IMG/VR virus record: IMGVR_UViG_3300043570_002208
Location: 1 to 46,969 of that record
Source of the DNA: a virus
DNA: 46,969 nt
Direction: 5' to 3' (one strand)
Shown here piece after piece: positions 1-46,969 of the stretch; position 1 is the stretch's first letter, and each line of letters starts with the position of its first letter. A program made the translations under genes and the position numbers. Below the pieces are notes generated by a model. It worked only from the letters and a program-made list of their open reading frames with translations, searched no databases and was not told the origin of the DNA.

Positions 1-326
1 CTAATATTATATTCTTTAGTTTCACCAATTTTTCTAGCAACCCATTTACAATCTCTAAGTTGATATTCCCAAGTTTTATTTCCTGTTGGGTCAGATAACC
101 ATCCTTGTGATACACTTCCACCACCTGAAGATGAGATAGGTGTTGATAATCTTCTTTCGTATTCATCATAATCACCAATATCAAAATTTTTAGATGTAAC
201 TAAATCAAAAAATTTTTTTCTTTGTTCTTTAGTTATCATATTTTTAGTGAATTCTTCAAGTGTACCAATATCAAATTTAGAGCTAACGATTGTATGTAAT
301 TTTAATAATTCGTCTTTATTTACCAT
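1..326 (-). CDS. hypothetical protein, 3' end cut by window edge
   Basis: An open frame starts at the ATG at 324-326 and runs off the left edge, giving about 108 residues. Its start overlaps the stop of the upstream gene (320-1216) by 7 nt, the usual coupling here. The visible part is polar, with a Ser/Gly stretch (SSSGGGSVSQGW) followed by a Trp/Lys-rich segment (TWEYQLRDCKWVARKIGE). No family is recognised. It probably belongs to the same late unit as the two genes upstream. Confidence 0.6.
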   Translation of the reverse strand, partial: MVNKDELLKLHTIVSSKFDIGTLEEFTKNMITKEQRKKFFDLVTSKNFDIGDYDEYERRLSTPISSSGGGSVSQGWLSDPTGNKTWEYQLRDCKWVARKIGETKEYNI

Positions 327-1216
327 ACTAATTTTTCTTTTGTTGGTGTAGTTTCCGGAGCTGTTTCAGGTTGAGTAGATTCTGGTGTTGTTGTTTCGGT
401 ACTAAATGGGTTTGGAAGATTAGATTGAATTACCTGACCTAATTGTGTTTTACGAAACCAATTAAGTGCTCCAATTATAGCTAAGATACCCACCGCTTTT
501 GCCGATAGTTTTGCCAATTCCCAAACACTAACTTGTCCACCCGATTTAGTAATAATACCTAACGATTTCATAAAATCATCTAAACCTTTTTGCAACATTT
601 GAGATTTTTGTTGTGACGCCAAATTTTTAGAACTATTTAATTTATTAATTACAGTTTGAATTTTAATTCCAAGGTCATTTAAATCATCAGTTAATTTTAA
701 TAATTCAGGTTGTGATAATTTTTGAACCCCCTTGTATATCTTATTAGATGCGTCATCTAAAAACGCCGCTTGTTCAGGAGTTATTTTTCTACCCATTTTC
801 CCAAACAATGCCTTTGCGTCATTAGACAAAACACCCGGTGTTATAGGTGGTTTTGGTGTTATAGAACTTCTAATTCCTTTCCAATCTTTTCCGGATTGTT
901 CCATTTTAGCAATCTTATCTAAAGCCCTTTTTTGTTTTAATGTGTCAAAAATCTCATTATTAACTCTATGTTTTAAATTTGAAATAAATAATTTACCTTT
1001 TGAACTATTAACAAATTTTGAAAAGGCGACTTTTTCCACCTCATCAATTATTTCATTTTTTAAAAATTTACTAAGGATTACTTTTTCTTCTGATTTAAGA
1101 ACCAACATTAATTCTTTAATTATCCCTGGTAAAGTAATTTCGTTAATTAATGACGTTTCATTTATTATCATCATAGATTTCATTCTATTTACTTCATTTA
1201 TTAATTCATTTTTCAT
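320..1216 (-). CDS. putative virion cargo protein with N-terminal targeting module and one TM segment
   Basis: 298 residues. The N-terminus (MKNELINEVNRMKSMMIINE, then TSLINEI) is the NRMKS-type targeting module shared in variant form by other proteins here, with I-N-E as a possible prohead-protease site. A hydrophobic stretch near residues 240-260 looks like one membrane segment and is followed by a Thr/Pro/Glu-rich tail. The middle is Lys-rich and probably helical. It lies 1 nt after the 1218-2390 gene and probably shares its late promoter. Function unknown; packaging in the head is inferred. Confidence 0.65.
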   Translation of the reverse strand: MKNELINEVNRMKSMMIINETSLINEITLPGIIKELMLVLKSEEKVILSKFLKNEIIDEVEKVAFSKFVNSSKGKLFISNLKHRVNNEIFDTLKQKRALDKIAKMEQSGKDWKGIRSSITPKPPITPGVLSNDAKALFGKMGRKITPEQAAFLDDASNKIYKGVQKLSQPELLKLTDDLNDLGIKIQTVINKLNSSKNLASQQKSQMLQKGLDDFMKSLGIITKSGGQVSVWELAKLSAKAVGILAIIGALNWFRKTQLGQVIQSNLPNPFSTETTTPESTQPETAPETTPTKEKLVW

Positions 1217-1217
1217 A

Positions 1218-2390
1218 TTATGTTAATTTAAATACTTTATTTTTTATACTGTCTTTAGCGTCTCCTTTGGATAATATCCATTTATTTGTTTTATCTAATT
1301 TTCTTTTAGCGTAAAACTCATCACCCACTTTTTTATAATCCCAAGTTTTATCGTAATCTGTTATTGGTGATAAACCACTTATTTTTTTAAAATCGTTGAG
1401 TGGGATTAACACAAACCCTTCGCTATTTGGTTTCCAAACATAATCAACACCGTTTATTTTAAAATTTTTAAAAGACCCATCATCATTTTTTACAACAGAA
1501 TATGTTTTAATTGTTTTGAATAAATTTGGGTTATCCCTTAATATTGATTTTTTATCAGTTTCATCGGTTCCGGATTCTAAATTATTAATAATTTCTTTAT
1601 CTTTTTGTTTAGTAAATTTATTAATTCCATATTCTATACCTTTTTTCAAAGTATAATCAACAGTCCCCGCAACACCAGCATTTTTAAGTCCTTGTTTTAT
1701 AGTTGCTTTTGGTGCGTCTTTCGCTAAAAAGTTAGAAACTGACTCACCAATACTTTCTAAAGTACTTATAATTTTTGGACCTATTTTTTTTAACCAAGTA
1801 TATCCGGTTTTTTCAATTAACCAAGTTAATGATGATTTTAAAAAATTAATTAATTTTGGAATGTAACTACTTAATTTAGTTAAATAAGGTGATATTTTAC
1901 CCCAAACTTTATTTGTTTTTAAGAAAGATAATAACCCTTCTATTGATGTAACACCAACAGCTTTAACATTTTTTAAAATTGGTGCTAACGCTCCTGAGGT
2001 AATTACACTAATAATGTCAAAAATAATATTTAACCACCCCCATTCTCCTTTAACAATTCCTTTATATAAATCATAAATTAATAATGAAGAATACGCTGTG
2101 ATTACTGCAACTGACCCAATACCTGTTGATGTTAAAAAAGCTTCTAATGCAACCATACCTGTCGATGTTAATGTCTCTCTAAATTTCTCCATAAACTCAT
2201 CAAAAGACATACTGTCCGATGGTTTATTATATTTTCTCATTAACGATTTATTGTAAGGTGTATCAAACTTCTCTTCCGGTTGTTCTAAAATAACATTTTC
2301 TGATAACGTTTTACCCATATCATAATTCATCATAAGAAGAACCCTATTTAAAGCGTCATTTCCTTCGGTAAGTGTATAAGTTGTATTCAT
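1218..2390 (-). CDS. putative virion cargo protein with hydrophobic core
   Basis: 390 residues. The first 37 residues contain RVLLMMNYDMGKTLSENVILEQ-like sequence, a form of the targeting module, and V-I-L-E-Q fits cleavage after Glu. Residues of about 85-140 are strongly hydrophobic with several Gly/Ala/Ile runs and could form two or three membrane helices. The C-terminal 100 residues are Lys-rich and soluble (IKTYSVVKNDDGSFKNFKING region). The start is supported by a TATTTAT box 5 nt upstream at 2396-2402. A pore-forming or membrane-inserting injected protein is possible, but no family is recognised. Confidence 0.65.
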   Translation of the reverse strand: MNTTYTLTEGNDALNRVLLMMNYDMGKTLSENVILEQPEEKFDTPYNKSLMRKYNKPSDSMSFDEFMEKFRETLTSTGMVALEAFLTSTGIGSVAVITAYSSLLIYDLYKGIVKGEWGWLNIIFDIISVITSGALAPILKNVKAVGVTSIEGLLSFLKTNKVWGKISPYLTKLSSYIPKLINFLKSSLTWLIEKTGYTWLKKIGPKIISTLESIGESVSNFLAKDAPKATIKQGLKNAGVAGTVDYTLKKGIEYGINKFTKQKDKEIINNLESGTDETDKKSILRDNPNLFKTIKTYSVVKNDDGSFKNFKINGVDYVWKPNSEGFVLIPLNDFKKISGLSPITDYDKTWDYKKVGDEFYAKRKLDKTNKWILSKGDAKDSIKNKVFKLT

Positions 2391-2395
2391 AATCT

Positions 2396-2402
2396 ATAAA
2401 TA
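2396..2402 (-). promoter_or_regulatory. late-type TATTTAT box, 5 nt before ATG of the 1218-2390 gene
   Basis: TATTTAT on the minus strand ends 5 nt before the ATG, the spacing seen repeatedly before genes with targeting modules. It is read as a phage late promoter core, by inference from recurrence. Confidence 0.55.
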
Positions 2403-2419
2403 TACGTAAATTAATTATT

Positions 2420-2659
2420 TTATTCAACAGGATTTGCGTGACCCCTGGCTAACCCGGTTCCCCACTTTTCACCTTTTAATCCCAACATATTTGCAGGACC
2501 TCTTGTTAATCCGGTTTCCCATTTTCTACCTCTAGTATTTAGATTGGCTCCCGCACCACCACCGGAAGCTGGAGCTGCGTCTTGTTCGTCCAACTCACCT
2601 TCATTTTTCGGTGTATATTTCTTCATTAGGGAAATTAAATAATCAACATCTGTTCTCAT
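2420..2659 (-). CDS. small protein with targeting-like N-terminus and a 13-residue repeat
   Basis: 79 residues. The N-terminus runs MRTDVDYLISLMKKY to ELDEQ, and LDEQ resembles the L-x-E cleavage sites of its neighbours. A Gly/Ala linker follows, then two copies of a motif of form [RK]G[RE]KW[EG]TGL[TA]RG[PH]AN. A TATTTAT box lies 5 nt upstream. Its position among cargo genes suggests a small virion protein. Function unknown. Confidence 0.6.
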   Translation of the reverse strand: MRTDVDYLISLMKKYTPKNEGELDEQDAAPASGGGAGANLNTRGRKWETGLTRGPANMLGLKGEKWGTGLARGHANPVE

Positions 2660-2664
2660 AATTT

Positions 2665-2671
2665 ATAAATA
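2665..2671 (-). promoter_or_regulatory. late-type TATTTAT box, 5 nt before ATG of the 2420-2659 gene
   Basis: TATTTAT on the minus strand ends 5 nt before the start codon. It lies next to the terminator at 2685-2713, so it begins a new transcription unit. Confidence 0.55.
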
Positions 2672-2684
2672 TCTTTTAAAAAGT

Positions 2685-2713
2685 AAAACCCCTCCGGTAA
2701 AGAGGGGTTTTTT
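2685..2713. terminator. GC-rich hairpin terminator
   Basis: Arms AAAACCCCTC (2685-2694) and GAGGGGTTTT (2702-2711) enclose a 7-nt loop, with flanking A and T runs. It ends the minus-strand operon 3940-2713. Confidence 0.8.
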
Positions 2714-3018
2714 TAATATAATTGTGTTATCGGTAATTTATCCGGATAGATTAAATAATATTCATTTAAAAATGAGATTATTTCTTCTTCATCTAATTCT
2801 ACATCATCATTATCATCAAAAATATCCTCAAATTCTTCATCGTCAAAAAAATCTGATGATGATTGATTGGTTAATTCGTACCCAAATGTTTTTGTTTCAG
2901 ATAAATCAATTTGGTCGGTTCTAATTTCGTCATCATTATCTGAATGAATTCTAAAAGTAACATCTAAAGTTTGGGATGTCTCATTTATATAAAACGACTC
3001 TAACTCTTTTATTTCCAT
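2713..3018 (-). CDS. acidic hypothetical protein
   Basis: 101 residues, very acidic, with an Asp/Glu run at about 55-80 (SSSDFFDDEEFEDIFDDNDD). No targeting module. It lies 3 nt after the 3022-3303 gene and is the last gene before the terminator at 2685-2713. The charge would suit a partner for basic proteins or a DNA mimic, but nothing shows this. Function unknown. Confidence 0.6.
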   Translation of the reverse strand: MEIKELESFYINETSQTLDVTFRIHSDNDDEIRTDQIDLSETKTFGYELTNQSSSDFFDDEEFEDIFDDNDDVELDEEEIISFLNEYYLIYPDKLPITQLY

Positions 3019-3021
3019 TTT

Positions 3022-3303
3022 TTAATCTTCTTTTTTCTTATCTGTAAAAGCATCGTGAAATTTTCCACGTCGTTTATAGATACCTCTTTTATCTACTTCA
3101 CCTCTCCATCCTAAATATTCTGATGTTGGGTTGAAATTTTTAAAATGTTTTGGGTGTCCTTTAACGTGGGGATGTAAATCGTGTAATTCATCATCTGACA
3201 TACCACCAAAATCTAATCTTTCTTCTTCCATTTCTTGTTCTTTAATAATACGTTTTACAATATTTATTAAATCACTTTCTTTTAACCTAACTATTTTTTT
3301 CAT
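3022..3303 (-). CDS. small protein with MKKIVRLxESDL targeting module
   Basis: 93 residues. The first 22 residues (MKKIVRLKESDLINIVKRI, then IKEQ) nearly match the start of the 22129-22365 protein, although the rest is unrelated. This marks a shared module ending at I-K-E-Q. The remainder is charged, with HPHVKGHPKHFKNF and a basic C-terminus. It lies 1 nt after the 3305-3940 gene. Probable virion protein; the function of the mature part is unknown. Confidence 0.65.
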   Translation of the reverse strand: MKKIVRLKESDLINIVKRIIKEQEMEEERLDFGGMSDDELHDLHPHVKGHPKHFKNFNPTSEYLGWRGEVDKRGIYKRRGKFHDAFTDKKKED

Positions 3304-3304
3304 T

Positions 3305-3940
3305 TTAATTGTATTTTGTAAATCTTTTAAACATATCTAACGATTCTTTTAAATCTTCAAATAATCCTTCAACTTCCTCATCATCAATTTCGTCCTCATC
3401 GTCAAAAATTTTATCTCCAACGTTGAATACTAATTCATCATCATCATCGTCGTCCATAAATCCCCCATTTTTAATGTATTCGTAAGGGTCACCTTCCCAA
3501 CCATCTTCTTCTTCCTCTTCATGTCCGAATACTCCGTGGTCTAAATCAGTTGGTCCATCACCAATCATATCTAATTGTTCTCCCATGGATACGTAGTGAC
3601 CTTCATCTTCAGATTCAAAAGATTCTTCAGGTTCATATTGTCCTCCTGGGGATACATAACCTTCCATCGGTTCTTTAAATGCGTTTTCTTCGTCAGCAAA
3701 TAATCCTGTAGATTTGTTATCAAATCTCATTTCATTAATACCCATGTTTTTATATGCTGTAACCTCACCTTTATTATTTACAGTTAATCCTTGCTTATCA
3801 TTTGCAAAATCTTGAGTGTATAATGGTTGTTCTTTTGCTGGTTGAGCATAACTTGTAACATATCCGTCATAAATTGATTTATGTTGGTCGAGGATATTAG
3901 TTTTTTCCTCATTTGTCATTTTAAAAAAATATGCGTTCAT
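3305..3940 (-). CDS. acidic protein with EEKxxIL-type N-terminus
   Basis: 211 residues, very acidic, with several Glu/Asp runs. The N-terminal MTNEEKTNILDQHKSIYDG resembles the EEKTRILGLHQF start of the 7719-8849 protein and is treated as a targeting-module variant. A TATTTAT box at 3957-3963 lies 16 nt upstream. First gene of a three-gene unit ending at the terminator at 2685-2713. No enzyme motif is visible. Confidence 0.6.
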   Translation of the reverse strand: MNAYFFKMTNEEKTNILDQHKSIYDGYVTSYAQPAKEQPLYTQDFANDKQGLTVNNKGEVTAYKNMGINEMRFDNKSTGLFADEENAFKEPMEGYVSPGGQYEPEESFESEDEGHYVSMGEQLDMIGDGPTDLDHGVFGHEEEEEDGWEGDPYEYIKNGGFMDDDDDDELVFNVGDKIFDDEDEIDDEEVEGLFEDLKESLDMFKRFTKYN

Positions 3941-3981
3941 ATTGTTTGTTTTATTTATAAATATAATTGTTTATCGAATAA

Positions 3982-4554
3982 TCATAATCTAATGTAGGAC
4001 TCTACGATTTTAGGTGCGAATTTTCTTAAGTATTTGTTGATGTTTTCCATGTTTTCCTCAATTCCTTCGTTTTCCAAATATTTAATAACACCATTAATCA
4101 TTTCAGCTTGAGCTTCGTTAGCCATATTTAACATTTCTTCAAAGGCTTCTTCATTTGGGATATGTTTATATTTGAATTCGTGTTTAATTCTATCTCGACC
4201 CATCCATAAATAAGGGGATGCTTCAAACATATTCACAATACTGGACTTTCTAATCAGTAATAAGTATCTACGAAAAAACCCAATCTTAAATAAACGAAAC
4301 AAATCCACATTTTTATTAAGGTATTCCATTTTTTTTAACTCATCTTCTTTTATTTGTTTTTTCTCATGTCTCCAAACATCAGTATCGGATAATAATGCCA
4401 AACGACTACCATTATCCCAATTAACACCATATTGTGTTACACCAGATACGTTATCAACACTTTTAACTACACCACACTCACCAGGACTTATAGATACCTC
4501 CTCCGACATATATAATAGTGATACTCTATCACCCACTTTTAATTTTGGATTCAT
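3982..4554 (-). CDS. hypothetical protein with SH3-like N-terminal segment
   Basis: 190 residues. Residues 5-60 (LKVGDRVSLLYM ... GVVKSV ... YGVNWDNGS) look like a small SH3-like beta barrel of the KOW/CarD kind. The rest is helical and has two Glu/Met-rich segments. It is divergent from the 4607 gene. A TATTTAT box at 4580-4586 lies 25 nt upstream, mirroring the box for 4607. No targeting module. Function unknown. Confidence 0.55.
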   Translation of the reverse strand: MNPKLKVGDRVSLLYMSEEVSISPGECGVVKSVDNVSGVTQYGVNWDNGSRLALLSDTDVWRHEKKQIKEDELKKMEYLNKNVDLFRLFKIGFFRRYLLLIRKSSIVNMFEASPYLWMGRDRIKHEFKYKHIPNEEAFEEMLNMANEAQAEMINGVIKYLENEGIEENMENINKYLRKFAPKIVESYIRL

Positions 4555-4595
4555 ATTTTTTTTTTAAGATTATATAACAATAAATATAATTAAAG

Positions 4596-4602
4596 TATTT
4601 AT
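4596..4602 (+). promoter_or_regulatory. late-type TATTTAT box, 4 nt before ATG of the 4607-5233 gene
   Basis: TATTTAT, then TGTT, then ATG at 4607. An opposed copy at 4580-4586 serves the minus-strand gene 3982-4554, so this divergent spacer holds one box per direction. Confidence 0.6.
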
Positions 4603-4606
4603 TGTT

Positions 4607-5233
4607 ATGAAAATGAATATATTAATCACCGAATCCCAAGAAAGAATGATACTTAACGAATCAATTGGTCGTGAATTTGGTAATATTTTAAGAAAAAATA
4701 GTGATATTGGTAAGTTAATATCGACTCAGATTAAAGAAATTACTGGTGGGGATAAAGCCGCATTAATAACATTTGGTGCATCAATTGGTGGTCTAATGGG
4801 ACCGGTTGGTGATTTCCTTGAAGGAAAATATCCGTCTATGAATGATGGTGAGATTAGCTTATTACTTACCGGAGCAATCGCAACATTCTATTATAATAGT
4901 CCAAAGTTAATCAAAAAAATTAAAGATATTGTTAAAGAAAAAGGATTAGATTCAGAATTTGATGTAGCATTATCTAAAACTAAAGAATTAAATGAGATAT
5001 TTTTTGATTTTATGGAGAGTTTAAACATTACCTTATTTAAGGTGAGTAATGTGTTAGGATTTGCGTTTTTAATTCCATTATTACCGTATATTCATCAAAT
5101 TTCTGAAGGTAAATTATCAATTATGGATATTAATAAAATTATAACAATATTATTATCCTATGGTGTGATAACTATTTCAAGTTCAGCATTAAAAGAAATT
5201 ATGGTTAAATTAATTAAAAGATTTAGAGGTTAA
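4607..5233 (+). CDS. targeting-module protein with membrane segments
   Basis: 208 residues. The N-terminus MKMNILITESQERMILNES matches the [LI]-I-T-E-S-Q module. A Gly-rich, mildly hydrophobic stretch lies near residues 55-75. Two or three hydrophobic helices follow at about 145-200 (FKVSNVLGFAFLIPLLPYI and MDINKIITILLSYGVITISS), ending in a basic tail. It could be a membrane-active injected protein. It overlaps the convergent 5230-6012 gene by 4 nt. Confidence 0.6.
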   Translation: MKMNILITESQERMILNESIGREFGNILRKNSDIGKLISTQIKEITGGDKAALITFGASIGGLMGPVGDFLEGKYPSMNDGEISLLLTGAIATFYYNSPKLIKKIKDIVKEKGLDSEFDVALSKTKELNEIFFDFMESLNITLFKVSNVLGFAFLIPLLPYIHQISEGKLSIMDINKIITILLSYGVITISSSALKEIMVKLIKRFRG

Positions 5234-6012
5234 TAATCCCCCGAAATAAAATCACATAATTTACTTGAGAATGTTGAATGATTAACATAATTATAATCAT
5301 CAACTTCAATATCTCCAATACTTCTAATATGAGTGTAAGTATGTGTCCATAGTTCACAATCTTCTAAATTCATATACTTAGTAACTTCATCCCAAACAAT
5401 ACTATCTAAAGGTATTCTAAGGTCATCACTTTCAGTCATATATCCAACAATAGTTTCTGCAAGGTCTTGAGGTATGTTTTCTAAAGGTTCACCATTAACT
5501 AATGCTTGATGACAATAAACTGAAACATCTGTTGTTATTCCATCGTCTATATAAACATCTGAAATTTTATAAGTAATATTTAAGATTAGTTGTTTTTTTT
5601 CACCACCACACCAAAAATGACCTTTTATTTCTTTTGGTCCAATTTGTTGTATTTGTTCTGATATTTTTTTAATAAATGATTGAGGAATATTTCCACTAGA
5701 TTTATTTATTTTTTTACCTTCATAATAAATGTTATTAACATTAGTAAAAAGATTACTAAAATTAATACTCACCATCCTACAACCATCGTGTATAATATCT
5801 TTTGATTTACAAGTGAAATACTCCCACATATATGGAATATCCGGTTGTTTTGGGGTGATATCTAAATCATATTGGATTTCAGTACCGGATATCATACCTC
5901 TAGTCACATGATTAACCTCAACATTAATAAATTTAAATCTAAATTCATCAACTGTGTGAGTTAATTTAGTCATATATGATATAATACTTTTTATTCGAAT
6001 ATTATTTACCAT
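5230..6012 (-). CDS. hypothetical protein
   Basis: 260 residues from the ATG at 6010-6012, which overlaps the stop of the upstream metallopeptidase by 11 nt. That coupling decides the start, although the internal ATG at 5971-5973 (MTKLTHTVDEF) is also plausible. Beta-rich and soluble, with isolated Cys/His residues (FWCGGE, VYCHQALV, ELWTHTYTHI) but no clear metal site. It may work with the upstream HELEH protein. No family recognised. Confidence 0.55.
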   Translation of the reverse strand: MVNNIRIKSIISYMTKLTHTVDEFRFKFINVEVNHVTRGMISGTEIQYDLDITPKQPDIPYMWEYFTCKSKDIIHDGCRMVSINFSNLFTNVNNIYYEGKKINKSSGNIPQSFIKKISEQIQQIGPKEIKGHFWCGGEKKQLILNITYKISDVYIDDGITTDVSVYCHQALVNGEPLENIPQDLAETIVGYMTESDDLRIPLDSIVWDEVTKYMNLEDCELWTHTYTHIRSIGDIEVDDYNYVNHSTFSSKLCDFISGDY

Positions 6013-7027
6013 CAATAATAATTTTAATCACTTTTTCCATTTCATCGTCAGTTAATCCGTGAATGTCTTTATGGTCCTCAAACCAATCTCTAACCACATC
6101 ATTATACGGTAGTTTTCTTAATTTAGCAACACGTCTAAAACCTACTCTTTGTGCTGTTATTTCGTGTGGTTGAGTATAATACTCAAATGATTCGTTTGGT
6201 GATTCTTGATGAATACGACCATCACGATTATATTGAAATCCGTGTTCCAATTCGTGAGCAACAATATCGTTTAATTCTCCAATTATATTGTAAAAATTTC
6301 TTTTTAATGTTTTTGGATTATAAATAACAATTATCTCAATTACATCATCGGATGATGAATATTCCCCATTTATTTGATATCCATCCAACTCATCATCAAT
6401 TTGAAGGGTTAATTCGACCGAGTATTTAAAAGGTAAATTTGTAAAATGATATTCTTCACCATTTTCACCAGGGAAATAAAAAGACCCTGATTTACCTTCC
6501 TTTAACTTACGGACAATATTAGTTACAGTCGTTCTAATAGCCTCTTTACTCATTCTACTCATTTGCGTCTCTAATATTGGTTGTTTTATATTAGTAGCAA
6601 ATATATGTAAATTTTCTTTAATATTGTCAATTTTTTTTACGTCAAAATTTAAATCATCGATTGTTGTTCGTAAAATTTCACCAGTATTATTAAAATATTT
6701 TAAATAATCTTGAATTTCACGGTTTAATTTATCATAAAAAGGATAAAGTTGACTCTTATACATCCTTTCAAAATCTAAGTGTTTATGTTCTTCATCAAAA
6801 CCAAATATTAATGGACTAAACTTATCGTTAAATCCTATAATTGTAACTTTAACCTTTAAATAATCGTAATATTCCCCAACACTCATCATTTTTCTTTGAC
6901 CAGTAATTTGAAACTTATAATCAACATCAATATTAGGTCCCGATGAACCAATAATCACACCATAGTAATTAAAGGTCTTTTTAGTTACCACTTTATTTAT
7001 TAAATCTATTATCTTTTCACTTATCAT
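6002..7027 (-). CDS. putative zinc metallopeptidase (HELEH)
   Basis: 341 residues from the ATG at 7025-7027, chosen because a TATTTAT box lies exactly 4 nt upstream; the open frame extends further without a promoter. Residues 258-262 are H-E-L-E-H in a hydrophobic helix (DIVAHELEHGFQY). A downstream E-x-x-A (PHEITAQRVGF) could supply a third zinc ligand, as in gluzincin-type peptidases. The N-terminal 240 residues are of unknown fold. The MISEKIIDLINKV start is not a clear targeting module. Substrate unknown. Confidence 0.65.
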   Translation of the reverse strand: MISEKIIDLINKVVTKKTFNYYGVIIGSSGPNIDVDYKFQITGQRKMMSVGEYYDYLKVKVTIIGFNDKFSPLIFGFDEEHKHLDFERMYKSQLYPFYDKLNREIQDYLKYFNNTGEILRTTIDDLNFDVKKIDNIKENLHIFATNIKQPILETQMSRMSKEAIRTTVTNIVRKLKEGKSGSFYFPGENGEEYHFTNLPFKYSVELTLQIDDELDGYQINGEYSSSDDVIEIIVIYNPKTLKRNFYNIIGELNDIVAHELEHGFQYNRDGRIHQESPNESFEYYTQPHEITAQRVGFRRVAKLRKLPYNDVVRDWFEDHKDIHGLTDDEMEKVIKIIIDGK

Positions 7028-7031
7028 AATT

Positions 7032-7038
7032 ATAAATA
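7032..7038 (-). promoter_or_regulatory. late-type TATTTAT box, 4 nt before ATG of the HELEH peptidase gene
   Basis: The minus strand reads AGTATTTAT, then AATT, then ATG. The exact 4-nt spacing fixes the start at 7027. Confidence 0.6.
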
Positions 7039-7097
7039 CTTTTATATTCAAATAATTCCATTTATTAATATATTTATAATATAAAAACATTTCATTT

Positions 7098-7601
7098 ATG
7101 AAAAATATAGTGATTAACGAAAGAGAACTTAAACAATCAATTAGAAAACATTTGATTGAACAAGATTCGGAAAAAGAACAAGACCAAAAACCAAGATGTG
7201 TTGCCGGTAATATAATTCCTTTAGACACAATGATTGGTCCATCCGATAAATTTAATAACTACACATCAAGCGTTCTAAAACGTGATGGTGGTATTAACGG
7301 AATGGTTGATACTTTGGACGTATTGAGAACATTAAGATTACATAATGGTATTGAAGATAAAGGAGAACATTTGGCATATAACTTAATGAATCATATCAAT
7401 ACTTTTAGAAACAAAAATTATTTTGATGAAACAAATAATGAATGTCACAAAGCAATGGATAAAGTAATCGAATTATACAAAGAAAACGAACACGGGGAAG
7501 AACTTGTTAAAGATATTGAAAAAGTATTGGCACACAAAGACCCCTCATCAAGAGCGAAAGAATACCTTAAAAGATGTTTAATCTTAGTTAAGGAAAAATA
7601 A
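7098..7601 (+). CDS. targeting-module protein, unknown function
   Basis: 167 residues. The N-terminus MKNIVINERELKQSIRKHL then IEQ is a targeting module with L-I-E-Q at the expected site. The rest is helical and charged (MVDTLDVLRTLRLHNG, ECHKAMDKVIELYKENE), with no known motif. A TATTTAT box at 7071-7077 lies 20 nt upstream. The gene is followed by the hairpins at 7603-7686. Probable late virion protein. Confidence 0.6.
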   Translation: MKNIVINERELKQSIRKHLIEQDSEKEQDQKPRCVAGNIIPLDTMIGPSDKFNNYTSSVLKRDGGINGMVDTLDVLRTLRLHNGIEDKGEHLAYNLMNHINTFRNKNYFDETNNECHKAMDKVIELYKENEHGEELVKDIEKVLAHKDPSSRAKEYLKRCLILVKEK

Positions 7602-7602
7602 A

Positions 7603-7686
7603 CCCCACCATTGGGGACGTTTAGGACCGTTATCAGTGATGGTAACAAAATAAAGGGGAAGTTTCGCTACTATCCCCTTTTTTATT
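7603..7686 (+). terminator. multi-hairpin 3' region ending in a terminator
   Basis: Two clear stems: CCCCA/TGGGG at 7603-7616, then AAAGGGGA (7652-7659) pairing with TCCCCTTT (7673-7680) and followed by a T run. Between them GTTA...TAAC offers a weaker stem. The second is a good intrinsic terminator for the 7098-7601 gene. The extra structure is unusual here. Confidence 0.65.
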
Positions 7687-7718
7687 TTTGATGGATATTT
7701 ATAATAAAAATAAACTAA

Positions 7719-8849
7719 ATGAGAAAATTAATTATAACAGAAGAGGAAAAAACTCGAATTCTTGGATTACATCAATTTAAGAAATTATTAATAGAAGCTT
7801 CTGAGCATACAGAAAATCTATATAAATCTTGGTCCAATAAAAAAAGTGGTAACCCTGAATTAGCGTTATCGTTAATGAATGATTTTTTTAATTTACAAAA
7901 ACAATTACCAAAGAAAGATTTTACACAATATAAAACCGCTGAAGAATTAAAATCAGATATTGATAAATTAAAATCTCAACCTAAAAAACCTGAGGAAGAT
8001 GTTGATGTTATATATAAGGATAATAACTTATTAGTTGTTGCAACTAAAACATGGGAATCGGGTTGTAAATATGGTTCCGGAACCAAATGGTGTACGTCAT
8101 CTAAAGATGAATCGTCGTATTGGTCTAGACATAATTCATCAGGAACCGAATTTATTTGGATTACCAAAGATTTACCTCAAAATAACCCATTACATAAAGT
8201 ATCGTTACATTTTAAAGAAGACACATCTAACGGTAGAAAATCACATGATTGGTGTACGGCAATTAATGATTGTGGTTATGACGACCCATTTAAAAAAAAT
8301 AATATTGATATACCTAATTTTGATGAAATTTTTAACAAATGTTACGAATATCATTATAAGAGATTTGAGGTAAAAATTAAAGATAGAGAAGAAAAACGTA
8401 AAAAAATTTCCTCTCTACCGGTTTATATTCAATCAATAAATTATCTTAACCACTTAATTAACGATATTACCACCAATAATGATATATTAGATGACTTAAT
8501 TCAATCTATGATAAACCAATTTGAGATGGAAGATGATATGACAACACCATTATATGATTTAGATAATGAAAGTTACCAAACATTTGTTGATTTTATCTAT
8601 GATTCTTGTAAAGATTGGTTAACATCCGCCCAAGACCACACAATATTTAATAATTTAAATGATACATTAACAAAGTATGTTTTTGATATGATTAATAATG
8701 ACCCTTTTATTAATTTTGAGACAATTAAACATAAAATAGAGACAGAAATAAATGAAATGTTGTTTGAAGAAGTGTATACTCACGTAAGAGTTAATATACT
8801 TCGTAAATTACCGGATTATTTTGATTGGGATACAAGTCATTTAAGGTAA
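7719..8849 (+). CDS. targeting-module protein with GTKWCT-type domain
   Basis: 376 residues. The N-terminus MRKLIITEEEKTRILGLHQF, then KKLLIEA, is a targeting module with L-I-E-A at the expected site. Residues of about 95-190 hold KTWESGCKYGSGTKWCTSS, a spaced YW, and a second Trp-Cys (HDWCTAINDCGY). I know this arrangement from uncharacterised phage proteins but cannot name a function. The C-terminal half is helical and acidic. A TATTTAT box lies at 7696-7702. Packaging in the head is inferred. Confidence 0.65.
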   Translation: MRKLIITEEEKTRILGLHQFKKLLIEASEHTENLYKSWSNKKSGNPELALSLMNDFFNLQKQLPKKDFTQYKTAEELKSDIDKLKSQPKKPEEDVDVIYKDNNLLVVATKTWESGCKYGSGTKWCTSSKDESSYWSRHNSSGTEFIWITKDLPQNNPLHKVSLHFKEDTSNGRKSHDWCTAINDCGYDDPFKKNNIDIPNFDEIFNKCYEYHYKRFEVKIKDREEKRKKISSLPVYIQSINYLNHLINDITTNNDILDDLIQSMINQFEMEDDMTTPLYDLDNESYQTFVDFIYDSCKDWLTSAQDHTIFNNLNDTLTKYVFDMINNDPFINFETIKHKIETEINEMLFEEVYTHVRVNILRKLPDYFDWDTSHLR

Positions 8850-8896
8850 AAAAATTTTTTATTTTATGAAAGTAAATACTTATAATAAACATTATT

Positions 8897-9187
8897 ATGA
8901 AAAATAAAAAGTATTTTTTCGGATGGACCAACATCAAATGGTTCATCACCGAGATTGGAAAACAATATGGTAATTCAGACTCTTTTTTCTCCAAAAAAAG
9001 AATAGAGTCAGGAATTGCTTTTAGTGTTGGACAAATTGGTATGGTTTTCTTTTTAATTAAAAAGTACGAAACATTGGGAATGTCTGATGTTATTATGTGG
9101 GCATCTTTGGAATTCGCAATTGCTGGATACATTGTTAGTCAAATTCAAAAAGAGAAAAAAGAAGAATCAAATGAAAACCCCCTTTAA
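8897..9187 (+). CDS. small membrane protein, holin candidate
   Basis: 96 residues. An amphipathic N-terminus is followed by two hydrophobic segments at about 44-57 and 66-82 and a very charged C-terminus (QIQKEKKEESNENPL). Size, two membrane segments and a charged tail fit a class II holin, but no lysin gene is adjacent: the endolysin is at 19.8-20.6 kb. The box is a variant, TACTTAT at 8877-8883. The terminator overlaps its stop codon. Confidence 0.5.
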   Translation: MKNKKYFFGWTNIKWFITEIGKQYGNSDSFFSKKRIESGIAFSVGQIGMVFFLIKKYETLGMSDVIMWASLEFAIAGYIVSQIQKEKKEESNENPL

Positions 9188-9201
9188 CGAGGGGGTTTTT
9201 T
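9174..9201. terminator. bidirectional hairpin terminator
   Basis: AAAACCCCCT and AGGGGGTTTT flank a short loop. It lies between the convergent genes 8897-9187 and 9200-9709 and can serve both. Confidence 0.85.
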
Positions 9202-9709
9202 ATTTCTTATTTCTAATCTTATTTTTAAGGTCGCACAGACCTTTAATTATTTTTTCGGAATTATCATCCTCAACATATCTTGGTTCATCACGTACAATTC
9301 TAACAGTATCTAACGTTACATTAGAATTTGAAGAACCCGTACCATGATTTCTAATCATTTGATGAGGTCTAACACTACCTCTCAACATATTTTCTAACTC
9401 ATCAATTTGAGAAATTATTTCTTTCTCTCTTTGAATCCTTTTATGGGAACATTCTGATTGTCCGTTAATCACTTCCTGAGTCAAATCATCAACTCTAAAG
9501 GACAAACTATCCAATTGGGTGTTAAGAGATGTAATCATTTTTTTTTGTCTCTCAATAACCAAAATTTGTTGTGTGGGGTCCGGTTTTAACGCGTCGATTA
9601 TGTCTGAACCGAATGTTATAAAAAAGACGGATACACATAAAATAATCAAAGCCCAAATACGTTGGGCTGTTGAAAATGTTTTAAGAATTTCTGTGAAGTA
9701 TTGAATCAT
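9200..9709 (-). CDS. membrane-anchored coiled-coil protein
   Basis: 169 residues. One N-terminal membrane helix at about 16-35 (RIWALIILCVSVFFITFG) is followed by a coiled-coil-like segment (VIERQKKMITSLNTQLDSL, then REKEIISQIDELENML) and a polar tail. This layout matches inner-membrane spanins of the Rz type, but length and position do not prove it. Convergent with the holin-like 8897-9187 gene across the terminator at 9174-9201. Confidence 0.5.
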   Translation of the reverse strand: MIQYFTEILKTFSTAQRIWALIILCVSVFFITFGSDIIDALKPDPTQQILVIERQKKMITSLNTQLDSLSFRVDDLTQEVINGQSECSHKRIQREKEIISQIDELENMLRGSVRPHQMIRNHGTGSSNSNVTLDTVRIVRDEPRYVEDDNSEKIIKGLCDLKNKIRNKK

Positions 9710-9720
9710 ACTGATAAATA

Positions 9721-10308
9721 TCAGTCATTCAGGAATTGTAATAATTTTTCTTTAACCCCTGATTGTTTGATTCCTTCACTTTCTCTCGGTGTATGAACGA
9801 AATTGGATAATCCCCACTTTTGTTCTCTATCTTGAGTATCTGTTTCACCTAATTGTAAATCATCGATACAAGCCCAACGCGTAACTTCGGGATGGTCTGT
9901 TAGATATTGTCTAACTTCGATACATCTTTGTTGTTCAATCATTGTTCTTTTAACCCACTCAAAATCGTCAGGTTTATCACAACCGATGTATCGTTTGGTA
10001 ACATCGATTGGTTTTTTGATGATTCCTTGTGAAAGGTAATAATCACATAGTTCTTCTAAATTGGCGTATAATCTCCAATCTGAAGACACAACTAATTCTG
10101 CTCCGGTTTCTTCCAATACCTGATTCAATACCTTGATTGCCTTTTTATCAAAATCATCAAATCTAACATCAGCCGGGGCATCCATATCGGTGGTCACCTC
10201 AGGATTAAGTTTTTTAAACTTATCCCATTTTTTTGCTCGTCCACCCCAATTATTTGAGAGACAGATAACCCCGTCATTATCCAGGAATATTACTTTCTTT
10301 GTTTCCAT
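9721..10308 (-). CDS. HAD-superfamily phosphatase-like protein
   Basis: 195 residues. Motif I is FLDNDGVICLS (D-x-D, nucleophile near residue 10), motif II is VVSSDWR and a late acidic motif is WACIDDLQLG. This combination resembles the HAD domains found in RNA-repair (Swiss army knife) proteins of phages and bacteria. A role in trimming 3'- or 5'-phosphates is possible. A second HAD protein of similar design lies at 11952-12452. Last gene of the operon read from 13973; its start overlaps the upstream gene by 32 nt. Confidence 0.7.
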   Translation of the reverse strand: METKKVIFLDNDGVICLSNNWGGRAKKWDKFKKLNPEVTTDMDAPADVRFDDFDKKAIKVLNQVLEETGAELVVSSDWRLYANLEELCDYYLSQGIIKKPIDVTKRYIGCDKPDDFEWVKRTMIEQQRCIEVRQYLTDHPEVTRWACIDDLQLGETDTQDREQKWGLSNFVHTPRESEGIKQSGVKEKLLQFLND

Positions 10309-10675
10309 CTATATCTTTTTTCCAAACGTAATTTTTATACTTATCTTGTATTTCATACGGAACCCTTAAAATTGCTATATGTGTGTTTGCCAGCATATTA
10401 ACATAATCATTTACGTCTTCCGAGAACAAAGGTAAGTTTTTTTCTCTTGACCTCATAATCCATTCCAATTTTCTTTCCTCAATATAGAGATATTTTCTTC
10501 TTTCAATTAATTCCCACAATAACTCTGGTGTTAAAAGACCCAATTTTTCTAAGGTTACGATTGTCCGACTAGTTGAGGTATTCAACGATTTAATATTTAT
10601 ACTCTTCCCTTTTGCTCGTTTGTAATTCAATTTTTTTAATGAATCAAAACTTCTAACTTTTATAATCCCTTTCAT
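10277..10675 (-). CDS. hypothetical protein
   Basis: 132 residues. Basic N-terminal third (SLKKLNYKRAKGKSINIKSL), then a helical part with ELIERRKYLYIEERKLEWIM. No known motif. It sits between the 10679-11017 gene and the HAD gene, overlapping the latter by 32 nt, so co-translation is likely. Function unknown. Confidence 0.55.
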   Translation of the reverse strand: MKGIIKVRSFDSLKKLNYKRAKGKSINIKSLNTSTSRTIVTLEKLGLLTPELLWELIERRKYLYIEERKLEWIMRSREKNLPLFSEDVNDYVNMLANTHIAILRVPYEIQDKYKNYVWKKDIDGNKESNIPG

Positions 10676-10678
10676 AAT

Positions 10679-11017
10679 TTACTTCTTCTTATATTGTTGA
10701 AACCACATATTTATTCCTCCTATTAAATAAGGTAATTGAGGTTGATGTTCTTTTATGAATTTATGTATAAATGATACAACCTCTTCCTCACTATACTTAC
10801 TTTTAATGGTTGAGTCCATATCTTGTATAAGTGATTTTAGAGTAGATATTTCAAATTCTAAAACATCAACATTAGAGTTCTCTTGTTGCCACTTTAAACC
10901 ATCTAAAACACCAATTTTATAGTGATTCCAATATTCTGATTCTTCTGTTGAGTATCTACATAATTTATCATCTATTTTATCAAATACCTCTTCAAGTGTT
11001 TCTTTATTTTTCATCAT
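10679..11017 (-). CDS. hypothetical protein of a common phage type
   Basis: 112 residues. Pattern GVLDGLKWQQE, then YSEEEVVSFIHKFI, and a C-terminal WFQQYKKK. I have met this pattern in small uncharacterised phage proteins of Bacteroidota but cannot assign a function. A tandem ATGATG overlaps the stop of the 11004-11294 gene, so translation is probably coupled. Confidence 0.55.
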   Translation of the reverse strand: MMKNKETLEEVFDKIDDKLCRYSTEESEYWNHYKIGVLDGLKWQQENSNVDVLEFEISTLKSLIQDMDSTIKSKYSEEEVVSFIHKFIKEHQPQLPYLIGGINMWFQQYKKK

Positions 11018-11294
11018 TAAATTTACTTATTTCGTCCCAAATTTCTTGTGATGTGTATACTTCAGCCATTTCACCAACAAACCCTTTAATCCCTCTTCTG
11101 TATCCGTTTGGAAACCATTCTCCTTCACCATTTAATCTAATAAATGTTGTGAATGAGTTTAGGCTCCAACGAGGTTCAATTTCACTATTTGGATTATAAG
11201 CACAATCACCATACCAAACATCAACACATCCTTCCACACAAGGTATTCGTGAGAATTTAACCCACCCTTCTTGTATATTTTCAAAATTTACCAT
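11004..11294 (-). CDS. hypothetical protein
   Basis: 96 residues, aromatic-rich (VDVWYGDCAYNPNSEIEPRW, NGEGEWFPNGYRRGIKGF). Probably a compact single-domain protein. The start shares one base with the stop of the upstream 11294-11452 gene (TAATG). No family recognised. Confidence 0.55.
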   Translation of the reverse strand: MVNFENIQEGWVKFSRIPCVEGCVDVWYGDCAYNPNSEIEPRWSLNSFTTFIRLNGEGEWFPNGYRRGIKGFVGEMAEVYTSQEIWDEISKFNDEK

Positions 11295-11452
11295 TATATT
11301 GTAAAATCAAAATCGTCCTCATCATCTTCTTCCTCTTCCGATTCATTTGCCTCAAGTATTTTTGAAGCACTTAAATTGTAAAGGACATCTCCCAAACTAT
11401 CCTGTGATAGGATATACTTTCTAATCTCGTCTATTGTAAATGTGTTTTGCAT
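11294..11452 (-). CDS. 52-residue acidic protein
   Basis: A short frame from the ATG at 11450-11452. It begins MQNTFTIDEIRKYILSQ, continues DSLGDVLYNL, and ends in a Glu/Asp run and DFDFTI. The TAATG overlap with the next gene supports translation, as does the helical-then-acidic composition typical of small regulators or inhibitors. Function unknown. Confidence 0.6.
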   Translation of the reverse strand: MQNTFTIDEIRKYILSQDSLGDVLYNLSASKILEANESEEEEDDEDDFDFTI

Positions 11453-11504
11453 AATGTTTGTTATTTAATACGTATTGTTTTATTTTGTTCGGAATAACGG
11501 ACAT

Positions 11505-11762
11505 TTATATATAGTGATTAACTTTATATGCTTCATAATCATATAGATTTGCCGAGTAATGAGCATATTTTGGGTCAACCAAATATTGGATAACATTATC
11601 CGTCTTCAAATTCTTACTTTCCCAAATGTATTGACCGGTTTCATTTAATGTTGGTAATGTTGTTACCTCACATTTAATCCCTACCCCCAACTCATATTCA
11701 TAATGAATATCACCAACTTTAATCTCCTCAACTATTACGTTTCCTTTTGTGTATGTTTCCAT
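11505..11762 (-). CDS. hypothetical protein
   Basis: 85 residues, starting METYTKGNVIVEEIKVGDIH, beta-rich in composition. It lies 3 nt after the 11766-11948 gene in the 13973 operon. No motif recognised. Confidence 0.5.
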   Translation of the reverse strand: METYTKGNVIVEEIKVGDIHYEYELGVGIKCEVTTLPTLNETGQYIWESKNLKTDNVIQYLVDPKYAHYSANLYDYEAYKVNHYI

Positions 11763-11765
11763 CTC

Positions 11766-11948
11766 TTAACTTGTTACAGATACAATATAGAGAGTATTTG
11801 TGTCAAAATCAAACTCAACCCAAGAAACCATATAACTTTCTTCTTTCCATACAAAATGGTCGTCTTTTCTCGGTGTCATATTATATGGGTTTGGAATATC
11901 AATATATTCACTACCTTCTCTACTTACTATTCTTAATACTGTTTTCAT
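11766..11948 (-). CDS. 60-residue hypothetical protein
   Basis: Starts MKTVLRIVSREGSEYIDIP and looks like one small beta sheet (VWKEESYMVSWVEFDFDTNT). Tightly packed between neighbours, 3 nt on each side, which supports it as real. Function unknown. Confidence 0.5.
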   Translation of the reverse strand: MKTVLRIVSREGSEYIDIPNPYNMTPRKDDHFVWKEESYMVSWVEFDFDTNTLYIVSVTS

Positions 11949-11951
11949 CTA

Positions 11952-12452
11952 TTACGATTTTAATATTCTTATTGCTTTATTTGCACATTCATTTGTTAAT
12001 CCATATCCGATATCTAATGAGTCCGGATGATTGATGTTATTTCCCGTTCTAACAAAATTCCCTCGTTGGTGTTGTAAGAAATCATTGTCATCATCAAAGA
12101 TAACATATTGTTCCACTTCAGGGTGTTCATCCAACCAATATTCCACTTCGTGACCTCTTTCAATTTGGTCCAACCACTCAAATAAACCCTCGTTGAATAA
12201 GTCATTACAATCCGGTGTAATATCAATCACCTCACCAGGTAAGTTTCTCTTTTCCCATAAATCTTTCATTCTTTCTAACCCCGCATATCTCCAAGTGGAA
12301 GATATTACAATCTTGGCATCTGTTTCATCGATAACTCGTTTAAGGTTATCAACAAAATTTGGATGGAATATACGTCCGAATTCGTCATGTTCAGGATAAC
12401 ACACATTAAGTACCCCATCAATATCAAGGAATATTATTTTAATCTTTTCCAT
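11952..12452 (-). CDS. HAD-superfamily phosphatase-like protein
   Basis: 166 residues from the ATG at 12450-12452, which overlaps the upstream stop by 14 nt; a longer frame exists but adds only a basic extension. Motif I is IIFLDIDGVLNV (D-x-D), motif II is VISSTWR, and the late acidic motif is YVIFDDDNDF. It resembles the 9721-10308 protein and the HAD domains of RNA-repair systems. With the cREC-like protein at 16861-17220 it may form part of an RNA end-healing set, which is inference. Confidence 0.7.
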   Translation of the reverse strand: MEKIKIIFLDIDGVLNVCYPEHDEFGRIFHPNFVDNLKRVIDETDAKIVISSTWRYAGLERMKDLWEKRNLPGEVIDITPDCNDLFNEGLFEWLDQIERGHEVEYWLDEHPEVEQYVIFDDDNDFLQHQRGNFVRTGNNINHPDSLDIGYGLTNECANKAIRILKS

Positions 12453-12855
12453 TTTTTTTCTTTGGTATTTCGTAATTTTCCTCCAACCATTCAAATAATT
12501 CGTTGGGTAATTGACACGGGTAAAAATCTATAAAATCAAATAAAATTTCTTCCCAATCCATTATAACAACATCAACATTAATGTTATACATTTCCTCCAT
12601 TTCTTCCGGCATTATACCGTATAATGTGTTGATGTTTTCACTATTTCCACCTTTGAAATATTCACGAACCATATCTCGTCTTTTTTCCTCAGTTTGATTT
12701 AACCACCAAGTTCTAATTTCTTTATTGGTATAGGGCTCTTCAACCATACCCAACATTTCATTTTCAACCAACTTTAACTCTTCCGGTGTAATTTTTGATA
12801 TCATATCTTTTAAGATTTCTGAATTATACACTCTTGGTTTGTTATAATCACCCAT
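12439..12855 (-). CDS. hypothetical protein
   Basis: 138 residues, acidic, Met- and Trp-rich (EIRTWWLNQTEEKRRDMVREY; WEEILFDFIDFYP). Ends in a basic PKKKNGKD that overlaps the next start. Helical; no motif recognised. Confidence 0.55.
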   Translation of the reverse strand: MGDYNKPRVYNSEILKDMISKITPEELKLVENEMLGMVEEPYTNKEIRTWWLNQTEEKRRDMVREYFKGGNSENINTLYGIMPEEMEEMYNINVDVVIMDWEEILFDFIDFYPCQLPNELFEWLEENYEIPKKKNGKD

Positions 12856-12865
12856 TTTTTATTTT

Positions 12866-13126
12866 TTATTTTCTTTCATACAATATGTCTTTTATTTTTC
12901 TTAACTTCTCCCCTGAAGGGTCTGTAATATGTAAAATTCTAATTAAAGAATTTATCTCCTTAATTTCATATGGTAATCCCCACCCGGAAGAACAGGTTAG
13001 GGCATCTCTGCCTGTTAATTCTTCAAATTTATCTTTTACTATAGACCTTAACGGCCAATCACCAATACTTTCTCCCTCGTGTAGTGGACCAATCTCACAA
13101 AACCAATAGTTGTTAATTTCTTCCAT
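12866..13126 (-). CDS. hypothetical protein of a common phage type
   Basis: 86 residues. NYWFCEIGPLHEG, PLRSIVKDKFEELTG and SSGWG form a pattern I have seen in small phage proteins of unknown role. The conserved aromatic and Gly residues suggest a defined fold. Part of the 13973 operon. Confidence 0.55.
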   Translation of the reverse strand: MEEINNYWFCEIGPLHEGESIGDWPLRSIVKDKFEELTGRDALTCSSGWGLPYEIKEINSLIRILHITDPSGEKLRKIKDILYERK

Positions 13127-13138
13127 ATGAAATATTTT

Positions 13139-13729
13139 TTATTCTTTATTTAATTGTTCAATAATGTATTGAATACCTTTTTCTGTTAATTTAAAACCAT
13201 CCGGAAATTCACCATAACCATCACTTGTCATTATTAAATGAGCTGGGTTGATTAAATACAAACCTTTCAAAACTTTATGTTGATGAATTACTCTTTTAGC
13301 CCCTTCTCTTTTCTCATCGTTAAAGATATCCTCAAGTTTAATTTCTTTAACTAAAGCAGTGCTACCTTTCGTGACAAGGTTATTTTGGTCGATTTGTTTA
13401 TATAACCCCAATTCTTCATCACCCTTCATCATATCAATTAGATGTTGTTTTTGTTCATCTTTTTCATCTAAATAGGGTCTGGCATACCATTTACAAAGAG
13501 AATGATTTTGACCTAAATTATTTGGGTCAACATCTCTTCCCATAGGATTGACTAACACATCAATAAAGTCAATTTCATCACCATCGTAAAATCTCTCATT
13601 CTTAATATAAACAAAATCCGTCATTTCCACAAAATTTGGATGTAATGGTAATCTAAAAGACCCACCACCTTCATACCTCGTATACCTTATGAACCACTTA
13701 TCGCCTATTTTTTCTAATTTACCTTTCAT
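13139..13729 (-). CDS. hypothetical protein
   Basis: 196 residues, mixed alpha/beta. Notable segments are RYEGGGSFRLPLHPNF near residue 20, LCKWYARPYLDEKDEQKQ near 80, and a C-terminal helix (LTEKGIQYIIEQLNKE) that could be a winged-helix tail. No catalytic motif is visible. Second gene of the 13973 operon, 3 nt after the first. Confidence 0.5.
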   Translation of the reverse strand: MKGKLEKIGDKWFIRYTRYEGGGSFRLPLHPNFVEMTDFVYIKNERFYDGDEIDFIDVLVNPMGRDVDPNNLGQNHSLCKWYARPYLDEKDEQKQHLIDMMKGDEELGLYKQIDQNNLVTKGSTALVKEIKLEDIFNDEKREGAKRVIHQHKVLKGLYLINPAHLIMTSDGYGEFPDGFKLTEKGIQYIIEQLNKE

Positions 13730-13732
13730 CTC

Positions 13733-13954
13733 TTACTTATTTTTATCAGTTAACGCCCAATTCCATCTGTCACGTAATTCATCGTTCATTTCACCTGTGT
13801 AAATATTCTTTAATTCCTGACTTGTAAATCTTTCCGGACTTCCAAGTATGTAAAAATGAGATGAACCATCCGGTGTATAATCAGGAAATGATTCTGTTTT
13901 ATAATGTTGGAAATTCATCGCAACAATCCAATCTAAAAATTCTACTACATTCAT
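13733..13954 (-). CDS. hypothetical protein, first gene of a host-promoter operon
   Basis: 73 residues from the ATG at 13952-13954. A longer reading would start at a TTG at 13973-13975, but that codon lies inside the promoter box and could not be transcribed. Segments include MNVVEFLDWIVAMNFQHY and SPERFTSQELKNIYTGE. It heads the unit 13954 to 9721. Function unknown. Confidence 0.55.
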   Translation of the reverse strand: MNVVEFLDWIVAMNFQHYKTESFPDYTPDGSSHFYILGSPERFTSQELKNIYTGEMNDELRDRWNWALTDKNK

Positions 13955-13972
13955 AATATTTAATTTATGGGA

Positions 13973-13980
13973 CAAAGATA
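13973..13980 (-). promoter_or_regulatory. Bacteroidota-type -7 box (TATCTTTG)
   Basis: TATCTTTG on the minus strand fits the TAnnTTTG consensus of Bacteroidota sigma-ABfr promoters. No TTG lies at the usual -33 distance. It heads the small-gene operon 13954-9721. Confidence 0.6.
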
Positions 13981-13987
13981 AACAAAA

Positions 13988-14014
13988 AATCCCAATAAAA
14001 AAATTATTGGGATT
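13988..14014 (-). terminator. dnaK terminator hairpin
   Basis: AATCCCAATAA (13988-13998) pairs with TTATTGGGATT (14004-14014), and a T run follows on the minus strand. It sits just after the dnaK stop. Confidence 0.8.
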
Positions 14015-14036
14015 AAAAAAACATTATTGTAAAATG

Positions 14037-15905
14037 TTAATCAGGTTTAACCTCTTCAAACTCTACGTCCGAAGCGTTAATATCTGATTCCGGTGTCTCA
14101 CTCTCATTTACACTATTGTATAATTCCTGAGTAATGGTTTGGAACTTTTGAGTAAGTTCTTCCATAATCGTTTTAACATTTTCCACATCTTTATTAGAAT
14201 GCGATTCTTTCAAGGTATCAAGAAGAGTTGTTATTTCTGTTTTTTGTTCTTCAGAAATCTTATCCTCTAAATCCGTTAAAGATTTACCTGTTTGGAATAT
14301 CAGGTTGTCTGCAGAGTTTAACGTATCCACATCCTCTTTAACCTTTTTGTCTGCTTCAGCGTTTTCTTCAGCTTCAGTTTTCATTCTTTCAATGTCTTCT
14401 TGAGATAATCCCGTTGAACCCTCAATTCTAATTGATTGTGTTTTGTTTGTTGCTTCATCAACCGCAGAAACATTGATGATACCATTTGCATCAATATCAA
14501 AAGTTACTTGTATTTTCGGAGTTCCTCTCATAGACGGTGGTAATCCATCTAAATGGAATCTACCCATCGTTCTGTTGTCTTTAGCCATCGGTCTCTCCCC
14601 TTGTAAAACGTGAATCTCTACAGAAGGTTGATTATCAATGGCCGTTGAGAAAACTTGTGACTTTTTGGTTGGGATTGTAGTATTTGCCTCAATAAGTCGT
14701 GTTAAAATACCACCCATTGTTTCAATACCTAATGAAAGTGGTGTTACGTCTAATAACAATACATCTTTCACATCACCAGCCAATACACCTCCTTGAATAG
14801 CTGCTCCTAACGCAACTACTTCATCCGGATTAACACCTTTTGATGGTTCTTTACCAAAGAACTTCTTAACCGCCTCTTGTATTGCCGGGATTCTTGTTGT
14901 TCCACCAACAAGGATAACCTCATCAATGTCGGAAACCTTAAGTTTCGCATTTTTCAATGCCGTTTTACAAGGGTCAATTGTTCTTTTAATTAAATCAGAA
15001 GCAAGTTGTTCAAACTTAGCTCTCGATAAAGTTTTAACCAAGTGTTTTGGTCCGGTAGCTTCGGCACTTAAATAAGGTAAGTTGATTTCTGTCTGAGGAG
15101 ATGAAGATAATTCAACCTTCGCTTTCTCAGCACCTTCTCTTAACCTTTGTAATGCCATAGCGTCTTTTGAGATGTCTATACCGACATTATCATTCTTAAA
15201 TTCTTCAATCAAGTAATCAATAATGACTCTGTCAAAGTCGTCCCCTCCTAAGTGAGTGTCTCCATCGGTAGATAATACCTCAAATACTCCACCACCTAAG
15301 TCAAGAATAGACACGTCGTGAGTTCCACCTCCGCAGTCAAACACAACAATTTTACTATCCCCCTTTTTATCAAGTCCATACGCAAGAGCAGCCGCGGTTG
15401 GTTCCGAAATTATCCTTAACACATTTAATCCGGCGATTTGTCCCGCTTCAATAGTTGCCTGACGTTGGGCATCGTTAAAATAAGCTGGTACGGTGATAAC
15501 CGCATCTGTAATTGTTTCACCAACATAATCTTCCGCAGTTTGTTTCATCTTTTGTAAGATAATTGCGGATAATTCTTGTGGTGAGTATTGTCTATCATCA
15601 ATTTGAACTCTTGGTTGAGACCCTTCATTAATTACTGAGTAAGGAACATTTTTAAGTTCTTTTTTACTCTCATCATAGGTAAGTCCCATAAATCGTTTAA
15701 TTGAGTGGATAGTTTTTGTTGGATTGGTAACCGCTTGTCTTTTTGCTGGGTCACCAACTTTTCTTTCACCGCCTTCTAAAAAAGCAATGATTGATGGTGT
15801 TGTTCTTTTACCTTCAGAATTGGCAATAATTATTGGGTCTCCACCCTCCATAATTGAACAACAAGAATTTGTGGTTCCTAAATCCACGCCTAAAATTTTT
15901 CCCAT
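14037..15905 (-). CDS. dnaK: molecular chaperone DnaK (Hsp70)
   Basis: 622 residues, close to the usual bacterial length. The nucleotide-binding domain carries the phosphate-1 loop ([16 protein letters not shown]), [20 protein letters not shown], the adenosine-site loop [11 protein letters not shown] and the linker [16 protein letters not shown] substrate-binding domain, a helical lid and a C-terminal EFEEVKPD tail follow, the tail as in bacterial DnaK. All core motifs are intact, so an active ATPase chaperone is expected. It has its own sigma-70-like promoter and a terminator, and no DnaJ or GrpE is nearby, so it probably uses host co-chaperones. The gene is visibly richer in G+C than its neighbours, which suggests acquisition from a host. 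Confidence 0.96.
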
Positions 15906-15926
15906 AGTTTTAATAAGTTTTGTTTA

Positions 15927-15955
15927 AGTATATATGTTTATTTTGAATGTGTCAA
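15927..15955 (-). promoter_or_regulatory. sigma-70-like dnaK promoter
   Basis: The minus strand reads TTGACA, a 17-nt spacer, then TATACT. This is a perfect -35 and a 5/6 -10 at ideal spacing, 22 nt before the dnaK ATG. No other gene in the window has this promoter form. Confidence 0.55.
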
Positions 15956-16019
15956 GCACAAACATTTTTTTATCAAAATCGTGCCAAAGTAATTAACCTG
16001 ACACAATAACATACTTTAC

Positions 16020-16032
16020 TGACAAATTGTCA
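16020..16032. promoter_or_regulatory. 13-bp perfect palindrome between dnaK and HNH genes
   Basis: TGACAA-A-TTGTCA, just after the HNH stop and about 115 nt upstream of dnaK. It could be an operator or a weak hairpin. No poly-T tract follows. Confidence 0.3.
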
Positions 16033-16034
16033 TA

Positions 16035-16631
16035 CTATAAGATTTTATCTCGTTTCATTATATTATCAATTGCCCAAAGAGGTTGTAGATTAGTGTAATG
16101 ACATAATTTTTTTAATTTATGTAAATCATTACCTGCCGATGATAAAGGTACTATATGGTCAATATGCCATTTTCCGTAATTATCCAAACTCATTCCGTCC
16201 GTAAATTGTTTAGTTAAATGAATTATAAAAAAATCAATAGAACACCCTAATAATTCTATTGTTTTTCCTGGTTTTTTAACTCCTTTAATTTTGAATGAGC
16301 GAGATAATAATGATGAATAATTTGATTTTATTTTGAATACAGGGTCATTTTGTTTTCTTTTACTTTCATAAACCCTTCTTTTTTTCTTTATTTTTTCCGG
16401 ATTATTTTCTGCCCATCTTTTACTTTTATCCTTTACTTTGTCCGGATTATTTTCAGACCATCTTTTACTTCTTTCTTTGTGTTTTTGAGGGTTATTTAAG
16501 TTGTAAATTTTTCCTCTTTCAGAATTACATTTTTTACAAATACTCGTCTTACCATCTTTAGTTCTTTTAGAATTTATAAACACACAAAAATCCTTTTCAA
16601 CCTTACATTTACTACAAATCTTTGTTTCCAT
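16035..16631 (-). CDS. HNH homing endonuclease
   Basis: 198 residues. A zinc ribbon (CSKCKVEKDFCVF ... CKKC) opens the protein, followed by two basic SKRWSENNPDK-type DNA-binding repeats. The HNH core is KWHIDHIVPLSSAG, then TNLQPLWAIDNIMKRDKI, with catalytic His and downstream Asn in place. This is a typical free-standing phage HNH endonuclease. It lies directly upstream of dnaK and overlaps the ribbon-helix-helix gene by 20 nt. DNA cleavage is well supported; the target is unknown. Confidence 0.85.
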   Translation of the reverse strand: METKICSKCKVEKDFCVFINSKRTKDGKTSICKKCNSERGKIYNLNNPQKHKERSKRWSENNPDKVKDKSKRWAENNPEKIKKKRRVYESKRKQNDPVFKIKSNYSSLLSRSFKIKGVKKPGKTIELLGCSIDFFIIHLTKQFTDGMSLDNYGKWHIDHIVPLSSAGNDLHKLKKLCHYTNLQPLWAIDNIMKRDKIL

Positions 16632-16764
16632 AATATTCTCTTAATAATTTTTCAATCAATCTTGATTTATTGGTTAATTCGTCCTCCATTCGTTTATCTA
16701 AATCAGGACTTAAAGTTATTGATATTTTAACTTTTTTTTCTTCAGGTTTTTTTAGTTCTTTCAT
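16612..16764 (-). CDS. 50-residue ribbon-helix-helix DNA-binding protein
   Basis: A short frame from the ATG at 16762-16764. After a Lys-rich start (MKELKKPEEKKV) comes KISITLSPDLDKRMED, a beta strand and first helix of the MetJ/Arc/CopG type, then SRLIEKLLREYYGNKDL as second helix. A TATTTAT box lies 5 nt upstream. It overlaps the HNH start by 20 nt, so the two are translationally coupled. It may repress its own unit or guide the endonuclease. Confidence 0.7.
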   Translation of the reverse strand: MKELKKPEEKKVKISITLSPDLDKRMEDELTNKSRLIEKLLREYYGNKDL

Positions 16765-16769
16765 ATTAT

Positions 16770-16776
16770 ATAAATA
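16770..16776 (-). promoter_or_regulatory. late-type TATTTAT box, 5 nt before the RHH gene
   Basis: The minus strand reads GATATTTAT, then ATAAT, then ATG. It serves the RHH-HNH pair, one of the few such boxes not before a targeting-module gene. Confidence 0.5.
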
Positions 16777-16826
16777 TCTGTAAAATCGGTAAAATCCTAC
16801 TTTATATAAAGTTTTTTATAATAAAA

Positions 16827-16856
16827 TTGGTAAATTCAAAAAATGTATTATCTTTG
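16827..16856 (+). promoter_or_regulatory. Bacteroidota-type promoter with leaderless start
   Basis: TTG (16827-16829), 19 nt, then TATCTTTG (16849-16856), then CAGT and ATG. This is the best consensus match in the window. The predicted transcription start falls on the A of the ATG at 16861. Confidence 0.75.
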
Positions 16857-16860
16857 CAGT

Positions 16861-17220
16861 ATGAAATTATTTTTAGACGATAACCGAAAACCTTACGATG
16901 TATTTAGAAACACTATTGACCCAATTTATGAAAATAATAATGAATGGGTAATAGTTAAGGACTATTTAGAATTTATTGATACTATTTTAAAACACGGATT
17001 ACCTGAAGTAATATCGTTTGACCATGATTTATCTCAAAATCATTATTTACCGGAGAACCAAACAAATATTAATTATGATACCATAAAAGATAGAACCGGA
17101 TATGATGCGGGATTATGGTTAATAGGGTATTGTAGAATGAATTCTCTTGAGTTACCTAAAATTAAAGTTCATTCTGCTAATATTGAAGGTAAAAAAAATA
17201 TTGAGAGATTATTTTTCTGA
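16861..17220 (+). CDS. cREC-like cyclic-phosphate-processing receiver domain protein
   Basis: 119 residues from the ATG at 16861. An ATG 18 nt upstream lies in front of the promoter box and is excluded. The order MKLFLDDNRKPYD, then ISFDHDLSQNHY, GYDAGLWLIGYC and KIKVHSANIEGKKNIERL matches the cyclic-phosphate processing receiver family, proposed to act on RNA cyclic phosphate ends. The Asp-Asp after the first strand and the HSAN motif are intact. It overlaps the convergent 17209-17790 gene by 12 nt. Early, leaderless expression is likely. Confidence 0.7.
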   Translation: MKLFLDDNRKPYDVFRNTIDPIYENNNEWVIVKDYLEFIDTILKHGLPEVISFDHDLSQNHYLPENQTNINYDTIKDRTGYDAGLWLIGYCRMNSLELPKIKVHSANIEGKKNIERLFF

Positions 17221-17790
17221 AACAAATGCTCTTAACTTCACTTTGTTCCAATTTTTAAAATCCTCACCATTATCACCAAGTTTTAATATGGACATTGTTC
17301 TATGCCATCCTTCAACTATTTCATACTTACCTTGATTATCTTTAAGTACAATTATCGGTTCGTTTTTACCTGTTGAGATGGCTAGTTCTTTTTGTGTTTC
17401 CATTCTTTCTTTATCGTCCTTAACAAAATAAGCATCCACTTCACCAAATTCTCTTTCAATGAATGCGTTTATATTATTTTCAACAAAATCTTCAGGATTA
17501 ACATTAATTATCCGTAATTTCCAAGGACCTTTTAGATACTCATAAATCTTTTTACCTAAAAAAGGTATTGGGTCTCCATGATATTGTCCCATCACAGTTT
17601 TATAACTCTCTTCATTACCACATATAACATTTGTAACAAATTCCTTTAAGATATATTCCGGAGTATTTGGAAATTCTTTTTTAAATCTATTATAAAATGA
17701 TTTACAAACTGATGATGTTGGGTTAGATAAAGGAATTGATTGGATATCCTCTAATAATCTATATTGTTTTTCTGTTATTATTAATTTCAT
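17209..17790 (-). CDS. targeting-module protein with ParB-like nuclease domain
   Basis: 193 residues. The N-terminus MKLIITEKQYRLLEDIQ is a targeting module. The C-terminal half holds VDAYFVKDDKERM, then EPIIVLKDNQGKYEIVEG and WHRTMSILKL. This resembles the ParB/sulfiredoxin fold, with the EGWHRT segment in place of the E-G-x-H-R box. Such domains can bind DNA or nucleotides, or act as nucleases. It lies 1 nt after the tagged metallopeptidase gene. A head-delivered DNA- or nucleotide-acting protein is a reasonable inference. Confidence 0.6.
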   Translation of the reverse strand: MKLIITEKQYRLLEDIQSIPLSNPTSSVCKSFYNRFKKEFPNTPEYILKEFVTNVICGNEESYKTVMGQYHGDPIPFLGKKIYEYLKGPWKLRIINVNPEDFVENNINAFIEREFGEVDAYFVKDDKERMETQKELAISTGKNEPIIVLKDNQGKYEIVEGWHRTMSILKLGDNGEDFKNWNKVKLRAFVSEK

Positions 17791-17791
17791 A

Positions 17792-18250
17792 TTACATTCT
17801 TTCTTTTATATCGTCCAACATACTCTCATCAAACTCAACTCCGTGTCTTTCTTGGAAATGGTCTAATAATGTACGAACAGATTCGTAATATCCTTTATGT
17901 TGTAATAATAGGTAAGCACCTAAATCAGCTTCCAACTCATCTTTCGCATCTCTTGGACCATCGTGAGATAATAATACGTGAGTAACCTCGTGAGCTTCAA
18001 TAAATTTTAATATACTTTTAGCGTCTGGTTGTCCTTCCAATATTTGCCCATCAATAATAATTAAATCACTACCGGGAACCATAAACCCAAAACCATATTC
18101 CTCAAAGTATTCTTTAACTTGTTCATATAATGGGTCATCTTCAAATACAACAACAACCGTAACACCATCTAAGAATTCACTATTATATTCTATTTGGGTA
18201 TCCTCTTTTATTATTTTTTTATACTGAGATTCTGTAATAATTAATTTCAT
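17792..18250 (-). CDS. targeting-module zinc metallopeptidase (HEVTH)
   Basis: 152 residues from the ATG at 18248-18250, fixed by a TATTTAT box 4 nt upstream; the open frame runs on without support. The first 16 residues (MKLIITESQYKKIIKE) are a clear targeting module with I-K-E-D at the expected site. H87-E-V-T-H91 sits in FIEAHEVTHVLLSHDG, followed by KDELEADLGAYLLL with a candidate third ligand Glu. A compact gluzincin-like peptidase is likely. Substrate unknown. Confidence 0.7.
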   Translation of the reverse strand: MKLIITESQYKKIIKEDTQIEYNSEFLDGVTVVVVFEDDPLYEQVKEYFEEYGFGFMVPGSDLIIIDGQILEGQPDAKSILKFIEAHEVTHVLLSHDGPRDAKDELEADLGAYLLLQHKGYYESVRTLLDHFQERHGVEFDESMLDDIKERM

Positions 18251-18254
18251 ATTG

Positions 18255-18261
18255 ATAAATA
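18255..18261 (-). promoter_or_regulatory. late-type TATTTAT box, 4 nt before the HEVTH peptidase gene
   Basis: The minus strand reads AGTATTTAT, then CAAT, then ATG. It serves the peptidase and ParB-like pair. Confidence 0.6.
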
Positions 18262-18299
18262 CTTTAAATTTTCGTATCATTAGGCAAATATATAAAATT

Positions 18300-18998
18300 A
18301 TGATAAAAAACACAACACCTTACATCGGAAAACTTAGATTAAAGTTTGAAAAATATCCAGAATACACCGGAAAAGATAAATTAAACAAAATTCACTTAAA
18401 TTTGGGTTTTACAAAACTTGTTTCAAGAATTACACCAGTTAGAACATCTGCCGGATGGGTTGTTAATCCCGAATGCGTTTATAAAATTCAAAAATATACT
18501 GGTGGAATCATTAAAAATCATACATTTGGGGATGAAAATGAACATGAATTACCTAATTCATTTTTATCAAAGACGGGTGAATATATTGGAGATATTGAGA
18601 TAGGTTGGTGGTATTATCAAAACAATATGGTGGTGAATGATGAATACCCCCACGGAGTTGCAACAATTATTGAATACAATGATATGTATCCCGACCAACA
18701 ATTTATTGCCGGATATCACGGATACACCCACAGAGGGGGACAAACATTTAAAATTGGTGATAGATTATTTGACCCATCTTATAAACCAAAAGAAGAGGAC
18801 TACGAAGAGTGGGAATGGGTTGGCTGGAAACAAAAATACGACAAATTATTTGATGAAAGTGATGACTTAGATAAAAAATGGATGGTAAAATCCGGAATAT
18901 CTTATGTAATGCCTTATACTAAACGAGGTCATAAAGTAATTGAGAATAATCCTGAAGCTTTACAAGCAGCAATCAATATGTCGAAGGACTTATCTTAA
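18300..18998 (+). CDS. hypothetical protein
   Basis: 232 residues from the ATG at 18300. The segment from 18252 overlaps the divergent promoter region and is excluded. Soluble, aromatic- and Gly-rich (IGDIEIGWWYYQNNM, AGYHGYTHRGGQTF), with an acidic EEDYEEWEWVGWKQKY stretch. No targeting module. It ends at the strong terminator at 19003-19028. No family recognised. Confidence 0.6.
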   Translation: MIKNTTPYIGKLRLKFEKYPEYTGKDKLNKIHLNLGFTKLVSRITPVRTSAGWVVNPECVYKIQKYTGGIIKNHTFGDENEHELPNSFLSKTGEYIGDIEIGWWYYQNNMVVNDEYPHGVATIIEYNDMYPDQQFIAGYHGYTHRGGQTFKIGDRLFDPSYKPKEEDYEEWEWVGWKQKYDKLFDESDDLDKKWMVKSGISYVMPYTKRGHKVIENNPEALQAAINMSKDLS

Positions 18999-19002
18999 AA
19001 TT

Positions 19003-19028
19003 AAAAACCCCCTTAATTGGGGGTTTTT
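19003..19028. terminator. bidirectional hairpin terminator
   Basis: AAAAACCCCC and GGGGGTTTTT around a 6-nt loop, between the convergent genes 18300-18998 and 19032-19469. Confidence 0.85.
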
Positions 19029-19031
19029 ATA

Positions 19032-19469
19032 TTAATATTCTTCATCTTCGTCATCAAGACCTAATTTACTTAAATCAAAATCCCCAAAAGTATCGTCTTC
19101 AAAATCATCAGGGTTAGTTTCATCAACATCGTCGTATCCATAACCTTCTTCCATTTCTTCATCAAAATCACCAACTTCAACACCACCAAATTTAGTTTCG
19201 TGTGGTATATCTGTTAAATGGATGTCAAAACCTAATTCTTCTCCGTGACGATTTGGGGTAAAACCTATTCCGTGTTTGTGGGTTCCAACAATCTTATCAC
19301 TATCCATATGTTTCACTAATCTTTCAGGTAAACCACTTTCATCTATTTCAGTATCCAAATAATCGTCGGTAGTATAATCAAAATCTTGTTCTGAAATAAC
19401 TCTACCAGCCTTATACCCAAAAAGATATTTCATATTTGCAATATCTTCATTAATTAATTTCTTATTCAT
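19032..19469 (-). CDS. acidic targeting-module protein
   Basis: 145 residues. The N-terminus MNKKLINEDIANMKYLFGYK, then AGRVISEQ, is a targeting module with I-S-E-Q at the expected site. The mature part is very acidic and Asp-rich at the end (DLSKLGLDDEDEEY), with HKHGIGFTPNRHGEELGF in the middle. It lies 3 nt after the 19473-19748 gene in the endolysin operon. Likely virion protein of unknown role. Confidence 0.6.
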   Translation of the reverse strand: MNKKLINEDIANMKYLFGYKAGRVISEQDFDYTTDDYLDTEIDESGLPERLVKHMDSDKIVGTHKHGIGFTPNRHGEELGFDIHLTDIPHETKFGGVEVGDFDEEMEEGYGYDDVDETNPDDFEDDTFGDFDLSKLGLDDEDEEY

Positions 19470-19472
19470 TTT

Positions 19473-19748
19473 TTATTTATTATTATTTATTAATTCCTCA
19501 ACATACTTATCACGTTGTTCTAATAAATATTCAGTTCTTTCAATTAATCTCTGTCTTTCGTCGTCAGTGAGTTTTAAAATTAATGTTTCTTTATCATCAA
19601 TCATTTTTTTATACTCAACAAGTTGATTGTTAAAGGTCATATTTTGATAATACATAATCCCCACCAATAATATAATGGTAAATGATTGTTCCTTTAATTT
19701 ATTAAAAAAAGTATCCGTTATTCCTCCCGTATTTTCTTTTTTTTCCAT
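19473..19748 (-). CDS. single-TM coiled-coil protein, holin or spanin candidate
   Basis: 91 residues. One membrane helix at about 25-41 (FTIILLVGIMYY), then a charged coiled coil (DDERQRLIERTEYLLEQRDK). This layout matches small BhlA-type holin-like proteins and is also possible for a spanin subunit. It lies 10 nt after the endolysin gene, the best evidence for a lysis role. Confidence 0.6.
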   Translation of the reverse strand: MEKKENTGGITDTFFNKLKEQSFTIILLVGIMYYQNMTFNNQLVEYKKMIDDKETLILKLTDDERQRLIERTEYLLEQRDKYVEELINNNK

Positions 19749-19758
19749 AATAAGTAAG

Positions 19759-20577
19759 TTACTTCAATAAGTTATAAAATTCATTAAACTCTTTAATTCG
19801 TTGGTCTAACCCTATTGTCCCACCATTTATTCTCTTAGTTAATTGAGTCACAACATCAGTTGTCGCTCCTTTATCACAAATAGACCAAAGACTGTTTGAT
19901 GTAAAGAAAAATGCCGCAGATGCCAATGGATATTTTGTCGCCACAAGGTCTGGATTACTAACACAATCTTCACCAATAAATTTTGTAAATTTTGTGTAGT
20001 TTTCTTTACCTGTGGTTTGTAAAAATCCTCTTCCACGAAATTTATAACCTTCTTTTGATGCTTCATCACCATTACCCATTCTACCACCATAAACACGAGA
20101 TGCGATTTTTTCAGGATTTCTAGCGTAAGATTCTGATAAGTTACCAGGGAAATATTTTGGGAATATTTTTTTAAGACCATCCGACGAATAATTCACATTT
20201 TCTTGAACCGCTTTAAAACCCCCTGATTCGTGACTAGCCTGTGACAAGAAGTGAGCCAGTCTTAAATTACTAGTAATACCAAATTTAGAAGCAACTTCAG
20301 GAATTTGAGTAATAACGGAATCCGGGATATGTCCTTTTAATTTTTCCAATTTTAAATTCCCTGAAGAAGGTATTATAACATCTTCTTTAATTACCGAACC
20401 AAACATTTTTATCCAAGTTCCATCACCAACAAGTCCGTCAGCGGTTAATCCATTTTTGGCTTGCCATTCTTTCACCAATTTATCTGTACCAGGACCAAAA
20501 GTTCCATCAGGTGTTGCCCCTAGTTTTGTTTGTAGTTTTTTTACGTCATCACCTGTCGACCCTATTTTTAATAACAT
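19759..20577 (-). CDS. endolysin: peptidoglycan-binding domain plus GH19-type lytic domain
   Basis: 272 residues. Residues 1-60 form a PG_binding_1 domain (GSTGDDVKKLQTKLGATPDG, then LTADGLVGDGTWIKMFG). From about residue 90 a chitinase-19-like domain follows, with SQASHESGGFKAVQENVNYS carrying the catalytic Glu, then YKFRGRGFLQTTGKENY. It would hydrolyse glycan strands of the host wall. There is no signal peptide, so it needs a holin; a candidate lies just downstream. A TATTTAT box is 31 nt upstream at 20609-20615. Confidence 0.9.
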   Translation of the reverse strand: MLLKIGSTGDDVKKLQTKLGATPDGTFGPGTDKLVKEWQAKNGLTADGLVGDGTWIKMFGSVIKEDVIIPSSGNLKLEKLKGHIPDSVITQIPEVASKFGITSNLRLAHFLSQASHESGGFKAVQENVNYSSDGLKKIFPKYFPGNLSESYARNPEKIASRVYGGRMGNGDEASKEGYKFRGRGFLQTTGKENYTKFTKFIGEDCVSNPDLVATKYPLASAAFFFTSNSLWSICDKGATTDVVTQLTKRINGGTIGLDQRIKEFNEFYNLLK

Positions 20578-20656
20578 AATTTTTAATTTTACAATTGTTT
20601 ATATTATAATAAATATTGTAAAATTTATTTGTGTATTTGTTAGTATTAAAAACGAA

Positions 20657-20680
20657 AAAGGTTACTTTACAGTAACCTTT
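20657..20680 (-). terminator. hairpin overlapping the end of the 20662-20844 gene
   Basis: AAAGGTTACT (20657-20666) pairs perfectly with AGTAACCTTT (20671-20680), followed on the minus strand by a T-rich run. The stop codon lies inside the stem. Confidence 0.75.
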
Positions 20681-20844
20681 CTTGTGACTTTCTTGGTTCT
20701 AACCACTGGTCGTTTGTATTTTATTTCGACCTCATAAGGTCCAAATTTACTTTTTGAAGTATCATATCTCCAAATAACTGTTTCATCGGGGTCATCATAA
20801 ATCTGTTCCCACTTTTTTCCTAATTCTTTTACCACTTTACTCAT
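20662..20844 (-). CDS. 60-residue basic protein, leaderless gene
   Basis: MSKVVKELGKKWEQIYDDPD, then a Lys/Val-rich strand pattern (YEVEIKYKRPVVRTKKVTRK). It might bind nucleic acid. The promoter box lies exactly 4 nt before the ATG, and the terminator overlaps the stop, so this is a one-gene unit of about 190 nt. Function unknown. Confidence 0.6.
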   Translation of the reverse strand: MSKVVKELGKKWEQIYDDPDETVIWRYDTSKSKFGPYEVEIKYKRPVVRTKKVTRKVTVK

Positions 20845-20848
20845 AGGA

Positions 20849-20879
20849 CAAAGGTAATAAATTATTCTATAACTTCCAA
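20849..20879 (-). promoter_or_regulatory. Bacteroidota-type promoter with leaderless start
   Basis: The minus strand reads TTG (20877-20879), 20 nt, TACCTTTG (20849-20856), TCCT, ATG. Consensus spacing is intact and the transcription start is predicted on the A of the ATG. Confidence 0.65.
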
Positions 20880-21692
20880 AACTTTTTGATTTAATTCATA
20901 AGCTCTTGCCAATCTTGTTAAACCAATTCCGGCTCCGAATCTTGGGAAAAAGTCCAAAGATAAGAATTCTTTTAATTCTTTCTCAACTCTATCTTTTCCA
21001 AATAATTCAAATAATTTCTGAGAGTAACCACCACCTTCAATTGTATAGAACATCTCTCGCATCTTTTCAACATCACAACTTCTTTCAGCAGAACCAATAG
21101 TTTCTTGACCAAAAAGGATTACGTCAACCTTATTGAAGATGTTATCTGAATCGTGTTTCATATTCCAAAATGGGTTTGTTCTAATTGGAAAGTTTTGTAA
21201 TGATATAACCTCACTTTTTTCTTTCCACATTCTCGATTCGTGTTCATCTTCTAAAATAGAAACATCTCCATATTCTTTACAAACTTGTTCGTAATCTACG
21301 GGAACTGGTTCTGAGAAACCTAAATATTGTAATAATTCACGTTCTAATACGAGTAAATGAAGCATACCGCCCTTTGATTCAAATTCAAACATGGGAAAGA
21401 TTAATTCGTGACGACCCGGGATTGGATTTTTCTCTTCTCTATATGATGTTGAAATACAGAACACTCCATCCCATTCAGGATTCTTCAATAATTCCAATTC
21501 TAACCACATTTGCCCGGTTTGTGGTAATGGCCAAATTTCACCCCCATATTCAAAGGTTTTTACTGAGTGTGGGTTTTCACAAGCAGCTAAAATAGATAAT
21601 CTTGATTGGGTCGGAACCTCAATAAAGTTCTTATTTACGAAGAACGTTCTTAATTTTTGTACCAACTCGTGGTAAGTTTTTGTGTTTTTCAT
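20862..21692 (-). CDS. class II aminoacyl-tRNA-synthetase-like catalytic domain
   Basis: 276 residues. Motif 2 appears as VFCISTSYREEKNPIPGRHE with LIFPMFEFES, and motif 3 as FGAGIGLTRLARAYE with the expected Arg. This places it with the Asp/Asn/Lys synthetase core. It lacks an anticodon-binding domain, so it probably does not charge tRNA in the normal way. Known stand-alone relatives make asparagine (AsnRS-like asparagine synthetases) or modify proteins (EpmA type). Which applies here is not visible. No close partner gene. No TATTTAT or TAnnTTTG box is obvious upstream. Confidence 0.75.
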   Translation of the reverse strand: MKNTKTYHELVQKLRTFFVNKNFIEVPTQSRLSILAACENPHSVKTFEYGGEIWPLPQTGQMWLELELLKNPEWDGVFCISTSYREEKNPIPGRHELIFPMFEFESKGGMLHLLVLERELLQYLGFSEPVPVDYEQVCKEYGDVSILEDEHESRMWKEKSEVISLQNFPIRTNPFWNMKHDSDNIFNKVDVILFGQETIGSAERSCDVEKMREMFYTIEGGGYSQKLFELFGKDRVEKELKEFLSLDFFPRFGAGIGLTRLARAYELNQKVLEVIE

Positions 21693-21735
21693 GGTTTTTA
21701 TATTTAATTTTAATTTTTAACATATGGGCAAAAAA

Positions 21736-21761
21736 AAGTCCCTAAAATAAAATAGGGACTT
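21736..21761 (-). terminator. hairpin terminator of the micro-unit
   Basis: AAGTCCCTA (21736-21744) pairs with TAGGGACTT (21753-21761), followed by eight T on the minus strand. It directly follows the 16-codon frame. Confidence 0.75.
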
Positions 21762-21810
21762 ACTTTTCAGTAATATAATTGTTCGGCGTGTATAATTCAT
21801 ATCGGTTCAT
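21760..21810 (-). CDS. possible 16-residue micropeptide or short RNA unit
   Basis: ATG at 21808-21810 begins a frame reading MNRYELYTPNNYITEK, then TAA. A TATTTAT box lies 5 nt upstream and an intrinsic terminator immediately downstream, so the transcript would be about 80 nt. Whether the peptide or the RNA matters is not visible. Confidence 0.35.
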   Translation of the reverse strand: MNRYELYTPNNYITEK

Positions 21811-21815
21811 TGGTA

Positions 21816-21822
21816 ATAAATA
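21816..21822 (-). promoter_or_regulatory. late-type TATTTAT box of the micro-unit
   Basis: The minus strand reads TATATTTAT, TACCA, ATG. The 5-nt spacing matches the late class. Confidence 0.5.
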
Positions 21823-21885
21823 TACTATATTGAGATAAAAAGTCAATATGTTTTACTTTTTTATTAATCTATTTATAATTAAAAT

Positions 21886-22074
21886 ATGAACGAAGAACAA
21901 AAAGCCCAACAGTACAACAATCTAACGTATGGTTTCGATAGAATTGCTAATGAAATCGCCTCAATTAAAGGGGAGAATATTGACCTAAACCAAGAACAAC
22001 AATCTAAAATAAACAAACTTTTAGAACAACAACAAAGAATTATGGGTCAATTACAACAGATTATGAATGGATAA
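21886..22074 (+). CDS. 62-residue coiled-coil protein
   Basis: Gln/Glu-rich helical protein (LNQEQQSKINKLLEQQQRI) with heptad-like spacing. A TATTTAT box at 21870-21876 lies 9 nt upstream and a strong terminator follows, so it is a single late gene. It may be a structural or assembly protein. Confidence 0.6.
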   Translation: MNEEQKAQQYNNLTYGFDRIANEIASIKGENIDLNQEQQSKINKLLEQQQRIMGQLQQIMNG

Positions 22075-22076
22075 TA

Positions 22077-22107
22077 AAAACCCCCACCGTAAATGTGGGG
22101 TTTTTTA
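22077..22107 (+). terminator. hairpin terminator
   Basis: AAAACCCCCAC and GTGGGGTTTTTT form a strong stem between 21886-22074 and the next late box. Confidence 0.85.
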
Positions 22108-22117
22108 TTTTAGTTAA

Positions 22118-22124
22118 TATTTAT
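22118..22124 (+). promoter_or_regulatory. late-type TATTTAT box, 4 nt before ATG of the 22129 gene
   Basis: AATATTTAT, CATT, ATG at 22129. Spacing is exact. Confidence 0.6.
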
Positions 22125-22128
22125 CATT

Positions 22129-22365
22129 ATGAAAAAAATAGTAAGATTAACCGAATCAGATTTAACCAACATTATTAGAAGAGTTATTTCTGAACAAGAC
22201 CATTATAAACCTGACCAATTATATAGACGGGAATCTATGATTAAAAGAATTGAAAGAGGTCCAAAATTTATTCATAAATATATCAAAACATTACCGCACT
22301 TAAAAAAAGAAGGTTCTGACGAAGTATGGACTAAAATACCACAAGTGGTTTGGCAAAATTTGTAA
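22129..22365 (+). CDS. small protein with MKKIVRLTESDL targeting module
   Basis: 78 residues. MKKIVRLTESDLTNIIRRV, then ISEQ, is almost the same as the start of the 3022-3303 protein, with I-S-E-Q at the cleavage position. The mature part of about 55 residues is basic (YRRESMIKRIERGPKFIHKY). Likely packaged with DNA. It is coupled to the 22367 gene by 1-nt spacing. Confidence 0.65.
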   Translation: MKKIVRLTESDLTNIIRRVISEQDHYKPDQLYRRESMIKRIERGPKFIHKYIKTLPHLKKEGSDEVWTKIPQVVWQNL

Positions 22366-22366
22366 T

Positions 22367-22675
22367 ATGAAAATAATTATTACTGAAGACCAATATGAAA
22401 AAATTGGTAGATACGAAACCTGTCCAACTCAAGTAACATTTCACGTTTATAAACGAATTGTTGGCCAATGGAAACAAAGAACAAGATGTGTTAGTGATGA
22501 ATTTTATGATTTAATACAAAAATACCAAAGACATAAATTTGATGATGGGTATGAAATGGATGAAAAATTAAAAGAATTAATTCAAGAATACTATTATAAA
22601 ACGTATTATTTAACACCGGACGAATATACAATAGAATACGTCACTGGTAACACAATATCAATTAAAACAAAATAA
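22367..22675 (+). CDS. targeting-module protein, unknown function
   Basis: 102 residues. MKIIITEDQYEKIGRYE is a targeting module. The rest is Lys/Tyr-rich and mixed (VYKRIVGQWKQRTRC, then KLKELIQEYYYKTYYLTPDE). Shares the late promoter of the 22129 gene and ends at the terminator at 22671-22704. Function unknown. Confidence 0.6.
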   Translation: MKIIITEDQYEKIGRYETCPTQVTFHVYKRIVGQWKQRTRCVSDEFYDLIQKYQRHKFDDGYEMDEKLKELIQEYYYKTYYLTPDEYTIEYVTGNTISIKTK

Positions 22676-22704
22676 AACCCCCACTCTTCAGTAGGGGTTT
22701 TATT
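22671..22704. terminator. bidirectional hairpin terminator
   Basis: AATAAAACCCC and GGGGTTTTATT flank a loop, between the convergent genes 22367-22675 and 22706-23398. Confidence 0.85.
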
Positions 22705-22705
22705 A

Positions 22706-23398
22706 TTACACAAACTCAACTTCGTTTGTTTCCGGATTCCAATCAATAGTCATTGGTTTTTGAGTGTAGATGTATCTCTCATCTAACACCGCAGAATTAA
22801 AGTGGTGGGTATCTCCTTTTCTAACGTAACCATATCCGGTATGGATGTGACCAACATTATGAAGTTTAACATTCAATCTCTCTAATCTTTCAACTAATAA
22901 CTCACAACCTAAGTTGTCGTGTCTTCTACCATCAACAGTATCTAATATTCCAAATGCTGGTCCGTGGGTAAGTAAGATGTCGGTATCATCAGGGATTCCT
23001 TCCCATTTACTAGCTAACCCAAAACCATTTTTAGGTAAATTAAATGCCCAATCGTAAAACCAAGGTTGCCAAGGGCTACCATAGATTTTTACTTCTCTCT
23101 CATCACCAACTTTGATTACCAATTCACTATCCTGAAGATATGTGATTCCGGAGTAGAAATCTAATATTTCTTTTACCTTATCAACGTTGTCTTGAAAACC
23201 CCAATCGTGATTTCCAGCAATAAATACCTTGTGAGTGTAACCTTCTATGTTGTTAAACCACTTACAGAACTCTCTGATTTCGTGTTCGTAACCCATAGAA
23301 GAAATGTCTCCACTATGAACTAACAAATCACCTCCCGGTAAATCGGCCGTCACTTGTTTGTGTTTATTGTGCGTATCAGATAAAAAAGTCACTTTCAT
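22706..23398 (-). CDS. calcineurin-like metallophosphoesterase
   Basis: 230 residues with all family motifs in order: LSDTHNKH near 5-12, GGDLLVHSGDISS near 22-34, FIAGNHDW near 59-66, LLTHGPAFG near 142, and NVGHIHTGYG near 186. Two divalent metals would be bound by these Asp, His and Asn residues. The closest described relatives are MPPED-type phosphodiesterases. The substrate could be a nucleotide, nucleic acid or protein phosphate. Host-type promoter, so probably early. Confidence 0.88.
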   Translation of the reverse strand: MKVTFLSDTHNKHKQVTADLPGGDLLVHSGDISSMGYEHEIREFCKWFNNIEGYTHKVFIAGNHDWGFQDNVDKVKEILDFYSGITYLQDSELVIKVGDEREVKIYGSPWQPWFYDWAFNLPKNGFGLASKWEGIPDDTDILLTHGPAFGILDTVDGRRHDNLGCELLVERLERLNVKLHNVGHIHTGYGYVRKGDTHHFNSAVLDERYIYTQKPMTIDWNPETNEVEFV

Positions 23399-23415
23399 AA
23401 TTTCTATTTTTTTTA

Positions 23416-23423
23416 CAAAGATA
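23416..23423 (-). promoter_or_regulatory. Bacteroidota-type -7 box (TATCTTTG)
   Basis: TATCTTTG on the minus strand, 17 nt before the phosphoesterase ATG. No clear -33 TTG. Confidence 0.55.
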
Positions 23424-23433
23424 ATAAAAAATC

Positions 23434-23670
23434 TTAGATTTCTATAACATTTGTCATTAATTCTCCTACGGAATAGTAATCAGTTAATGATTTAAAATTT
23501 GGGGGACATACGTCACCATTTTGAAATTCAATTTCATCTTGTTTATACTCTTCCGAAGTATAATCTACCATTCCTTTTTTCAAAGCTTCATATTTGTCTT
23601 CAGCTTCAACTTTAAATAATTGTAAGTCGTTTTCAAACAAACTTAAAATCCCTACCACATAATTTTTCAT
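23434..23670 (-). CDS. hypothetical protein
   Basis: 78 residues from MKNYVVGILSLFENDLQLFK. A start at 23751 is also possible and would overlap the upstream stop by 13 nt. One beta-alpha unit is suggested by LFKVEAEDKYEALKKG. I have seen this pattern in small phage proteins. Function unknown. Confidence 0.5.
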   Translation of the reverse strand: MKNYVVGILSLFENDLQLFKVEAEDKYEALKKGMVDYTSEEYKQDEIEFQNGDVCPPNFKSLTDYYSVGELMTNVIEI

Positions 23671-23738
23671 ATTTTCTTTATTTGTTAGTGGCCATTCTTT
23701 AGCCTTGTGTCTTGTTGAATGTCCTTTTGTGTTTTCGC

Positions 23739-24386
23739 TCAATCCCACCATTTTTCAATATTATCACTCATAATATTGAATAACAATTTTCGAGCTCTAT
23801 CGTGGTTAATATGTCCGATATTCATAGCAATTCTTTGTTTTTTATCGGTACTGACGTTATCGTGGTCTTCTAATGAAAAAATACCTTCACCATTTAAGAC
23901 TCTTTTATAAATTCGTGGATATTTTTTAAAGTAGTCATCGAAGTTTTCTTCTAATAATCGTGATTCCCAAGAACTATACCCTTCTTTTCCCGGTACGGGT
24001 TCAAACCAATGTTTTGTATTATGATAGTCAGTGTATTCGCCTGAATAAAATTCATCTTGAACTAACCCCATCAATTTTACGCACAATTTCATTCTTTTTA
24101 CATCTTCTTGAGCTCGAGTATGTAAGTCTCTACGACCAATATATTCAGCTTGTCCTGATAATTTATGTTTCATAATCTCAAAGATATAATGACTATCCCA
24201 ATTTCGGTCTTTCCATATAATTGGGAACCAATAAATTAGGTTCTTCACACCTTGTTTGATGTATTTGTGGTAATATCTACCATCGTGATTCCACCACAAC
24301 GGAATAAACTGTATTTTTCGTACAATCCACGATTTTTTTTCAGATTTTTCCGCCCATTCGTCGAATATGTCTTTTTCTGGTTCCAT
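23739..24386 (-). CDS. hypothetical protein of a common phage type
   Basis: 215 residues from the ATG at 24384-24386. Aromatic-rich: FIPLWWNHDGRYYHKYIKQG, then NLIYWFPIIWKDRNWDSHYI and IMKHKLSGQAEYI. This GRYYHK...WFPIIWKDRDWD pattern recurs in phages but has no function I can name. His and Asp residues are frequent. Promoter at 24403-24432. It ends just before the 23434 gene. Confidence 0.6.
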   Translation of the reverse strand: MEPEKDIFDEWAEKSEKKSWIVRKIQFIPLWWNHDGRYYHKYIKQGVKNLIYWFPIIWKDRNWDSHYIFEIMKHKLSGQAEYIGRRDLHTRAQEDVKRMKLCVKLMGLVQDEFYSGEYTDYHNTKHWFEPVPGKEGYSSWESRLLEENFDDYFKKYPRIYKRVLNGEGIFSLEDHDNVSTDKKQRIAMNIGHINHDRARKLLFNIMSDNIEKWWD

Positions 24387-24399
24387 TTCTAATATTTTT

Positions 24400-24612
24400 T
24401 TACAAAGATAGTAATTTTTCTTTATGAGACAAATAATTTTCATTAAAATCTCGATTAAAATTTATTTTTAAATCTTGAGTCATCTCAAAACTCCATTTAT
24501 TCATAAAATTATTGAATAAATTAATACAACATTCTATATGTTTATCAGTTTGGGATGAAAATAAGACCTTATTAACCCAATTGAACTCCTGGTGAATTTG
24601 ATATACGTCCAT
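24400..24612 (-). CDS. 70-residue hypothetical protein
   Basis: MDVYQIHQEFNWVNKVLFSS, with CCINLFNNFMNKWSFEM in the middle and a basic tail. Its 3' end overlaps the promoter of the 23739 gene. Start shares one base with the upstream stop. Function unknown. Confidence 0.5.
   Translation of the reverse strand: MDVYQIHQEFNWVNKVLFSSQTDKHIECCINLFNNFMNKWSFEMTQDLKINFNRDFNENYLSHKEKLLSL
24403..24432 (-). promoter_or_regulatory. Bacteroidota-type promoter
   Basis: TTG (24430-24432), 19 nt, then TATCTTTG (24403-24410) on the minus strand, 16 nt before the ATG at 24386. It lies inside the end of the 24400-24612 gene. Confidence 0.65.
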
Positions 24613-24872
24613 TATTTGAATTTACCCATATTTTTAGTCATAGACTCTAATTGTTTCATCATTTCACTCATGTCCGGGATATTTGCGAATAAATTAGGGT
24701 TTTTAATACCATCTTTACTAACAGAATTCATCATTTGAGATGGAAAACTTTTTTTTATTTCAGTAAATGATGTGAAAAGTTTTCTTCCATATTTTTTCCA
24801 CCATTTATAAATTAATACTATTGTCACCACTTGGACAATCACGAAAATTGTTAAAATTACATTTAAATACAT
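24612..24872 (-). CDS. small single-TM protein
   Basis: 86 residues. The N-terminal membrane helix at about 3-24 (NVILTIFVIVQVVTIVLIY) is followed by KWWKKYGRK, which suggests a cytoplasmic C-terminus. The rest is Met-rich and polar (DMSEMMKQLESMTKNMGKFK). A membrane-anchored early protein is possible. Function unknown. Confidence 0.55.
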   Translation of the reverse strand: MYLNVILTIFVIVQVVTIVLIYKWWKKYGRKLFTSFTEIKKSFPSQMMNSVSKDGIKNPNLFANIPDMSEMMKQLESMTKNMGKFK

Positions 24873-24958
24873 AGTTTTTTCTTTAAGAATAAATCATTAA
24901 TTTGGTTAAATCAAATTTTCAATTGAAATTACCATTATTTAATCTTATATTTAACAAT

Positions 24959-25228
24959 ATGAAAAGGTCAGTTCAATTTTACATAAACAATTTACGAAAA
25001 GATGAGATGGAAACCTTATTTGGTGAAGGTAGCCAAGTTGTTATTAATTTTATCAAATACTCAACCAATAATAAATGTTTCACAATCGATTGTAAATTAC
25101 TTACAACCGACCCTGAATTATGTGAAGATTTTTTCCCTGATGGATTAATTCTTTTAGTGATGGAGAGTTGGAAATATACGGGACTTAGAGAAAATATTAA
25201 CATAAGTCACTCAATCGATGTTAAATAA
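24959..25228 (+). CDS. hypothetical protein
   Basis: 89 residues from the ATG at 24959, which is preceded by TATATTTAACAAT, a near match to the late box at the usual distance. Helical N-terminus (MKRSVQFYINNLRKDEMETL), then CKLLTTDPELCEDFFPDGL. Overlaps the convergent 25221 gene by 8 nt. Function unknown. Confidence 0.55.
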   Translation: MKRSVQFYINNLRKDEMETLFGEGSQVVINFIKYSTNNKCFTIDCKLLTTDPELCEDFFPDGLILLVMESWKYTGLRENINISHSIDVK

Positions 25229-25415
25229 ATAAATGTAAATCAGATTGAATTAAACCTTCTGTCGTAAAACTTTCAAACACTTCCTGGACGACCGTAGAAA
25301 AATTAATTTTTGGGTCATTATTTCTAATTTTAGTTACTTCATTTGAGAATTCTCTGAATACTCCTGAAATATGTGCGAAATAGTACATTTCCTCAACGTG
25401 TTCTTCGTTTGACAT
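25221..25415 (-). CDS. 64-residue hypothetical protein
   Basis: Helical, acidic and aromatic (MSNEEHVEEMYYFAHISGVF, then VVQEVFESFTTEGL). Convergent with the previous gene. No motif recognised. Confidence 0.45.
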   Translation of the reverse strand: MSNEEHVEEMYYFAHISGVFREFSNEVTKIRNNDPKINFSTVVQEVFESFTTEGLIQSDLHLFI

Positions 25416-25535
25416 AATAATATAAAAGTTTTAGGGGGTTAATTACTAATAATTATAGTAATATTTTGTTTTTTAATCAATATGGTTTGATTTTTATTTT
25501 TATTAATCTTATAATTATCTAAAACATTTAATTTT

Positions 25536-25964
25536 ATGAAAAAAGTAGAAACAACAAGTAAAGTAAAAGTACATTACACAGGTAGATTAGAAGACGGAAC
25601 AATTTTTGATACATCAATCGCTGAAGGTAGAGAACCATTAGAAGTTGAACTAGGTTTAGGACAACTTATTAAAGGATTTGAATCAGGATTAATTGATATG
25701 TCTGAAGGTGATAAAAAAACTGTTGAGATTTCTGTGGAAGACGCTTACGGTGAGCCAAAACCTGAATTTATCAATGAAGTTCCAAAAACTAATGTTCCTG
25801 AAGGAATTCAAGTTGGTGAATCTTTACAAGGTATGGGACCTCAAGGGCCCGTTAATGTTCAAGTCGTTGCCGTGAATGATGAAACTGTCACATTAGACGC
25901 AAATCATCCGTTAGCCGGTAAAAATCTTATATTTGATTTAGAAGTTATTGAAATTTCTGAATAA
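25536..25964 (+). CDS. SlyD-type FKBP peptidyl-prolyl isomerase
   Basis: 142 residues. The FKBP half (KVKVHYTGRLEDGTIFDTS, then GLGQLIKGFESGLIDMSEGD) is followed by an insert-in-flap segment (KPEFINEVPKTNVPEGIQVG) and the closing LDANHPLAGKNLIFDLEVIE. This is the SlyD architecture, without its His-rich tail. It would speed proline isomerisation and act as a holdase. The leader carries ATCTAAAACATTTAA, also present before the clpP operon. Ends at the terminator at 25967-25995. Confidence 0.92.
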   Translation: MKKVETTSKVKVHYTGRLEDGTIFDTSIAEGREPLEVELGLGQLIKGFESGLIDMSEGDKKTVEISVEDAYGEPKPEFINEVPKTNVPEGIQVGESLQGMGPQGPVNVQVVAVNDETVTLDANHPLAGKNLIFDLEVIEISE

Positions 25965-25966
25965 TT

Positions 25967-25995
25967 AAAAAGGGACTTAATTGTCCCTTTTTTTA
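25967..25995. terminator. bidirectional hairpin terminator
   Basis: AAAAGGGAC and GTCCCTTTTT around a short loop, between the FKBP gene and the convergent 25993-26382 gene. Confidence 0.85.
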
Positions 25996-26382
25996 TTTAT
26001 ACATCTTTTTTTCGTCTTTTGGATATTTCTTTTCATATTTTTTAATAATTGCTCCGGATTCAGAATTCGCTTCATCTTCATTCTTACCACCAATATCAGG
26101 ACCTTGATTACGTTTTAAAATTGTTCTTTGATATTCGTGAACCCATTCGTGGGCAAGTGTTCTTAAAATGTCCCTATTCATTCTACCCTTAGATAAAATT
26201 AATAACTCATCTTTATCATTTCTTTGACCTGTTGTCATATTACCAACTCTTTCACCAACAAACTTAATCGTTATATCATTTTTTAATGGATACAGTTTTT
26301 GTAAGTATTTGATGAAGTCATTAAAGAATTTATAATTCTCTTTTGGAACATCAGAATCAATATGTTTAACTATTACTTTCAT
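25993..26382 (-). CDS. small zinc metallopeptidase-like protein (HEWVH)
   Basis: 129 residues. H78-E-W-V-H82 lies in LRTLAHEWVHEYQRTIL, followed by NEDEANSESGAIIKKY as a possible third-ligand helix. This is short for a complete peptidase, but the WssMP/SprT-like core can be this small. A TATTTAT box lies 4 nt upstream. The MKVIVKHIDSD start is not a clear targeting module. Substrate unknown. Confidence 0.6.
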   Translation of the reverse strand: MKVIVKHIDSDVPKENYKFFNDFIKYLQKLYPLKNDITIKFVGERVGNMTTGQRNDKDELLILSKGRMNRDILRTLAHEWVHEYQRTILKRNQGPDIGGKNEDEANSESGAIIKKYEKKYPKDEKKMYK

Positions 26383-26386
26383 ATTT

Positions 26387-26393
26387 ATAAATA
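26387..26393 (-). promoter_or_regulatory. late-type TATTTAT box, 4 nt before the HEWVH gene
   Basis: The minus strand reads ATATATTTAT, AAAT, ATG. Spacing is exact. Confidence 0.6.
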
Positions 26394-26433
26394 TATTAAA
26401 ATTTGTTAGTATTTATAATAAACTAAATTTTAT

Positions 26434-27036
26434 ATGTCTAAGAAAATTTTAATAACAGAAGAAGATAAAAACCACATTAAATTATTATATAATATTAATG
26501 AACAGGGGGCCGATGATATTTTTAAAGGATTAACCGATAAAATATCCAATATGTTAAAAACAGGCAAGTTTAATGATGATGACGATAACACTTCAAATAA
26601 CATAACAACAACTGATGACGATTTTTATAAATCAGTTTTAAAATGTTTAGGTGCTGAACCAACTAAAAATAATATGTTATTTATGTACGCTTGGAGACAA
26701 GCTGAAGGTGGTAAAGCAAAAAACAACCCATTCAATACTACTATGAAAATGCCTGGAGCAACAAATATTAGTAATACTTCCGTAGGTGTTAAAAATTATT
26801 CAACTCCGGAAGAAGGTATTGAAGCAACCTGTAAAACTCTTAAAAATGGTAGAGATAAATACGGATATTATAATATTATCGATGGACTAAAAAATGATGT
26901 AGGTTTATCTCAATTATCCGATGCAGTTATAAATTCAAAATGGGGTACTAAAGATTTATTACGTAAAGTAACTCAAGGATATGTTTCCGGTCATTCCCCA
27001 AAACCACACCCAATCAATAAATCAGAAATCGCTTAA
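26434..27036 (+). CDS. targeting-module lysozyme-like protein
   Basis: 200 residues. The N-terminus MSKKILITEEDKNHIKLLYN, then INEQ, is a targeting module with I-N-E-Q at the expected site. After an acidic linker, residues of about 85-190 contain FMYAWRQAEGGKAKNNPFNT and VGVKNYSTPEEGIEAT. This resembles lysozyme-like glycosidase domains with a catalytic Glu in QAEGG. A wall-cutting enzyme carried in the particle is likely and separate from the GH19 endolysin. Late box at 26410-26416. Confidence 0.65.
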   Translation: MSKKILITEEDKNHIKLLYNINEQGADDIFKGLTDKISNMLKTGKFNDDDDNTSNNITTTDDDFYKSVLKCLGAEPTKNNMLFMYAWRQAEGGKAKNNPFNTTMKMPGATNISNTSVGVKNYSTPEEGIEATCKTLKNGRDKYGYYNIIDGLKNDVGLSQLSDAVINSKWGTKDLLRKVTQGYVSGHSPKPHPINKSEIA

Positions 27037-27042
27037 AACAAC

Positions 27043-27064
27043 AAAACCGACATATGTCGGTTTT
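27043..27064 (+). terminator. palindromic hairpin terminator
   Basis: AAAACCGACA, TA, then TGTCGGTTTT and further T. It follows the lysozyme-like gene and faces the convergent 27066 gene. Confidence 0.85.
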
Positions 27065-27065
27065 T

Positions 27066-27422
27066 TTATTTAATAAAGTGTAATAAAATATAACTTAATT
27101 TGTATCCGGTGAACGCTCCTAAAGCAGATGGTAATGGAAACACAATTAATTTACCCAAATCAGTCACATATTTTGTTCTATTAACAATCTTACCCATAAA
27201 GAAATAATATACTAAATAATCTAAGAATACCGCAATATCGGTACGTGTAGAGATGAAAACAACTAAGGTAGCACCTAAGAACCCAAAGGTAAAATTATCT
27301 CTTACACCCACCCAAATTTCTTTTGGTGTTGCACTCTTATATTCCTTAACAATTTTATTAATTTTTACTTTATTTTTCTTAAAGTAATTATTGTTCTCCG
27401 AGTCTATATTTTGTTTTTCCAT
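27066..27422 (-). CDS. membrane protein
   Basis: 118 residues. A basic soluble N-terminus is followed by three or so hydrophobic segments at about 46-60, 66-78 and 92-116 (FTFGFLGATLVVFI, FPLPSALGAFTGY). The start overlaps the upstream gene by 35 nt. It might be a holin or a membrane modifier; no family is recognised. Confidence 0.5.
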   Translation of the reverse strand: MEKQNIDSENNNYFKKNKVKINKIVKEYKSATPKEIWVGVRDNFTFGFLGATLVVFISTRTDIAVFLDYLVYYFFMGKIVNRTKYVTDLGKLIVFPLPSALGAFTGYKLSYILLHFIK

Positions 27423-27579
27423 CTAATGTTTCTGCCGTAAATTCATCCTTATTTAAGAATGTTAGTTCTAATTGGATACTTGCCACTAATAATTCCTCAA
27501 CTTGGTCCCAAGTTATCAAACCTTTCATCCATAATGTATGGAGTGACCTCATCATCTCAAATTCTGTTGCTTCGTTCAT
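27388..27579 (-). CDS. 63-residue hypothetical protein
   Basis: Helical start (MNEATEFEMMRSLHTLWMKG), then ITWDQVEELLVASIQLELT. Overlaps both neighbours (35 nt downstream, 23 nt upstream). Its composition fits a real small acidic protein. Function unknown. Confidence 0.5.
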   Translation of the reverse strand: MNEATEFEMMRSLHTLWMKGLITWDQVEELLVASIQLELTFLNKDEFTAETLDGKTKYRLGEQ

Positions 27580-27760
27580 TTTCTACTTGTTTATATAATT
27601 CGTCTAAATTTTGTTCATCTAACTCTGTTGTTGTGAATTGTTCGTTTGTTAATTCACATAGGTAGAAGTGGTGATTCACATTGTATTGTTTTCCTCTGTA
27701 ATTTAATGTGGATGGTTCCGACATTAATTTCATTTCTTTTCCGGTTAATGGACTTTTCAT
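27557..27760 (-). CDS. 67-residue hypothetical protein
   Basis: MKSPLTGKEMKLMSEPSTL at the start, then FYLCELTNEQFTTTELDEQN. The opening resembles short zinc-less versions of small phage ribbon proteins, with only one Cys here. Function unknown. Confidence 0.5.
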   Translation of the reverse strand: MKSPLTGKEMKLMSEPSTLNYRGKQYNVNHHFYLCELTNEQFTTTELDEQNLDELYKQVENERSNRI

Positions 27761-27765
27761 AATAT

Positions 27766-27969
27766 TTATATTAGTTGGTATTTAATCCAAATTTCTGTTT
27801 GTTCAGGTAATGTAAATATGGAATGAATGAATAATTTTGTTTTACCTAATTTACGATTTCTTTCCAAGTAATTTTGAAAATCATTAAAATCTATAAATCT
27901 TCGGGTACATACACTATATTTTTCATCATTATATTCAAAAGTCGATGTCGTTATTTGTGTTATAGTCAT
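27766..27969 (-). CDS. 67-residue hypothetical protein
   Basis: Beta-rich start MTITQITTSTFEYNDEKYSV, then a basic helix. Overlaps the 27966 gene by 4 nt (ATGA-type). Function unknown. Confidence 0.5.
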   Translation of the reverse strand: MTITQITTSTFEYNDEKYSVCTRRFIDFNDFQNYLERNRKLGKTKLFIHSIFTLPEQTEIWIKYQLI

Positions 27970-28202
27970 AATATTATTTCAATTGTTATACCTGCCGGTC
28001 CTAATGATAGGTTGTAGGTGTTAAATCTATTATCGTTTAACCACCCATACTTTTTGAAGTTAAAGATTATCACATCTTTTCCTTCGTATTGTGCGTGGAT
28101 GGCATTTGTTTGGTAATCAATCGCCGGATGAGACACAAACCCATTTTTAACCGGATTTATGAATTCTTTTTCCAATTCCTGTGTCTGAATATGTATTAAC
28201 AT
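27966..28202 (-). CDS. 78-residue hypothetical protein
   Basis: MLIHIQTQELEKEFINPVKN, then YEGKDVIIFNFKKYGWLNDN. Mixed alpha/beta. Lies 3 nt after the GIY-YIG gene. Function unknown. Confidence 0.5.
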   Translation of the reverse strand: MLIHIQTQELEKEFINPVKNGFVSHPAIDYQTNAIHAQYEGKDVIIFNFKKYGWLNDNRFNTYNLSLGPAGITIEIIL

Positions 28203-28205
28203 TTT

Positions 28206-29036
28206 TTATTCTTTATATTGGTAATTATTAAATTTTTCATTATTACTTTTCACTCTCCAACGAATTGTAACCATTGGAATTTTAAGTATATTTGACGCTT
28301 CCGCCAAACTTTCATAAATAATATTATCAATCATTACCGGTTTCATATTTGTTGGTTTTACCCCTTTCCTTTTTTCACTTAATTTTTTTTTAGTCTCTTC
28401 GGAATGTTGTTTCCCATAAAATGGATTATTGTTTTTAGTTCTAGGTCTACATTTGTTACAATGAATGTGACCATAACCTATTCTTTTACCACATTCACAA
28501 TAAACATATGTAACACCACCTTTCCAATTTGGGTTTTGTTCTTTATCGTAACTTCTTCTATTCTCCAATGACTTTTTAATAATATCTATTGGTATTTTTT
28601 TACCCTTCCAAAATCCATCTTTACCATACATCCCATTTTTTTCACCTGAAACAATTTCACTTCTTTTTTTTCTTTCATCTTCAGTTAGATTGTCCCAATA
28701 TTTTTTTGTGGAGATTCTTTGTTTTTCAACCCAATTCTCACCATACTTTATAAATTCAGACAAATCACCCCCTGTTCCACCTTCAGTCAAATTATAACCA
28801 TTTTCAATAGTTTTTAATTTATCTATCCAAAAAATTTCTTTTTCATTCAATTCATTTTTATTAAAGCACTCTTCTAAAATTGTTTTAGAAAAATTTTCTA
28901 ACCCATATTTTTTTATTGATAACTTAATTAATTTTCCACTTCCAAAATACTTTTCAAATGACTCACCACTATATTGTCCAATATAAGATTTACCATTTAT
29001 ATTGTTTTTTATTTCATAGATTAAAAACTTTTTCAT
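28206..29036 (-). CDS. GIY-YIG homing endonuclease with NUMOD motifs
   Basis: 276 residues. The GIY-YIG core opens as LIYEIKNNINGKSYIGQYSG, with the Arg/Glu region following (ENGYNLTEGGTGG). Next come NUMOD3-type repeats (GKDGFWKGKK, NNPFYGKQHSEETKKKLSEK), a zinc-binding segment (YCECGKRIG ... CNKC) and a C-terminal NUMOD1/helix-turn-helix part (ESLAEASNILKIPMVTIRWR). This is the domain order of segB/I-TevI-like free-standing enzymes. It lies directly downstream of thyA. TATTTAT box 30 nt upstream at 29067-29073. Confidence 0.88.
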   Translation of the reverse strand: MKKFLIYEIKNNINGKSYIGQYSGESFEKYFGSGKLIKLSIKKYGLENFSKTILEECFNKNELNEKEIFWIDKLKTIENGYNLTEGGTGGDLSEFIKYGENWVEKQRISTKKYWDNLTEDERKKRSEIVSGEKNGMYGKDGFWKGKKIPIDIIKKSLENRRSYDKEQNPNWKGGVTYVYCECGKRIGYGHIHCNKCRPRTKNNNPFYGKQHSEETKKKLSEKRKGVKPTNMKPVMIDNIIYESLAEASNILKIPMVTIRWRVKSNNEKFNNYQYKE

Positions 29037-29092
29037 ATTGATTTAGTTTAAGGATTACTCTTTAATATAAATATCATAAAATTATGAAAAAA

Positions 29093-30241
29093 CTAGTTAG
29101 ATAATGGCATTTTTATGGTTGGATGTGATTGATAATTTTCAACAATAAAATCAGTTATTAGACAACTATTCAAAAATTCAGCAACACTTTCATTAAAATT
29201 AATTTGGTTAGACATAACTAATTTAGGTAATTCAAATGGTTTCCTTGTTAATTGTTCTTTAACACCATCTACTTGGTTTTTATAGATATGAGCATCACCT
29301 AAATTAGTAATTAATTCGTCAGGTATCATATTAACCATTTTCCCAATAATTTCTAATAATAAACCATAAGATGATATATTAAATGGAAGCCCTAATGGAA
29401 CATCATTTGACCTCATATTAAACATTAAAGAGATTGCTCGTTTTGGGATGTCATTATCGTTTAGTAAATCCATAATATCGTGTTCTTCCATATTATGCCA
29501 CGACATATCTTGACTGAAATTGTTTTTATTCCAAATATCTTTTCTATCATCTAAACTCAACTCTCTTGTATAAACTTGAAATCCATAATGACAAGGTGGA
29601 AGAACCATTTGGTCTAATTCTCCAACATTCCAAGCATTAACCATCAATCGTCTTGAGTCTGGATTTGTTTTAAGGTCGTTGATTAGGTTTGTGATTTGGT
29701 CTATACCTTTTTTACTAAGGTGTTCAATTTCTTCTTTAGAACCAAATTGTAATTTGTTATAGTCTTCTCTCCATTTATCACTATCATAACCCCACTTTCT
29801 CCATTGCTTACCGTACACAGGACCTAACTCACCCCACTTCTTAGCAAACTCATCATCTGTTTTGATTTTGTTGGTGAATTCTTCTTGTGTTAATATTCTA
29901 GGTGGCATCGCATCTATTACGGGGTCATTTGATAATCTATCAAAGGATTCTAAAATACTTTGTTTATAAGATTTGTAGCAATCACCATCCCAAATATGAC
30001 AATTATTATCAACCAAAAACTTAATGTTGGTATCTCCTCGTAAGAACCAAAGAAGTTCTGTTACGATTGTTTTGAATGGCATTTTCTTTGTAGTCAAAAG
30101 AGGAAAACCATCTTTCATATCGTGACGTATTTGTCTTCCGAATACTGAGATTGTCCCTGTACCTGTTCTGTCTTGTTTTGTTACTCCGTTGTCAAGAATG
30201 TCTTGGAGAAGGTCTGTGTATTGTTTATCTAGTTTATTCAT
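29093..30241 (-). CDS. thyA: thymidylate synthase ThyA
   Basis: 382 residues, longer than the usual 264. The core is intact: QDRTGTGTISVFGRQIRHDM near 24, LWFLRGDTNIKFL near 68, GELGPVYGKQWRKWGYD near 147, VLPPCHYGFQVY with the catalytic Cys near 217, and LMFNMRSNDVPLGLPFNISS near 275. It converts dUMP to dTMP with methylene-tetrahydrofolate. Extra length lies before GPVYGKQW and in about 45 residues after CHYGFQVY, as in some Bacteroidota ThyA. Last gene of the long operon; GIY-YIG gene next. Confidence 0.95.
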   Translation of the reverse strand: MNKLDKQYTDLLQDILDNGVTKQDRTGTGTISVFGRQIRHDMKDGFPLLTTKKMPFKTIVTELLWFLRGDTNIKFLVDNNCHIWDGDCYKSYKQSILESFDRLSNDPVIDAMPPRILTQEEFTNKIKTDDEFAKKWGELGPVYGKQWRKWGYDSDKWREDYNKLQFGSKEEIEHLSKKGIDQITNLINDLKTNPDSRRLMVNAWNVGELDQMVLPPCHYGFQVYTRELSLDDRKDIWNKNNFSQDMSWHNMEEHDIMDLLNDNDIPKRAISLMFNMRSNDVPLGLPFNISSYGLLLEIIGKMVNMIPDELITNLGDAHIYKNQVDGVKEQLTRKPFELPKLVMSNQINFNESVAEFLNSCLITDFIVENYQSHPTIKMPLSN

Positions 30242-30407
30242 ATTTCAAAATATCTACGTAATAATTATCGGTGTTATAACCGTATTTAATTCTGTTTTGT
30301 TCTGCCTCTTCTTTAGTTTTGAAAGGAGCCAAAATTACATTATGTTCTTTGCTCCCGTGTGCCGGTGATTTTTCATACACAGCATAAAGATTATTTATAA
30401 GTCCCAT
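30234..30407 (-). CDS. 57-residue hypothetical protein
   Basis: Frame from the ATG at 30405-30407, reading MGLINNLYAVYEKSPAHGSK and ending YYVDILKYE. It overlaps the thyA start by 8 nt, which matches the coupling seen through the operon. One beta-alpha-beta unit is suggested (HNVILAPFKTKEEAEQNRIK). Function unknown. Confidence 0.55.
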   Translation of the reverse strand: MGLINNLYAVYEKSPAHGSKEHNVILAPFKTKEEAEQNRIKYGYNTDNYYVDILKYE

Positions 30408-30431
30408 ATACTTTTTCTTTTTCGTTTTATT

Positions 30432-30578
30432 TTATTCAGTAGTAACTTCAGTATCATCACTATCACTTGTATCTTCTTCTTCATCCTCTAATTCTTTATT
30501 ACGTTGATACCACATTGGATTTGGTAACCCACTGTAATGGTCCCATAATTCATCGTCAATTATTTCCGGTTTATTCAT
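30432..30578 (-). CDS. 48-residue acidic protein
   Basis: MNKPEIIDDELWDHYSGLPN, then MWYQRNKELEDEEEDTSDSD. Start overlaps the stop of the 30571 gene by 8 nt. Small, acidic and Trp-containing. Function unknown. Confidence 0.5.
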   Translation of the reverse strand: MNKPEIIDDELWDHYSGLPNPMWYQRNKELEDEEEDTSDSDDTEVTTE

Positions 30579-30873
30579 ATTTTTTATCCACAAAGGAATG
30601 TATTAATTCGGCTTGTATATCAATTGTGGTGAAATGTATAAATATTTCACCACCTTTACTTTCATTATCAAGGTATAATTCATCAAGATAAGTTTCAAAC
30701 TCTTTCATTTCAGATAACACCATTTCCTTATCAATAGTTAAGTTACCTCTGAAAATCATATAATATGATAGTAACGGTAAAATAGAATCGTTCAATTCAA
30801 AAAGGTGACTTCCGTTACAACGATGTTCACCTTTCTTATAGGTACATCTAAAATTATATTCTTTACTCTCCAT
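30571..30873 (-). CDS. hypothetical protein
   Basis: 100 residues. CTYKKGEHRCNGSHLFELND near the start has Cys and His that might bind metal. The rest is helical and acidic (MVLSEMKEFETYLDELYLDN). Overlaps neighbours by 8 and 11 nt. Function unknown. Confidence 0.5.
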   Translation of the reverse strand: MESKEYNFRCTYKKGEHRCNGSHLFELNDSILPLLSYYMIFRGNLTIDKEMVLSEMKEFETYLDELYLDNESKGGEIFIHFTTIDIQAELIHSFVDKKYE

Positions 30874-31156
30874 CTTTTAAATAAAATCTATATCCTCGTT
30901 TATATTCACCATTAATTTCATAAATCCCACTACTAAAAACGTAAGCAAATGGAAATTCTTCACCTTCAAACCAAAATAACGTAACTTCATTTGATGACCC
31001 CAAAAAATATGAGATTATTCCATTATTTTGTCTTTTACCATCAGCATATTTGTCAAAAAAATCATTCCAATCATTATAAACCTCATCAAGTTGTTTATAT
31101 TTTCCCTTCATTTCTGGGGGGATTCTTGTATTGTATTTATGATTGTTATTCTCCAT
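30863..31156 (-). CDS. hypothetical protein
   Basis: 97 residues from the ATG at 31154-31156, which overlaps the upstream stop by 11 nt; 27 nt more are open upstream. MENNNHKYNTRIPPEMKGKY, then YVFSSGIYEINGEYKRGYRF. Mixed fold, no motif. Confidence 0.5.
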   Translation of the reverse strand: MENNNHKYNTRIPPEMKGKYKQLDEVYNDWNDFFDKYADGKRQNNGIISYFLGSSNEVTLFWFEGEEFPFAYVFSSGIYEINGEYKRGYRFYLKDGE

Positions 31157-31649
31157 CCAATTCTTTTTCTCTACCTTCTTCAACTTTTTTATTAATATAA
31201 TTTCTAAGGTCTTCCATAGATTGTAAGAATCCCAATCTTAATCGGTGGAACTCTTCATCTTTGATTTCATCCCAATGACTATAACTTTCAAAACAATAGT
31301 CAAATCCTTCTTCATCCATTCTGTACTGAACTGATTCCCAAAGTTCCAAATCATCTTCCTCATCTTCTAAAGAATCCAATCCCAAGAAAATTCTTAACTT
31401 TTCGTCAGTTGGTCTCGCATCTTTATGTTCATTTGGAATGGTATATGTTCTACCATAACTTGTTGTTAAAGATTTACCACCATTCATAATGTAGATGATA
31501 CCTTTTGTGTTGGTCATCTCAATTATCTCGTGTTGGTCATCCACAATTACGTAATCAGAGACACCAAGTTTGTATGCTCTGAATGTATCCCCTTCAAAAT
31601 TTAGTAACCCTAAATGGGGTTTTCTGTTTTTATTATCGTATTTCGCCAT
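31146..31649 (-). CDS. hypothetical protein
   Basis: 167 residues. A beta-rich N-terminal half (LGLLNFEGDTFRAYKLGVSD, then IIYIMNGGKSLTTSYGRTY) and an acidic helical C-terminal half (LDSLEDEEDDLELWESVQYR). No enzyme motif. Part of the 35812 operon. Confidence 0.5.
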   Translation of the reverse strand: MAKYDNKNRKPHLGLLNFEGDTFRAYKLGVSDYVIVDDQHEIIEMTNTKGIIYIMNGGKSLTTSYGRTYTIPNEHKDARPTDEKLRIFLGLDSLEDEEDDLELWESVQYRMDEEGFDYCFESYSHWDEIKDEEFHRLRLGFLQSMEDLRNYINKKVEEGREKELDGE

Positions 31650-31650
31650 T

Positions 31651-31968
31651 TTATTTATATTTGGTTGTTGTAACTGTTTTAGGAAATACTTCTTCTAAGA
31701 ACTTATCTTCAAAGACATAACCATTATGTGAACCTGCATCCCAAACATTAAATTTGAAATGTTTTCCATCAGATTTTCTTTGTACAATATAATCCCAAGA
31801 ATCACCATCTGACTTATCAGATGTGTTTATTTTATCTACGTGAGTATATTTCTCACCGTTTAATTCGTGACTATCACCTTTATAATTAACATTATCCCAT
31901 AAATCCATAAGGGTATCGTGGTCCAAATCAATCTTTTCTCTAACTTTTTTTTCTTTTTTAGTTGCCAT
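31651..31968 (-). CDS. hypothetical protein
   Basis: 105 residues, starting with a basic Lys/Glu run (MATKKEKKVREKIDLDHDTL). VDKINTSDKSDGDSWDYIVQ is followed by KHFKFNVWDAGSHNGYVFED. One small beta domain is suggested. Overlaps the next upstream gene by 11 nt. Function unknown. Confidence 0.5.
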   Translation of the reverse strand: MATKKEKKVREKIDLDHDTLMDLWDNVNYKGDSHELNGEKYTHVDKINTSDKSDGDSWDYIVQRKSDGKHFKFNVWDAGSHNGYVFEDKFLEEVFPKTVTTTKYK

Positions 31969-32359
31969 TTGCGTGTTTTATTATTAATCTGTTTATTCTC
32001 CCTATTTTATTGATACTATCCGCCCATTCTGTGTGAGATTTTGGCTCACCAAACATCTCCAAATATATCTTTTCCGATAAAGATAGTAATTTTGAATAAT
32101 ATTTCCAACTATTAAGGTCAGGTTTTTCCAAAATAGTTTCAATTGGTTCATTTATGAATGTTGTTATTTTCTTAAACGAAGGAAATCTTCCGTGAGGAAC
32201 TTCCCATTCTCGTCCGGTTTCAACATCCTTTAATAAATGTCTATCCCCACCTAAATTTTTTAAGTATCTAATTTTTGTGGGAGACCATTTACCAATAAAC
32301 TCATCACCTTCAGATAATTCATTTAGTTTAATCGTTCTGTCTTCGTATTTATTTTCCAT
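31958..32359 (-). CDS. hypothetical protein
   Basis: 133 residues from the ATG at 32357-32359, which overlaps the upstream stop by 11 nt. MENKYEDRTIKLNELSEGDE, then FIGKWSPTKIRYLKNLGGDR looks like a short SH3-like beta unit; helices follow (YYSKLLSLSEKIYLEMFGEP). Function unknown. Confidence 0.5.
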   Translation of the reverse strand: MENKYEDRTIKLNELSEGDEFIGKWSPTKIRYLKNLGGDRHLLKDVETGREWEVPHGRFPSFKKITTFINEPIETILEKPDLNSWKYYSKLLSLSEKIYLEMFGEPKSHTEWADSINKIGRINRLIIKHANGN

Positions 32360-32954
32360 TTGTTTTTTGTTCATATAATTCTTCAACATCCTTTTCAGAG
32401 TAAAATTGTAATTGGTTGTTGGTTGTTTGAATTTCTTTGTATTGTTTCTCCACCGGTAGAGTTGCGTTACCAAAATCAGATAGTGTTGTTGTTACCCTCA
32501 TTTTGTAGTGTTCCTCCACCTGACTTAGGTGGTGTTGATGGATTAATCCAGTTGTTGTTACCCCCATTTTGTAGTGTTCCTCCACCTTACTGTAATTCAA
32601 TCTATCCAAACCAAAAGTTGTTGTCACCCCCATTTTGTAGTGTTCCTCCACCATTCTTCTTCCAATTCTCTCATGTAATTTAGTTGTTGTTACCCCCACT
32701 TTGTAGTATTCCTCCACCCATATCTTTGTAATGTCCTTAATTTGTTGGTTAGACATACTAAAATAGGATTCAAAAAATTTCCAAATTTCTCTATAACTCA
32801 CATAAACATACCCATTTTTTTTATTGTATTGTAAAATACATTTCCCATCTTTCATATGAAAAATATAATCAGGGTATTCTTCCATAATGAATGGTTCCAT
32901 AGGGTTAAAATTTTCATTCAACCACTTAATACAAAGATTCTCTAATTTAGTCAT
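32349..32954 (-). CDS. protein with six exact 22-residue repeats (VEEHYKMGVTTT)
   Basis: 201 residues. Residues 1-79 are a globular head (MTKLENLCIKWLNENFN, DYIFHMKDGK, EIWKFFESYFSM). From residue 80 a unit VEE-x-Y-K-x-G-V-T-T-T plus about 10 variable residues repeats at 80, 102, 124, 146, 168 and 190, exactly 22 apart; the last two copies are degenerate. The 42415-43437 protein has the same plan and a matching repeat consensus. No described repeat family fits. Function unknown; a binding surface with variable loops is one reading. Confidence 0.65.
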   Translation of the reverse strand: MTKLENLCIKWLNENFNPMEPFIMEEYPDYIFHMKDGKCILQYNKKNGYVYVSYREIWKFFESYFSMSNQQIKDITKIWVEEYYKVGVTTTKLHERIGRRMVEEHYKMGVTTTFGLDRLNYSKVEEHYKMGVTTTGLIHQHHLSQVEEHYKMRVTTTLSDFGNATLPVEKQYKEIQTTNNQLQFYSEKDVEELYEQKTNGK

Positions 32955-33192
32955 TTGATTTCAAATTAAATTCTTTAATAATCATATTACTAAAATCCGT
33001 GATAATATCTATTTCATAATAATCGATAGTGTTTTTATAATCACGTAAAACTGAATTAGTTAAACCCTTAGAAACACCATCAATTATTATAAACATACCA
33101 ACGTTAAATTCCATAGGTATAAATTCAATAATTTTTCCCGTTAGGTGTTTAACATTTTCAATTACTTTTTCAATAAATTTTTCTTTATCCAT
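32947..33192 (-). CDS. hypothetical protein
   Basis: 81 residues from the ATG at 33190-33192, which overlaps the upstream stop by 8 nt. MDKEKFIEKVIENVKHLTGK, then FIPMEFNVGMFIIIDGVSKG. Compact alpha/beta composition. It is directly upstream of the 22-residue repeat gene. Function unknown. Confidence 0.5.
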   Translation of the reverse strand: MDKEKFIEKVIENVKHLTGKIIEFIPMEFNVGMFIIIDGVSKGLTNSVLRDYKNTIDYYEIDIITDFSNMIIKEFNLKSND

Positions 33193-33376
33193 TTGATTCT
33201 TCATAAATTTTATAATCAAAATACCAGGGACTTTGTTCCCCCTCATTTTCGTTTTTAACAATTTCTTCGGCAGCAGCCTTAGCCTCCTCGTAACTATAAT
33301 ACGACTCCAAAAAACTACGAGAATCCGTATCTAAAAAAGGTTCCCGGTGACTATTTCTCCAAACTATAATATACAT
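33185..33376 (-). CDS. 63-residue hypothetical protein
   Basis: MYIIVWRNSHREPFLDTDSR, then FLESYYSYEEAKAAAEEIVK: a beta-alpha unit of the kind seen in small phage proteins that cover a partner. Start shares one base with the upstream stop. Function unknown. Confidence 0.5.
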   Translation of the reverse strand: MYIIVWRNSHREPFLDTDSRSFLESYYSYEEAKAAAEEIVKNENEGEQSPWYFDYKIYEESNG

Positions 33377-33963
33377 TATTCTAAAATATTTTCTCTGTTA
33401 CCACCCCACACTTTGTTAAACTCCTTGTCGTCTCTTAACTTATCAATAAATTCTTGTTTAGTTAAACACACATCAGTATATGGACCTGAAAATGGGGGAT
33501 TCTCCTTCATCCAATTAAGTTCGTATCTCTTATACAAATTACTAAACAAATCAATTTCCGGTAGTAATAACTTAAATTTACTTTTGAAATCATCACTCTT
33601 GATTTTATATTGTTCTCTCACCCACTCCTGTCTTCCATCATCAATCAAAGTTCTATTAACAATCTTATCAATCTTCTTGTCAATTTCCTCCAATAGTTTA
33701 TCCGGCCCCTTATGACGGGACATATAGAATATATCGTTCATTTGATAATCCTCAAATTTGACACATAACTTAGCAGAACGAGTGTATTTTTCAACAATCT
33801 CAATTTCCACAGACATATAAACGTGAGGTCCGATTTTACTCATTCTCTTATATCCATACTCTCCGTTCTCCATTGGAGGTGGGGGATTTAATAATACTCT
33901 TCTCGTTTTTGGTAGTTCATTACAGATGAATGCTACATACCTTTCCATCACACTTAATTCCAT
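33376..33963 (-). CDS. hypothetical protein with shared EEF-KWG-like C-terminal motif
   Basis: 195 residues from the ATG at 33961-33963, overlapping the upstream stop by 10 nt. Helical and Lys/Glu-rich. The C-terminal LTKQEFIDKLRDDKEFNKVW aligns with segments in the 33954-34616 protein and in ThyA. No catalytic motif is visible. Confidence 0.5.
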   Translation of the reverse strand: MELSVMERYVAFICNELPKTRRVLLNPPPPMENGEYGYKRMSKIGPHVYMSVEIEIVEKYTRSAKLCVKFEDYQMNDIFYMSRHKGPDKLLEEIDKKIDKIVNRTLIDDGRQEWVREQYKIKSDDFKSKFKLLLPEIDLFSNLYKRYELNWMKENPPFSGPYTDVCLTKQEFIDKLRDDKEFNKVWGGNRENILE

Positions 33964-34616
33964 TTTAATTTTCTTTTTGGTGTTGGTGTCCAATATGAGT
34001 TATCAAAGTCAATAATAGTAATCATTTTTTCGTCGTCATATTCAAATCCGGTTTCATAGTTTTTACTGAACCATATTTTATATCTTTCCTCGTAAGTCAA
34101 TTCCTTACAACAATTCTCACCCCACTTTTGGTAGAAGTCATCATCAAATAATAACTTATTAATGAACTCTTCTTGTGTTAAGGGTCTAAATCCGTATTGA
34201 AAAGATGGGTTTGTGAAATGTTCATAATACCCATCAAACTCAACTAAACATCCATCTAAATAACCTTTTATCCTATCAAATCCGTTTTTAACACCCTCAA
34301 TAACATAAACCAAATAATTCTTATACAATCTATCGTTTGTATTCATCGGAATGATATCAGGATTAGGTTCACCACCACGTAATTGGTTTACAATCTCTTG
34401 GTCAATTTCTTTTTGAACTTCTTTGAATATCTCGGAAGTTAATTCATCGTGTTCTTTTTGTTTTTGAATTTCCCTTTCAAAAGTTTCCGGAGTTAATTGA
34501 TGTAAAGAATCAATTTTAAAATGTTGGGTTGGGATTGTGAATACTTGATATCCACCAACCGGGTCACCATTAATGGTTATCCCATTTTTTATATATTCGT
34601 AAATTGCGTTATCCAT
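33954..34616 (-). CDS. hypothetical protein with shared EEF-KWG motif
   Basis: 220 residues. Residues of about 138-158 read LTQEEFINKLLFDDDFYQKW, followed by G, close to the ThyA insert LTQEEFTNKIKTDDEFAKKW. The N-terminal half is Glu/Gln-rich and helical. Function unknown. Second copy of this peptide in the operon. Confidence 0.5.
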   Translation of the reverse strand: MDNAIYEYIKNGITINGDPVGGYQVFTIPTQHFKIDSLHQLTPETFEREIQKQKEHDELTSEIFKEVQKEIDQEIVNQLRGGEPNPDIIPMNTNDRLYKNYLVYVIEGVKNGFDRIKGYLDGCLVEFDGYYEHFTNPSFQYGFRPLTQEEFINKLLFDDDFYQKWGENCCKELTYEERYKIWFSKNYETGFEYDDEKMITIIDFDNSYWTPTPKRKLKWN

Positions 34617-34617
34617 C

Positions 34618-35052
34618 TTAATTAATTTGAATTGACATTGTTTGTTCGTTAGTTACATATTTATCGTTACATACGTTACTTACTGTCAAAATATACTCAC
34701 CCGGTTCAACACTCGTAAATTGAAAAACATAATTTTTCTTAATCTCCTTACACCCACCTGATTTATATGTTATAAATGACCAACCCATTTCTCTTACGTG
34801 ACCTGAATGTTCAAAAAATGCTTCAGTTACAGAATAATTAACACCACCAATCGTCATTTTAAGAGCAAACTCTTTATGTATCTCAATCTTCACATCCATA
34901 TCAATATCGTTGGTATACATAATTTTGGGCGTTGTAGTTAAAGTCATTATTTTTTTAACCTTATCGTAAGATAATGTTACACCTCTCACTTTTATTGTTT
35001 GTGAGAACATCGTCATCGTTCCAATTAGGAACATTAATAGTATTTTTTTCAT
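34618..35052 (-). CDS. secreted protein with signal peptide
   Basis: 144 residues. The N-terminus MKKILLMFLIGTMTMFSQ is a signal peptide with a likely cut after F-S. The mature part is beta-rich with two Cys (GGCKEIKKNY, SNVCNDKY). It would reach the periplasm or outer membrane. Overlaps the 35049 gene by 4 nt. Function unknown; a superinfection or surface role is possible. Confidence 0.6.
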   Translation of the reverse strand: MKKILLMFLIGTMTMFSQTIKVRGVTLSYDKVKKIMTLTTTPKIMYTNDIDMDVKIEIHKEFALKMTIGGVNYSVTEAFFEHSGHVREMGWSFITYKSGGCKEIKKNYVFQFTSVEPGEYILTVSNVCNDKYVTNEQTMSIQIN

Positions 35053-35225
35053 AATTTATCTTCTATTGTTTTTCTTTTTAATCCCATATCATTTTCTCTA
35101 AGTTTTACAATTATGGAATATAATTGAATTACCACACCTATCGTAACAATAGTGATACATTCCAAATATATACCTAATAATGACCCCATGAACCCAAAAA
35201 TTAAGAATATTACTGATTTTTTCAT
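35049..35225 (-). CDS. 58-residue membrane protein
   Basis: Frame from the ATG at 35223-35225: MKKSVIFLIFGFMGSLLGIY, then a second hydrophobic segment (ITIVTIGVVIQLYSIIV) and a basic tail. Two membrane helices. Overlaps the next gene by ATGA. It fits holin-like or superinfection-exclusion sizes, but neither is shown. Confidence 0.55.
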   Translation of the reverse strand: MKKSVIFLIFGFMGSLLGIYLECITIVTIGVVIQLYSIIVKLRENDMGLKRKTIEDKL

Positions 35226-35226
35226 C

Positions 35227-35430
35227 TTATTCTAATTTTTTTAATAATTTTTGCCAATAACCCTCTTCGTTTCTATATCTATAAACCACTTCAACCTCGT
35301 TAGGAAATCCTAACGACAATTTAGTTAAATTTTCAATATCAGCACTAAAAATTGTTTGAAATAAATTCGTTCTAAACGACCCGGATGTACCTCTCATAAA
35401 GCACACAAATTCTAATTCTGTTTGTTCCAT
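35227..35430 (-). CDS. 67-residue hypothetical protein
   Basis: Start at the ATG at 35428-35430 (MEQTELEFVCFMRGTSGSFR), because the longer frame would cover the previous gene. VEVVYRYRNEEGYWQKLLKK closes it. Function unknown. Confidence 0.5.
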   Translation of the reverse strand: MEQTELEFVCFMRGTSGSFRTNLFQTIFSADIENLTKLSLGFPNEVEVVYRYRNEEGYWQKLLKKLE

Positions 35431-35431
35431 T

Positions 35432-35599
35432 TTAATTGTTGTTTTCAAATTGTTTTCTACCAATACATTTAGTTTCTTCTTTTGTTTCCCACAGACCACC
35501 TCTTTTCTCGGGTGATATCATATGACAATTGTGGGACTTGTCGTGTTTCATTGAATGTCCAATAATCATATCGTTAAAACTATTCTTTTTACCACTCAT
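35432..35599 (-). CDS. 55-residue His/Cys-containing protein
   Basis: Frame from the ATG at 35597-35599. It contains GHSMKHDKSHNCHMISPEKR and ends with KCIGRKQFENNN. The clustered His and Cys suggest a metal site. It overlaps the end of the 35589 gene. Function unknown. Confidence 0.5.
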   Translation of the reverse strand: MSGKKNSFNDMIIGHSMKHDKSHNCHMISPEKRGGLWETKEETKCIGRKQFENNN

Positions 35600-35792
35600 C
35601 TACGTCAGTTAAATCTAAGGTTAATTTAGTTAAGTCATTATAGACTTTAATTGTTTGTCCAATACCACAGTCGGAAACCGACCAAGTCATATTTCCGTAT
35701 TTACCATATAAACTTTTAATGGTTAAAATCCATTTATCGTATTTTTCTTGTTGCTTATCACTAAGCTCAATTGTTATTTTTGTGTTACCCAT
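35589..35792 (-). CDS. 67-residue hypothetical protein, first gene of the long operon
   Basis: MGNTKITIELSDKQQEKYDK, then CGIGQTIKVYNDLTKLTLDL. Small alpha/beta protein. It follows the 35812-35842 promoter by 19 nt and is the first of about 17 coupled genes ending in thyA. Function unknown. Confidence 0.5.
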   Translation of the reverse strand: MGNTKITIELSDKQQEKYDKWILTIKSLYGKYGNMTWSVSDCGIGQTIKVYNDLTKLTLDLTDVDEW

Positions 35793-35811
35793 ATTTTTTA
35801 ATTTTATTCAG

Positions 35812-35842
35812 CAAAGATATAATATTTATTTTAATCTCACAA
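35812..35842 (-). promoter_or_regulatory. Bacteroidota-type promoter of the long operon
   Basis: TTG (35840-35842), 20 nt, then TATCTTTG (35812-35819) on the minus strand, 19 nt before the ATG at 35792. Confidence 0.7.
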
Positions 35843-35846
35843 TTTT

Positions 35847-36077
35847 TTAATTAAATTTATCTATAATAACTTCTAACCCCGTCATACGAGTTATATGCTC
35901 ACCAATATTAACACCCGGTTCAATTTCACCAGTCACCTCAACAAATATTGCAGGAGAATTTGGTTTTATAAATTCACCATTTTCATCAACTTCATATCTT
36001 TCCCATAATTTATAATCTATAATTTTAAGATTGGGAAATAAACCATATAATATTCTTTCAAACTTTTTCTGTTCCAT
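35847..36077 (-). CDS. hypothetical protein
   Basis: 76 residues. MEQKKFERILYGLFPNLKII, then PAIFVEVTGEIEPGVNIGEH. Compact, mixed fold. Its promoter shares the divergent spacer with the clpP operon. It ends 5 nt before the -33 TTG of the 35792 operon promoter. Function unknown. Confidence 0.5.
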   Translation of the reverse strand: MEQKKFERILYGLFPNLKIIDYKLWERYEVDENGEFIKPNSPAIFVEVTGEIEPGVNIGEHITRMTGLEVIIDKFN

Positions 36078-36084
36078 AACAATA

Positions 36085-36092
36085 CAAATATA
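36085..36092 (-). promoter_or_regulatory. Bacteroidota-type -7 box (TATATTTG)
   Basis: TATATTTG on the minus strand, 7 nt before the ATG at 36077, with no clear -33. It is back to back with the clpP-operon promoter. Confidence 0.45.
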
Positions 36093-36115
36093 AGAAAAAT
36101 ATTTTTAATAAAAAG

Positions 36116-36146
36116 TTGTTGTAATAAGATTTTTTGTATATCTTTG
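36116..36146 (+). promoter_or_regulatory. Bacteroidota-type promoter of the clpP operon
   Basis: TTG (36116-36118), 20 nt, then TATCTTTG (36139-36146). A TTG start at 36144 falls in this box and is excluded. The leader carries ATCTAAAACATTTAA. Confidence 0.75.
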
Positions 36147-36176
36147 TCGAATAATAATAATCTAAAACATTTAAAA

Positions 36177-36401
36177 ATGGGAAAATTAAACACGAAAGGG
36201 AAATATGTTGTTAAAGCAGGTCTTTATGACATTTATGTTAAAATCATGTCTAAACCGGACACAACAAAAAAACACGGATACACGATGTCTTATGATTATT
36301 GTATCTTCAAATCAGGGAAACTTGTTGAGAAAGGATTAAAATCAAAAGATGCTGCCGTGGCAAAAGCATTAACGTTAGTTCCAACCAAACAAAAAGCATA
36401 A
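36177..36401 (+). CDS. small basic protein, coupled to clpP
   Basis: 74 residues from the ATG at 36177. MGKLNTKGKYVVKAGLYDIY, then MSYDYCIFKSGKLVEKGLKS: beta-rich and basic. Its TAA shares a base with the clpP ATG (TAATG), so the two are made together. Adaptor or inhibitor of ClpP is possible, but nothing in the sequence shows it. Confidence 0.6.
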   Translation: MGKLNTKGKYVVKAGLYDIYVKIMSKPDTTKKHGYTMSYDYCIFKSGKLVEKGLKSKDAAVAKALTLVPTKQKA

Positions 36402-37138
36402 TGAATTACGGAAACGATTTTAAAAAGTTCGCAATGAGCGACAGAGGTATTTCAGGACTTAATTTAGATTACTACCAAAAACATATGGAAAATTCATTAA
36501 CCCCGTATATTTTGGAAGAACGAGAAATGAGAGCAACTCAGATGGATATTTTTTCAAGATTAATTCTTGATAGAATTGTTTGGGCATCAGGACCTGTAGA
36601 TGATAGAATGGGTGATATTATCCAAGCACAATTAATTTTTTTAGACACCACAGATAAAAAAGATATTAGTCTTTACTTAAATAGTCCTGGTGGGTCAGTG
36701 ATGATGGGACTTGGTATAAGAGATGTTATGAATTATGTTAAAGCAGATGTTTCAACAACTAATCTTGGAATGTGTGCATCTATGGGTTCAATATTATTGT
36801 CTTCGGGAGCTAAAGGTAAAAGAAATTCATTAATTTTTTCTAAAGTTATGACTCATTTTGTAAGTTATGGGACATCGGGGAATATCCAAGATACTCGTAT
36901 AAGTCATATGGAAGCCGAAAAATATAACTATATGTTATTCAAAATATTATCTCAAAATTGTGATAAAACTTTTGATGAGATTTATGAAATTTCAAGACGA
37001 GATAAATGGTTTAACTCTGAAGAATCAAAAGAAATTGGATTAATTGATAACATTATTGGTTTAGAAAATAGTCCCTCAATCAGTCAAATGATGGAAGGTT
37101 TTGAAGATTACTATTCAAAAGAAATTTACAATAAATAA
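36401..37138 (+). CDS. clpP: ClpP-like serine protease
   Basis: 245 residues. The catalytic triad is present at family spacing: Ser127 in NLGMCASMGSILL, His152 in KVMTHFVSYG and Asp201 in SRRDKWFNSEESKEIGLID; the 25 and 49 residue gaps equal those of E. coli ClpP. LTPYILEEREMRATQMDIFS matches Bacteroidota ClpP. The first 30 residues are an extra polar extension. It needs a Clp ATPase, presumably from the host. Possible jobs are redirecting host proteolysis or replacing the host ClpP ring. A convergent GIY-YIG gene follows. Confidence 0.93.
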   Translation: MNYGNDFKKFAMSDRGISGLNLDYYQKHMENSLTPYILEEREMRATQMDIFSRLILDRIVWASGPVDDRMGDIIQAQLIFLDTTDKKDISLYLNSPGGSVMMGLGIRDVMNYVKADVSTTNLGMCASMGSILLSSGAKGKRNSLIFSKVMTHFVSYGTSGNIQDTRISHMEAEKYNYMLFKILSQNCDKTFDEIYEISRRDKWFNSEESKEIGLIDNIIGLENSPSISQMMEGFEDYYSKEIYNK

Positions 37139-37139
37139 A

Positions 37140-38039
37140 TTAAAAGTCCGGTTTTCCGGACTTTTTTACTTTAAACCCCCAACCATTCCAACCCTCATTT
37201 TTGTATTGTGTTGATGGGACTGAGGGAAGACAATATTTATCTCTAATCGTTTTATCTATTTTTTTATACTGATAACCACTTTTAATGTCAAGTTTTTTAA
37301 CTATTTTAATAAATTCATCAAAAGAAACAAATTTTTTATCAATATTGGTAACCTTATTATTACTCAAATAATTTGACCAACTAACCCACCCCCTTTTACC
37401 ATAATATCTGAAAGGTTTTAACGGAACATCAAACGGGATTAACCCATTTCTATGATGTTTCCGATAATCTTCGGAACATTTAAATTTAAAATTACGTAAT
37501 TTAAATTTTGCCTCATCATATGAAATATAGGTAACATCATTATCAAATTTATTATTTGACCCCAAAAAATCAATCCAACTAATCCAACCTCTTTTTTCGT
37601 AGGATTGGTCGGGATATTTACAAATATAATCAGGCAATTTAAGTGTTTTAATTTGACGATACCAATCTGATTTTGATTTAATTTTTAAATTTTTTTGAAT
37701 CCAAGATTTAGTTTCATCATAAGTCATTTTATAAGTTATTCCACAACCACCTAACCCACCCGACGAAGTGTTTGTCAAATTTGTGTGTTTTAAGATATAT
37801 TCTTTTTCTTTTTCACTCCATAATAAATTATCACACTCTTCAAGGATAATAAAATCAATATCATAATTGTTTTTAATTATCCAATAATCTTTATGTGTTA
37901 AATTTTTATTTTTTTTAACCGAGTATTTTGTTAAATATATATGTCTTTTCAATCTATAAGAAGGATTATCCGATTTCCCAATATATCTAATTTCATTAGG
38001 TGATTCTTTACTGACTAACCCATAAATAAATGTATTCAT
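37140..38039 (-). CDS. GIY-YIG homing endonuclease with repeated C-terminal motif
   Basis: 299 residues. The core reads FIYGLVSKESPNEIRYIGKS, then RLKRHIYL. The rest carries repeated YExxGWxxWxxFLG-type units (SYEKRGWISWIDFLG, YYGKRGWVSWSNYLS, YKNEGWNGWGF), a phage endonuclease pattern. The last unit is at the C-terminus. It lies convergent and 1 nt from clpP, overlapping the terminator. TATTTAT box at 38055-38061. Confidence 0.8.
   Translation of the reverse strand: MNTFIYGLVSKESPNEIRYIGKSDNPSYRLKRHIYLTKYSVKKNKNLTHKDYWIIKNNYDIDFIILEECDNLLWSEKEKEYILKHTNLTNTSSGGLGGCGITYKMTYDETKSWIQKNLKIKSKSDWYRQIKTLKLPDYICKYPDQSYEKRGWISWIDFLGSNNKFDNDVTYISYDEAKFKLRNFKFKCSEDYRKHHRNGLIPFDVPLKPFRYYGKRGWVSWSNYLSNNKVTNIDKKFVSFDEFIKIVKKLDIKSGYQYKKIDKTIRDKYCLPSVPSTQYKNEGWNGWGFKVKKSGKPDF
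37142..37165. terminator. bidirectional hairpin terminator
   Basis: AAAAGTCCGG, TTTT, CCGGACTTTT between clpP and the GIY-YIG gene. It overlaps the end of the endonuclease frame. Confidence 0.85.
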
Positions 38040-38149
38040 AACTTATCTTTTATTATAAATATCAACAAATTATGTAAAATCATAGTTTTACTTCCGGTGG
38101 TATTGTTTTTATTTATTTTTTTATTTATACTTAAATAAAAAACGATAAT

Positions 38150-38476
38150 ATGATTACAAGAATTTACGGAGCATCCGATGATTTGATAGAAATTGACGGA
38201 CAAATTATTGATGAGGTTGAGGCTTACTCAGCCGACAGGGAACCTATTAAATTCAAAACTCCCTCAGGAACCAAAGGGTCATTTTTTTACGACGGTGAAT
38301 GGAAAATTACAATCGATGAGAAAGGAACTGATTTCGTTAAGGTTATTGAATCTGTTGGTGATGATAATGAACACACCGAAGAAAACACTAAAGATGTCCC
38401 ATCACATAGTGATGTATTAATCTTGGATGGTGATTTGGAATGGGTTAAAATAAAAGGAGAAAAATTTAAATCTTAA
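38150..38476 (+). CDS. hypothetical protein
   Basis: 108 residues. MITRIYGASDDLIEIDGQII, then DEVEAYSADREPIKFKTPSG: beta-rich with a Gly-containing hairpin; the C-terminal part is acidic. A TATTTAT box at 38122-38128 lies 21 nt upstream. First of three plus-strand genes. Function unknown. Confidence 0.55.
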   Translation: MITRIYGASDDLIEIDGQIIDEVEAYSADREPIKFKTPSGTKGSFFYDGEWKITIDEKGTDFVKVIESVGDDNEHTEENTKDVPSHSDVLILDGDLEWVKIKGEKFKS

Positions 38477-38480
38477 TACG

Positions 38481-39005
38481 ATGGCAAACACAATGACAAG
38501 TTATGTTAAGGTTGGCGGCCTTAACGAAGAAACACACAAAAAATTTGTTGAGTTATTTGAAAAATCTGACGACCTATTAAATCACGTCAACACATTATAC
38601 GGAACCGACTTTAAAGAGATTGATAAAGATTGGATGTTGTTAAATGTTGGGTCAACATTTTTAGAGATTGAGTGTGAAGATTTAGAATATCGAGAAACGA
38701 TAGATTTGATTCTTGAAACTGCTTGGTCAGTCCCGACAGAGTATTTTCAAAAGATAGTTGAGGTTATTGGTGGAGATGTTGTAATATATGGTACTTATGA
38801 AGACGAAGGTTACGACCCACTTGGAGCATTTGTATATGCTGAGAACTACGATGATATTGAAAATTATGAAGAGTTTGAATATGATAAAATGTTTCAGGAC
38901 GATGATTATATGGATGAAATGTATGACGGTCTATACGAACTTCGAGATTCTTTATATGAAGGTTATCGTGAGGTGATGGATGAAAGAAGTGTAGAAGAAA
39001 ATTAA
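38481..39005 (+). CDS. YubB/Api92-like ferredoxin-fold protein
   Basis: 174 residues. MANTMTSYVKVGGLNEETHK, then a segment with LETAWSVPTEYFQKIVEVIG and YGTYEDEGYDPLGAFVYAEN. This order recalls Api92/YubB-type ferredoxin-like domains, which are widespread in phages and plasmids with unclear roles. The C-terminal 40 residues are acidic and Tyr-rich. The assignment is tentative. Confidence 0.5.
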   Translation: MANTMTSYVKVGGLNEETHKKFVELFEKSDDLLNHVNTLYGTDFKEIDKDWMLLNVGSTFLEIECEDLEYRETIDLILETAWSVPTEYFQKIVEVIGGDVVIYGTYEDEGYDPLGAFVYAENYDDIENYEEFEYDKMFQDDDYMDEMYDGLYELRDSLYEGYREVMDERSVEEN

Positions 39006-39024
39006 ACCATTATAAAAAACAATT

Positions 39025-39366
39025 ATGAAATCACATTTTAGAAAAACGGAGTATTACACCTCCCACAACGCAAACACTCCGGTAGAGTTGGATAGCGAAA
39101 AATTCCCTAACTTCAAGGGAGAAACAGAAGAAGACTTTTTACAATACATCTCTGAAAATTTGGATGAATGGGTTGACGGAGAAGGCGAACCATCGTTTGA
39201 TGAGGAAACACAAGACGCATTGTATGAATTAAAAAACGGGTCAATGGAAGAATATTGGGGTTCTTATCAAAACTATTTTGAAGGTGAACTACAAGTAGGA
39301 GAACCAACACCTCAAGATAATTACAAAAATGGTAATTTTAAAACCATAGATTCAATCTCAATCTAA
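39025..39366 (+). CDS. acidic protein paralogous to the 46615-46899 protein
   Basis: 113 residues. Residues 8-49 (TEYYTSHNANTPVELDSEKF, then GETEEDFLQYISENLDEW) align with the N-terminal part of the 46615-46899 protein (TEYYETSITREPVELNLDDY, then GMTTQEAIDYVESNAWE). The rest is acidic. Ends at the terminator at 39370-39397. Function unknown. Confidence 0.55.
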   Translation: MKSHFRKTEYYTSHNANTPVELDSEKFPNFKGETEEDFLQYISENLDEWVDGEGEPSFDEETQDALYELKNGSMEEYWGSYQNYFEGELQVGEPTPQDNYKNGNFKTIDSISI

Positions 39367-39369
39367 AAA

Positions 39370-39397
39370 AAAACCCCCAATTATTGTTGGGGGTTTT
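39370..39397. terminator. bidirectional hairpin terminator
   Basis: AAAACCCCCAA and TTGGGGGTTTT with a 6-nt loop, between the convergent genes 39025-39366 and 39381-40499. Confidence 0.9.
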
Positions 39398-40499
39398 CAT
39401 CTTTTATTAAGGAATATATTTTACTTAGTTTTTTCATCATCTTAAGACAAATGTTTCTTGTTTGATTAATTTCATATCTAAAGAATTTTTCATAATCAGT
39501 ACCAAATCTAGTTATTTTATTTAAATATTTATCAAAATACCTTTGTTTTGCACCTCTGAATCCAAACATATTTTCCATAAAGTCGTTAGTTAAAAAATCT
39601 TTCATTAATCCTCCTCTCCACTGTAATAGTGTTTTAAAATATTGTTGTAATGTTAAATCAACCATTTCATCGTCGGTTACATTATCCGGATAATCCATAT
39701 CATTATCATCAAAAGTTTGTTTTATTTGGGGGATAATTAATTTTAATTCTTCCCTCAACCCTTCATAAGTTAATTCGGAACCCTCTTTATACGCAACATA
39801 GACTCTGTGGTTTGTTATGAACTTATAAAAATCTTTCTTTGTAATCCCACTCTCTTCTAAGGCGGCATATAACTCAGTTGCTCTTACCAAGTTTTCTGTG
39901 GTGTGAGCAAAATACATATAATTTAACAATTTATTTAATGGGGGTATATTTCCGAACCTTCTTTGAGAACCAATATGATATTCAACTCTTTCAGGTGTTT
40001 TAACTATTGGGTTAACAGATTCATCATATGCGTGTTTTAGTTCGTGAGCCAAACTTGAAACCATAACAACTCTTTCTTTATTAAACTCATCAATAACGTC
40101 CTGAGTGGTTACACCATAATCAACGGCAAAAGTGATTGATAACACCACATTATTTATGTCTTGAGTTCTTTCATAATTAAATTTAGCGTTTATCTCAACC
40201 TTCCCGTGGTGGGTCATACCATTTACCAATACTTTAGGTTTTTTAACCCCATCAAAACTATAATCATTAATATCTTCAATGTTGAAGGATAATTTTATCT
40301 TCTTAAATTTATAATCGTTAATTTGGAAATCACCTTTTAATATAATTGTTTTTTTAAATTGAGTTTGTAAATCAGATGTTGGTTTAAGCTCCATCATCAT
40401 TTTGTCAAATAATTGTTGTGCAACTGAAACAATGTTAGTTGGAACACCTACGGCTTCATTCAATTTAGTATATTGAGATTCTTTAATTCTAATTTTCAT
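39381..40499 (-). CDS. targeting-module zinc metallopeptidase (HELKH)
   Basis: 372 residues. MKIRIKESQYTKLNEAVG is a targeting module with L-N-E-A at the expected site. H152-E-L-K-H156 lies in MVSSLAHELKHAYDE, and RATELYAALEESG about 60 residues later may give a third ligand. The first 140 residues are beta-rich; the last 120 are helical. A TATTTAT box lies 4 nt upstream at 40504. A head-delivered protease is likely by inference. Confidence 0.65.
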   Translation of the reverse strand: MKIRIKESQYTKLNEAVGVPTNIVSVAQQLFDKMMMELKPTSDLQTQFKKTIILKGDFQINDYKFKKIKLSFNIEDINDYSFDGVKKPKVLVNGMTHHGKVEINAKFNYERTQDINNVVLSITFAVDYGVTTQDVIDEFNKERVVMVSSLAHELKHAYDESVNPIVKTPERVEYHIGSQRRFGNIPPLNKLLNYMYFAHTTENLVRATELYAALEESGITKKDFYKFITNHRVYVAYKEGSELTYEGLREELKLIIPQIKQTFDDNDMDYPDNVTDDEMVDLTLQQYFKTLLQWRGGLMKDFLTNDFMENMFGFRGAKQRYFDKYLNKITRFGTDYEKFFRYEINQTRNICLKMMKKLSKIYSLIKDENPQQ

Positions 40500-40503
40500 A
40501 ATT

Positions 40504-40510
40504 ATAAATA
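40504..40510 (-). promoter_or_regulatory. late-type TATTTAT box, 4 nt before the HELKH gene
   Basis: The minus strand reads GATATTTAT, AATT, ATG. Exact spacing. Confidence 0.6.
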
Positions 40511-40527
40511 TCTGTATAAATAAAAAA

Positions 40528-40544
40528 CCCTCCGGTAAGGAGGG
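40528..40544 (-). terminator. hairpin terminator
   Basis: CCCTCC and GGAGGG with a GGTAA loop, followed on the minus strand by six T. It ends a minus-strand transcript from upstream of the HELKH gene. Confidence 0.7.
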
Positions 40545-40593
40545 AATTTGGGTCTTGATATTTTTAAACTATTAATAATGAATTATTTAATAT

Positions 40594-40623
40594 AAAAACT
40601 AGTAAAATAATATACTAGTTTTT
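40594..40623 (-). ncRNA. candidate noncoding RNA or AT-rich hairpin
   Basis: AAAAACTAGTA (40594-40604) and TACTAGTTTTT (40613-40623) form a perfect 11-bp stem with an 8-nt loop. A TATTTAT box lies next to it at 40624-40630, and no ATG follows before the terminator at 40528-40544. It could be an RNA of about 90-100 nt or a terminator for the 40641 gene. Confidence 0.35.
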
Positions 40624-40640
40624 ATAAATATCTCAAATTT

Positions 40641-40802
40641 TTAAAAGTGTTCGGTGATTATATAATAAATTACTAAAGGCCATAAAAATATAACAACAAG
40701 AATGTCGTTAAAAGTTATGTCTTGTTCTGAAATACTCATCAGTATAAAAAAAAGTAATGAGAGTATAAGACCAATATTAAAATAAAGAATAAGGTATATC
40801 AT
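40641..40802 (-). CDS. 53-residue membrane protein, leaderless
   Basis: Frame from the ATG at 40800-40802: MIYLILYFNIGLILSLLFFI, then a short polar loop (SEQDITFND) and a second hydrophobic segment (ILVVIFLWPLVIYYIIT). Two membrane helices. The -7 box lies exactly 4 nt upstream. A superinfection or holin-like role is possible. Confidence 0.5.
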   Translation of the reverse strand: MIYLILYFNIGLILSLLFFILMSISEQDITFNDILVVIFLWPLVIYYIITEHF

Positions 40803-40806
40803 ATTA

Positions 40807-40814
40807 CAAATGTA
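40807..40814 (-). promoter_or_regulatory. Bacteroidota-type -7 box, leaderless
   Basis: TACATTTG, then TAAT, then ATG on the minus strand. No clear -33. Confidence 0.45.
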
Positions 40815-40898
40815 AGGTATTTTCCATTAAAAATTAAAAAAATCTTTAAAATAGACGTTTTTTTCCACTAAAAAGGGTGTTTTGTTAAATATTTTCCA

Positions 40899-41285
40899 CT
40901 ACTCTATTGTTTTGACAGGAACATGGAATTTATCCCAAAACCATTCAATAAATGGTTGTTTCCAATTATTACCGAAATACCCGTTCAAAGTTCTTAAAAT
41001 AACATCATCTTCAAAGTATAATATTGGTGATTTATCTTTTTTTTCTTGACAAAGTTTATCCGAATAACTTTCAGATTCTTCACTACCCCAATAATCTTCA
41101 CCATACCATCTAAATAAGGTATCGTCTTCATCATAATCACCTTGATAAAACTTTATTGCGTAATCCACTTCATTACCCCAATCATCAATACCATATTCCC
41201 AACCAATGTTATTGGTGTCGTATGTTTTGTTCAGGTAATCAATGACCGCCTGATTTAATTTACTCTCCGTTATTATTATTTTCAT
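40899..41285 (-). CDS. targeting-module acidic protein
   Basis: 128 residues from the ATG at 41283-41285, fixed by the box 4 nt upstream. MKIIITESKLNQAVIDYLNK is a targeting module. The mature part is acidic and Trp/Tyr-rich (NIGWEYGIDDWGNEVDY). The C-terminus FGNNWKQPFIEWFWDKFHVP recalls the WFExxYxLPV ends of the 44925 and 46300 proteins. Function unknown. Confidence 0.6.
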   Translation of the reverse strand: MKIIITESKLNQAVIDYLNKTYDTNNIGWEYGIDDWGNEVDYAIKFYQGDYDEDDTLFRWYGEDYWGSEESESYSDKLCQEKKDKSPILYFEDDVILRTLNGYFGNNWKQPFIEWFWDKFHVPVKTIE

Positions 41286-41289
41286 ATCA

Positions 41290-41296
41290 ATAAATA
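41290..41296 (-). promoter_or_regulatory. late-type TATTTAT box, 4 nt before the 40899-41285 gene
   Basis: The minus strand reads ATATATTTAT, TGAT, ATG. It lies just before the stop of the SGNH gene. Confidence 0.6.
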
Positions 41297-41298
41297 TA

Positions 41299-41793
41299 TT
41301 ACAATAACATATTATCAATGACTTCCCCAATTTTCTTATACACCGGAGAGTTATGGTGGGGGTCACCTTTTCCAATTGGAGGTTCAATTATGGTTCCACC
41401 CAATTCCTCGTATCGTTTGTAATATTTTTTAACTTTACCATATCTGGTGTGTCTAAGATTTCCCCAACCCCAAGAACCTTGGATGACGTAAATCTTCGCA
41501 TTTGGGAATGTAACACAAATGGAATTAAATAATTTCTCAACACCATTTCTATAATAAAGGTCGTTGGTTCCAATACACAAAAAAACATTTTGAATTATTG
41601 GTGAGACATTATGTCTCTTAATCATTTTGGTAAGCTCTGGGACGCGAATACCTTTTTTCCATAGACCAACAACTTTCACAACTTTTTTTGAATTTAAATC
41701 AACATATGGAGTTTGAGAATCCCCAATAACAATATTTGTTGGTAATTGGGAATACCCAAGACAACAAAACAATAAACAAATAATAAATTTCAT
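41299..41793 (-). CDS. secreted SGNH/GDSL hydrolase
   Basis: 164 residues. A signal peptide (MKFIICLLFCCLGYSQ) is followed by block I NIVIGDSQT with Ser26, block III CIGTNDLYY (Asn77), and block V DPHHNS with Asp144 and His147. The catalytic set is intact. Family members remove acyl or acetyl groups from polysaccharides and lipids. Export suggests action on cell-surface glycans, possibly to change the host wall or to block further infection. Separated from the upstream gene by the terminator at 41812. Confidence 0.8.
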   Translation of the reverse strand: MKFIICLLFCCLGYSQLPTNIVIGDSQTPYVDLNSKKVVKVVGLWKKGIRVPELTKMIKRHNVSPIIQNVFLCIGTNDLYYRNGVEKLFNSICVTFPNAKIYVIQGSWGWGNLRHTRYGKVKKYYKRYEELGGTIIEPPIGKGDPHHNSPVYKKIGEVIDNMLL

Positions 41794-41811
41794 AATTACA
41801 TTAAATTAAAA

Positions 41812-41836
41812 AACCCCCAAAATTAACTGGGGGTTA
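41812..41836 (-). terminator. hairpin terminator
   Basis: AACCCCCA and TGGGGGTT around a loop, followed by six T on the minus strand. It ends the 41840-42022 gene. Confidence 0.8.
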
Positions 41837-41839
41837 AAA

Positions 41840-42022
41840 TTATTCTTTAGACGAAACTAAATAATACGTGGTTCCTTCGTGTTTCATAAACACATCCCTT
41901 GGATTATCAACATTTGGGTGGGTGTTCCAAGTTTCAGTCAAACCGGTCTCACCATCCATAGGTTTCATAATACATTTTTTGTCCGCGAACTTAATAGTTC
42001 TTGTGATTTTAATTTCTTCCAT
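41840..42022 (-). CDS. 60-residue hypothetical protein
   Basis: MEEIKITRTIKFADKKCIMK, then GETGLTETWNTHPNVDNPRD. A TATTTAT box (42032-42038) lies 9 nt upstream and a terminator follows, so it is a single late gene. Function unknown. Confidence 0.5.
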   Translation of the reverse strand: MEEIKITRTIKFADKKCIMKPMDGETGLTETWNTHPNVDNPRDVFMKHEGTTYYLVSSKE

Positions 42023-42061
42023 GTGATAATCATAAATAAAACTTATTTACCAATCAATAAC

Positions 42062-42358
42062 CTATTCTAATTTTTTTGTTATTTGTCGAGAACCTTTTTT
42101 ATCCAAATATTTTATAATACAATTATCCTCATTTATTATGGAACAATATGCAAATAACTTAGATACAAAATCTTCTAAAACCAAACTATCTTTACCGGGA
42201 ATTAATAATATAACTTTATAAGTTGTGCCATCGACAGACATTTGTTTAACATTTTTCAATATTATTTCAACATATCGTTTTTTATTATATCGAACAATTA
42301 CCGTTAAATCAGGATATAATATCTCAAAAACTTTTCTTACTATAACCAATCTCTTCAT
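42062..42358 (-). CDS. hypothetical protein
   Basis: 98 residues. Basic alpha/beta protein (MKRLVIVRKVFEILYPDLTV, then YVEIILKNVKQMSVDG). Divergent from the 42415 repeat gene. Function unknown. Confidence 0.5.
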   Translation of the reverse strand: MKRLVIVRKVFEILYPDLTVIVRYNKKRYVEIILKNVKQMSVDGTTYKVILLIPGKDSLVLEDFVSKLFAYCSIINEDNCIIKYLDKKGSRQITKKLE

Positions 42359-42379
42359 TTAAAAAATATAATTTATTAT

Positions 42380-42410
42380 TTGATGATAAGAAATAGTTTT
42401 ATTATCTTTG
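42380..42410 (+). promoter_or_regulatory. Bacteroidota-type promoter with leaderless start
   Basis: TTG (42380-42382), 20 nt, TATCTTTG (42403-42410), TTCT, ATG at 42415. Transcription is predicted to start on the A of the ATG. Confidence 0.7.
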
Positions 42411-42414
42411 TTCT

Positions 42415-43437
42415 ATGGAAAGAATTATAAATAAATTAATTAATGAATTTACTAAAGGGGTGGACACTTATACCCATAATGGTTCCACTTGGTTAATCTT
42501 TACTGAGTCCAAACAATGGATGATTGAACTAACTGAGAATAAAACTCTATGGTATAATTACAACTTCTTCAAAAGTATTTTTGCTTACGCTTCGTTGGAT
42601 TGCGTTCAGAACCAACACCTCATCACCAAATGGGTGGAAGATAATATTATAAATAAAGAGTTAACTTATGTTACACTCTTTAGAGATGCCCGGGATAGAA
42701 AACAACAATTTGAGGACACTCTTGAAAATGGTGTGAAAAAAACTAAAATGGCTCATATGAAAACGGATTGGTCGGTTGAGGATACTATTGAAAATGGGGT
42801 AAAGAACACCAATTATTGGGGTGATAAAAGAATCTTATCAGTTGATGATACTCTTGAAAATGGTGTGAAGGAAACCATTTTTGCCTTTGTAGGTGGTTCT
42901 ACTTTAGCTGAAGATGTCCTACAAAATGGTGTTAAAATAATTTCACCCTTACAATCTCGTGAATATACAGGAGACATTGATGAGGTTCTCGGAAATGGTG
43001 TAAAAACTTCTCACCCACGTCAATATGTAGGTGGAGATATAGTTGATAAAGTGATTGACAAGGGTGTAATAGAAACTCACGATGATGTATATCACCACAA
43101 AGGAAGAATTGCTGGTGTGATTAAAAATGGTGTTAAAGAAACAAAAACACCCGGTGAAGATGGTGACCTTGTTGGTGTTCTTGATTGGTTGGAAGAAAAT
43201 GAAACCAATAGTGTTCCCAAAATGATTGATGATGTGATTGAGAATGGTGTTAAAGAAACTGTGGCAGCCGGATATACCGACCCAAAAACCAATCTCATAT
43301 ATATTAAGTGGGGTCCTCAAATTGATGAGGTTATAGATGAAGGTGTTAAAATATCCAGAACTTATATTAGTGGTTCAAGACAAAAAGAAACAACTGAAAT
43401 CATAATTAAATATGGAACAAAAAACCCCACCGATTAG
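42415..43437 (+). CDS. 22-residue repeat protein (VEDTxENGVKxT)
   Basis: 340 residues. The head (1-75) reads MERIINKLINEFTKGVDTYT, then HNGSTWLIFTESKQWMIELT and ends HLITKWVEDNIIN. Units of form [VI]-[ED]-D-x-[LI]-E-N-G-V-K-x-T start at about 99, 121, 143, 165, 188, 210 and 232, i.e. 22 apart; later copies at about 271 and 303 are spaced more widely. The head, the WVED junction and the repeat consensus match the 32349-32954 protein, so the two are paralogs. Leaderless, host-type promoter. No known repeat family. Confidence 0.65.
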   Translation: MERIINKLINEFTKGVDTYTHNGSTWLIFTESKQWMIELTENKTLWYNYNFFKSIFAYASLDCVQNQHLITKWVEDNIINKELTYVTLFRDARDRKQQFEDTLENGVKKTKMAHMKTDWSVEDTIENGVKNTNYWGDKRILSVDDTLENGVKETIFAFVGGSTLAEDVLQNGVKIISPLQSREYTGDIDEVLGNGVKTSHPRQYVGGDIVDKVIDKGVIETHDDVYHHKGRIAGVIKNGVKETKTPGEDGDLVGVLDWLEENETNSVPKMIDDVIENGVKETVAAGYTDPKTNLIYIKWGPQIDEVIDEGVKISRTYISGSRQKETTEIIIKYGTKNPTD

Positions 43438-43450
43438 GATGGGGTTAATT
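43423..43450 (+). terminator. hairpin terminator
   Basis: AACCCC and GGGGTT enclose a 12-nt loop, followed by a T-rich run. It overlaps the end of the repeat gene. Confidence 0.7.
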
Positions 43451-43451
43451 T

Positions 43452-43568
43452 TTACATTTCTGATTTTAATCTTGAAAGAATTTCGTTGTTTTTATTCATT
43501 ATTTTTAATTTCTTAACAACATTCACTCTGTTTTTTTTAGGTTTCCCTATTTTTTTTGATTTAGACAT
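43452..43568 (-). CDS. 38-residue basic protein
   Basis: MSKSKKIGKPKKNRVNVVKK, then LKIMNKNNEILSRLKSEM. Very basic, half disordered and half helical. Could bind nucleic acid. No neighbour coupling. Moderate chance of being real. Confidence 0.4.
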   Translation of the reverse strand: MSKSKKIGKPKKNRVNVVKKLKIMNKNNEILSRLKSEM

Positions 43569-43595
43569 AATAATGATTTATATATAAGTATATTA

Positions 43596-43997
43596 TTATA
43601 ATTTTTTGTAATTATTAAAATGTATACCGGCTTTACCAAACGAAACACTATCTAAATCAACACTTAAATATTTTTTTAATTCTTCTTTCATCACCGGAAC
43701 AAACGCCCACAATAACGGATAACTAATCGCAACTTCATCCTTCAGATATTTTTCCTTATATTCATTACATACAACCCGGGAAACCGGAATTTCGGAATCA
43801 ATAACAACAACATAATCGTAACTATTTCTCCAACTATCTGAAAAATCCCAACGCTCCTCACCCTTATATAAATTAACAATCCTAACACTGAAATTATATT
43901 TCACATCAGAACAAGTCATTTTATTTATTAGTTTATTACCAAGTGTGTTCATATACTTATCAATAATTCTTATTGATATTTCGTCTTCTATATTCAT
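43596..43997 (-). CDS. hypothetical protein
   Basis: 133 residues from the ATG at 43995-43997; an earlier reading would overlap most of the previous gene. MNIEDEISIRIIDKYMNTLG, then DYVVVIDSEIPVSRVVCNEY and an aromatic middle. It follows the two basic tagged genes and probably shares their transcript. Function unknown. Confidence 0.5.
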   Translation of the reverse strand: MNIEDEISIRIIDKYMNTLGNKLINKMTCSDVKYNFSVRIVNLYKGEERWDFSDSWRNSYDYVVVIDSEIPVSRVVCNEYKEKYLKDEVAISYPLLWAFVPVMKEELKKYLSVDLDSVSFGKAGIHFNNYKKL

Positions 43998-44019
43998 TAT
44001 ATTTTCACAATTGTTTTTA

Positions 44020-44391
44020 CTACCACGTCCTGCAAGCCCAATATCTCGCTTTCCATCTTGGCCCCGGATTATCACAATTCATTCTTGCTCTAAACGATTT
44101 TCTTCTCGCTGGATTATTTTTCTTAATTACCATTCGTTTTCCGTGAGCAGATTTTCCACCAAAACCAAAATTTACCTTAACAACTTTTCCTTTGTCGTTC
44201 TTAACATACACTTTCGATTTTTTTACATCACCTTGCATAATTTTACCAAGTTGAACTTTACGTCCCTGATATTCAGCTTCATTTATTAAGTCACCAACAA
44301 CAAAGTCGGTCTCCTCAACTGAACCATAGAAACTATCGTCTAATTCATTGAATAGTTTGTTATATTGTGATTCTGATATTATTATTTTCAT
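44020..44391 (-). CDS. basic targeting-module protein
   Basis: 123 residues. MKIIISESQYNKLFNELDDS is a targeting module with L-F-N-E at the expected site. The C-terminus is very basic with Cys residues (NPARRKSFRARMNCDNPGPR, then WKARYWACRTW), a type I have seen in phage virion-associated proteins. It likely binds the packaged DNA. Overlaps the 44388 gene by ATGA. Confidence 0.65.
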   Translation of the reverse strand: MKIIISESQYNKLFNELDDSFYGSVEETDFVVGDLINEAEYQGRKVQLGKIMQGDVKKSKVYVKNDKGKVVKVNFGFGGKSAHGKRMVIKKNNPARRKSFRARMNCDNPGPRWKARYWACRTW

Positions 44392-44885
44392 TTTTTTTCG
44401 TAGTGTGTCATTGTTGGTTTATTTCCGGTTCCCACTTTTGGGTCTTTCTTTTCCGCTCTTCTCTTTTGTTGGGTCATAGATTTCTTCTCATCCTTATCAT
44501 ATGAGGAAGCCACCTTTGGTGTTTCAGATGAAACCTTTTTTGATGGACGACATTTTGGATATGACTTTCCGTCAGCATCCTTTCTTCCACAAGGTGGGTG
44601 TTTCCCATCAACTTTCTTACTCACATCAACCCATTTCTCTTTAAACCATCTTTTGAGGTCTTCATTAACAGATTCGTTTTTAGGTTTCTTTTTCCAACCA
44701 CCACCTTTTGATTTATATCGTTTGGCAGCAGCACCATTACAATACGCACTTGGACATACTTTGTATTTAGACCTTGCCCAAGATAAACATTGTGACCAAA
44801 GTGCCGGATTGGTTGGTTTATTCTCACCTTCGGTCAAATAATCCTTTAATAGTTCTTCTTGTTTTTCAGTTATAATAAGTTTCAT
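44388..44885 (-). CDS. basic targeting-module protein with DUF5872-like domain
   Basis: 165 residues. MKLIITEKQEELLKDYLTEG is a targeting module with L-T-E-G at the expected site. NPALWSQCLSWARSKYKVCP then SAYCNGAAAKRYKSKGGGWK is followed by DLKRWFKEKWVDVSKKVDGK and CGRKDADGKSYPKCRPSKKV. The last parts resemble DUF5872-type domains of phages and giant viruses. It is strongly basic and probably DNA-associated in the virion. TATTTAT box 4 nt upstream. Confidence 0.7.
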   Translation of the reverse strand: MKLIITEKQEELLKDYLTEGENKPTNPALWSQCLSWARSKYKVCPSAYCNGAAAKRYKSKGGGWKKKPKNESVNEDLKRWFKEKWVDVSKKVDGKHPPCGRKDADGKSYPKCRPSKKVSSETPKVASSYDKDEKKSMTQQKRRAEKKDPKVGTGNKPTMTHYEKK

Positions 44886-44889
44886 ATAA

Positions 44890-44896
44890 ATAAATA
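44890..44896 (-). promoter_or_regulatory. late-type TATTTAT box, 4 nt before the 44388-44885 gene
   Basis: The minus strand reads GATATTTAT, TTAT, ATG. It follows a weak hairpin (CCTCCA/TGGGGG) that ends the upstream operon. Confidence 0.6.
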
Positions 44897-44924
44897 TCCC
44901 CCAATCTAAAAAGAAACTGGAGGT

Positions 44925-45167
44925 TTAGATAACTTCTAAATTATATTTTTCTGAGAACCATTTAGTCATGGTCGGTTGATATCTTCCCACACCAAAGCGG
45001 CTAGATAAATTTAAATGAATCTCACCTATAAAACCAACTTGCTTGAGATTTTTGTAATAAACACAAACACCGTTAATTCCAATAGACTTTTCACTTTCAT
45101 ATGTTTCTCTATCACCATAGGCGAAATCCATATACTTAATAACGATTTTTTCTTTTTTATCAGTCAT
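44925..45167 (-). CDS. small protein, WF-x-x-x-Y-x-L family
   Basis: 80 residues from the ATG at 45165-45167. MTDKKEKIVIKYMDFAYGDR, then MTKWFSEKYNLEVI at the end. It aligns with the 46300-46560 protein at both ends (FCYGE, WFESRYDLPV), so the two are paralogs in one operon. Function unknown. Confidence 0.5.
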   Translation of the reverse strand: MTDKKEKIVIKYMDFAYGDRETYESEKSIGINGVCVYYKNLKQVGFIGEIHLNLSSRFGVGRYQPTMTKWFSEKYNLEVI

Positions 45168-45576
45168 AAACAATTTCTATTATACATCCGAGTCCATTTT
45201 TATAATTTTGAATGTCTTCTTCCGAACATTCATTAACTAGAACAAATTCTATTGTCCCAAATTGACCCTCTTCATTTGGTTCCGTCGTTTTTGGGATAAA
45301 TTTTAAATTAGTTAATATTTCACAACATTCAATAATAACAATGTTCTTTTCTAATGTATCGTCAAAGAAATAATACATATCCAATAAATGTTGGTTACTG
45401 TTGTCAAATAAATTTTGATTACAAGAATGAGTTTTAATTGTATCACCACCTTTATATCGAGAATTATGTTGTATCAAAGTTTTAAGAAACATAACCTTTT
45501 GTTGGAAATGTACCCTAAGTTTTATAAAATCCTTAAATCTGGTCGCATCTACTTTATGAACTTGATAATTATTCAT
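45160..45576 (-). CDS. hypothetical protein
   Basis: 138 residues. Basic head (MNNYQVHKVDATRFKDFIKL), then CCEILTNLKFIPKTTEPNEE. Overlaps neighbours by 8 nt on each side. Function unknown. Confidence 0.5.
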   Translation of the reverse strand: MNNYQVHKVDATRFKDFIKLRVHFQQKVMFLKTLIQHNSRYKGGDTIKTHSCNQNLFDNSNQHLLDMYYFFDDTLEKNIVIIECCEILTNLKFIPKTTEPNEEGQFGTIEFVLVNECSEEDIQNYKNGLGCIIEIVYD

Positions 45577-45847
45577 CTCTCAATGTATTTGGTTGAATGG
45601 TAGCATCCTCAAATGAATCAGTAGAAACAAACTCACTATTTAAATAACCAACTATCATCTCTAACATTTCATAATCTTTAACATCACCTTTTTTATGCCC
45701 GGCTTTAATCAATAAAGACATCCCGGCCGCCAATATCATCGTAGCTTCCTTAACGGAGATTAACTCTTGACCCTTTGGAAAAGCGATATCAAAATAATTT
45801 TTTTTATCTTCTCGTCTATACGTTACCGCGACTGTTAATTCATCCAT
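45569..45847 (-). CDS. hypothetical protein
   Basis: 92 residues. MDELTVAVTYRREDKKNYFD, then ISVKEATMILAAGMSLLIKA, a mildly hydrophobic helix. Function unknown. Middle of the 46560 operon. Confidence 0.5.
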   Translation of the reverse strand: MDELTVAVTYRREDKKNYFDIAFPKGQELISVKEATMILAAGMSLLIKAGHKKGDVKDYEMLEMIVGYLNSEFVSTDSFEDATIQPNTLRDE

Positions 45848-45853
45848 TTTGTT

Positions 45854-46282
45854 TTATATTTGAATTGGTAATAATTTCTCAGGTAGATATTGTTCCGGAC
45901 ATACGATGGTAATACTCTCAATATAATACGGATATTTTAATAGGTAATCAGTTTCTACAACATCACGATTATTGTAATTCAAAACAATATACGGAGTGGT
46001 CACCTTATTATCAATTCTGATTCTAACTTTTGTAAAATCAAATTGCATAAACCGATATTCCCCTTTAACCTCACCCATAAGTTTTACAACCGTAGAAGTT
46101 TCAGTGTCAGAACTCATTGAACCAGCAACCAAAAAGAACATACCTGATGTGTGGGTTTCCGTTACATTACGATTTACCAATTGTCTTAGATAAATTTTTT
46201 CACTATGTAAATCTTTGTCCGGTGGAATTCCTTGACAACCTATTAAAAACCCTAACATTAATAACACTAATACTTTTTTCAT
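45854..46282 (-). CDS. putative lipoprotein
   Basis: 142 residues. The signal MKKVLVLLMLGFLIGC carries a lipobox L-I-G-C, with lipid attachment at Cys16. The mature part is beta-rich (MFFLVAGSMSSDTETSTVVK). A phage lipoprotein on the host envelope suggests superinfection exclusion or an outer-membrane spanin; neither is proved. Confidence 0.65.
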   Translation of the reverse strand: MKKVLVLLMLGFLIGCQGIPPDKDLHSEKIYLRQLVNRNVTETHTSGMFFLVAGSMSSDTETSTVVKLMGEVKGEYRFMQFDFTKVRIRIDNKVTTPYIVLNYNNRDVVETDYLLKYPYYIESITIVCPEQYLPEKLLPIQI

Positions 46283-46299
46283 ATTTCTAACTTTTTTAA

Positions 46300-46560
46300 T
46301 TACAAAACCAACGATACCGGTAAATCATATCTACTTTCAAACCACTCACCCAAATATTTTTTAAAATCAGTCCTTCCAACACAAAACATAGAAAAAACGA
46401 TATTTTCCAATGACTGATTGTAAAAAACATATTTTGCATCTATTGAATATCCAAATCCTTCATAAGACGAATTTGGTTTAGTCCAATTAGGGTCTTTTTC
46501 ATCCTCAATTAGTTCCCCATAACAAAACGTATCAAAATATTTGAACACCCATTTTTTCAT
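46300..46560 (-). CDS. small protein, WF-x-x-x-Y-x-L family, leaderless
   Basis: 86 residues. MKKWVFKYFDTFCYGELIED, then KKYLGEWFESRYDLPVSLVL. Paralog of the 44925 protein. The TATCTTTG box is exactly 4 nt upstream; first gene of the operon to 44925. Function unknown. Confidence 0.55.
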   Translation of the reverse strand: MKKWVFKYFDTFCYGELIEDEKDPNWTKPNSSYEGFGYSIDAKYVFYNQSLENIVFSMFCVGRTDFKKYLGEWFESRYDLPVSLVL

Positions 46561-46564
46561 TCGA

Positions 46565-46572
46565 CAAAGATA
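46565..46572 (-). promoter_or_regulatory. Bacteroidota-type -7 box, leaderless
   Basis: TATCTTTG, TCGA, ATG on the minus strand. A -33 TTG at the usual distance is missing. Confidence 0.55.
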
Positions 46573-46579
46573 ATAAAAA

Positions 46580-46608
46580 AATCCCCAACTAAAAAATAAT
46601 TGGGGATT
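46580..46608 (-). terminator. hairpin terminator
   Basis: AATCCCCAA (46580-46588) and TTGGGGATT (46600-46608), with T runs on both sides. It ends the 46615-46899 gene. Confidence 0.8.
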
Positions 46609-46614
46609 TTTTTA

Positions 46615-46899
46615 TTAAAACATTTTATCGACAGCATTGATTTCTTGGGTTTCATTCGTGATTTTATCTCTACGAATATCCATATCATTTAACTCTTCTC
46701 CCAATGATTCATACATATCAGGATTTGATGAGGCCATTTCCCAGGCATTTGATTCAACATAATCAATAGCTTCTTGTGTTGTCATACCTTCCAATTCAGG
46801 ATAGTCATCAAGGTTTAATTCTACCGGTTCTCGGGTGATTGATGTTTCATAATATTCTGTAGCGAATACAGCAATTGTTTTTGGTGTTTGTTCTGACAT
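46615..46899 (-). CDS. acidic protein paralogous to the 39025-39366 protein
   Basis: 94 residues. TEYYETSITREPVELNLDDY and GMTTQEAIDYVESNAWEM align with the 39025-39366 protein. Acidic. One gene between a terminator and the window edge. Function unknown. Confidence 0.55.
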   Translation of the reverse strand: MSEQTPKTIAVFATEYYETSITREPVELNLDDYPELEGMTTQEAIDYVESNAWEMASSNPDMYESLGEELNDMDIRRDKITNETQEINAVDKMF

Positions 46900-46903
46900 A
46901 ATG

Positions 46904-46969
46904 TTAAGATTTTTTTATTTTAATTATTTGAATTTCTTTAACATTGGATGTTAAATTATTCTTACCTTT
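46904..46969 (-). CDS. possible 3' end of a gene cut by the window edge
   Basis: 21 open codons read from the right edge (KGKNNLTSNVKEIQIIKIKK, then S) to a TAA just before the 46615-46899 gene. Lys-rich, similar in composition to its neighbours. Weak evidence. Confidence 0.3.
   Translation of the reverse strand, partial: KGKNNLTSNVKEIQIIKIKKS

Follow-up and report, generated by a model that had tools for sequence, protein, structure and literature searches.

Sixteen proteins encoded in the window, by which is meant the whole 46,969-nucleotide stretch analysed here (IMG/VR record IMGVR_UViG_3300043570_002208), carry short N-terminal modules shared among otherwise unrelated proteins, and these modules very probably are capsid-targeting propeptides of the kind used by T4-like phages, from which a prohead protease of the gp21 type would release the cargo by cutting after (I/L/V)-x-Glu. 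The analogy with T4 is drawn because the protease triad is conserved in related records, the major capsid protein (MCP) carries the same motif, Glu at the boundary is not replaced by Asp, leaders are swapped, leaderless homologs start at the boundary, and leader-like stretches occur in fused open reading frames (ORFs). Judged by such comparisons, the arrangement would be a known T4 device used on a larger scale. An earlier reading of the sequence alone (the sequence-only reading) had proposed T4-like propeptides and a gp21-type cut; the comparison favours this, except that two of the 16 proteins show no clear second site. The packing in the head and injection with the DNA that it also proposed are more conjectural, injection most of all.

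Exchangeable leaders on unrelated proteins

All 16 ORFs named in the sequence-only reading are present with the kind of N-terminus described there, and their bodies are indeed mutually unrelated, with no mutual BLASTP match at E ≤ 0.01 beyond residue 40. The N-termini are more varied than the three related forms first recognized, since ITEEEKxRIxxLH, NLQENIxRIKxMMG, RFxxLLESxxGxVxPL and short LIRKVLKE-like types also occur. The statement that most modules end in (I/L)-x-E holds for 14 of the 16, in which a later [ILVMF]xE follows within residues 10-45, and fails for ORFs 22367 and 40899, which have an early I-T-E only. The features are as follows, with an arrow at each predicted cut.

1157..1216, minus strand: leader of ORF 320-1216; NRMKS type, ...MMIINE↓T, alternative site LINE↓I six residues further
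2283..2390, minus: leader of ORF 1218-2390; ...KTLSENVILE↓Q
3238..3303, minus: leader of ORF 3022-3303; RLKESDL type, IIKE↓Q
4607..4660, plus: leader of ORF 4607-5233; ITESQ type, ILNE↓S
7098..7160, plus: leader of ORF 7098-7601; HLIE↓Q
7719..7796, plus: leader of ORF 7719-8849; ITEEEK type, LLIE↓A
17749..17790, minus: leader of ORF 17209-17790; ITEKQ type, RLLE↓D (weak)
18203..18250, minus: leader of ORF 17792-18250, inner Met as start; ITESQ type, IIKE↓D; HEVTHVLLSH in body
19389..19469, minus: leader of ORF 19032-19469; VISE↓Q
22129..22194, plus: leader of ORF 22129-22365; RLTESDL type, VISE↓Q
22367..22387, plus: N-terminus of ORF 22367-22675; ITEDQ type, early ITE↓D only, no later [ILVMF]xE
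26434..26502, plus: leader of ORF 26434-27036; ITEEDK type, NINE↓Q
40455..40499, minus: leader of ORF 39381-40499; KESQY type, KLNE↓A; HELKHAYDE in body
41265..41285, minus: N-terminus of ORF 40899-41285; ITESK type, early ITE↓S only, no later [ILVMF]xE
44278..44391, minus: propeptide of ORF 44020-44391; DLINE↓AEYQ, with an additional internal site FNE↓L; phrog_7595 as cargo
44829..44885, minus: leader of ORF 44388-44885; DYLTE↓G
44661..44828, minus: ORF 44388, cargo piece 1; KVCPSAY stretch, encoded by its own gene in HTVC023P and C72C1
44391..44660, minus: ORF 44388, cargo piece 2, following SVNE↓D; DUF5872 (PF19197, 4.2e-18), Glu in 34/34

Sharing was measured in the window and seven related records (1894 proteins of at least 80 aa) by asking whether an N-terminal 35-mer is similar (E ≤ 0.01) to those of at least three proteins with unrelated bodies; all counts in this work are of records and contexts, many of them related by descent. 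The test was passed by 272 of the 1894 proteins, as against 0 for interior 35-mers, 10 for C-terminal and 0 for shuffled ones. The 12 of 74 window proteins that qualify were all on the list of the sequence-only reading. ORFs 320, 7098 and 39381 have two N-terminal partners each and fall below the threshold of three, and ORF 22129 (78 aa) fell below the length cut. Signal peptides were rejected as the explanation of the leaders; the 14 sharing proteins with that appearance were taken out, leaving 258. Cargo clusters in the eight records number 116, of which about four were judged false on reading.

Leaders and bodies are found in new combinations. In L362 the leader of ORF 1218-2390 is retained (69% over 35 aa) and precedes another body, the ortholog of ORF 17209 in G003 has MRGLIKKVLKE in place of the ITEKQ-type leader, and among the 78 loci listed for the ORF 22129 query, 28 match up to query residue 23-25 only. 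Whole module proteins of 78 and 390 aa gave no match to named phages. No paper on these leader families was named among those listed in a literature search of mostly open-access articles.

The predicted cut motif and the leader/cargo boundary

Within the window alone the motif is weak evidence for cleavage, as such a later [ILVMF]xE occurs in 14 of the 16 listed ORFs vs 44 of the 73 other ORFs of at least 60 aa (one-sided Fisher P = 0.03). Among 260 RLTESDL-type leaders the boundary residue is Glu in 185 and Asp in 7, and relative entropy is 2.0 at the Glu, 1.1 at the next residue and 0.03-0.18 over the following eleven; 50 of these N-termini, collected with a loose search pattern, show no [ILVM]xE or [ILVM]xD where one would be expected. 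IITESQ-type leaders often have no later site. In 187 leader proteins of at least 120 aa, [ILVMF]xE density is raised at residues 6-30 and not beyond.

Two pooled tests gave modest results: similarity ends within three residues of a site in 0.375 of cases vs 0.182 when shuffled, and an automatic ortholog boundary test on 18 pairs gave 0.515 vs 0.362. Family-wise tests were therefore used instead. For the YMFFSNLEQM cargo (80 loci), a site lies 3-14 residues ahead of the cargo in 52 of 53 distinct N-termini, and leader-like stretches also stand between domains of fused ORFs at 44 of the 80 loci. Across five cargo families, 119 of 121 contexts have Glu, and none has Asp, immediately ahead of the cargo; at P3 these 119 Glu contexts show I, L, V, M or F (113) or T (6). 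One cargo has different leaders across orthologs with the cut site kept.

Homologs in Kolga, Aegir, CRP-902, HTVC023P and P-SCSP2, in whose records PF03420, the gp21-type protease, was not found, have their Met start at the predicted cut. The homologs in HTVC008M and C48C1, where PF03420 is present, have LxE before the cargo, and the C72C1 homolog begins about five residues before the predicted cut. In the cargo family of ORF 44020, Glu precedes the cargo start in 54 of 55 contexts and leaderless homologs begin at the DLINE↓AEYQ cut, so that a cut at INE↓AEYQ after residue 38 is better supported than one at FNE↓L after residue 16.

Prohead protease, capsid protein and known phages

The sequence-only reading had suggested looking for a gp21-like protease in the rest of the genome; none was found in the window, which is a fragment, and 23 of the 26 large related records have one. 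Peptidase_S77 was found in 12 of 20 leader-bearing records, including 12 of 12 of those of at least 126 kb, and in 11 of 14 additional large records that were fetched through their cargo, among them G022, where a different window protein has a 68% match. The three records with no gp21 either have no head operon or stop next to it: neither Gp23 nor a T4-type portal was found in G021 and G024, and G035 ends about 1.5 kb past Gp23. Large records fetched by thymidylate synthase contain gp21 in 4 of 13 cases vs 23 of 26 (P = 0.0005), a weak control, as at least 6 of the 13 seem to be copies of a single phage and most themselves contain an LTESDL-coding pattern. One of them, G047, has nine LTESDL-coding matches, and neither gp21 nor Gp23 nor the portal was found in it.

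The catalytic His, Ser and Asp of T4 gp21 (columns 85, 140 and 168, which we take to be the T4 residue numbers) are identical in 7 of 7 aligned homologs, and 5jbl was the only PDB match at E ≤ 0.1. In 6 of 6 related records, INE↓A/S of the MCP aligns with LTE65↓A66 of T4 gp23; the window has no MCP. In 5 of the 6 records shown, no more than 7.5 kb separates the gp21 gene from leader-bearing YMFFSNLEQM cargo.

These data suggest a pathway in which each leader would dock its protein on the prohead core (scaffold) and the gp21-type protease would cut after (I/L/V)-x-Glu, expectedly also in the MCP. Once freed, the cargo would be retained alongside the DNA inside the head, and part of it would probably enter the next host cell. 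A leader can be exchanged with cargo and cut motif kept, and a cargo with its leader kept.

T4 IPI, IPII, IPIII and Alt share with the present proteins and the related records a short N-terminal propeptide (a predicted one here), unrelated mature parts, L/I-x-E, gp21 and a gp23-type head. The T4 internal-protein propeptides are 10-19 residues long and T4 has four such named proteins, according to the parts of PMC9026906 used here, whereas the records outside the window have 31-45 tagged proteins each (strict cut). The present phages differ from T4 in the sequences of their leaders, in having several leader families in each genome and in carrying some cargo as fused ORFs; against T4 ipI, compared by eye only, a leader has ITE↓A in common. 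In phiKZ-like giants (phiKZ, 201phi2-1, SPN3US) many head proteins are likewise cut after Glu, with 19 processed proteins in 201phi2-1 and the motif S/A-x-E in phiKZ (PMC9026906, in the same parts), a motif that the leaders here do not match. SPN3US propeptides are mostly long, two of eight N-terminal ones being short and the others of 111-254 residues (PMC10052503, in part), and the consulted sections of both articles do not mention shared swappable leader families. The Kyanoviridae C48C1 and HTVC008M have the same cargo family directly after L-x-E, and gp21; the C48C1 leader starts MKKFKQY, the HTVC008M N-terminus is different and longer, and neither belongs to the families here.

Cargo and alternative readings

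Lysozymes are among the cargo, as are an M23 peptidase and a domain resembling Acb1 (anti-CBASS), all above Pfam cut-off; an ART-PolyVal match lies below it. The Acb1-like match comes from Pfam alone and lies just above cut-off (28.1 vs 27 bits); T4 57B, which we take to be Acb1, found nothing in the eight records as a phmmer query. PPK2 is also among the cargo and does not look like a virion protein. For the ten window module proteins searched, DUF5872 alone exceeded its curated Pfam cut-off, its match spanning residues 24-147 of ORF 44388 and thus covering both cargo pieces, and PHROGs gave phrog_7595 (6.5e-9, ORF 44020), phrog_23735 (8.3e-5, ORF 44388) and otherwise weak matches. A single-sequence structure prediction for ORF 7719 was poor (mean pLDDT 48.5) and was left unused.

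We think it quite possible, short of probable, that an entire clade of large T4-like phages, probably infecting Bacteroidota, has a general head-loading code. Several interchangeable leader families, each fitted to the core of its lineage, would load at least 30 different cargo proteins and cut-up polyproteins per virion; with an anti-CBASS enzyme, an ADP-ribosyltransferase and wall hydrolases among them, the host would receive, together with the DNA, a counter-defence kit that is made in advance and changes quickly. If the leaders are propeptides, a T4 trait becomes a readable address label by which head-riding candidates among unknown proteins can be listed from sequence; the more than 100 cargo clusters in eight records would be a testable source of early anti-defence and host-takeover proteins, and the leaders could serve as natural tags for bringing proteins into the phage head. 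Flavobacterium phage immuto is a cultured phage with the same signs.

The most serious alternative, though somewhat unlikely, is that the tags do target the capsid and are cut off, with a cargo that serves a structural or DNA-condensing role and is not delivered into the host. Small Lys-/Arg-rich cargo (DUF5872, SPAQQAA, phrog_7595) is consistent with this, as is the position of DUF5872-type genes, between the scaffold and MCP genes in P-SCSP2 and two small ORFs away from the MCP gene in G006; against it stand the effector-like cargo named above and the packaging and injection of T4 Alt, as given in the part of PMC5512222 used here.

That the leaders direct proteins elsewhere in the infected cell (membrane, replication centre), with Glu merely a helix end, is improbable. 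The leader sequences are helix-like and some cargo, such as PPK2, is unlike a virion protein, but Asp does not replace Glu (185 vs 7; 119 vs 0), the MCP cleavage column carries the same motif, leaderless homologs begin exactly at the boundary, and leader-bearing cargo lies near gp21.

Least probable is a reading of the shared 5' ends as a cassette acting at the DNA or mRNA level (promoter, translation start, recombination site), with the peptide as by-product: N-termini are exchanged, TATTTAT is enriched immediately upstream and leader codon entropy drops somewhat for Val, Glu and Lys, but it stays within 0.12 bits of background for Leu, Arg, Ser, Thr and Ile, on which ground this reading was rejected, conservation tracks residues and stops after Glu, and leader-like stretches recur inside fused ORFs.

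Under the propeptide reading, the tagged proteins would be made largely from a promoter type common to head and tail genes. The T4 late promoter is TATAAATA and the Bacteroidota -7 element is TAnnTTTG. TATTTAT, which was not found before gp23, stands upstream of 147 of 258 leader genes vs 382 of 1633 others (P = 4e-26), and in the 180-240 kb region of G001 it is as frequent (19/69) as in structural regions (17/61).

Shared leaders and their cargo

The 16 N-termini of three related forms that a sequence-only reading had claimed for the window (46,969 bases, G+C 30%) are all present as described in the ORF translations, and body-versus-body comparison bore out the claim that the proteins behind them are unrelated to one another. 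Leaders were then defined without any motif. In a protein set called from the window together with seven IMG/VR relatives (G001, G002, G003, G005, G006, G007, G014; 1894 proteins, minimum length 80 residues), the first 35 residues counted as a leader if at least three others, unrelated in the body, began with a similar stretch. By this definition 272 of the 1894 proteins share an N-terminus; the same count made on interior segments and on shuffled N-termini gave 0 each, and on C-termini 10. Once 14 signal-peptide-like proteins were dropped, 258 leader proteins were left in 116 cargo clusters, about four seeming false when read. The window holds 12, and the search for more modules outside it, which had been proposed, found 31-45 in each of the seven related records.

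A Pfam scan of the cargo (109 proteins: 106 of the 116 cluster representatives and three window proteins) matched 16 families in all, most proteins having no match. The families include lysozyme (2), peptidoglycan-binding (3) and, once each, M23, VanY, ART-PolyVal, Acb1, PPK2 and DUF5872; the epimerase and DAO matches presumably belong to false leaders. Two lysozymes, M23, two peptidoglycan-binding proteins, PPK2, Acb1 and ART-PolyVal were located and read; the Acb1 match is above the Pfam cut-off and that of ART-PolyVal below it (27.4 bits against 31.2). T4 IPI acts on restriction enzymes and T4 Alt is a packaged and injected protein that modifies RNA polymerase (PMC5512222), a precedent that by analogy makes cargo of such types plausible as injected protein. 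HExxH metalloprotease-like motifs occur in window ORFs 39381-40499, 17792-18280 and 6002-7090, two of which carry leaders, and the ORF at 42415-43437 has many ENGVKET-like repeats with LINE/F near its N-terminus (here and below, a slash marks the predicted cut).

Leader ends, protease and head genes

A conservation profile of 260 non-redundant RLTESDL-type N-termini, collected with a loose pattern that admitted some IITESQ ones, is high as far as a glutamate position (185 Glu, 7 Asp), lower at the following residue (84 Gln) and near background further on. Near this boundary 200 of the 260 have [ILVM]xE, 10 only [ILVM]xD and 50 neither. In the 187 leader proteins that are 120 residues or longer, the density of [ILVMF]xE (per 1000 residues) is 49-134 between positions 6 and 30 and 21-23 beyond; the 1261 other proteins have 22-30 at all positions. 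For [ILVMF]xD there is no like rise in the 187 apart from a slight one at positions 21-25. Pooled tests of whether similarity ends within three residues of the site gave a weaker signal than the family-wise profiles (0.375 versus 0.182; 0.515 versus 0.362 in 18 ortholog pairs), and some leaders carry only an early ITE site.

A gp21-like protease, which the sequence-only reading had suggested seeking, is present as Peptidase_S77 in 23 of 26 large related records. Among 20 leader-bearing records it was found in 12, namely every one of at least 126 kb and none of the eight shorter; a further 14 records of at least 126 kb, fetched by cargo, added 11. G021 and G024, two of the three large records that lack it, likewise yielded neither Gp23 nor a T4-type portal; the third, G035, stops about 1.5 kb past Gp23. 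G022, which does have the protease, also holds a protein matching window ORF 5230 at 68%. Among 13 large control records fetched by the window thymidylate synthase, gp21 was found in four (P=0.0005 versus 23/26), a weak control, as six or more of the records seem to be copies of a single phage and several themselves hold the LTESDL-coding pattern. One of the 13, the 214 kb record G047, has nine LTESDL-coding matches, and the same searches found no gp21, Gp23 or T4-type portal in it; it may be a fragment or a phage with a different head.

The protease of the related records matches the T4 gp21 structure 5jbl, with the catalytic His, Ser and Asp conserved. Pfam confirmed the terminase in G005 and, in G001, the T4-type portal, Peptidase_S77, Gp23 and tail sheath; for the tail tube the match falls short of the cut-off, and the scaffold is named by its position alone. 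The major capsid protein site, INE/A or INE/S, aligns to T4 LTE65/A66, and that of Flavobacterium phage immuto reads VSE/A. A review describes T4 capsid-targeting peptides as 10-19 residues long, with processing inhibited by Glu to Asp change, and already suggests that they allow T4-like phages varied cargo (PMC9026906). Wherever a comparison was possible, the present leaders appear to work in the same way; they differ from those of T4 in sequence, in how many and how varied they are, and in having fused cargo.

Exchange of leaders and cargo

Among the best 80 of 593 relatives, cargo starting with YMFFSNLEQM stands behind 53 different N-termini, which belong to several types of leader, and in 52 of these [ILVMF]xE lies 3-14 residues ahead of the cargo; the sole exception is one of three N-termini cut off by contig ends. 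For five other cargo starts the residue immediately ahead is Glu in 54/55, 34/34, 8/8, 14/15 and 9/9 contexts, or 119 of 121 pooled, many of which share descent, and Asp in none; at these Glu, P3 is T in six and one of I, L, V, M and F in the other 113. As read from these alignments, leaders swap on one cargo while the predicted cut site stays, and the converse, a leader kept while its cargo changes, is also seen. In L362, a relative at the window 320-2390 locus, the 1218 leader is retained (69% over 35 residues) with a different body behind it. In L360, another such relative, three genes on one side are 100% identical, identity on the other side is 58%, and the counterparts of leader-bearing 320 and 1218 show 29-30% identity over part of their length. 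The locus is thus variable, its two leader-bearing genes differing beside identical neighbours.

The cargo of 44020 and 44388 has homologs in phages outside the T4 type. Those of Kolga, Aegir and CRP-902 start M-AKYQG or M-ATYKG where the aligned window sequence is INE/AEYQG, those of HTVC023P and P-SCSP2 start M-SLKKWF or M-SLRRWF at window VNE/DLKRWF, and that of C72C1 starts about five residues earlier; Peptidase_S77 was not found in any of these six records. HTVC008M and C48C1 have LEE/ and LTE/ ahead of the same cargo and hold Peptidase_S77, as do Sf-CH8, immuto and T4. Window 44388 contains two pieces that are separate adjoining genes in HTVC023P and C72C1. Of 80 loci (59 distinct), 44 (30 distinct) have the counterparts of 44388 and 44020 joined in a single ORF, the domains separated by a leader-like stretch, a pattern such as a processed polyprotein would show. 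DUF5872 lies at window 44388-44885; it is listed in a giant algal virus genome as well (PMC12085832).

Upstream motifs and a cultured relative

Upstream of all ORFs, enrichment is strongest, about 15-fold, for the octamers ATATTTAT and TATTTATA; read as its reverse complement, the latter is the T4 late element. TATTTAT occurs in the 50 bases upstream of 147 of 258 leader genes, compared with 382 of 1633 other genes (P=4e-26). In G001 it precedes the genes for terminase, portal, gp21, scaffold, sheath and tube and is absent ahead of gp23. Because TATTTAT shows no specificity for structural regions (17/61 versus 19/69 elsewhere), late timing can only be inferred. Its distance to the ATG, over ORFs of the window and related records, has one peak at 4-6 bases and another at 13-17; the shorter spacing would give nearly leaderless mRNAs. 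TAnnTTTG, a host-like (Bacteroidota) element, is rarer ahead of leader genes (12/258 versus 181/1633).

This element and kinship with immuto point to a probable Bacteroidota host for the window. Immuto, of which 150 of 160 kb were read, has leader families of its own, one FDLKKFLVENKLT-like in four proteins and one, KKQILSEQFxRMQxLAGIITE, in two; being cultured, it is the obvious test system. At 102-119 kb of its genome (NC_055915), several leader-type genes are among those just ahead of terminase and portal.
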